From contig CALQYS010000008.1 of NCBI GenBank assembly GCA_943348755.1, positions 1-35,348 of the forward strand: DNA of 35,348 nt. The letters are read 5' to 3'. A model generated the notes under the pieces. That model did no database searches. It had not been told where the DNA came from and worked only from the letters and a program-made list of their open reading frames with translations. Both the position numbers and the translations under genes were made by a program. Shown piece by piece: positions 1 to 35,348 of this stretch. This DNA is from Candidatus Nomurabacteria bacterium. GTDB taxonomy: Bacteria; Patescibacteriota; Minisyncoccia; Phycocordibacterales; UBA9973. Numbering within the stretch: position 1 is the stretch's first letter; each line of letters begins with the position of its first letter.

Positions 1-2
1 AA

Positions 3-158
3 GATATAAAAGAAAATATAGACGGTGTGCCGTTTTATTCTCTAACTGATTTATTTATACCTACGTATGAAGCTGGTGTTTGTCCGTTATGTCAAAAAGG
101 AATTCCAGTCAATGTGAAAGTTGGTCATGGTAAGAAATTTCTGGGGTTAAAAAAATAA
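3..158 (+). CDS. pyrE: Orotate phosphoribosyltransferase, C-terminal end (truncated by window start)
   Basis: Frame 3 reads DIKENIDGVPFYSLTDLFIPTYEAGVCPLCQKGIPVNVKVGHGKKFLGLKK*; the stop overlaps the pyrF start (TAATG). Confidence 0.65.
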   Translation, partial: DIKENIDGVPFYSLTDLFIPTYEAGVCPLCQKGIPVNVKVGHGKKFLGLKK

Positions 159-967
159 TGATTATAGATAAATACAACAAAAGAGCAGAAAAGATAAATT
201 CATTACTGTGTGTGGGTTTGGATGCTGATATGAGCAAGATTCCGGAGAAATTTTTGAAATTAGAGTTTCCGCAATTTGAATTTAATAAGTGGATTATAGA
301 AGAGACACATGAATATGCTGCTGCATATAAACCAAACAGCGCATTTTATGAGGCGCGAGGTGACAAAGGAGCGGCAGAGCTAAAAATGACCATGGATTAT
401 TTAAATAAAAATCATGGAGATATTTTTACTATTTTAGATGCAAAACGGGCAGATATTGGCAATACAAATAGTGGCTATGTAACTTCTGTTTTTGATTGGC
501 TAAGAGCTGATGCTATCACTTTACATCCGTATCTGGGTGCAGAAGCGCTCGAGCCATTTTTAAATATAAGAGATAAGACTTCTATAATTCTCTGTCGTAC
601 TTCTAATACGGGAGCAGGAGAATTTCAAGATTTGGAGTTAGATGGGAAAAAGTTGTGGCAGATTGTTGCAGCGAAAGTATCTCAAGATTGGAATAAAAAT
701 AATAATTGCATGCTAGTAGTGGGGGCGACATATCCAGAAGAGATGAAAAAGATCCGTTCGATAGTGGGGGAGATGACACTGCTTGTCCCCGGCGTAGGCG
801 CGCAAGGAGGGGACTTAGAATCTGTTCTAAAAGCTGGATTAAATAGTGAAGGCCTGGGGCTTATCATCAATTCCTCCCGTGGCATAATTTTCTCCGAAAA
901 TCCAAAAGAAGCAGCCCAAAAACTCTGTGAAGAAATCAGGAAATACAGAGCTACTTCTTTACTATAG
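158..967 (+). CDS. pyrF: Orotidine 5'-phosphate decarboxylase (long PyrF type)
   Basis: DAKRADIGNT and AAAYKPNSAFYEA motifs; VPGVGAQGG phosphate-binding region. Confidence 0.93.
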   Translation: MIIDKYNKRAEKINSLLCVGLDADMSKIPEKFLKLEFPQFEFNKWIIEETHEYAAAYKPNSAFYEARGDKGAAELKMTMDYLNKNHGDIFTILDAKRADIGNTNSGYVTSVFDWLRADAITLHPYLGAEALEPFLNIRDKTSIILCRTSNTGAGEFQDLELDGKKLWQIVAAKVSQDWNKNNNCMLVVGATYPEEMKKIRSIVGEMTLLVPGVGAQGGDLESVLKAGLNSEGLGLIINSSRGIIFSENPKEAAQKLCEEIRKYRATSLL

Positions 968-974
968 ACCCTAT

Positions 975-1002
975 TTGACAATGGTTTTTAATCTGCTAGT
1001 AT
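975..1002 (+). promoter_or_regulatory. tuf/S10 operon promoter, TTGACA - 16 nt - TAGTAT with extended -10 TGC (alternative -10 TATAAT at 1000-1005)
   Basis: Direct motif reading; the only intergenic gap between pyrF and tuf. Confidence 0.75.
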
Positions 1003-1007
1003 AATAG

Positions 1008-1030
1008 AACTGCACTTTTGCAGTTTTTGT
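1008..1030 (+). promoter_or_regulatory. 5'-terminal leader hairpin of tuf mRNA (AACTGCA-CTTT-TGCAGTT then U tract)
   Basis: 7-bp perfect stem starting at the predicted +1. Confidence 0.6.
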
Positions 1031-1120
1031 TTTTATAATTATTAATAATATTGTTAGTAAATAAGCCTTAGCAGCTGGTTCTCGTATGTTAAGTCTTAAG
1101 TATTAACACAAATAAAAAAG

Positions 1121-2314
1121 ATGTCAGAAGAATTTAAAAGAGATAAGCCACACGTAAACGTAGGTACAATTGGTCACGTCGACCATGGTAAGACCACATT
1201 AACGGCTGCGATCCTGCATGTTTTAAACATGGCTGGAAAGCAAGTGCGACTTCGAGGTGTTGATCAGATTGACTCAGCTCCAGAAGAAAAGGCAAGAGGT
1301 ATCACCATTAACATTTCTCACAACGAGTACGCTACTGATGCGCGTCACTATGCACACATCGATGCTCCAGGACACGCTGACTACATTAAAAACATGATCA
1401 CTGGTGCTGCTCAGATGGACGGTGCGATCCTCGTGGTTGCTGCGACTGATGGCGCGATGCCACAGACTCGCGAACACGTTCTTCTTGCAAAACAAGTTGG
1501 TGTGCCAAAAATTATCGTTTTCCTAAACAAGTGTGATATGGTGGACGACAAAGAAATGGTTGACCTAGTTGAGGAGGAAATACGAGAACTTCTTACGAAG
1601 CAAGGTTTCGATGGTAAAGGCGCTCCAGTTATCCGTGGTTCTGCTCTTAAGGGCCTTGAAGCGAAGTCTGTCGATGATCCATGGGCAGCTAAAATTCTTG
1701 AGCTTGCAAATGCCCTTGACACATACATCCCTATTCCAATTCGTGATCTAGCAAAGCCGTTCCTTATGCCTGTCGAAGACATCTTTTCTATCGAAGGTCG
1801 CGGTACAGTCGTGACCGGCAAGATTGAAAGAGGCGTAGTGAAGGTTGATGAGGAAGTAGAGATCGTCGGGATCAAACCTACTCAGAAGTCAGTTGTTACT
1901 GGTATCGAAATGTTCAACAAAAATCTAAAAGAGGGTATGGCCGGAGACAATGCTGGCATTCTTCTTCGTGGTTTAAAGAAAGAAGATATTACTCGCGGGC
2001 AGGTACTTTGCAAGCCAGGTACTACCAAGCCTCATGACAGCTTTACAGCGGAAATATATGTTTTGAAAAAGGAAGAAGGTGGACGACACACTCCTTTCTT
2101 CAAGGGTTACAAGCCTCAATTCTACGTTCGAACCACAGACGTTACCGGGGATGTCACTTTAGCAGAAGGCACAGAGATGGTTATGCCGGGAGATACTGTC
2201 AAGATCACTGTTAAATTAGTTACGCCAGTAGCGCTCGAAGAATCACAGAGATTCGCTATCCGTGAAGGAGGCAAGACTGTCGGAGCCGGAGTGGTTACCA
2301 AGATTCTCGGTTAA
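1121..2314 (+). CDS. tuf: Elongation factor Tu
   Basis: [46 protein letters not shown]. Confidence 0.98.
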
Positions 2315-2341
2315 GATTTAAATTTAAGTTAAATTAGTTCC

Positions 2342-2779
2342 ATGACAACATCAGAGACAAAAACAAAAAAGCCGAAATTGGCAAAAACTGCAGCAGCCAA
2401 AATTTCTAAAATAAAGGTCTCTAAAGTTTCCCTCAAAAAAGACAAGCTTGCACGTGCAGGCGGGGAGGACAGCAAGGTCGTGCTTCGCATACGTGTACGA
2501 GCGTATGAGAGCAAGATTCTTGATAGTTCCGTCAAACAAATAATGGATACAGCACAGCGTCACGACGCAGTGATAGTTGGACCTGTGCCTCTACCGACTG
2601 AAATCAAAAAATACACCGTCAATCGTTCCCCTTTCATCTACAAAAATACTCGAGAACAATTTGAAATCCGAGTGCACAAGAGATTGATCGATATTATAAA
2701 TCCGAATGCGAAGACCATTGAGTCTCTTACCAATTTGTCTCTTCCATCTGGAGTAGATATCGACGTAAAAATGTTGTAA
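2342..2779 (+). CDS. rpsJ: 30S ribosomal protein S10 with basic N-terminal extension
   Basis: IRVRAYESKILDSSVKQIMDTAQRHDAVIVGPVPLPTEIKKYTVNRSPF...REQFEIRVHKRLIDI. Confidence 0.96.
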   Translation: MTTSETKTKKPKLAKTAAAKISKIKVSKVSLKKDKLARAGGEDSKVVLRIRVRAYESKILDSSVKQIMDTAQRHDAVIVGPVPLPTEIKKYTVNRSPFIYKNTREQFEIRVHKRLIDIINPNAKTIESLTNLSLPSGVDIDVKML

Positions 2780-2788
2780 TTTAATTGT

Positions 2789-3403
2789 ATGAAATTCATT
2801 CTTGCCACAAAAGAAAATATGACAGAATATTTCTCCGAAGAGGGAAGTGTGATCCCAGTTACGATCGTAACCGCTGGACCTGTCACTGTGACTAGAATCT
2901 TTGAAAAAGCAAAAGATGGTTACGATTCTGTACAAGTGGGCTTTGGAACACAAAAGAAAGAAAGAATCAGCAGGGGTCGCGCTGGCGCTATGAAAGGTTC
3001 CTTCTTTAAAACCTTAAAAGAATTTAGGTTAAAGCCTGCGGACAAGACAACAGTCAAAGAAGGCGACAATATTAATGTTTCCATCTTTGCTCCTGGAGAC
3101 AAGGTGCAGATCACTAGTGTATCTAAAGGTAAAGGTTTCCAAGGTGTTGTTAAGAGACATGGGTTTTCTGGCGGACCTCGTACCCATGGTCAAAAGCACT
3201 CTGAGCGAGAACCTGGCTCTATCGGTGGTGGTCTGCGTACTCATGTACCGAAAGGAATGAGAATGGCTGGCCGTATGGGATCTGATCGTATTACTCAGAA
3301 GAATTTAAAGGTTATTTCTGTAGATAAAGAGAACAATGTGATGCTCATCAAAGGAGCGATTGCCGGAAAGCGTGGGAGTATAGTTGAGATAGTTAGTAGA
3401 TAA
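2789..3403 (+). CDS. rplC: 50S ribosomal protein L3
   Basis: KGKGFQGVVKRHGFSGGPRTHGQKHSEREPGSIG. Confidence 0.97.
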   Translation: MKFILATKENMTEYFSEEGSVIPVTIVTAGPVTVTRIFEKAKDGYDSVQVGFGTQKKERISRGRAGAMKGSFFKTLKEFRLKPADKTTVKEGDNINVSIFAPGDKVQITSVSKGKGFQGVVKRHGFSGGPRTHGQKHSEREPGSIGGGLRTHVPKGMRMAGRMGSDRITQKNLKVISVDKENNVMLIKGAIAGKRGSIVEIVSR

Positions 3404-3408
3404 ATAAT

Positions 3409-4068
3409 ATGGAAGCAAAAATTTACAATCAAAAAGGAGTAGCAGCTGGAACCATAAATCTTCCAGAGAAAGTATTCGCTGCAAAATGGAGGAGCGACCT
3501 TGTGCACCAAGTCGTGCAAAGTATGCGCAGCAACAAGCGTGCAGGCACAGCTGATACCAAAGATAGAGGTGAGGTTCGAGGTGGAGGCAAGAAGCCTTGG
3601 AAGCAAAAGGGCACAGGACGAGCTCGTCATGGATCATCTCGCAGTCCCATCTGGGTCGGTGGAGGTGTGACCCACGGCCCTCTTGCTGAGAAGAATTACA
3701 AGAGAAATATCTCAGCTAAAATGCGTGCTCAAGCTCTATTTTCCGTACTCTCAAAGAAGTTGAATGATGGAGAGATACTTTTTGTTGATACTCTCGCGAC
3801 GGATTCTATTAAAACCAAGAATGCTGTAAAAGTATTGCAAAATTTGGCGAAGGTTTCTGGCTGGAAAACTGTTGATGCTTCCAAGAAGCCGAGGGTGCTG
3901 ACTGCGCTTTATGGACGCAGCGACAAGACAGAGAAGAGTTTCAGAAATATTCCAGCGCTTGAGATTGCGTTTTTGAAAAATTTGAATCCATTTGATGTTT
4001 TAAATTATAAATATCTTTTGATAGAAAATCCGGTCGAGAGTGTAAAATTCCTAGAATCTAGAGGCTAA
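3409..4068 (+). CDS. rplD: 50S ribosomal protein L4
   Basis: RSNKRAGTADTKDRGEVRGGGKKPWKQKGTGRARHGSSRSPIWVGGG. Confidence 0.97.
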   Translation: MEAKIYNQKGVAAGTINLPEKVFAAKWRSDLVHQVVQSMRSNKRAGTADTKDRGEVRGGGKKPWKQKGTGRARHGSSRSPIWVGGGVTHGPLAEKNYKRNISAKMRAQALFSVLSKKLNDGEILFVDTLATDSIKTKNAVKVLQNLAKVSGWKTVDASKKPRVLTALYGRSDKTEKSFRNIPALEIAFLKNLNPFDVLNYKYLLIENPVESVKFLESRG

Positions 4069-4073
4069 TTTTT

Positions 4074-4343
4074 ATGACAAACATAATCAAAAATCCAAGA
4101 GTGACAGAGAAAGCTTCTTTTGCTTACGAGCACAATGTCTACACTTTTGATGTTGCAGCCGGAGCAAACAAGACTGAAATCAAGAAAGCCATTTTTTCTC
4201 TATATAAAGTAAAGCCGATCGGGGTGAATGTTTTACCTATACCAAAGAAAGATACTTTTTCGAGAGGTAAGGCTGGCACCAAGGGTGGAGGCAGAAAGGC
4301 ATTAGTATATTTAAAGAAGGGTGATAAGATCGAGTTTGTCTAG
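4074..4343 (+). CDS. rplW: 50S ribosomal protein L23
   Basis: NPRVTEKAS...YTFDVAAGANKTEIKKAIFSLYKVKPIGVNVLPI; operon position. Confidence 0.95.
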   Translation: MTNIIKNPRVTEKASFAYEHNVYTFDVAAGANKTEIKKAIFSLYKVKPIGVNVLPIPKKDTFSRGKAGTKGGGRKALVYLKKGDKIEFV

Positions 4344-4369
4344 AAACTAGAACCTAGAAACTAATTTTT

Positions 4370-5209
4370 ATGAAAACATATAAACCAACAAGTAAATCAA
4401 GACGACACATGACTCATGTTCCTTACAGGGAGCTTTTAAGTCATACTGAGCCAACAAAGTCTTTAACTCATGGCTTCTACCGAAGAGTCGGACGCAACAG
4501 CGCAGGACGCATCACTGTCCGTCACAAAGGAGCAGGACACAAGCGCCTCTATCGAGACGTGGACTTTTTATATAACAAGAAAGACATCCCTGCGACTATC
4601 AAATCTGTCGAATACGATCCAAACCGTTCCGCATTCATCGGACTCGCTGTCTACAAAGATGGAGAGAAGAGATATGTGGTTCTGCCAAAGTCCGTAAAAC
4701 CAGGGCACACATTTATCGTTTCTGACAAAGCTCCTCTTGAGATTGCAAATAGATTGCCCCTAAAAGAAATCCCAGTTGGTACTTTTGTTTACAACGTAGA
4801 GATACAGCCAAATGGGGGAGCCAAGATCGGCCGTTCTGCGGGAATCTTCGCGCAAGTTGTGGCAAATGCTGATGGCTACACAAACTTGAAGATGCCTTCG
4901 ACTGAAGTTCGAAAAATAAATGAAAAATGTTTCGCATGTATCGGTACTGTTAGTAACGACGAACACCATCTAGAGAATTGGGGTAAGGCGGGCCGAACTC
5001 GCTGGAAGGGTATCCGTCCGACTGTCCGCGGTACTGCTATGAACCCTGTAGACCATCCATACGGTGGAGGTGAAGGACGACAAGGCCGTGGTACCAAGCG
5101 ACCGAAGACTATGTGGGGTAAGGTTACGGGTGGAAGGAAGACCAGAAAGCCAAAGCGATACTCTCAAGTATTCATCGTCTCTCGCCGAAAGACTGGCAAG
5201 AATAAATAG
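4370..5209 (+). CDS. rplB: 50S ribosomal protein L2
   Basis: SAGRITVRHKGAGHKRLYR; TVRGTAMNPVDHPYGGGEGR. Confidence 0.98.
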   Translation: MKTYKPTSKSRRHMTHVPYRELLSHTEPTKSLTHGFYRRVGRNSAGRITVRHKGAGHKRLYRDVDFLYNKKDIPATIKSVEYDPNRSAFIGLAVYKDGEKRYVVLPKSVKPGHTFIVSDKAPLEIANRLPLKEIPVGTFVYNVEIQPNGGAKIGRSAGIFAQVVANADGYTNLKMPSTEVRKINEKCFACIGTVSNDEHHLENWGKAGRTRWKGIRPTVRGTAMNPVDHPYGGGEGRQGRGTKRPKTMWGKVTGGRKTRKPKRYSQVFIVSRRKTGKNK

Positions 5210-5219
5210 CATAATAAAC

Positions 5220-5249
5220 AAAAAAGCCCTTGTAGCAGAGGGCTTTTTT
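5220..5249 (+). terminator. Rho-independent terminator after rplB
   Basis: AAAAAAGCCCT-8 nt-AGGGCTTTTTT, perfect stem. Confidence 0.88.
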
Positions 5250-5264
5250 GTGCCTGCGTAGCCA

Positions 5265-5293
5265 TTGACTTTTAGGTCTTATTGTGCTATACT
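5265..5293 (+). promoter_or_regulatory. Promoter TTGACT-17-TATACT (extended TGC) for the accessory gene
   Basis: Near-consensus hexamers and spacing directly after the rplB terminator; the listed ORF start (5284) lies inside the -10 region, so translation must start later. Confidence 0.8.
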
Positions 5294-5373
5294 ATAAAGA
5301 GTTCTTTAAAAACGGCTTGGCTCCAGAAAGGAAGCCTTGGTGTGCCAAACAATACACCAAAAACTTGTTAAGT

Positions 5374-5706
5374 ATGACTGCAATATTGGCGTTTGGAGTT
5401 TTGGAGGGGGAAGAAATCCGTTACAAATTCGAGCAAGAAATCGAAGGCTTCGAAATACCCCCGATTCTTTTTGAGGGCATGGTTTTGAGATTCGACTACG
5501 GGGAAAGAGACGGTAAAGGTGGATGGTATCCTCCGGATGGGGGAAGCTGTCTTCGTGCTAGGGTTGAGGACGTTGAAGGACAGACTGACCAAACCTTGCT
5601 TTCCGTCCATTCCTGGCGTATTTGCTTGGTCGTCGCAGAAAGTTCTACAAAAGAGGAGCTCAACGAACTGATTGCCTATCATCGTTATCTTCAAGAGAAA
5701 AAGTAA
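5374..5706 (+). CDS. Hypothetical protein (about 110 aa; start revised from the ORF track)
   Basis: First ATG after the promoter in the 5284-5706 frame: MTAILAFGVLEGEEIRYKFEQEIEGFEIPP...; no family recognised. Confidence 0.6.
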   Translation: MTAILAFGVLEGEEIRYKFEQEIEGFEIPPILFEGMVLRFDYGERDGKGGWYPPDGGSCLRARVEDVEGQTDQTLLSVHSWRICLVVAESSTKEELNELIAYHRYLQEKK

Positions 5707-5809
5707 CCCGCCACCAGCACTCCTTTCACAAGGACCATTCTTGCGAGTTGAATCACACAGGAGGCGCGACCTCCTCTTTCCACACACGGTGGAAAAATCG
5801 TCGCATCAA

Positions 5810-5845
5810 AAGCCCAGACAATATCGTCTGGGCTTAGTTATTTTT
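5810..5845 (+). terminator. Hairpin AAGCCCAGAC-AATATC-GTCTGGGCTT followed by a T-rich tract
   Basis: 10-bp perfect stem between the convergent 5374 gene and the NUDIX gene. Confidence 0.8.
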
Positions 5846-6371
5846 AACTTAGTTTCTCGAAAGCCATTTTGACGGCTTCTTTTTCATCGGGGAACATGGC
5901 TATGGTGCTGTCATCCGTTACGCCAGTGTTTCTATCTATATGTTTCAGGTCTACAATCTTTTTCACATCGTTCGGTCTGATTACTTTAAATCCTCCAAAT
6001 GAAGCCTTTTTCTCTCTATTTAGCATGCTTTTCCAAACATTTTCTTCCACGATTGCTCCATAGGTGATTACTTGTTTCTCTGGTTTTTCATAATTTATCA
6101 ATTCTTTTAAATTTCCTGTTTCAGAAATTTTTTTCACAATAGAGAGTATTTCAGATCCCAGTTCTTCTTTAATTTCTCGAAACAGCGCCTGCATGAAGTC
6201 TTCGCCTTCTTCAAGTCCTCCATGAGCCGTCACTTGGCACATACCAGGCCAAGATTCTGGAGCATTTTTCTCTGAGTCCCATTTTGCACGGACTTGGAGT
6301 ATTGCCACGAGTCCTCCGTCTTTATTTTTACCCAGCAATTGTATGCCGACAGATTTCTTCTTAGGGGTCAT
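5844..6371 (-). CDS. NUDIX hydrolase
   Basis: Nudix box GGLEEGEDFMQALFREIKEELG. Confidence 0.88.
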   Translation of the reverse strand: MTPKKKSVGIQLLGKNKDGGLVAILQVRAKWDSEKNAPESWPGMCQVTAHGGLEEGEDFMQALFREIKEELGSEILSIVKKISETGNLKELINYEKPEKQVITYGAIVEENVWKSMLNREKKASFGGFKVIRPNDVKKIVDLKHIDRNTGVTDDSTIAMFPDEKEAVKMAFEKLS

Positions 6372-6401
6372 GTATTACATATTATCATGTTTAATACTAT
6401 G

Positions 6402-6429
6402 TTGATATTTTTTATAAAAGTTGTATAAA
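6402..6429 (+). promoter_or_regulatory. Promoter TTGATA-16-TATAAA upstream of the 28-aa ORF
   Basis: Motif reading; precedes a compact unit ending in a strong terminator. Confidence 0.55.
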
Positions 6430-6506
6430 TATAGGTGATAAGTTCGCAATGTAAATTAACCTTAACCGCATGCTACAAGCGTGCAGGAAGCGAGGAGGTG
6501 AGTAAA

Positions 6507-6593
6507 ATGGCAAGACCCAGAAAAGGCGACAAGAAGAGAAGTCACCCCAGTTGGAACGCTGGCCTCAAGAAGGCAGCAAACCGGGGCAAGTAA
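6507..6593 (+). CDS. Small basic 28-aa protein MARPRKGDKKRSHPSWNAGLKKAANRGK (absent from the supplied ORF track)
   Basis: ATG preceded at 8 nt by AGGAGGTGAG; own promoter and terminator. Confidence 0.65.
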   Translation: MARPRKGDKKRSHPSWNAGLKKAANRGK

Positions 6594-6608
6594 TCCGAAG
6601 CAGGCATC

Positions 6609-6651
6609 ATGGGAGGGGTCAGCGAAAGCGTTGGCCTCTCCCATTCTATTT
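6609..6651 (+). terminator. 16-bp terminator hairpin (ATGGGAGGGGTCAGCG-AAAG-CGTTGGCCTCTCCCAT, 3 G-U pairs) followed by TCTATTT
   Basis: Manual pairing, uninterrupted stem. Confidence 0.85.
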
Positions 6652-6654
6652 AAT

Positions 6655-6682
6655 TTGACATTTTAGCCCTATTTGCTAATAT
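6655..6682 (+). promoter_or_regulatory. rpsS operon promoter TTGACA-16-TAATAT with extended TGC
   Basis: Same layout as the tuf promoter. Confidence 0.8.
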
Positions 6683-6688
6683 AAATCC

Positions 6689-6709
6689 AAGCTCGATTCG
6701 AGCTTTTTG
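6689..6709 (+). promoter_or_regulatory. 5'-terminal leader hairpin AAGCTCG-ATT-CGAGCTT then TTTG
   Basis: 7-bp stem starting at the predicted +1. Confidence 0.6.
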
Positions 6710-6732
6710 TTTGCTTTAAAAGATAAAACAGT

Positions 6733-7086
6733 ATGACAAGATCACTCAAAAAAGGCGTATATGCTGATGAAAGGCTCTTAAAGAAGATTGCCGGCAAAAA
6801 CCCGCTCAATACCCCTCCTGTAAAGACATGGAAAAGAGCTGTAGTTATCTCTCCGGAGATGCTTGGCTTCACTTTTGGCGTTTATAACGGCAAGGTGCAT
6901 GTGGAAGTGCTAGTCACCGAAGACATGGTGGGTCACAGATTCGGCGAGTTTTCTCCAACCAAGAAATTTACAAAACACGGAGGAAAGATGCAGAAAGAAT
7001 TGGAGATGAAGAAAAAGGAAGCAGAGATAGCGGCCGCCAAGGGCGCGACAGCAGCCGCAGCTGACGCTAAAGCACCTAAAAAATAA
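6733..7086 (+). CDS. rpsS: 30S ribosomal protein S19 with Ala/Lys-rich C-terminal tail
   Basis: TRSLKKGVYAD...VTEDMVGHRFGEFSPTKKFTKHGGK. Confidence 0.96.
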   Translation: MTRSLKKGVYADERLLKKIAGKNPLNTPPVKTWKRAVVISPEMLGFTFGVYNGKVHVEVLVTEDMVGHRFGEFSPTKKFTKHGGKMQKELEMKKKEAEIAAAKGATAAAADAKAPKK

Positions 7087-7088
7087 TC

Positions 7089-7490
7089 ATGAAAGCATTT
7101 TTTAAAAATTACAGACAAGCTCCCAGGAAAGTTCGCCTAGTGGCCTCTCTAGTGAAAGGTAAGAACGTTGGTCAAGCAATTGTTGAGTTAGACTTCTTAG
7201 CAAAGCGCGCAGGGCTTCCGATCAAGAAGCTTTTACTTTCGGCTGTTGCCAACGCAAAGAACATGGGGTTAGATACAGAAAATTTATTTATAAAAGAGTT
7301 AAGGGTGGATAAAGGGATAGTGATGAAAAGGATGATGCCAGCAGCCATGGGCACAGGGCACAGGATCAACAAGCGCACCAGCCACTTGAATCTTCTTTTG
7401 GCGGAGAGGGTGATGCCAGTTAAGAAGTCAGCGCCGAAGGCCGAAAAGAAAATAAAAATAGTTAAGGCAAAGGAAGTAGTAAAAAAATAA
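7089..7490 (+). CDS. rplV: 50S ribosomal protein L22
   Basis: NYRQAPRKVRLVASLVKGK; MPAAMGTGHRINKRTSHLNLLLAE. Confidence 0.96.
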   Translation: MKAFFKNYRQAPRKVRLVASLVKGKNVGQAIVELDFLAKRAGLPIKKLLLSAVANAKNMGLDTENLFIKELRVDKGIVMKRMMPAAMGTGHRINKRTSHLNLLLAERVMPVKKSAPKAEKKIKIVKAKEVVKK

Positions 7491-7496
7491 AATTAT

Positions 7497-8240
7497 ATGT
7501 CAAAAATAGTACATCCATACGCACATAGATTGATCATTCTCCGAGACTGGAAGTCTCGCTGGTTTGCTGATCCCAAGAAGTATGTCTCTTATCTAAAGGG
7601 AGATGTCCTAATTCGCCAATACTTGGAAAAGAAATTACGTGGGATGTATGTTTCTACGATTGAGATAGAGCGAAGCCGAAAAGCGACTCGTTTCATCATT
7701 AAAACTTCTCGTCCAGGTCTTATCATCGGCCGAAGTGGTGAGGGTGCAGCCAAGCTTAAAGAAGAGATTCTAAAAAAGATGGATAGAATAAAGATTCCAC
7801 GTCCAGAAGATTTTAAACTAGAAATAGTAGAAGTGGCAAACCCAGAAGCAGATGCGGCCATAGTTGCATACATGATCGCCGAAGGACTTGAAAAGAGGTT
7901 GCCATATCGCCGAGTCATCAAGACTATTATCGAAAAGGTGATGACAGCCCGTGGAGTGGAGGGTGCCCGCGTTGTTCTCTCAGGCAGACTCGGAGGAGCA
8001 GACATTGCTCGTACAGAAGAGCTCAAGCGTGGAAGTATTCCGCTTCAGACTTTCCGCGCGGACATAGACTTCAAGCGAGAGCGAGCGACCATGTCTTATG
8101 GGGTTGTAGGTGTGAAAGTTTGGATATACCGAGGAAAGATATTTGCAGACAAGAAAGCAAAAACTGTTTTTAGTACAGAGGCATCGGCTGGGACTGAAGC
8201 ACAGTCAGTAAACAACAATAAAGCTATTAAATTAGATTAA
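7497..8240 (+). CDS. rpsC: 30S ribosomal protein S3
   Basis: TSRPGLIIGRSGEGAAKLKEEI; GVEGARVVLSGRLGGADIARTE. Confidence 0.97.
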   Translation: MSKIVHPYAHRLIILRDWKSRWFADPKKYVSYLKGDVLIRQYLEKKLRGMYVSTIEIERSRKATRFIIKTSRPGLIIGRSGEGAAKLKEEILKKMDRIKIPRPEDFKLEIVEVANPEADAAIVAYMIAEGLEKRLPYRRVIKTIIEKVMTARGVEGARVVLSGRLGGADIARTEELKRGSIPLQTFRADIDFKRERATMSYGVVGVKVWIYRGKIFADKKAKTVFSTEASAGTEAQSVNNNKAIKLD

Positions 8241-8244
8241 ATAT

Positions 8245-8673
8245 ATGTTAGTACCAAAGAAAGTAAAATTTAGAAAATGGCAGACCAAGCGTACAAACCC
8301 AAAAGCAATTGGGCCAGACACTAGGGGTAATAAGTTGGCCTTCGGTTCTTACGGGCTTAAGGCTACCACTCCTGCTCGTGTGCGATCTGTACAGATCGAA
8401 GCGGCTCGAAAAGTTATCGCTCGAACGCTGACCAAAGCTGGTAAATACTGGATTCGTATTTTTCCAGACCGTCCTTATACGGCTAAGCCTGCAGAAGTGG
8501 GCATGGGTAAGGGTAAGGGAGACCCGCAGGGTTACTGCTTCGATGTTTTTCCTGGACGCATCATTTTTGAAGTAGACGGAGTAGAAGAAAAAATTGCTCG
8601 TGAAGCATTACGAAAAGCCGGCAGTAAGTTGCCGATATCGGTGCGAATAATGTCCCGAGCCCACAGACAATAA
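8245..8673 (+). CDS. rplP: 50S ribosomal protein L16
   Basis: RKWQTKRTNPKAIGPDTRGNKLAFGSYGLKA; MGKGKGDPQGYC. Confidence 0.97.
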   Translation: MLVPKKVKFRKWQTKRTNPKAIGPDTRGNKLAFGSYGLKATTPARVRSVQIEAARKVIARTLTKAGKYWIRIFPDRPYTAKPAEVGMGKGKGDPQGYCFDVFPGRIIFEVDGVEEKIAREALRKAGSKLPISVRIMSRAHRQ

Positions 8674-8676
8674 TTT

Positions 8677-8883
8677 ATGGCCAAAACAAAGAAAACTGAA
8701 AAGGAAAATCTGAAAGGTATGAAGCCAGCCGAGCTTAGTAAAAAACTTGCTATTTTACAAGAAAATGCAAGAGTTATAAGGTTCAAGGCGGAAGGTTCAA
8801 AATCAAAGAATGTAAAAGAGCTTCAGGCTTTAAGAAAAGACATAGCTCGAATTTTAACCGAAATTAACAGCAAGAAACAATAA
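8677..8883 (+). CDS. rpmC: 50S ribosomal protein L29
   Basis: L29-like helical hairpin ...[20 protein letters not shown]; operon position. Confidence 0.9.
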
Positions 8884-8887
8884 AAAT

Positions 8888-9151
8888 ATGCCAAAGAAAG
8901 TACAAGAACAGAATACAGAAAACAAAGGCAACATCTTAAAGGGTGTGGTTGTTTCAGATAAGATGCAAAAGACTGTCGTTGTTTCCGTTTCCAGATTTAT
9001 CAAGCATCCACTTTATGGTAAATATTATAAAGTCAGTAAAAAGTATAAGGCTCACGATGAAGATAATAAATACAAAATAGGGGATGAAGTAGAAATAGTA
9101 GAGACAAAACCGATTTCTAAAGATAAAAAATTTAAAGTAGTCGTTAAATAA
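8888..9151 (+). CDS. rpsQ: 30S ribosomal protein S17
   Basis: [42 protein letters not shown]. Confidence 0.95.
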
Positions 9152-9157
9152 ACATTT

Positions 9158-9529
9158 ATGATACAACCAAGAACATTAGTAAAGATAGCGGACAATGCCG
9201 GAGGAACACTCGGAGCGGTCTTTAAGGTTTTAGGTTCTTCTAAGAAAAGATACGCGACTCTCGGTGAAGAAGTGGTTATTTCTGTCAAAATAGCGACCCC
9301 TCGAAAGGGCGTGAAGAAGAAGGATGTACATCAGGCAGTCGTTGTGCGTACTCGCGCTGCTTATAGGAGAAAAGATGGTTCTTATATACGTTTTGATGAC
9401 AACGCAGTAGTGCTTTTAGAAAAGGGCAAGAAAGATCCTAAAGCAGGACGTGTTTTCGGTCCAATGCCAAGAGAGCTTGCCGAGAAAGGATATCAAAAGA
9501 TAATTTCCTTAGCGCAGGAAGTAATTTAA
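9158..9529 (+). CDS. rplN: 50S ribosomal protein L14
   Basis: MIQPRTLVKIADNAGGTLG; VVRTRAAYRRKDGSYIRFDDNAVVLL. Confidence 0.97.
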   Translation: MIQPRTLVKIADNAGGTLGAVFKVLGSSKKRYATLGEEVVISVKIATPRKGVKKKDVHQAVVVRTRAAYRRKDGSYIRFDDNAVVLLEKGKKDPKAGRVFGPMPRELAEKGYQKIISLAQEVI

Positions 9530-9534
9530 ATAAA

Positions 9535-9753
9535 ATGAAAATAAAAAAAGGAGACAATGTAACAGTCATAACCGGCAAAGATAAAGGTAAAAAAGGGAAA
9601 GTTGCCCGTGTTTTAGTGAGTGAGAATAAAGTTATTGTCGAAGGAATCAACATGATGAAAAAGCACCAGCGTCCAAGGAAGTCTGGTGAAAAGGGCAGTA
9701 TGAAAGATATCGAAATGCCAATAGACGCTTCGAATGTTAAAAAATCAGCATAA
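9535..9753 (+). CDS. rplX: 50S ribosomal protein L24
   Basis: KIKKGDNVTVITGKDKGKKGKVARVL. Confidence 0.95.
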   Translation: MKIKKGDNVTVITGKDKGKKGKVARVLVSENKVIVEGINMMKKHQRPRKSGEKGSMKDIEMPIDASNVKKSA

Positions 9754-9757
9754 ATAT

Positions 9758-10321
9758 ATGAAACACTTAACTGTAAAAGAAAAAGAAGCAGTAGTTTTCG
9801 AGAAGATGAAAAATACTTTTCATTACAAAAACGTCATGGCTGCTCCAAAGATGGAAAAGGTGGTGGTAAATGTCGGTACAGGAACAGCTATTAAAAAAGA
9901 TAAAAATAAAAATGACGCCATCTCTCTGCGTCTAGCAAAAATAACTGGTCAAAAAGCTTCGACACGAGGTGCTAAGCAGTCAGTCGCATCTTTTAAAACT
10001 CGAAAAGGCGACCCGATAGGTATCGTTGCTACTCTTCGTGGTAAGAGAATGTATGCTTTTCTAGAAAAGTTGATCAACGTAGCGCTCCCTCGTACTAAGG
10101 ACTTCCGTGGAATTAGTCCAAAATCAGTGGACAATATCGGCAACCTCTCTATTGGTATTAAAGAACACACGATTTTCCCTGAAACAGCTGATGAAGACAT
10201 TCGTGATGTGTTTGGTCTCTCTATTACCCTTGTTTCTAAAGCAAAAAATAAAAAAGAAGGCGCTGCCTTTTTTGAGCTACTCGGTATTCCTTTCAAAAAG
10301 GAGGAAACAACCAAGAAATAA
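9758..10321 (+). CDS. rplE: 50S ribosomal protein L5 (start revised to the internal ATG)
   Basis: MEKVVVNVGTG; KPRTKDFRG-like ALPRTKDFRGISPKSVDNIGNLSIGIKEHTIFPE. Confidence 0.95.
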   Translation: MKHLTVKEKEAVVFEKMKNTFHYKNVMAAPKMEKVVVNVGTGTAIKKDKNKNDAISLRLAKITGQKASTRGAKQSVASFKTRKGDPIGIVATLRGKRMYAFLEKLINVALPRTKDFRGISPKSVDNIGNLSIGIKEHTIFPETADEDIRDVFGLSITLVSKAKNKKEGAAFFELLGIPFKKEETTKK

Positions 10322-10383
10322 AGTTATTTTCGGAGGATCTTGTTGAATGTTGCCTTACAGCTAGGATGTAATATAATACATCC

Positions 10384-10788
10384 ATGCCTCCGGACATGAA
10401 AACACCCAATAATTCTGAGATTGATCAAGCCCTGAAGGAGTTTGAGGCTCAGTCTGGGGCGGGAGCAGTCCCAAAATCCCCCGAAGCTTTAAAGACTTCA
10501 GATGTTCCAAGGACAGCACCTTCTGGAATAAGTTTTGAAACTGACACTTATAGATCAGAAAATATAGACGACCAAGTCCCGGTCTCTAAGATGGTTAAGC
10601 TTGTGATAAAATGGTCTGGAGGTGCCATCAAGGAACAAAGGCAGGCCGAATATGTGCTTCTGGCTTTCTCAGTAGTGGTGTTTCTTTTCTCTTTGTATCT
10701 ATTTTTTGGTCAGAGTTCAAGTAAACCCAAAAATCCGGAATCATCCTTTGAACAAATATTGCGTTCACGTTCAGGCTTAGCTAAGTAG
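10384..10788 (+). CDS. Hypothetical protein with one C-terminal transmembrane segment
   Basis: ORF with AEYVLLAFSVVVFLFSLYLFFG; TATAAT 6 nt upstream of ATG. Confidence 0.7.
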   Translation: MPPDMKTPNNSEIDQALKEFEAQSGAGAVPKSPEALKTSDVPRTAPSGISFETDTYRSENIDDQVPVSKMVKLVIKWSGGAIKEQRQAEYVLLAFSVVVFLFSLYLFFGQSSSKPKNPESSFEQILRSRSGLAK

Positions 10789-10796
10789 CAACTTTA

Positions 10797-11246
10797 ATGA
10801 TTTTTCAAAAATACAAATCAAAAGGATTCACGTTAGTAGAACTTATGGTTGTGGTTAGTATCATTAGTTTATTAGCAAGTATCATACTTACTAGTTTGAG
10901 TGATGCCCGTGCCAAATCTCGAGATAGTAAAAGGGTGCAGACGATGGTGTCTATAAGAACTGCGGTAGAACTGTACAGGACGGCGGCAAGTACAAATGAT
11001 AGTTATCCTGATTCAATTGCAGTTTTGAAAAGCACTGTTATGCCAAATTTAGTAGAAGATGGAACAATATTTTATTTTAGTCCTAGTCAAATAGCGTCTT
11101 TTAGAGGCACCATTATTGGTTGTGGAAATCCAACACAAGTTTCATATTTAATATATACTGGTACAGTTGAAAGAACAATTAAATTGCCTTTAATTTATAT
11201 GGGTACATCGCCAGTTCAAGGTTGGTATTGTCTTGGTACAAATTAA
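10797..11246 (+). CDS. Type IV pilin/pseudopilin-like protein
   Basis: Class III prepilin signal KGFTLVELMVVVSIISLLASIIL. Confidence 0.88.
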   Translation: MIFQKYKSKGFTLVELMVVVSIISLLASIILTSLSDARAKSRDSKRVQTMVSIRTAVELYRTAASTNDSYPDSIAVLKSTVMPNLVEDGTIFYFSPSQIASFRGTIIGCGNPTQVSYLIYTGTVERTIKLPLIYMGTSPVQGWYCLGTN

Positions 11247-11247
11247 T

Positions 11248-11276
11248 TTGACTAAAAGGCTTTAATTTGCTAGTAT
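11248..11276 (+). promoter_or_regulatory. rpsN operon promoter TTGACT-17-TAGTAT with extended TGC
   Basis: Same signature as the tuf and rpsS promoters. Confidence 0.75.
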
Positions 11277-11390
11277 TGAGAGCAAGGTGAATAAACCTCA
11301 GTTAATCCATTTTTCTCCTTTGATTCTTCATTTTTGAAGGGTTAAAGAAAAAAAGTGAGATATTACAGGGTTTACCCGGAATTATTTTTT

Positions 11391-11576
11391 ATGGCCAAAA
11401 CATCAGTTATCGCAAGATCACTCAAGAAGCCCAAGTTTAGCACTCGAAAGAAAAATCGATGTTTTCGCTGTGGGCGAGGTAATGCTTTCATGCGAGATTT
11501 CGGAGTTTGTCGTATATGTTTTAGAGAATTAGCAAATGAGGGAATGCTGCCAGGCGTCCGCAAATCAAGCTGGTAA
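11391..11576 (+). CDS. rpsZ: 30S ribosomal protein S14, zinc-binding type Z (start revised)
   Basis: [38 protein letters not shown]. Confidence 0.95.
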
Positions 11577-11581
11577 AATTT

Positions 11582-11968
11582 ATGGATCCAATTTCAAACA
11601 TGTTGATAGTGATGAAGAATGGCAGCCTTGCGGGCAAGGAGTCTGTACTGCTTCCGTATTCAAAAATAAGGAATGCTATCTTGGAATGCTTAAAGCAAGA
11701 AGGCTACGTGGCCTCTGTTGCCAAGAAGGTTAGAAAAGACCAACCAGTACTTGAAGTTGGGTTAGTTTACAATGAAGCTAAACCAAAAATCACTGAAGTG
11801 GAAAGAATTTCTAAACAATCCAAGCGTGTGTATTTTGGTATGAAAGACATTCATTCAGTCAGAAGTGGGTCCGGTTTACTCGTACTTTCTACACCGAAGG
11901 GGATTTTATCAGGCAAAGCTGCCCGAGTAGAGCATGTAGGCGGTGAAGCGTTGTTTAGGATTTGGTAG
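11582..11968 (+). CDS. rpsH: 30S ribosomal protein S8
   Basis: MDPISNMLIVMKNG...VRSGSGLLVLSTPKGILSGKAAR...GGEALFRIW. Confidence 0.96.
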   Translation: MDPISNMLIVMKNGSLAGKESVLLPYSKIRNAILECLKQEGYVASVAKKVRKDQPVLEVGLVYNEAKPKITEVERISKQSKRVYFGMKDIHSVRSGSGLLVLSTPKGILSGKAARVEHVGGEALFRIW

Positions 11969-11992
11969 TTTTTTTGGTAATAAAATAAATTT

Positions 11993-12526
11993 ATGAGCAG
12001 AATAGGTAAACAAGAAATATTAATACCAGATGGAATCAAAGTCACACAAAATGGGGGTGTTTTGACCGTAGTGGGCCCAAAAGGAACGATCAAGAAAACT
12101 TTCAGAGATGATATCACTATCACTATAAATGATAAATCTATTTCTCTAAATGTAAAAAGAAATGATAAATTTTCCAAATCACTTTGGGGCACTTATGCTG
12201 CGCATATCAAAAACATGATCGCTGGTGTAGTTACTCCTTATCAGAAAAAACTAATATTGGAAGGTGTGGGGTACAAGTCTGAGGTCAAAGGCAAAGAGTT
12301 CAACTTTGCCCTAGGTTTTTCTCATCCAGTTATTGTCAAAATACCAGAAGGTATCACTGCCACGGCTGATAAAAACAACATTACAATTATCGGAATCGAC
12401 AAAGAGTTAGTCGGAAGTTTTACCGCAGCCATTCGGGCTTTGAAAAAGGGTGAGCCTTATAAAGGTAAGGGTATGCGTTACGAAGATGAAGTCATCAGAC
12501 GCAAGCAAGGCAAGAAAACAGTCTAA
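11993..12526 (+). CDS. rplF: 50S ribosomal protein L6
   Basis: MSRIGKQEILIPDG; EPYKGKGMRYEDEVIRRKQGKK. Confidence 0.97.
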   Translation: MSRIGKQEILIPDGIKVTQNGGVLTVVGPKGTIKKTFRDDITITINDKSISLNVKRNDKFSKSLWGTYAAHIKNMIAGVVTPYQKKLILEGVGYKSEVKGKEFNFALGFSHPVIVKIPEGITATADKNNITIIGIDKELVGSFTAAIRALKKGEPYKGKGMRYEDEVIRRKQGKKTV

Positions 12527-12541
12527 GGATATTAAAATACC

Positions 12542-12895
12542 ATGCAAAACAAAAATAAAAACAAAGATACAAAAAGACTAAGATTAAAAAAGAGAATTCG
12601 GGTCAAAATCCGAGGTACAGAAGAGCGTCCAAGACTTACTATATTTCGTTCAAATAAATTTATATATGCACAAGTTGTAAATGATATGACTGGTAAAACT
12701 CTTGCACAAGCAAGCGATATTAAGGTAAAGAAGGGGACAAAGACTGAACGAGCCAAGGAGGTGGGTAAGATGATCGGGGAAGTTTGCAAGGGGGCTAAGA
12801 TTTCTAAAGTTGTTTTTGATCGAAATGGATTTAAGTACACTGGAAGAATAAAGTTAGTAGCGGACGCGGCTCGAGCTGCCGGTCTACAATTTTAG
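12542..12895 (+). CDS. rplR: 50S ribosomal protein L18
   Basis: RVKIRGTEERPRLTIFRSNKFIYAQVV; VVFDRNGFKYTGRIKLVADAARAAGL. Confidence 0.96.
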   Translation: MQNKNKNKDTKRLRLKKRIRVKIRGTEERPRLTIFRSNKFIYAQVVNDMTGKTLAQASDIKVKKGTKTERAKEVGKMIGEVCKGAKISKVVFDRNGFKYTGRIKLVADAARAAGLQF

Positions 12896-12918
12896 TCAAT
12901 TTTATTTGATAAATTATT

Positions 12919-13512
12919 ATGGAAAAAGCAAAAGACAACATAAGAGAAAAGAAGGGTAATAATCGTAAGGGTTCGTCTTTTGGGCGACCAAAACCTGAAT
13001 TTGATCAAAAGATCGTAAACATTCGTCGTGTTACTCGCGTGGTGGCTGGTGGACGCCGATTTTCTTTTTCTGTGGCACTTGTGGCAGGAGATAAAAAGGG
13101 TTCTGTGGGCTTGGGCCTAGGAAAGGCTGGAGATACGGCTCTCGCAATAAATAAGGCAGTTAGGAATGCAAAGAAGAATATGATTAGACTCAATTTAACT
13201 AAAACCATGTCAATTCCGCATGAAGTTTATGCTAAATTCTCAAGTTCGAAGGTGTTAATCATGCCCAACAAGGGTCGTGGGCTTGTCGCGGGTTCCGTCA
13301 TTCGAGATATAGTCAAACTCTCTGGTATGAAAGACGTTACAGGGAAAATTATATCTAACAGCAAGAACAAATTAAACAACGCCAAAGCTGTAATGGAAGC
13401 ACTAAAAATCATTTCCTCGAAATACGCAAAACCAATTCCTGAGAATGTTGTTATTGCCAACAAAGAAGTTCCGCTAGAAGCAGCTGTGTCGGAAATTCCC
13501 AAAGAAGAATAA
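12919..13512 (+). CDS. rpsE: 30S ribosomal protein S5
   Basis: VTRVVAGGRRFSFSVALVAGDKKGSVGLGLGKA. Confidence 0.97.
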   Translation: MEKAKDNIREKKGNNRKGSSFGRPKPEFDQKIVNIRRVTRVVAGGRRFSFSVALVAGDKKGSVGLGLGKAGDTALAINKAVRNAKKNMIRLNLTKTMSIPHEVYAKFSSSKVLIMPNKGRGLVAGSVIRDIVKLSGMKDVTGKIISNSKNKLNNAKAVMEALKIISSKYAKPIPENVVIANKEVPLEAAVSEIPKEE

Positions 13513-13517
13513 ATTTT

Positions 13518-13829
13518 ATGCAAATACATAATTTAAAAAGAATTCATAAGAATAAAGGAGATAGACTGGTAGGCCGTGGAGGCCGACGTGGTAAAACCGC
13601 TGGACGTGGAGGTAAGGGGCAAACAGCTCGTTCGGGTAACAAGCGTCGTCCAGAACTCCGTGATATCATTAAAAGGTTGCCTAAAAATCGTGGTTATCAG
13701 TTTAAGTCTATTCAAAACGCTTATGTGGTAAATGGTGATAAACTTGCATCTAAGGGGGAAAAGTTTTCTGAGCTTCGTAAGCGTCTTAGCATAAAGGGCA
13801 AGAAGATATTGATTAATAGAAGTAAATAA
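13518..13829 (+). CDS. rplO: 50S ribosomal protein L15 (short, 103 aa)
   Basis: GRGGRRGKTAGRGGKGQTARSG; C-terminal region much shorter than the usual bacterial form. Confidence 0.88.
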   Translation: MQIHNLKRIHKNKGDRLVGRGGRRGKTAGRGGKGQTARSGNKRRPELRDIIKRLPKNRGYQFKSIQNAYVVNGDKLASKGEKFSELRKRLSIKGKKILINRSK

Positions 13830-13854
13830 GCGTTCTGCCTATTAAAAAATAAAT

Positions 13855-15141
13855 ATGCAAAATTTTTTAAATAAAATAAAATTAGTCTGGACAGATACTA
13901 GTCTACGAAAAAAGGTTTTGTTTGTCTTTTTTTCCTTGATACTTTTTCGTTTGCTAGCAGCTATCCCGATCCCGGGTATCGATACTCTCGAGCTTAGCCG
14001 CTTCCTATCCAACAATCAATTTTTCGGTATTCTCAACATATTCTCTGGAGGTGGATTAACGAATCTCTCTATTATAATGCTCGGTGTTGGTCCATATATC
14101 ACTGGCTCGATCATCATGCAGCTTTTGACCATCATGGTACCTGCTCTTAAAAAGATTTATCACGAAGAAGGGGAAGCTGGAAGAAAGAAATTTACTCAAT
14201 ACGGAAGGTTGCTGACTGTTCCTCTCGCGGCTCTTCAAGGGTTTGCACTTTTGGCTATTCTTGAAAGTCAGAATATTTTAGTTAATTTGACGGTTTTTGA
14301 TCGTATTACTAATCTGATCATTGTGGTCGCTGGATCTGTGTTACTTATGTGGATTGGCGAGCTTGTATCTGAGTTTGGTATTGGCAACGGAGTGTCATTG
14401 ATAATCTTTGCAGGTATTGTCTCTAGGCTTCCTAGTGTGATCGGTAATTTTGTTTTTACCTACATTTATCCTACGTTTGATTCTAGTATTCTCCCGATGT
14501 TGATCGGGTTCGTCGCATTTGGTCTGCTTGTTATTGCCGGCATTGTCCTTGTGACTGAAGCTGAACGTCCTATTCCCGTCACTTATGCAAAGCGTGTCCG
14601 GGGTATGAAAATGTATGGTGGAGGCTCAACGTATTTACCGCTACGAGTTAACCAAGCTGGAGTCATCCCTATCATCTTCGCTCTTTCCATTCTTCTTTTC
14701 CCACAAATGATCGGCACCTTCTTGGCTCGTTTTAGTAATGCCATCGTCTCAAAGATTTCTCATTTTCTCCTTTCCTTTACTCAGACTTCGACACTTTACG
14801 CAGTGTTATATTTCGTTTTGGTTTTCGTTTTTACTTACTTCTACACTGCTGTCACTTTTGATCCAGAGGCTTTGTCTACAAATTTACAGAAGAATGGTGC
14901 ATTTATCCCAGGTATTCGCCCTGGCATATCGACTTCAGAGTATATTTCTAAAGTCTTAAGTCGCATCACGCTTCTCGGCGCGGCTTTCCTTGGATTTATC
15001 GCGATCTTGCCTTTAATCATGCAACACCTCACAGGTATCACTTCTCTTGCTTTGGGTGGCACCTCGATACTTATCGTCGTCTCTGTCGTCCTTGATCTCA
15101 TGAAAAAAGTAGACTCTCAGATCTCCATGAGGGAGTACTAA
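13855..15141 (+). CDS. secY: Protein translocase subunit SecY
   Basis: IPIPGID, RPIPVTYAKRVRG, LPLRVNQAGVIPIIFA. Confidence 0.97.
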   Translation: MQNFLNKIKLVWTDTSLRKKVLFVFFSLILFRLLAAIPIPGIDTLELSRFLSNNQFFGILNIFSGGGLTNLSIIMLGVGPYITGSIIMQLLTIMVPALKKIYHEEGEAGRKKFTQYGRLLTVPLAALQGFALLAILESQNILVNLTVFDRITNLIIVVAGSVLLMWIGELVSEFGIGNGVSLIIFAGIVSRLPSVIGNFVFTYIYPTFDSSILPMLIGFVAFGLLVIAGIVLVTEAERPIPVTYAKRVRGMKMYGGGSTYLPLRVNQAGVIPIIFALSILLFPQMIGTFLARFSNAIVSKISHFLLSFTQTSTLYAVLYFVLVFVFTYFYTAVTFDPEALSTNLQKNGAFIPGIRPGISTSEYISKVLSRITLLGAAFLGFIAILPLIMQHLTGITSLALGGTSILIVVSVVLDLMKKVDSQISMREY

Positions 15142-15179
15142 TCCTTGATTTTCAAGCATAATTTGTGTATTCTTTTGAT

Positions 15180-15764
15180 ATGAATTCAAAAGCTATTGTT
15201 TTCTTTGGGCGATCTGGATGCGGCAAGGGCACCCAAGCCAAACTTCTAGCAGAATTTCTTAAATCCAAGGGCAGGGAGGTTATTTACATAGAGACTGGCA
15301 GTAAATTCCGTGAGCTTTCAAAGGAGGATACTTTGGTTGGGAAAAATGTAGCAGAAATTATAAAAAATGGGTTTTTAATACCTGTATTTTTGCCAATTTG
15401 GATTTGGACACAAATAATGACAGATAAATTTTCTGGTATACAAGATATGATCCTCGATGGTGTTTGTCGCCGCAAAGAAGAAGCAGTGGCTCTTGATTCG
15501 GCTTTTGACTTTTACAAAATAAAAACTCCAAGCATCATTTTAATGAATGTTTCAAAAGATTGGTCTTATACTAGAATGATGGAGCGTAAAAGAGCTGACG
15601 ATACTGATGAAAAAATCAAAAATCGCCTAGAGTGGTACGAACGCGATGTGCTGCCATCGATAGAATATTTCCGTGCAAAGCCCGGATATAATTTTATCGA
15701 GATCAACGGCGAGCAAACAGTCGAAAATGTGCATAAGGATATAATTAAGGCTTTAAATCTATAA
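15180..15764 (+). CDS. adk: Adenylate kinase-family nucleoside monophosphate kinase (start revised)
   Basis: P-loop FFGRSGCGKGTQAKLLAEFL; position between secY and map. Confidence 0.82.
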   Translation: MNSKAIVFFGRSGCGKGTQAKLLAEFLKSKGREVIYIETGSKFRELSKEDTLVGKNVAEIIKNGFLIPVFLPIWIWTQIMTDKFSGIQDMILDGVCRRKEEAVALDSAFDFYKIKTPSIILMNVSKDWSYTRMMERKRADDTDEKIKNRLEWYERDVLPSIEYFRAKPGYNFIEINGEQTVENVHKDIIKALNL

Positions 15765-15767
15765 TTT

Positions 15768-16448
15768 ATGCAGGAAACAATTATAATTTCGCTTGGTGGG
15801 TCGCTTATAATCCCAGATCAGCTCGACACGGATTTTCTCAAATCTTTTAAAGAACTCATCCTTTCGTATGTTGCCAAAGGTAAAAGATTTGTAATTATCA
15901 CTGGCGGAGGGAAAATAAATAACAGATACAACGAAGCAGCAAAAAAGTTAGGTGATACACTCGATGAAGATTTAGATTGGATTGGTATTGCGGCTCTTAA
16001 ATTAAATGCTGAGCTGGTGAGAGTAATTTTTAGCGAGCAAGCTAATAAAAAAGTAGTTGATAATTTTTCAAAACCTTTTTCTTTTGAGAAATCAATCGTT
16101 GTCGGTTCAGCATATGAGCCAGGACATAGTTCAGACTATGATGCGATCTTGGCTGCCATAAACCTTGGGGCCAAAAAATTGATAAATTTGTCCAATATTG
16201 ATTATGTTTATGATTCTGACCCGAGGGTCAATCCGAATGCTAAGAAAATTGAGAAAATCTCTTGGGCAGATTATAGAAAAATTATTCCTGCTAAATGGAT
16301 ATCTAGATTGAGTTCGCCATTTGATCCTACTGCTTCTGAACTAGCTCAAAAAGAGGGCATAGAAGTGGTTATTATGAATGGCAAGCCGATAGACAATCTA
16401 GCTAGATACTTAAATGGAGAGAGTTTTTCTGGTACTCAGATAAAATAA
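15768..16448 (+). CDS. pyrH: Amino acid kinase-family protein, probable UMP kinase
   Basis: IISLGGSLI; VIITGGGKINNRY; SDYDAILAAINLGAKKLINLSNIDYVYDSDPR. Confidence 0.78.
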   Translation: MQETIIISLGGSLIIPDQLDTDFLKSFKELILSYVAKGKRFVIITGGGKINNRYNEAAKKLGDTLDEDLDWIGIAALKLNAELVRVIFSEQANKKVVDNFSKPFSFEKSIVVGSAYEPGHSSDYDAILAAINLGAKKLINLSNIDYVYDSDPRVNPNAKKIEKISWADYRKIIPAKWISRLSSPFDPTASELAQKEGIEVVIMNGKPIDNLARYLNGESFSGTQIK

Positions 16449-16453
16449 ATAAA

Positions 16454-17227
16454 ATGATAATCATAAAAACCAAAGAAGAAATCGAAATACTCCGCGAGGG
16501 CGGTAAAAGGTTAGCGGGAGTTCTATATAAATTGAAAGACATGGTCAAACCTGGAGTTTCCACCAAGGATTTGGATTTATACGCTGAAAAGTTAATTCGT
16601 GAGATGGGAGATACTCCCGCTTTTTTAAATTATCGTCCGGCTGGAGCCACCACGGCATTTCCGGCCTCACTGTGTGTCTCAGTCAACGACGAAGTGGTGC
16701 ACGGTATTCCTAATAAGAAAAAATTTTTAAAAGAAGGAGACATCGTATCGCTTGATTTAGGTCTTAGACATAAAGGTCTTTTCACAGATATGGCCATTAC
16801 CATAGGGGTGGGCAAGGTAAATTCAGCTAGTCAAAAGATTATGGATATTACCGAACGGGCACTACAAGTCGGCATCGATGCTGCCCATGGAGGAAACACG
16901 GTCGGAGATATAGGTTATGCGGTAGAGAGTTTTGTACGTGTTCAAAAGGCAAAATACGGAATTGTCGAAGTTCTTTCTGGACACGGTGTGGGGCGAGCGA
17001 TACATGAGGATCCCTATGTTCCTAATTTTGGGAAGGCTGGACGAGGAGAGAAATTATTTCCTGGGATGGTTGTAGCCATAGAGCCCATGTTAAACATGGG
17101 CACAAAAGACGTAACCATAGATGAAGACGGTTACACCTTCCGTACCGCTGATGGTAAAAAAAGCGCACATTTTGAGCATACTATTCTTATTACTGAAGGT
17201 AAACCAGAAATATTGACTAAAATTTAG
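16454..17227 (+). CDS. map: Methionine aminopeptidase type I
   Basis: CVSVNDEVVHGIP; SLDLGLRHKGLFTDMAITI; GHGVGRAIHEDPYVPN; AIEPML. Confidence 0.97.
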   Translation: MIIIKTKEEIEILREGGKRLAGVLYKLKDMVKPGVSTKDLDLYAEKLIREMGDTPAFLNYRPAGATTAFPASLCVSVNDEVVHGIPNKKKFLKEGDIVSLDLGLRHKGLFTDMAITIGVGKVNSASQKIMDITERALQVGIDAAHGGNTVGDIGYAVESFVRVQKAKYGIVEVLSGHGVGRAIHEDPYVPNFGKAGRGEKLFPGMVVAIEPMLNMGTKDVTIDEDGYTFRTADGKKSAHFEHTILITEGKPEILTKI

Positions 17228-17259
17228 TATTTTACTTGTTTTGTTATACAATTAGAGTT

Positions 17260-20028
17260 ATGCAGGGATCCTTTTTTAAGGAAATGCCAAAGTTTAAAAC
17301 TCCAGAAGAAGAGCTGGGTTATTTGCGTGCTCATGTCGCTAAGCGCGAGGAAGAATTAAAACAGATAGGGCATTTTGAAAATGCGAAAGAAAATGCAGTT
17401 CATGATGTCGTTGGGGCTTACAAAGAAATCCCAGCTGAACAAGTTGTACACAGTAGTAATATAATAAATGAAAAAGAAGCACAGAAAATAGTGTTAGCGC
17501 TTAAACCCGAACCCCATGACAGTGTGATGGAGGAACTTTTAGGTATCGTCATTACTAAAGGAATAAAAAATGCGCTTTCGGTAGTAGAAGCGATGGGCAA
17601 CCCTCACATTGATGATGATTTTCATAGACTTCTAGTTCAATACTTAAAAACCGGGCAAGCAGTTTTAGGATTAAAAGAAGGCACACCCTTATACAAATCT
17701 TTGAATATGACACTTTTTGAAATAACCTTACCACCTCCCACGGAGGAAGCTGATAAATCAAAGGGTTTCAAAGAATTCATTGGTGCGATGGAGCAATTTT
17801 ATGCCGGCATGCAGTCCATCTCTGTAGATAAAAAAAACGAAAAAGAAATTTATTTCACACTCGAAGTGGCGTTAAATAATGAAAGTGACGCAGTGGTGGT
17901 CTATGCGGGGATCCCTAATAAATACCTTTCTCTCTTTGAGAAACAGATTCTAGCTTTTTACCATGATGCCAAAGTACATGAAGTCACAGATGATTATAAT
18001 ATTTTCAATGATAATGGTGGTTCAGCCGGGGCTTATGCCAGTCTCGCGGAGCGTGGTGTGATGCCGATCAAAACCTATGACAACATTGAGCACGATCCCA
18101 TGAACACTATTTTAAATGTTTTTTCTAAACTGAAAACCAAAGGTGAAGGTGCAGCCATTCAACTTGTAGTGGCTCCGGCTGGTGACAAATTTATCAATGA
18201 GTTTCACATGATCTTAGATGATGTGAAAGATGGTATGTCTGTAAAACATGCGGCCGACAATTTCTATAAATTCAAAAGTGCTTTTGTAAAAGCTGGTAAA
18301 GATCTTCTTTTTGGACACAAAGTAAAGACTGAAGATGATAAGAAAGAAAAGTATATGAAAGGCAGGCGTGCGGTAGATGAGGGCGCAGTCGAAAAGATAG
18401 GAAACAAGATCAAAAGTTCTATTATGAAAGCCAACATTCGTGTTATTGCTTCCGGTGAGACGAAAGAAAGAGCATCGGCTATTCTCCAAGAAATAAAATC
18501 CTCCTTTAATCAGTTTACAGAAGCGGCTAGTAACTCTTTTGTTTTTGAAGATGCGCATGGGAGTGATTTAAAGAAACTTTTCCATGATTTTTCTTATCGC
18601 TCTTTTTCTTCTGATAAAGTTATGCCGTTAAACCTGAAAGAGCTTGCTTCGGTGTTTCATTTCCCAGTTGGCATTGGCAGTCAGCCGCAACTAAAAGAAG
18701 CTAAGGCGGGTATTGCTCCAGCGCCGATGGAGATGGGGACTCAAGGAATAGTCTTAGGAATGAATAGTTATAGAGGTAAAGATACCGAAATTCATCTCTC
18801 GCGTGAAGATCGTATGCGTCATTTTTATGTGATCGGTCAGACGGGTACAGGTAAGACGAATATTATGCTTAACATGATCACCCAAGATATCAAAAATGGC
18901 GACGGGTGCTGCTATATTGACCCACACGGCACGGATATTCAGACTATCTTGTCTCGGATTCCTAAAGAGCGCATCGATGACGTTATCTATTTTGACCCAG
19001 CCTATACCGCCCGTCCGATGGGCCTAAATATGCTCGAGTATGATCCAAAATACCCAGAACAGAAAACTTTCGTGGTGAACGAATTGATGGGTATTTTCAA
19101 TAAGCTTTTTGATATGAAAGTGGGCGGCGGGGCGATGTTTGAGCAATATTTTAGGAATAGCGCATTTCTGGTGATGGAAGACCCGGAATCCGGCTCTACC
19201 TTGCTTGAAATCACCAGAGTGCTTGGGGATAAAGAATTTCGTGATATGAAGCTCGCTAAGTGTAAAAACCCAATCATCAAACAATTCTGGATTTCAGCTG
19301 AACAAACAACGGGGGATCAATCTCTGGCGAACTTTGTGCCCTATATTTCTTCCAAATTCGATAACTTTATCAGCAACGACATCATGCGCCCTGTTGTGCT
19401 TCAACAAAATTCCGTTTTCAATTTCCGCAAGATCATGGATGAGAAAAAAATACTCCTTGTGAATCTGTCTAAGGGTAGGCTTGGAGACATAAATGCAAAC
19501 TTGATCGGTCTAGTGCTCGTCGGCAAGATCCAGATGGCGGCGCTTTCTCGAGTAGACATGTTTGGCAAGCCCATGAATGATTTTTATCTATACATCGATG
19601 AGTTCCAAAACGTGACTACTGATTCAATCGCTTCCATATTGTCTGAGGCTCGAAAATATCGACTTTCACTCAACATTGCTCACCAATACATCACCCAACT
19701 CGAAGAGAAAATAAAAAATGCAGTTTTTGGCAACGTCGGAAGCATGGCAGTCTTTCGAGTAGGGACTGAGGATGCTAATTTCTTAGAGCAGAAATTTAAG
19801 CCCATATTTACCGCCGCAGACATCACCAAGCTGGATAACTATAATGCCTACATGAGCATGCTAGTGAACGGTCAGCCGACCAAGCCTTTTAATCTAAAGA
19901 CAATAGCGCCAGAAAAAGGGAATATGGATATTGTCGATAGTCTTAAAGAGCTTTCATATATAAAATATGGCCGAGATCGAGAAGAAGTAGAATCCGAAAT
20001 TATGGGGAGATATAAATCGATGGAGTAA
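17260..20028 (+). CDS. Type IV secretion/conjugation-type ATPase (VirB4/TraD/HerA-like) (start revised)
   Basis: Walker A VIGQTGTGKTNIMLNMI; CCYIDPHGTDIQTIL; FYLYIDEFQNVTTDSIASILSEARKYRLSLNIAHQY. Confidence 0.87.
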   Translation: MQGSFFKEMPKFKTPEEELGYLRAHVAKREEELKQIGHFENAKENAVHDVVGAYKEIPAEQVVHSSNIINEKEAQKIVLALKPEPHDSVMEELLGIVITKGIKNALSVVEAMGNPHIDDDFHRLLVQYLKTGQAVLGLKEGTPLYKSLNMTLFEITLPPPTEEADKSKGFKEFIGAMEQFYAGMQSISVDKKNEKEIYFTLEVALNNESDAVVVYAGIPNKYLSLFEKQILAFYHDAKVHEVTDDYNIFNDNGGSAGAYASLAERGVMPIKTYDNIEHDPMNTILNVFSKLKTKGEGAAIQLVVAPAGDKFINEFHMILDDVKDGMSVKHAADNFYKFKSAFVKAGKDLLFGHKVKTEDDKKEKYMKGRRAVDEGAVEKIGNKIKSSIMKANIRVIASGETKERASAILQEIKSSFNQFTEAASNSFVFEDAHGSDLKKLFHDFSYRSFSSDKVMPLNLKELASVFHFPVGIGSQPQLKEAKAGIAPAPMEMGTQGIVLGMNSYRGKDTEIHLSREDRMRHFYVIGQTGTGKTNIMLNMITQDIKNGDGCCYIDPHGTDIQTILSRIPKERIDDVIYFDPAYTARPMGLNMLEYDPKYPEQKTFVVNELMGIFNKLFDMKVGGGAMFEQYFRNSAFLVMEDPESGSTLLEITRVLGDKEFRDMKLAKCKNPIIKQFWISAEQTTGDQSLANFVPYISSKFDNFISNDIMRPVVLQQNSVFNFRKIMDEKKILLVNLSKGRLGDINANLIGLVLVGKIQMAALSRVDMFGKPMNDFYLYIDEFQNVTTDSIASILSEARKYRLSLNIAHQYITQLEEKIKNAVFGNVGSMAVFRVGTEDANFLEQKFKPIFTAADITKLDNYNAYMSMLVNGQPTKPFNLKTIAPEKGNMDIVDSLKELSYIKYGRDREEVESEIMGRYKSME

Positions 20029-20029
20029 G

Positions 20030-20605
20030 ATGGAAGAATTTGAAATAAAATTTTTGGAGGTTAATGTGCCTGATTTAGAAAAGAAACTTCTTAAAATAGG
20101 TGCAAAAAAAGTAGGGGAATACAATTACACTCGAGCTAATTTTGATTATCCAGATCAAAGCTTAAATAAAAGACACGGATGGGTTCGATTACGAACCGAT
20201 GGTAAAGAAACCACACTTACTTACAAGGAAAATCTTAAGAAAAAATTAAATAATGGAAGTGAGGAAAATATTGGCGCGAAAGAAATAGAAGTTTTAGTTG
20301 ATGATTACAAGAAAACATATGAATTACTTAAGGCCATGGGACTTGTAATAAAACAGGAAGAGAAAAATAAGAGAATACGTTATAAAAAAGGTGATGTGAT
20401 TTTTGATATAGATTTTTGGCCATTTATTCCTGTCTACTTAGAAATTGAATCAACTTCTCATAAAAAAGCGGAAATGGCTGCCAAAGAACTCGACCTTGAT
20501 CCACGAAATGGCATAATAGGTTCAGCTGGGACTATTTACAAGAAATACGGTTTTAATTGTGACGATTATTCATCTATAACTTTCGAGGGCATGATAAAAA
20601 AGTAA
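20030..20605 (+). CDS. CYTH-domain protein (class IV adenylate cyclase / triphosphatase-like) 1
   Basis: ExExK motif FEIKF, WVRLRTDG, and acidic/basic strands typical of the CYTH tunnel. Confidence 0.82.
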   Translation: MEEFEIKFLEVNVPDLEKKLLKIGAKKVGEYNYTRANFDYPDQSLNKRHGWVRLRTDGKETTLTYKENLKKKLNNGSEENIGAKEIEVLVDDYKKTYELLKAMGLVIKQEEKNKRIRYKKGDVIFDIDFWPFIPVYLEIESTSHKKAEMAAKELDLDPRNGIIGSAGTIYKKYGFNCDDYSSITFEGMIKK

Positions 20606-20644
20606 GATTTTGCAAAAATATTTTTATCTGCTAAGATACTTGTT

Positions 20645-21229
20645 ATGAAACATCCAAAAGAAGAGAGAACATATGTAATGTTAAAGCCAGATGGAGTCCG
20701 TAAGGGCTTAACTGGTGAGATTATTCGTCGTTTTGAGCAGCGAGATCTCAAAATTGTAGCACTTGAAATGTTCCAGCCATCCCATGATCAGATTGACAGC
20801 CACTATCCAAAGAATGAAGAGTGGATCACTAGACTCGGCAAGAAAACCCTCTCTACTTATGAAAAGTATGGCTATGATGCTTTGCTAGACTTCGGCACGT
20901 TAGAACCTGAGAAAATTGGTCCAGAAATCCGCAAATGGCTTATTGACTATATGAAGTCTGCTCCGCTCGTCAAAATGGTGGTGCAAGGGGTGCATGCTGT
21001 CGATGTAGTACGCAAGATTGCTGGTCCGACGATGCCTTATATAGCGGAAGTTGGCACAATACGTGGAGATTTCTCTATTGACTCTCCAGCCCTAGCCAAC
21101 AAAGAAAAGCGTGCGGTTATGAACATCGTGCATTGTTCTGAGACGCCAGAAGAAGCCGAACACGAGATAAAGCACTGGTTTGGTAACCAAAAAACTTACG
21201 AATACAAGCGTTTCGGAGTTGATGAATAA
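20645..21229 (+). CDS. ndk: Nucleoside diphosphate kinase with internal insertion
   Basis: ERTYVMLKPDGVRKGLTGEIIRRFEQRDLKIVALEM; catalytic NIVHCSETPEEAEHEI. Confidence 0.92.
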   Translation: MKHPKEERTYVMLKPDGVRKGLTGEIIRRFEQRDLKIVALEMFQPSHDQIDSHYPKNEEWITRLGKKTLSTYEKYGYDALLDFGTLEPEKIGPEIRKWLIDYMKSAPLVKMVVQGVHAVDVVRKIAGPTMPYIAEVGTIRGDFSIDSPALANKEKRAVMNIVHCSETPEEAEHEIKHWFGNQKTYEYKRFGVDE

Positions 21230-21232
21230 TAT

Positions 21233-21784
21233 ATGTATGAAGTTGAAGTTAAGGCATCTTTAAAAGACCGAAATACTGTCAAAAAGAAACTTGAATCTCT
21301 CGGTTGTAAATTTTCTCCCGTACTTCACCAAATCGACACTATTTTTATCCCAGAAGGGGCTGTTTTTCCTCCACCCCTGGGTGTCCCAGTTTTGCGAGTG
21401 CGGAAATCGAACAGTCAGTATTTATTTACTATGAAAATTCCCCAAAGCAGTCGGCAAGACTGTATTGAGAGGGAATTAGAAATTACGGATGGAGAAAAAA
21501 TGATTGAGATACTTAAATTTCTAAAATATCAGCAAGTACCCACCGTTGATAAGAAAAGAATAAAGACCAAGATGGGTGACATGGAAATAGTGTTAGATAA
21601 TGTGAAAAACCTCGGGGAGTTTATTGAAGCCGAAAAGATTGTAAAAACGAAAAATCCTGATGATAGAAAGAAAACACAAGAAAAACTCTTTACTTTTTTG
21701 GAAACTCTAGGTGTTTCAAAAAAAGACAGGGTGATTGACGGAAAATATGACATCATGCTTTATGAAAAGTTTGGAATGAAGTAA
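21233..21784 (+). CDS. CYTH-domain protein (CyaB-like) 2
   Basis: MYEVEVKASL (ExExK), VLRVRKSN, IEREL, EAEKIV. Confidence 0.85.
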   Translation: MYEVEVKASLKDRNTVKKKLESLGCKFSPVLHQIDTIFIPEGAVFPPPLGVPVLRVRKSNSQYLFTMKIPQSSRQDCIERELEITDGEKMIEILKFLKYQQVPTVDKKRIKTKMGDMEIVLDNVKNLGEFIEAEKIVKTKNPDDRKKTQEKLFTFLETLGVSKKDRVIDGKYDIMLYEKFGMK

Positions 21785-21789
21785 ATTCT

Positions 21790-22329
21790 ATGCACGAAAT
21801 TGAAACAAAAGTCTTGGGAATAGATGTTAAAGATATAACCAAAAAGATAGAAGGTTTAGGAGCCCAGAAAATCCAAGAAGTTGAGCTAAGGGTTGATTGG
21901 TTTTCTTTAGCGAATGTAGATAAAAATGATCAGCCTTGGTTTTTGAGAGTGCGTTCGTATAGTACAGGGAAAATTGAAGTGACATGGAAAGGGAAGCCAG
22001 AAATCACGGGTACTGTGCGTCAGGTTAAAGAAATAAATGTGTTGGTCGATGATCACGAAAAGATGAAAATGCTTTTTGAGGCGATCGGCCTAGTGGTTTA
22101 TGCTCACCAAGAGAAGAAAAGGGTTTCTTGGAAGCTGAATAATGTCCAATTTGATTTGGATACTTATCCTAAAATGTCTTCTTATCTAGAAATTGAAGCT
22201 CAAAGTGAAAAAGAAATAACAGATATGATAAAAAAATTAAATTTGGAGGAATATGAAAGTTGGAACGACGGCGAAAGAACTTTAATAGAAGAAAAATACA
22301 AATTAAACTGGTCTAATATGCGTTTTTAG
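21790..22329 (+). CDS. CYTH-domain protein 3
   Basis: MHEIETKVLGID (ExExK), WFLRVRSYSTGKIEVTWKGKPE, SYLEIEAQS. Confidence 0.82.
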   Translation: MHEIETKVLGIDVKDITKKIEGLGAQKIQEVELRVDWFSLANVDKNDQPWFLRVRSYSTGKIEVTWKGKPEITGTVRQVKEINVLVDDHEKMKMLFEAIGLVVYAHQEKKRVSWKLNNVQFDLDTYPKMSSYLEIEAQSEKEITDMIKKLNLEEYESWNDGERTLIEEKYKLNWSNMRF

Positions 22330-22370
22330 CTTATAAAATAATTCAGAAACAAAAAATTATCTCTGTCTAG

Positions 22371-22398
22371 TTGCGTATGTCTCCAGTCTTGCTATAAT
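22371..22398 (+). promoter_or_regulatory. Promoter TTGCGT-16-TATAAT (extended TGC) for the structured RNA
   Basis: Hexamers read directly; nearest downstream terminator at 22538. Confidence 0.7.
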
Positions 22399-22404
22399 TT
22401 TAAG

Positions 22405-22559
22405 TAGGGTTATTTCCGGTTATTACCTAGACACTAATTTATGGGAGAGTCGATCGTGTTAGACCTTGGTCTAATACGTCTCTCACCCACCTAGCTATAA
22501 GCTATGGTAATACATCTGAAATAGTCCTAAGAAGTACCCCCGTTAACACGGGGTTTTTT
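22405..22559 (+). ncRNA. Structured non-coding RNA, 6S RNA-like candidate
   Basis: Closing stem 22405-22416/22518-22529, second stem 22421-22427/22506-22512, central bubble with a small 3'-side hairpin 22492-22504, long apical hairpin 22443-22488, then terminator. The RNA call is strong; the 6S identity is inferred. Confidence 0.68.
22538..22559 (+). terminator. Terminator CCCCGT-TAAC-ACGGGG-TTTTTT
   Basis: 6-bp GC-rich stem plus U6. Confidence 0.9.
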
Positions 22560-22584
22560 CTTTTCAGTATGATAAAATACTTAG

Positions 22585-22980
22585 ATGGACAGAAAAAAGC
22601 TTATAAAACACCTGATATACCTCCTTCTTTTCATTTTTATAGCAAATTTCCTAGCGAATAAGTTCTATTGGTATTACACTATCTGGTATTTTGATATGGT
22701 AATGCATTTTCTGGGTGGGTTTTGGATTGGTTTATTGTATTTTTATCTTTTTTCAATCAAAGAAAAGTCTCTTGGTTCATTTATTAAGGCATTATTCTTT
22801 GTTTTATTTGTTGGCATTGGATGGGAGGTATATGAGATATTAGTTAATAGCGTTATAGCCCAGAATCCTTTCGATTATTTAGATACATCTTCTGATGTAT
22901 TTTTCGATTTATTGGGTGGAGCAGCATCTACTTTTTATGTTTTTAGAAAAATTATGATTGCTAATATAAATAAAGTATAA
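22585..22980 (+). CDS. Small polytopic membrane protein (DUF2238/VanZ-like)
   Basis: YYTIWYFDMVMHFLGGFWIGLLYF...GIGWEVYEILVN...DVFFDLLGGAAS. Confidence 0.7.
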   Translation: MDRKKLIKHLIYLLLFIFIANFLANKFYWYYTIWYFDMVMHFLGGFWIGLLYFYLFSIKEKSLGSFIKALFFVLFVGIGWEVYEILVNSVIAQNPFDYLDTSSDVFFDLLGGAASTFYVFRKIMIANINKV

Positions 22981-22988
22981 TTGAGCCT

Positions 22989-24353
22989 ATGGAAAAAACT
23001 GTAAAGGTAACATTCTGTGGGGGAACTGGTTCGGTAACAGGAGCCAACTTTCTTTTGGAAGCGGATGGAAAGAAAATTTTGATTGATTGTGGTCTTACTC
23101 AGGGCACCAAAATTGCCGATGACATCAACTGGGATCCCTTTCCTTATAATTCCAAAGAAATAGATATTCTTTTTGTTACCCATGCGCATGTCGACCACTT
23201 GGGTCGCGTTCCGAAACTAATCCATGAAGGTTTCCGTGGGAAAATTTATTCTACTGAGCCAACTCACGCTCTTGCCTTACCAATGCTTGAAGATACCGCT
23301 GGTATTTTGTCAGACAATAAAGATCTACATTTAGATAAAATTTACACACCCGAAAATGTAAAATTAGCACTAACTTTTTGGCAAGGGTTTAAATACCACG
23401 AGATAATAAAGATTACTCCCAATCTCGAAGTATCTTTTTGGAATGCCGGGCATATACTTGGTTCAGCGATGGTTTTATTTGTTTATAATGGCAAGAGAAT
23501 TCTTTTTACCGGAGATTTGGGTAATAGTCCTTCACCACTTCTCCCCGATACAGAGAAAGTTCCCGATGTCGATTATTTGATAATGGAGTCTGTCTATGGC
23601 GACAGAAATCATGAATCAAGAGAAGATCGCAGAAAATTCTTAGAAGAAACAATTGAAGATAATTATAAAAGGCGTGGGACACTTGTTATACCCACTTTTT
23701 CTCTAGAGCGTTCTCAAGAACTTCTTTTTGAGCTCGATTCTTTGGTGGAAAATAATAGAATTCCCATAATGCCCATTTTCCTTGACTCGCCCTTAGCTAT
23801 TCGTCTGACTGAGGTTTTTAAACAGTTTCGAAGTTACCTAAATGAAAATGCACAAAAAGCGATGGTGCACGAGAAGTACCTTTTTGATTTTCCCGGTCTT
23901 CATAACACTTTAAAATCAGAAGAATCAAGAATGATAGGCAATGTTCCAAACCCCAAAATAGTCATTGCTGGTAGTGGGATGTCTACTGGCGGGCGCATAG
24001 TTCATCACGAGAGGCATTATTTACCAGATCCAAACAACACATTGCTCCTGACTGGGTATCAGGCAGTCGGAAGTCCTGGCCGACTGATTCAAGAGGGTAT
24101 CAAAACTATACGCATAACAGGTGAAGACGTAGTGGTTCGAGCACATATCGTTACGATTACGGGATATTCCGGGCACAAAGATTCAGATGGCTTACTTTCA
24201 TTTGTCGGAGATATGCAAGAAACGCTAAAAAAGGTTTTCGTAGTTATGGGTGAGCCAAAATCAGAAATGTTTTTGACCCAGAAGCTTCGAGATAACTTTG
24301 GTCTTAACGCCTATGTCCCAGAACAGGGGAGCAGTGTGACATTGCCTTGTTAA
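22989..24353 (+). CDS. Metallo-beta-lactamase / beta-CASP ribonuclease
   Basis: FVTHAHVDHLGRVPKLI; ILFTGDLGNSPSPLLPD; AGSGMSTGGRIVHHERHYL. Confidence 0.9.
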   Translation: MEKTVKVTFCGGTGSVTGANFLLEADGKKILIDCGLTQGTKIADDINWDPFPYNSKEIDILFVTHAHVDHLGRVPKLIHEGFRGKIYSTEPTHALALPMLEDTAGILSDNKDLHLDKIYTPENVKLALTFWQGFKYHEIIKITPNLEVSFWNAGHILGSAMVLFVYNGKRILFTGDLGNSPSPLLPDTEKVPDVDYLIMESVYGDRNHESREDRRKFLEETIEDNYKRRGTLVIPTFSLERSQELLFELDSLVENNRIPIMPIFLDSPLAIRLTEVFKQFRSYLNENAQKAMVHEKYLFDFPGLHNTLKSEESRMIGNVPNPKIVIAGSGMSTGGRIVHHERHYLPDPNNTLLLTGYQAVGSPGRLIQEGIKTIRITGEDVVVRAHIVTITGYSGHKDSDGLLSFVGDMQETLKKVFVVMGEPKSEMFLTQKLRDNFGLNAYVPEQGSSVTLPC

Positions 24354-24382
24354 TTTTTCATTAAAAATGTTAATATGAAAAT

Positions 24383-25000
24383 ATGGATCCTTTATTTAAT
24401 ACTAAACACGGACACAATCAGATAAAAATTTGCGTTTCAGGTGCAGCAGAGACTGGTCATTGCGGCATCGACGCGTTAGACAAGGCCAAAGAACTTGGGC
24501 GCGAAATTGCTCGACATGGAGCTGTGCTTGTAACGGGAGCGACCACTGGGTTTCCTTTCTGGGTGGCTATGGGGTTAAAAGAAGTAGGTGGGATTTCTGT
24601 TGGGATATCTCCAGCTGCATCAGAAAAAGAACATGTGGAAGTCTATAAACTTCCACTTGATTACATGGATTTGATTATGTACACCGGCTTTGGATATGCT
24701 GGAAGAGATTTGTTACTCACTCGTTGCGCTGATGCGGTCATTTGTGGTTGTGGGCGTATTGGTACTATCCATGAGTTTACTATTGCCTTTGAAGACGGCA
24801 AACCCATTGGCATCTTTGAAGGACCATGGGAGATGGGTGCGGAATTGGAAGAGATCATTCAAAAGGGACATCGTCCCAATGCGAAAATCGTAATGGGTAA
24901 CGAACCTAAAAAACTTTTAGAGGATATAATAAATCTCGTTAAGAAGGGAAAAATAACTGAATACAAGCCCGTGAAGGATTCTGTTTCCGATACGAACTAA
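24383..25000 (+). CDS. SLOG/LOG-like Rossmann-fold nucleotide-binding protein
   Basis: IKICVSGAAE; CADAVICGCGRIGTIHEFTIAFEDGKPIGIF. Confidence 0.72.
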   Translation: MDPLFNTKHGHNQIKICVSGAAETGHCGIDALDKAKELGREIARHGAVLVTGATTGFPFWVAMGLKEVGGISVGISPAASEKEHVEVYKLPLDYMDLIMYTGFGYAGRDLLLTRCADAVICGCGRIGTIHEFTIAFEDGKPIGIFEGPWEMGAELEEIIQKGHRPNAKIVMGNEPKKLLEDIINLVKKGKITEYKPVKDSVSDTN

Positions 25001-25038
25001 AGGCTTTCTAGCTTCCTTTTTGTGTTAAAATAAAACTT

Positions 25039-26283
25039 ATGAATAGAGAAAAGGGCGACTTGCGTTTGAGTGGTTATTACTATTTTGTGCAGATTTCTGG
25101 AATTATCGTTGCCGCCTTTTTTACTTTTGTACTTTTTAAATATCCTTCCTATTTTTCTTTTTTTATACAGCCGCTCCTTATTTCCAAGCTAATACTTGGG
25201 ATGTTGATAATTCATACGGGGTGTTTTATTCTTCAGGAAATATTCCATAAAAAATTATTTTATGCGCTTAGTCGTTATGTCTGGATTTTGTTTTTTGCTT
25301 TACTTGTTTATTTGACGGGCGGAGTGAATAGCCAGTTTCTTTTTATACTTTTCTTTCCACTTTTAACCGCTGGCACTGATCTAAGTTCAAAAGAAACAAA
25401 ATACGTGGGTATTTTTCTTGTATTTGTTTTTGGCGCGTTCATTTTTGGAGCTCCGGGTCCACTTCCAATCGAGTTAGTGCTGAAGCACATCACCCGCACG
25501 GCTCTCTTTGCAGTCGCGGCCTTTTATCTACATAAGATGGTCAAGGAGACGCTCTTGCAAAAATACGAAAAAGAGGAAACTAAGAGAAAATTTGTAGAAC
25601 TTATCGAGCTTGATCAAGTCAAAAGCGACTTTATTACTGTCGCTTCACATCAACTTCGCACCCCGCTCTCTGGTATAAAATGGGCGCTGACGGACCTTTC
25701 CCTCGACAAATCTATTTCTGATTCAACCAAAGAAGTATTGGTCAAAAGTCTGCGTGCGGTGGACAAGTCTGTCATCATTATCAACGAGCTCATGTCGGCA
25801 AGTGAAAACAGGGTGACTGGACTTGAACTAAACAAAAAGCTGATTTCTTTAGACGAGCTTGTGGAGTCCGTCATCTCTTCGCTCAGCAATCTGGCGGAGG
25901 AGAACAATGTGAAGATTATTTTAGAAAAAGTCACACCCTCTTTTATTCAAGGGGATAGGGAGAAGCTCACCGTTTCCTTTGAGAACATTTTGGGCAACGC
26001 TATTCGTTATTCGGCTAAAGGGACAGTTACTGTGCGTATTCTGCGAGAAGGTCTAAAAGCTGTCGTCATCTTTGAAGATACTGGCATAGGCATAAGCGAA
26101 GAAGACATCGGGCACGTGTTTGACCGGTTCTTCCGCTCCAAAGAGGCAATTGAAATATCACCAAACGAAACAGGCCTCGGTCTCTACATCGCCAAGAAAA
26201 TCATCGAAAAACATTCTGGTACCATCGAGATTTCTTCAAAGAAAAATGTCGGCACAAAGGTAGAGATTACTTTACCTTTGTAG
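25039..26283 (+). CDS. Membrane sensor histidine kinase
   Basis: HisKA KSDFITVASHQLRTPLSGIKW; HATPase FEDTGIGISEEDIGHVFDRFFRS and GLGLYIAKKIIEKHSG; N-terminal TM segments. Confidence 0.93.
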   Translation: MNREKGDLRLSGYYYFVQISGIIVAAFFTFVLFKYPSYFSFFIQPLLISKLILGMLIIHTGCFILQEIFHKKLFYALSRYVWILFFALLVYLTGGVNSQFLFILFFPLLTAGTDLSSKETKYVGIFLVFVFGAFIFGAPGPLPIELVLKHITRTALFAVAAFYLHKMVKETLLQKYEKEETKRKFVELIELDQVKSDFITVASHQLRTPLSGIKWALTDLSLDKSISDSTKEVLVKSLRAVDKSVIIINELMSASENRVTGLELNKKLISLDELVESVISSLSNLAEENNVKIILEKVTPSFIQGDREKLTVSFENILGNAIRYSAKGTVTVRILREGLKAVVIFEDTGIGISEEDIGHVFDRFFRSKEAIEISPNETGLGLYIAKKIIEKHSGTIEISSKKNVGTKVEITLPL

Positions 26284-26314
26284 AAAAAATGTCGCACTAT
26301 TTTGTTTTTTTGGT

Positions 26315-26659
26315 CTATTTAGCAGCTTCAAGAACTTTGGAAAAAGTCGCAGGATTGTTCTCAGCGAGGTCGGCGAGAATCTTGCGGTCTACTAGGATTT
26401 TCTTCTTTGCTAGGGCTCCCATGAATTTAGAATAAGACATCCCGAGCTCGCGGGCGCCAGCGTTTATCTTGATATTCCAAAGTGTTCGGTTGTGAGATTT
26501 CTTATCTCGGCGATGCGCGAAGGCGTAATTTCCAGAGTGCAATAGTGCGTCCTTTGCTTGTCGCTCTTTGGTGCTTCGTCCATGTCGAAAACCTTTAGTC
26601 TGTTTTAATACGCTTCTACGTCTCTTTAATGCATGTACTCCCTTTTTTACTCTTGTCAT
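26315..26659 (-). CDS. rplT: 50S ribosomal protein L20
   Basis: MTRVKKGVHALKRRRSVLKQTKGFRHGRSTKERQAKDALLHSGNYAFAHRRDKKSHNRTLW. Confidence 0.96.
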   Translation of the reverse strand: MTRVKKGVHALKRRRSVLKQTKGFRHGRSTKERQAKDALLHSGNYAFAHRRDKKSHNRTLWNIKINAGARELGMSYSKFMGALAKKKILVDRKILADLAENNPATFSKVLEAAK

Positions 26660-26683
26660 ATTGTTTTATTATTATTTAAAGTG

Positions 26684-26878
26684 CTAGATGAAAGGCATCA
26701 AATGGCTCTTTGGTTTGTTTTTAATGACGAAATCTTTGGCTCTGTGACCAGCGAGCTGTTTGTTACGTGACTGCTTTGCATTGAAATGGTTGAAGCCTGG
26801 CTTACGAGCAAGTATCTTGCCGTTTTTGGTGACTTTCAACCTTTTGCTATATGACTTGTTTGTTTTCATTCCTTTCAT
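26684..26878 (-). CDS. rpmI: 50S ribosomal protein L35
   Basis: MKTNKSYSKRLKVTKNGKILARKPGFNHFNAKQSRNKQ; infC-rpmI-rplT order. Confidence 0.93.
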   Translation of the reverse strand: MKGMKTNKSYSKRLKVTKNGKILARKPGFNHFNAKQSRNKQLAGHRAKDFVIKNKPKSHLMPFI

Positions 26879-26891
26879 ATTTTTGTTTTTA

Positions 26892-27398
26892 TTATCGTGC
26901 TTTCTCGATTGTTGTTGTTAAACCTTTTGGACCTTTTTTATAGCTATCAGATACTTTATACTCTTCGGTGATTAAATGCAAAACTCTGTCTAGGCGTTCC
27001 CGTAAGAACTTTTCATCCATATACTTTGCGCGACCGGCGAGGAAGAGTTCGACTTTCACTCTGTGTCCTTCTTTGATCCACTTTGAAGCAGTTTTTGCTT
27101 TTAATTCTAGATCATGATCACCCGTACCTATCTTTACTTGGATGCCTTTTGTCTCTGTTTTATTTGCACCAGCCTTAGCTTTTTTTAATTTTTTGTTCGC
27201 TTCGTACTGATACTTACCGAAATCCATCACTTTCGCGAGTGGGGGATTTGCATTTGGGCCTATCTCTATCAGGTCCAAGCCCTTACTTTGCGCTAATTCC
27301 AATGCAGCTTTTATGCTTAAAACACCGAGATTTTTATTTTCACTGTCTAAAACCCGAAGTTCCGTCGCCCGTATTTGGTTGTTTATTCTTTCACGCAA
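26892..27398 (-). CDS. infC: Translation initiation factor IF-3 (TTG start)
   Basis: NNQIRATELRVLDSENKNLGVLS; LIEIGPNANPPLAKVMDFGKYQYE; VKVELFLAGRAKYM. Confidence 0.96.
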   Translation of the reverse strand: MRERINNQIRATELRVLDSENKNLGVLSIKAALELAQSKGLDLIEIGPNANPPLAKVMDFGKYQYEANKKLKKAKAGANKTETKGIQVKIGTGDHDLELKAKTASKWIKEGHRVKVELFLAGRAKYMDEKFLRERLDRVLHLITEEYKVSDSYKKGPKGLTTTIEKAR

Positions 27399-27432
27399 TG
27401 TATAAATATACCAAGAAGACTTTGGCCCTTAG

Positions 27433-27461
27433 AATATAGCTTATTCGGGCCTTAAAGTCAA
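27433..27461 (-). promoter_or_regulatory. infC operon promoter TTGACT-17-TATATT
   Basis: Reverse-strand hexamers with ideal spacing, between tmRNA and infC. Confidence 0.82.
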
Positions 27462-27472
27462 TGTTTACCCTG

Positions 27473-27872
27473 TGGTGGAACTGACGAGAATTGAACTCGT
27501 GTGCAGAAAGCTTTTGTATTGAAATCTACATATATAGCACGCTTTTTTGTTTAGATTAAAAAATTCTTAAACGTGCCAAATATTTTTTAATCGAGTTCTA
27601 TGTTTTCGTGAAATATTCGAACGGATATTTCCTTATCCCGATAATATTGTGCCTCTACTCATATATCGGAAGTCTATAAGAGAGACATCAGTTACGCCGA
27701 AGCGGCAACTGAAGCAAAAGCGAAGTCATTCATACCGAAGTATGGAGAGACAGCCGCTTTTACTTTGGAAGCTAATTTTGCAATTAAGCTATTGAACGAA
27801 TTTTTACGAGATTACGTCCATTCTCGATATGCATCAAATACATACGGCCTACTGTCTATGCCTGGCAGTCCC
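27473..27872 (-). ncRNA. ssrA: Transfer-messenger RNA (tmRNA), encoded CCA
   Basis: Acceptor GGGACTG/CAGTTCC, T-arm ACGAG-TTCAATT-CTCGT, ACCA end, PK1 (CGAGA/TCTCG with TGGACG/CGTTCA), resume context TAATT-GCA, tag ORF to TAA inside a hairpin; adjacent to smpB. Confidence 0.92.
27692..27781 (-). other. tmRNA tag reading frame: AKLASKVKAAVSPYFGMNDFAFASVAASA*
   Basis: GCA resume codon 11 nt after PK1; TAA stop within a hairpin. Confidence 0.7.
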
Positions 27873-27887
27873 ATGTTTTCAAGCTCC

Positions 27888-27966
27888 GCATCCTGAAAAT
27901 TTTTTGTCCTGCGCCCTTCCCTGAGTACAGGGTGGGACCCTCGGACAGAAAAAATTTTTAGGATGC
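27888..27966. repeat. 79-bp imperfect inverted repeat with AT-rich arms and GC-rich core
   Basis: GCATCCTGAAAATTTTTTGTCC ... GGACAGAAAAAATTTTTAGGATGC; inner CCCTG-AGTA-CAGGG. Confidence 0.85.
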
Positions 27967-27986
27967 TTCGCTTATTGTCAAAGTTC

Positions 27987-28436
27987 TTATTCTTTACCTC
28001 GTATGTCTCGACGAATCTCGCGATCCGTCTCACGCTTCTTTATAGTCTCACGTTTATCAAATTTTTTCTTGCCTTTTACTAGAGCAATTTCTACTTTGAT
28101 TTTTCTGCCTTTATTATACACTGAAATTGGTACGATTGTCAAACTTTTATTCTTTTCATTTCCGGCTAATTCATTGATTTCCTTTTTAGTGAGCAAAAGC
28201 CTGCGATTGCGCAGTGGATCATAGTCTTTTGGTGCATTTTTGGCTTGGTATGCGGGAACATTGGCATTGATTAAAAAAACTTCTCCTCCTCGAACTATCA
28301 CAAAGGCACCTTCGAGAGACATTTGTCCACCTCGTACAGACTTTACTTCCGAGCCCAAAAGTTCAATACCAGTTTCGTATTTTTCTAGGATTTCATAGTC
28401 GAAACGTGCTTTTCGGTTTTCCGCGTAGTTGCTCAC
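27987..28436 (-). CDS. smpB: SsrA-binding protein SmpB (GTG start)
   Basis: NRKARFDYEILEKYETGIELLGSEVKSVRGGQMSLEGAFVIV...KKEINELAG...KGKKKFDKRETIKKRETDREI. Confidence 0.97.
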   Translation of the reverse strand: MSNYAENRKARFDYEILEKYETGIELLGSEVKSVRGGQMSLEGAFVIVRGGEVFLINANVPAYQAKNAPKDYDPLRNRRLLLTKKEINELAGNEKNKSLTIVPISVYNKGRKIKVEIALVKGKKKFDKRETIKKRETDREIRRDIRGKE

Positions 28437-28486
28437 GAATTTATCTTACCATAGATTTTATTAATTTTTTATGCTAATATTTTTAT

Positions 28487-29308
28487 ATGGAATCAGGAGT
28501 ACCGACAATTGAGAAGCCAGGGTTAACTCCAGAAGAGTTGGAACAGCTTAGGGTGCTTTGTGATAAACAACCAGCATTAGTTAGGCGTTTTTTGCAAGTG
28601 AATTCTAAAAAAGAGACAGCTCAACCTAATTTGGCTGAACCGAATCATAATTCTGAAAATCCGCTTGATCAAATAAAGACTCTTACTCAAGCTCTTGTTG
28701 CGTTGGAGACTGAGAGCGGTGTTGATTTTTCAAAAAGTAAAATAGGGGAATTGTTTCGCCAAGTCGAAGAACTTGGTGCAAAGCCGGTTCGTCCTATGGA
28801 TGATTATTATAAGGGTGAATTTGATGTGCAAACCGCAGCAGCAGAATTTAGTACGGAGTTTCCAGAAATAATTAAACGTTGGTTGGCTTATAAGGAATCT
28901 GAACCAGAAAAAAGAGGGGAGATATTAACTGCTTTTATCCAAGATGTTAAAAAATTCAGTAAGAAACTTTGTCGGGTCATTAATGAAAATGAACCTAGGA
29001 CTTCAGCTGACACCTGGATGGCCTTGGATGATTTAAAACAAGCTCTTAACATCATCTTGTCTAAAAGAAAATTACCATTAAGTGTTTTCGTTCCTGTTCC
29101 AAATACCCCCTTTAGATTGGAGTCCATGACTTCTTATTTTCCTGATACTTCGGGCTTGTCCTCTTTTGAAATTAATCGTTTAAGACAAGAATACGATGGG
29201 CGTGCCAAATTTAGAATTGTCGCTGTTACTCAATTTGGCATGATAATTAATGGTGCTGCAGGAGTTCAATCAAGGGTGGTAGAACATGCCGAGGTTAAAA
29301 CTGAATAG
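28487..29308 (+). CDS. Hypothetical protein
   Basis: 273-aa ORF with its own putative promoter; no family recognised. Confidence 0.7.
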   Translation: MESGVPTIEKPGLTPEELEQLRVLCDKQPALVRRFLQVNSKKETAQPNLAEPNHNSENPLDQIKTLTQALVALETESGVDFSKSKIGELFRQVEELGAKPVRPMDDYYKGEFDVQTAAAEFSTEFPEIIKRWLAYKESEPEKRGEILTAFIQDVKKFSKKLCRVINENEPRTSADTWMALDDLKQALNIILSKRKLPLSVFVPVPNTPFRLESMTSYFPDTSGLSSFEINRLRQEYDGRAKFRIVAVTQFGMIINGAAGVQSRVVEHAEVKTE

Positions 29309-29384
29309 TTTTTTCTGTAATTAATCTTTATATATTTAGAGATTCTTATTTCACTTTATCTACTTTTTATGCTACCATTTGCAA

Positions 29385-31310
29385 ATGGATTTTAATTTTC
29401 TGAATAAAAAAGGTCTACAAAACAAAGGGAAAAAAGGATCAAAACCCACAAAGTTTGGAAGTAGTGTCGCTGGAACAGTACTCATCTTCATGCTTATCAC
29501 AGCAGTGTACTTAGTAGTGTCAGATAACGACAAAGTTATTCCAGAAATCCCAATTTCAGATTTGGCTAAGAGTGTCTCAGCCGGAGAAGTAAAAAATATT
29601 GTAGTCGAAGGTGATCAGCTGACCATCACCTATCAGAATGATGAAGTGAAAAAGGCTAAGAAAGAAGTCGGCTCGGCTCTTTCGCAGACACTCTTTAATT
29701 ATGGAGTCACTCCGACTGCGCTTGCCAAGACTGGCATTGAAATAAAAAATGAAAGCGGGTTTATGTTTTTTTTGTTAAATATTTTACCCTTCTTGCTTCC
29801 CATAGTTTTTATTTTACTTTTCTTCTGGTATTTATCACGACAGGTAAAAGGTGCCGGTATACAGGCTTTGACCTTTGGTCAGTCCAAGGCGCGCATCACT
29901 GATCCGAATGACAAGAACAACAGGGTGACTTTCAAGGATGTGGCCGGGTGCAAGGAAGCAAAAGAAGAATTAAAAGAAATCGTAGATTTTTTGAAAAGTC
30001 CAAAGAAATTCCTAGATATTGGGGCGAGGATTCCAAAGGGTGTCATCTTGACCGGAGCTCCGGGTACCGGCAAGACCTTGCTCGCGCGAGCGGTGGCGGG
30101 GGAGGCCGGCGTGCCATTCTTTCATTTGTCCGGTAGCGAATTCGTGGAGATGTTCGTCGGCGTCGGTGCTTCCCGGGTGCGAGATCTTTTTAAAATGGCC
30201 AAGAAAGCGGCCCCAGCGATAATTTTCGTAGATGAGATAGATGCGATAGGACGAACACGTGGAGGCGGGTTTGGCGGGGGAAATGATGAAAGAGAGCAAA
30301 CTCTTAATCAGATTTTGGTGGAAATGGATGGTTTCGAACCGAATGACAAGGTGATAGTCATGGCTGCGACCAACCGGCCAGATGTGCTCGACCCTGCGCT
30401 TATTCGTCCAGGGCGTTTTGACAGAAAAGTCTTGCTTGATTTGCCTGACCGTGCCGACCGCGAAGAAATATTGAAAATTCACGCAATGAAAAAGCCACTC
30501 GCGGAAGACATCAATCTAAAATTAATTGCCGAACGCACTCCTGGGTTCTCTGGCGCTGATTTATATTCTCTGATGAATGAAGGCGCGATATTAGCTGCGC
30601 GGGAGAATCGCAAAAAAGTTTTCCAGTTTGACCTGATTCGAGCGATTGAGAAAGTCATGCTTGGGCCAGAGAGGAAGAGTCATCTGCTTTCTAAAAAAGA
30701 AAAAGAAATTACCGCTTATCACGAGGCTGGACATGCACTTGTGGCTTCCGTGCTTCCGCATGCTGACCCAGTGCACAAGGTTTCTATCATCGCTCGTGGC
30801 AATGCTGGTGGCTATACTTTAAAACTTCCTCTCGAAGAGAGACGTTTGCAGTCTAAAAAAGAATTTATTGATGACATTGCCATGTCTCTTGGTGGTTATG
30901 TGGCCGAACAGATGATATTTGGAGATATAACGACTGGTCCATCGAGCGATTTACAAGTGGCCACGAACTTAGCTCGTGCTATGGTGACTCGCTGGGGCAT
31001 GTCTGACTTGATTGGGCCGATCGCTCTCGCCGGTCTTGGTGGACGGCCACAATATGGGGAGATGCCAGAACAAGAATACTCTGAGGCGGTTTCGACAAAA
31101 GTTGACGCCGAAGTATCGAGAATCATTTCTGACGGGATAAAGTCCGCAGAAAAAGTATTGACTGGACACCGCAAGGCCTTTGAGGCGATTGCGCAGAAGC
31201 TCATCGAAGTGGAGACCTTGGAACAAGAAGAGTATGAGAAACTTCTTACGGCACACGGGATAATCTTGAAGAAAAAAGATTTACCTGTGAAACTCGAGGT
31301 GGTAAGCTAG
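29385..31310 (+). CDS. ftsH: ATP-dependent zinc metalloprotease FtsH (start revised from TTG 29379)
   Basis: [52 protein letters not shown]. Confidence 0.98.
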
Positions 31311-31355
31311 TACCAGCCTAAAGCTAGTTTACCCTTTTTATAAAAATTTAAAACA

Positions 31356-31835
31356 ATGCCAAACAAATTTTGGAAGTGGTATGAGAAGGAATACAGAATC
31401 ATCGCGCCACTCACCGCCCTACTCTTTTTGTTGCAACTTGTCCACTTATATTGGATGACGACAAACATAGTCTTTGTAAAATTATTCGGACATGCCTTTT
31501 GGGATCCAAACGCTTTCTGGAACACCATTATTGCACTAGTTGACTACACAGAGATACCAGCGATTATTTCCAGTACTGTTTTTTATATCCATCAATATCA
31601 AACATATACAGGAATGAGATGGAAAAGTATTCTATTCCTTTTTCTTATTAACTCTCAATGGATTCACCTGTTTTGGATTACAGATGAGGTCATATATACA
31701 CAAATAGCTGGCACGGCTGCTTTTGTGATACCTGCATGGCTCGCTTGGCCTGCAATTCTGATTGATTATCTTGAGCTTCCAGTCATGTATGACACTGTCA
31801 AAAAGGCGATTATATCTTTGCGAAAAACCGCTTAA
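31356..31835 (+). CDS. Hypothetical polytopic membrane protein
   Basis: Several hydrophobic segments (IIAPLTALLFLLQLVHLYW, AAFVIPAWLAWPAILIDYL). Confidence 0.65.
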   Translation: MPNKFWKWYEKEYRIIAPLTALLFLLQLVHLYWMTTNIVFVKLFGHAFWDPNAFWNTIIALVDYTEIPAIISSTVFYIHQYQTYTGMRWKSILFLFLINSQWIHLFWITDEVIYTQIAGTAAFVIPAWLAWPAILIDYLELPVMYDTVKKAIISLRKTA

Positions 31836-31871
31836 TTTTGTAGTATTAAAAAGTTAGTTTATAACCACCTT

Positions 31872-31945
31872 CCGTCCTTAGCTCAGTTGGTTAGAGCACA
31901 GAGCTTATACCTCTGGGGTCCTTGGTTCGAATCCAAGAGGACGGA
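31872..31945 (+). tRNA. tRNA-Ile, anticodon UAU (CCA not encoded)
   Basis: Cloverleaf: CCGTCCT/AGGACGG, D-arm GCTC..GAGC, anticodon arm CAGAG-CTTATAC-CTCTG, T-arm CTTGG-TTCGAAT-CCAAG, A73. Confidence 0.9.
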
Positions 31946-31955
31946 CAATTAGCAA

Positions 31956-32207
31956 TTACTTCTTCTTATATTTAATGACCAAAAAGGTGTTGGTCCCAGT
32001 TATTGCTAGACTGGCAAGGTTTGAGACCATAATGCTTGTATTGCGGTTTAAATAAGCGTCTATAACTACGATAAGTATTGCCACACAAGTGATGGCATAC
32101 ATCAAGACACTGATATCTTCTGAACTTTTGGTTTTCAGAAGTTTGATCATTTGCGGGAATCCAGAGACCAAAAACAATATAGCCGGCAAGTAAAAAAATA
32201 TTTCCAT
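31956..32207 (-). CDS. PQ-loop / SemiSWEET-like small membrane protein
   Basis: SGFPQMIKLLKTKSSEDISVLMY PQ-loop motif, three hydrophobic segments in 83 aa. Confidence 0.78.
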   Translation of the reverse strand: MEIFFYLPAILFLVSGFPQMIKLLKTKSSEDISVLMYAITCVAILIVVIDAYLNRNTSIMVSNLASLAITGTNTFLVIKYKKK

Positions 32208-32253
32208 AGGTTAAGTATACTATTTATATTTTATTATCTCTAGACCTAATTTT

Positions 32254-34461
32254 TTACTCAAAATGGAACTCTTCCACCTTTGATTTAACTTTTTGTTTCA
32301 AGAGGGGATAGTTTGAGAGTTCGGGATCTTGTTCTATCAGGCGGACTGCTTCTGCGCGGGCGGCTTCGACCATTTTTAAGTTTTTTATAGCTTCCATGCC
32401 GAGGTCAGTGATACCCCATTGCTTGGTGCCACCGAGTTCGCCTGCGCCGCGGAGAGTGAGGTCGAGCTCGGCTAGCTCGAACCCGTTCTTTGCGGTCTTG
32501 AGGGCTTTCAGACGAGATATGGTTTTTTCGCTTTTGGCGTCTGCAAATACATAGCAATATGCTTGATGAGTGCTTCTTATCACGCGTCCGCGGAGCTGGT
32601 GCAGTTGTGCCAAGCCGAAGCGCTCCGCGCCTTCGATGACGATGACGGTGGCGTTTGGGACATTCACGCCCACTTCCACCACGGAAGTCGCGCAAAGGAT
32701 GTGTATTTTGCCTTCAGTAAAATCTTGCATCACTTCTTCTTTTTTTTCTTTGCTCATCTTGCTGTGCAAGACTCCTATCTCATACTCTCTAAAAACTTCT
32801 TTTTTAAGCCTCTTTGCCTCTTCCACCGCTGACTTTACGTTTAAAGCCATTTCTTTTTCTAGGTCGGCTTCAAATATTCTAGGACAAATAATGTAGAGCT
32901 GTCTGCCATTTTTTAATTCCTCTCTTATCTTTTCATACGTCTCCACGCGTTTGTTGGGCGTGATAATTTCGGTGACTATTTGCTTCCTGCCAGCTGGCAT
33001 CTCATCGAGGAGGGAAAGGTCGAGGTCGCCATAGATGGTCAGCGCTAGGGTGCGAGGGATGGGGGTGGCGGTCATGGAAAGCAAGTGTGGCGCGACGCCG
33101 TCTTTGCGGACCAATTTTCGTCTCTGAGCTGTGCCGAAGCGGTGCTGTTCATCGATGACCACCAGCGCCAAATTTTTAAATTTAACGGTTTTTTGTATAA
33201 GGGCGTGGGTGCCTATCAATATCGGTATCTCTCCATTTGCCACCCATTTCAAAAGTTGTGCACGAGAAATATCAGTCCATTTTACCCCGCTACCGGCGGG
33301 GCCTATTGTTTTCGCGGGAAACTTTCTGCACCCCGAGCCAGTAATGAGCCCGATGTTTATGGGCAAGTGTCTAAAATATTGGATGAAGGATTCGAAATGC
33401 TGAGCCGCCAAGATTTCCGTCGGTGCCATATATGCCACCTGCAAGTTTCCAAAACTTTGACCATTAGGTCTTTGTTTGACGGTCACATAGCTTGCAGTAG
33501 CCGCCACGGCTGTTTTCCCGCTTCCGACGTCGCCTTCGAGCAGGCGAGACATTGGAAAGTTTTTCCCCATATCACTCAATATCGTGTCGATGGATTTGGT
33601 TTGTGAATTGGTCGCAGTGAAGGGGAACCTTTGCAAGAATTCTGCCACACTTTTCTCATCTATATTTATTTTGAAAGATTTATTTTTCCTGTATTCAAAT
33701 TTATCATGCTGACGTTCGAGCTGAATGCAAAAGACTTCTTCAAAGGCGAACCTCTTGCGCGCTGACTCTGCGTCATCCGCATTTTTAGGCTTGTGAATCC
33801 AGACCAGAGCAGTCTTAAGTGTCGGCAGGCTATATTTTTTCAAAATGTCTGCCGGAATATAGTCCGCAATATTATCTAAAGTCTTTTCTCTTAATATTTT
33901 TTCAATTGCGTGATAAAACCATTTGGAAGTGATGCCACGAGTTTCAGCATAGACAGGATACCCGCCTGCAGAAGCTATGTTATCAGCATTGCGGGCAGGT
34001 GATAATCCTTCTGTTGATTTTTGAAACAATGAATTATGTGCATCTATCGGCATATTAGGCATCTTTTCAAATTCCGGATTAGCCAGATATGTGCCACTCT
34101 TGCTCCCTGTCACTTTACCCGTTAACTTCACTGTGTCGCCTTCGTGAATCATTTTAGCCAGGTAGGCTTGGTTGAACCAGATTATCTTCATTTTACCCGA
34201 AAGATCTTCGATGGTGCCTTCTGCCATCGGAATTTTAGAGCGGAAGCCTTTTTTTGTTCTAAGATTTGAAATCTTGCCATATACTGTCGCCATATCTCCG
34301 GCAGTTAACTCGGCAATTCTTTTGACTTCACTGATATCGCTATAACGGACAGGGAAGTGGAAGAGAAGGTCAGAGACAGAAAAAAGTTTGAGCTTGTGCA
34401 GTGCTCTTTTTTGATTAATGTCTAATCTGAATTTTGTTTCAATTCTATCACTGAGTTCCAT
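32254..34461 (-). CDS. recG: ATP-dependent DNA helicase RecG (start revised)
   Basis: LLEGDVGSGKTAVAATA; VIDEQHRFGTAQR; LLSMTATPIPRTLALTIYGDLDLSLLDEMPAGRK; LRGRVIRS. Confidence 0.97.
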   Translation of the reverse strand: MELSDRIETKFRLDINQKRALHKLKLFSVSDLLFHFPVRYSDISEVKRIAELTAGDMATVYGKISNLRTKKGFRSKIPMAEGTIEDLSGKMKIIWFNQAYLAKMIHEGDTVKLTGKVTGSKSGTYLANPEFEKMPNMPIDAHNSLFQKSTEGLSPARNADNIASAGGYPVYAETRGITSKWFYHAIEKILREKTLDNIADYIPADILKKYSLPTLKTALVWIHKPKNADDAESARKRFAFEEVFCIQLERQHDKFEYRKNKSFKINIDEKSVAEFLQRFPFTATNSQTKSIDTILSDMGKNFPMSRLLEGDVGSGKTAVAATASYVTVKQRPNGQSFGNLQVAYMAPTEILAAQHFESFIQYFRHLPINIGLITGSGCRKFPAKTIGPAGSGVKWTDISRAQLLKWVANGEIPILIGTHALIQKTVKFKNLALVVIDEQHRFGTAQRRKLVRKDGVAPHLLSMTATPIPRTLALTIYGDLDLSLLDEMPAGRKQIVTEIITPNKRVETYEKIREELKNGRQLYIICPRIFEADLEKEMALNVKSAVEEAKRLKKEVFREYEIGVLHSKMSKEKKEEVMQDFTEGKIHILCATSVVEVGVNVPNATVIVIEGAERFGLAQLHQLRGRVIRSTHQAYCYVFADAKSEKTISRLKALKTAKNGFELAELDLTLRGAGELGGTKQWGITDLGMEAIKNLKMVEAARAEAVRLIEQDPELSNYPLLKQKVKSKVEEFHFE

Positions 34462-34484
34462 ATTCAAATTTTAAGGAGAAAATA

Positions 34485-34904
34485 TTAAACAAGGGTGTTG
34501 TCTCTTCTTTTTCTAAAATATTCATCGAGGGACCACTCACTTGATCCGTATAGAAAGGTGGAGATGAGTGCCATACTGAGGCCAAAGTCACGTACGCCTA
34601 TCTCGTTGTATCCGACGGTAAGTGTAATGCTAAGCAAGTGCAGGGAAAGCAAACCCGCTACTATCCTTGTGTAAAATCCTTTTATGAGCAGTATACCCAA
34701 TATCACCTCAAACCATCCGTTCATATATACAAAACTTGTCGGACTTATCGGCAATTTATCTATCCATTCTGGTAAATATCCAACCCAAGAGGCTGGATTA
34801 ATAATTTGTTGTGAACCAAACCAAAGCATTACCAAACCCAGACCGATTCTCAAAACTATCGGAGAGAATTTTTCCATGTTTGTTTTTATATTTTGTCTAT
34901 TCAT
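34485..34904 (-). CDS. DoxX-family membrane protein (start tentative)
   Basis: LRIGLGLVMLWFGSQQI...GWFEVILGILLIKGFYTRIVAGLLSLHLL. Confidence 0.75.
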   Translation of the reverse strand: MNRQNIKTNMEKFSPIVLRIGLGLVMLWFGSQQIINPASWVGYLPEWIDKLPISPTSFVYMNGWFEVILGILLIKGFYTRIVAGLLSLHLLSITLTVGYNEIGVRDFGLSMALISTFLYGSSEWSLDEYFRKRRDNTLV

Positions 34905-34991
34905 ATACTTGAATATTATCACAAAACTTGGCGGTGTCTATTGTACAAAATTCGAACTTATTTTGAAAGCAATCCTGACGAAAGCTAATCG

Positions 34992-35008
34992 CACGCGCGG
35001 AGCGCGTG
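34992..35008. repeat. Hairpin CACGCGC-GGA-GCGCGTG
   Basis: 7-bp perfect inverted repeat. Confidence 0.8.
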
Positions 35009-35039
35009 GGGGCTCTAAATTAAGCCGTACGCTCTACGA

Positions 35040-35193
35040 AAGCCCCGCCACCGCCTCGCTTCACTCGGCAACCCCAAAAAAAAATGTTCCTTGCTCTCTT
35101 GATTTTCGCGGGGGTGATTTCTTCTAAAATGGAAAGGACATTTTTCTTTTCGGGGTTCTGCCCTCCAAGTATTCGGGCAGTGTGGCGGGGCTT
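35040..35193. repeat. 154-bp element of nested inverted repeats
   Basis: Outer AAGCCCCGCCAC/GTGGCGGGGCTT; inner ACCCC..AAAAATGTTCCTT / AAGGACATTTTT..GGGGT. Confidence 0.75.
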
Positions 35194-35200
35194 CAATTCG

Positions 35201-35256
35201 GTCTCGGTTTTGCGAAAACTATTTTCTGGGGATATTGATTTTCGCAAAACCGAGAC
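35201..35256. repeat. Perfect 18-bp inverted repeat with 20-bp spacer
   Basis: GTCTCGGTTTTGCGAAAA / TTTTCGCAAAACCGAGAC. Confidence 0.9.
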
Positions 35257-35348
35257 TAATTTGTTTTTAGATTTTGTCCGCGCGGAGGAGGGGTCTGGGG
35301 AGGAATCCGCGCGGGCTTTTCGGATTTTGTTTTGGCGGAGCGGGAATC

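Follow-up and report, generated by a model that had tools for sequence, protein, structure and literature searches.

The window analysed here is the whole 35,348-nt stretch of contig CALQYS010000008.1 from Candidatus Nomurabacteria bacterium (GCA_943348755.1), with coordinates given on the forward strand; the organism belongs to the CPR (Patescibacteria, on the Paceibacteria side) and is Ca. Nomurabacteria-like. Among its genes are adk, ndk, smpB, ftsH and recG, and these and others have a -10 element just upstream of the start codon. A preliminary description had listed 15 such sites, and their hexamers, gaps and start codons are all exactly as it gave them; IF3 is an extra case. In the list below, the gap is the number of nucleotides separating the end of the -10 hexamer from the start codon, and orthologue figures give the share with a -10 at gap 6–7.

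6379..6384, (-) strand: -10 TAATAT with TGn, gap 7 to ATG 6371 of a NUDIX protein gene
10372..10377, (+) strand: -10 TATAAT, gap 6 to ATG 10384 (92% of 12 orthologues)
15168..15173, (+) strand: -10 TATTCT, gap 6 to ATG 15180 of adk, with a -35-like TTGATT 17 nt upstream (64% of 74 orthologues)
17247..17252, (+) strand: -10 TACAAT, gap 7 to ATG 17260 of a TraG/TrwB-like ATPase gene (78% of 37 orthologues)
20632..20637, (+) strand: extended -10 TGCTAAGAT, gap 7 to ATG 20645 of ndk (37% of 46 orthologues)
22573..22578, (+) strand: extended -10 TGATAAAAT, gap 6 to ATG 22585 (76% of 38 orthologues)
22976..22981, (+) strand: -10 TATAAT, gap 7 to ATG 22989 of a beta-CASP metallo-beta-lactamase gene (53% of 47 orthologues)
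24371..24376, (+) strand: extended -10 TGTTAATAT, gap 6 to ATG 24383 of a SLOG cluster4 family gene (73% of 15 orthologues)
25026..25031, (+) strand: extended -10 TGTTAAAAT, gap 7 to ATG 25039 of a histidine kinase gene
27405..27410, (-) strand: extended -10 TGGTATATT, gap 6 to TTG 27398 of the IF3 gene
28443..28448, (-) strand: extended -10 TGGTAAGAT, gap 6 to GTG 28436 of smpB (spacing kept in both of the two orthologues found)
28475..28480, (+) strand: extended -10 TGCTAATAT, gap 6 to ATG 28487
29373..29378, (+) strand: extended -10 TGCTACCAT, gap 6 to ATG 29385 of ftsH, with TTCACT 17 nt upstream
32214..32219, (-) strand: -10 TATACT without TGn, gap 6 to ATG 32207 of a PQ-loop protein gene, with TAGAGA 17 nt upstream
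34468..34473, (-) strand: -10 TAAAAT without TGn or -35, gap 6 to ATG 34461 of recG
34913..34918, (-) strand: extended -10 TGATAATAT, gap 8 to ATG 34904 of a DoxX gene, with TAGACA 16 nt upstream

The TGn of an extended -10 is present at 9 of the 15 sites first listed. Four of the six sites lacking it have orthologue support; recG and the PQ-loop gene have none individually, and recG is the weakest site of the list. A terminator-like hairpin (22538–22553) finishes directly 5′ of the promoter element for ATG 22585, and the ATG 28487 gene and smpB form a divergent pair with 50 bp between them. Open reading frame starts upstream of these start codons, to which the preliminary description had also pointed, do exist (GTG 15165, TTG 17236, TTG 29379, TTG 34467 and GTG 34922). 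For adk, ftsH, smpB and IF3 the start predicted here departs from, or competes with, an ORF start lying further upstream.

Is this arrangement a feature of a few genes or of the genome? The entire 694-kb genome was searched, with 348 operon-leading and 263 operon-internal genes whose starts came from a home-made gene finder; in the -10 test the start was defined as the first ATG, so that upstream information played no part. A -10-like hexamer lies at gap 6 or 7 before 127 of the 348 operon-leading genes (36.5%), compared with 10.3% at other gap pairs and with 6.8%, 5.9% and 8.4% before in-frame internal, out-of-frame and non-start intergenic ATGs, respectively; against dinucleotide shuffles the count stands at z = 13–15. 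The hexamer definition is loose, and about 28% of its matches (36/127) are expected by chance. TAnnnT at gap 6–7 precedes 120 of these genes (26.5 expected) and TGnTAnnnT precedes 67 (about 2 expected), the latter made up of 43 at gap 6 and 24 at gap 7; another 6 TGnTAnnnT sites lie at gap 8, and other positions have about one each. In a test free of annotation, the 1,753 genomic TGnTAnnnT sites are followed by ATG at gap 6 in 78 cases and at gap 7 in 62 (mean 26), and neither three scrambled motifs nor other codons give a gap 6–7 peak. An EM model in which position was not fixed relearned the element as T.77 G.72 n T.95 A.95 T.44 A.70 A.80 T.98 and assigned 34.7% of the 348 genes to gaps 5–8, leaving about 65% of operon-leading genes with no leaderless signal. 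In E. coli the identical pipeline classed 0 of 112 genes as leaderless. The sharp enrichment at 6–8 nt over composition-matched controls, which the preliminary description had named as support for its claim, is found genome-wide.

The element also looks like a promoter in its other parts. TGn accompanies 53% of the elements at gap 6–7 and 7% of other upstream hexamers, a -35-like hexamer is enriched at 16–18 nt spacing only, and operon-leading genes, with positions counted from the ATG, show TTTG from -36 to -33 and TG at -15 and -14. The genome's RpoD retains, in region 2.4/3.0, the stretch TIRIPVHM(I/V)ETI(N/S)K, which includes the residues known to read TG. In orthologues the spacing between -10 and start is conserved despite diverged flanking DNA: among 243 non-redundant upstream regions of seven claimed genes, 41% have a -10 at gap 6 and 19% at gap 7, over a background of about 4% at gaps 21–44, and 821 upstream regions of other genes have it at 11% and 5%. 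Motif, fixed spacing and conservation are direct observations. On their basis, sigma-70 extended -10 promoters 6–7 nt before the start codon very probably give rise to leaderless mRNAs, read by a ribosome with no anti-SD (see below), and about a third of operon-leading genes appear to be transcribed from the first codon onward. The leaderless reading of the preliminary description is supported by the gap 6–7 enrichment, TGn, the -35 spacing and orthologue conservation; where +1 lies, that translation begins there and by which pathway it is initiated are what we infer.

Where exactly would transcription start? With the last base of the extended -10 placed 6–7 nt before the start codon, +1 would fall on the A of AUG or one base earlier. 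A second reading accepts the promoters and assigns them very short leaders of 1–6 nt, making the mRNAs near-leaderless, with an AUG not strictly 5′-terminal. Gaps 7 and 8 are indeed occupied (24 and 6 sites), and slippage of the start site by 1–2 nt is usual in bacteria. Against it, gap 6 is the commonest and would place +1 at the A itself. A pyrimidine occupies -1 in 77% of the gap 6 sites and 71% of the gap 7 sites, as fits a pyrimidine/purine start at A, although this is weak evidence, as the -1 T preference is found in non-leaderless genes too. Short leaders as the general rule thus seem unlikely, if worth keeping in mind; gap 7 makes up about a third of cases, and a one-base leader may be common.

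How would such a ribosome recognise its start codons? The sole 16S gene of the genome, read from its sequence, ends in the tail GGAATAATTCAATTTG and carries no CCUCC anti-SD, and CCTCC occurs in none of the 46 tabulated 16S gene tails from members of the order. SD motifs precede operon-leading genes about as often as in the control (3.4% versus 2.6% in the reverse complement), compared with 43% versus 6% for E. coli in the identical pipeline. The missing SD sequences noted in the preliminary description are thus real, and follow from a 16S rRNA gene that has no anti-SD; both absences are observed directly. A covarying mini-hairpin in the 16S tail was considered as an anti-SD substitute and set aside (the best stems exceed shuffled sequences only modestly, 8.9 versus 7.7, sd 0.29, and two pairings compete). 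Operon-internal genes have SD motifs at 9.8% versus 0.8% in the control, but with no positional peak, so that this excess reads as purine-rich coding sequence. IF1, IF2 and IF3 are all encoded, and initiation on the leaderless mRNAs would most likely proceed through a 5′-terminal AUG, initiator tRNA and IF2. Operon-leading genes with no leaderless signal need other initiation routes.

In this setting, could the hexamer act in translation and be no promoter at all, serving leadered mRNAs as the kind of AT-rich, non-SD signal that has been proposed for Bacteroidetes? Some other recognition signal is needed where the anti-SD is missing, and positions -11 to -2 of operon-internal genes are rich in A. 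A signal acting at the RNA level would nevertheless have no use for TGn and a -35 at 16–18 nt, and TGnTAnnnT at gap 6–7 is almost missing before operon-internal genes (9/263). These genes do show a loose -10 peak (25.9% at intergenic gaps of 0–11 nt), but its matches overlap the preceding gene's stop codon, all of them at 6–11 nt and most at 0–5 nt; promoters within operons, suggested by the same peak, were rejected. The loose signal persists only in operon-internal genes 12–24 nt past the previous gene (34%). A translation signal in place of a promoter is accordingly very improbable. Under the preferred reading of leaderless promoters, the claim that they are widespread holds for about 35% of operon-leading genes and fails for operon-internal genes, most of the ribosomal operon included, which have no leaderless-promoter signal. 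Such cistrons, with neither promoter nor SD, would probably rely on coupling or re-initiation, aided by the A-rich pre-start sequence.

The leaderless signature recurs in most of 20 other sampled CPR genomes, whether the anti-SD is present or absent. Its restriction to genomes that have lost the anti-SD was considered and rejected, as G159, G291 and G343 combine an intact anti-SD with the signature. That the hexamers are chance matches picked by eye, in a genome of 61% AT where about 10% of arbitrary gap pairs before operon-leading genes fit the loose definition, is next to impossible given the excess of TGnTAnnnT and over shuffles, the cross-species conservation and the CPR genome G189, whose still higher AT content goes with no gap 6–7 spike and hence cannot alone produce one. 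The preliminary caveat about AT-rich DNA accordingly fits the chance fraction of loose matches and possibly single sites such as recG, but is refuted where all the sites are taken together. It is somewhat probable that leaderless initiation is a major mode across most CPR, with the Nomurabacteria order permanently devoid of SD and anti-SD and its ribosome reading leaderless mRNAs by default.

The CPR make up a large, mostly uncultured share of bacterial diversity, and leaderless promoters can be read by eye in organisms with no genetics. Gene finders that rely on SD may misplace CPR start codons, for which a leaderless model is a direct correction. Related CPR genomes in which the anti-SD is intact, decayed or gone, and in which SD and leaderless signals can be measured, form a natural experiment, and what replaces a lost SD therefore becomes testable from sequence and through 5′-end RNA sequencing.

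Leaderless genes and anti-SD loss are already known separately elsewhere, the latter in a few CPR genomes too; the literature searched yielded no report of their combination, or of how widely leaderless promoters occur in CPR. Campbellbacteria and Wolfebacteria are Parcubacteria-type CPR, as is the Nomurabacteria genome. Both appear, with SR1 and Peribacter, as single CPR genomes lacking CCUCC, and Flavobacteriia, Mycoplasma, Carsonella and Nanoarchaeia as SD-scarce groups lacking it, in the available text of two surveys (Amin 2018 PMC6107228; PLoS One 2024 PMC10783764). The Nomurabacteria genome shares with these organisms, as described there, a 16S tail with no CCUCC and the lack of SD enrichment before genes. 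For the CPR cases that text identifies no alternative start signal, whereas here a leaderless promoter would serve about one in three operon-leading genes. Among Bacteroidetes, F. johnsoniae is reported to retain its anti-SD and to rely on Kozak-like positions (PMC6847099). Ribosomes of E. coli trimmed by MazF are reported, in a citing text, to be selective for leaderless mRNAs (Vesper 2011, cited in PMC5397173), and MazF/RelE-trimmed ribosomes devoid of anti-SD also occur in M. tuberculosis (PMC12274833, PMC12620021). The likeness to Nomurabacteria ribosomes, the missing anti-SD, goes no further than an analogy of mechanism: trimmed ribosomes lose it through induced, toxin-controlled rRNA cutting, whereas here the anti-SD is absent from the gene, permanently and order-wide. 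A close match in arrangement is offered by the TA-led leaderless genes of Actinobacteria and Deinococcus-Thermus, described in the available text as having a sigma-70 TANNNT whose first T lies about 12 bp before the start (Zheng 2011 PMC3160421; Shell 2015 PMC4633059) and amounting to >20% of genes in these phyla and about a quarter of mycobacterial transcripts; the groups listed in that text of the 2011 survey exclude the CPR. In the Nomurabacteria genome, a TANNNT at this distance from the start codon is likewise enriched over other positions and confined to operon-leading genes (TGnTAnnnT in 67/348 versus 9/263 internal), the genes concerned lack SD and their share is similar. On the same descriptions the two differ in that SD-led genes coexist in Actinobacteria and Deinococcus-Thermus, whereas the Nomurabacteria genome combines the missing CCUCC with no operon-leading SD enrichment, and in that its element has a pronounced extended -10 character.

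Where do the promoters of this genome lie relative to its start codons? The genome (693,908 bp in 13 contigs, 39% GC, the window being contig 8) has its best SecY matches elsewhere at 80-91% identity, mostly from Candidatus Nomurabacteria genomes, on which basis its source is regarded as a Nomurabacteria-like CPR bacterium. A phased Markov model, the simple finder that supplied all gene starts, called 617 genes over the whole genome; the start codon was the first ATG of each ORF, so upstream sequence plays no part in its choice. About 43% of genes are operon-internal by a 25-nt rule, and the operon-leading set holds 348. In this set -10-like hexamers end 6 nt before the start codon, a gap that would put +1 on the A of the AUG, in 21.8% of genes and 7 nt before it in 14.9%; most gaps above 20 hold roughly 4-6%. 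The preliminary description had listed 15 genes of the window with -10 hexamers at gaps of 6-8 nt and suggested that such an arrangement is widespread. Its hexamers and gaps are correct at all 15 sites, and genome-wide the expected enrichment is found at gaps 6-7: 127 of the 348 genes match at one or the other, compared with 38-46 in shuffles (z 13-15), and the control ATGs carry such a hexamer at 6.8% (in-frame internal), 5.9% (out-of-frame) and 8.4% (intergenic non-start). The strict motif TGnTAnnnT occurs in operon-leading genes 43 times at gap 6, 24 times at gap 7 and about once per position otherwise. When the motif is taken as the starting point, 78 of its occurrences have an ATG at gap 6 and 62 have one at gap 7 (mean 26), and neither scrambled motifs nor other codons give a comparable peak there.

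Do these hexamers mark promoters? TGn, the mark of an extended -10, accompanies 53% of hexamers at gaps 6-7 versus 7% of other upstream hexamers, and 9 of the 15 window sites. An EM model free to place its motif anywhere from -60 to -1 recovered TGnTATAAT, located at gaps 5-8 in 121 of 348 genes (34.7%), with most gap weight on 6 (69.5) and 7 (38.1). Aligned on the ATG, the upstream regions show in their base composition TTTG at -36 to -33, TG at -15/-14 and TA..AT at -12 to -7, and TTGACA-like hexamers are in excess at spacings of 16, 17 and 18 nt alone (11.8, 15.0 and 8.7% vs 5-7%). In E. coli RpoD, residues of the TIRIPVHM(I/V)ETI(N/S)K stretch in regions 2.4-3.0 read the extended -10; by alignment, this stretch is retained in the RpoD of the studied genome. 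The region around smpB and IF3 in the window holds the following features.

Gap 6 to TTG 27398, minus strand: leaderless-type extended -10 of IF3, TGGTATATT, absent from the preliminary list
Within 27398-27461, minus strand: second promoter candidate of IF3, TTGACT-17-TATATT, leadered and farther upstream
27473-27872, minus strand: tmRNA gene, between smpB and IF3 (Rfam E = 8e-47; missed by ARAGORN)
28113-28142, minus strand: perfect TTGACA-18-TATAAT promoter sequence inside smpB, ~240 nt upstream of tmRNA
28436-28487: the only 50 bp that separate smpB from the gene at 28487, which runs divergently from it

The last of these must house two back-to-back leaderless promoters. IF3 is possibly expressed as two alternative transcripts from its leaderless-type and leadered candidates, and the promoter sequence inside smpB may drive tmRNA.

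The arrangement is conserved in orthologues drawn from 80 related loci. A -10 at gap 6-7 is found for 92% of orthologues of the gene starting at 10384, 78% for 17260, 76% for 22585, 73% for 24383, 64% for adk, 53% for 22989 and 37% for ndk. Pooled over the claimed genes, 243 non-redundant upstream regions (near-identical ones removed, the remaining close relatives being not fully independent) have it at gap 6 in 41% and at gap 7 in 19%, with ~4% at gaps 21-44; 821 regions of other, mostly operon-internal genes have 11% and 5%. In the alignments TATAAT-6-ATG stays fixed amid diverged flanks.

How would ribosomes find these starts? SD-like tetramers show no excess at operon-leading genes (3.4% vs 2.6% for reverse complements), because the anti-SD is missing from the 16S gene tail: the sole 16S gene (G000 C3:19546-21094, minus strand) ends, as gene sequence rather than mature rRNA, in ...AAGCTGCTCGTGGAATAATTCAATTTGAAAAC, where other bacteria have GGATCACCTCC. 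None of the 46 tabulated 16S tails of the same order contains CCTCC; in the remainder of the class, 63 genomes had a readable tail and 23 of them keep it. The canonical tail was matched in 148 of 287 genomes sampled phylum-wide, the non-matches including genomes with 16S not found or with a variant tail such as TACCTCC. Across the order the anti-SD site is often replaced by short inverted repeats (TTCAAATTGAA, TTCCAACGGAA, ATCGAAAGAT), possibly left over from a stem used in precursor processing, with covariation no more than suggestive. Two genomes have double 16S tails, G129 of the same order (one with the normal anti-SD, one without) and G477 (differing, both with anti-SD), reflecting either contamination or a second rRNA type. 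The studied genome encodes S1 (395 aa, four S1 domains), IF1, IF2 and IF3. Era was not found in it, which fits a report that most CPR have lost this gene (PMC10582724).

In the best-supported model, extended -10 promoters would place the predicted transcription start at the AUG, and ribosomes unable to use SD would initiate at this 5'-terminal codon. Operon-internal genes have SD-like tetramers at 9.8% vs 0.8% for reverse complements, with no positional peak; they are rich in A from -11 to -2, show neither promoter nor SD, and probably rely on coupling or re-initiation. Genome-wide, 50-60% of genes have T at -1 of their ATG, whether or not they are leaderless, a preference that may reflect extended U(-1) contact with initiator tRNA.

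Is this restricted to one lineage? With the identical pipeline on ~55-100 kb from each of 20 other CPR genomes (partial genomes), the TAnnnT spike at gap 6-7 is significant (p < 0.05) in 17 and not in G189, G325 and G274. When pooled by group, TGnTAnnnT was counted 18 times at gap 6 and 7 times at gap 7 among the other members of the order (mean ~0.7 for each position from gap 15 to gap 50); the class genomes lacking the anti-SD gave 10 and 3 (~0.9), and the phylum genomes that have it gave 26 and 11 (~2.3), these last also showing SD motifs at 20% vs 3%. E. coli, as negative control, gave 0 of 112 leaderless and SD at 43% vs 6%. Within the sampled genomes, then, predicted leaderless promoters are widespread among CPR, and SD-system loss is a second, lineage-specific layer. 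In genome G059, a stretch (L126-L130) has 21% GC and the gene finder covers just half of the sequence; annotation of this genome may be difficult, or its genes may be unusual.

A full-text literature search, with subscription papers and preprints outside its scope, found no description of leaderless promoters in CPR. PMC6107228 and PMC10783764 report CCUCC loss with few SD motifs in Flavobacteriia, Mycoplasma, insect symbionts and Nanoarchaeia, and in individual CPR genomes, among them Campbellbacteria and Wolfebacteria. The TA-led, or leaderless, genes of Actinobacteria and Deinococcus-Thermus (PMC3160421, PMC4633059) have the same architecture as that seen here.
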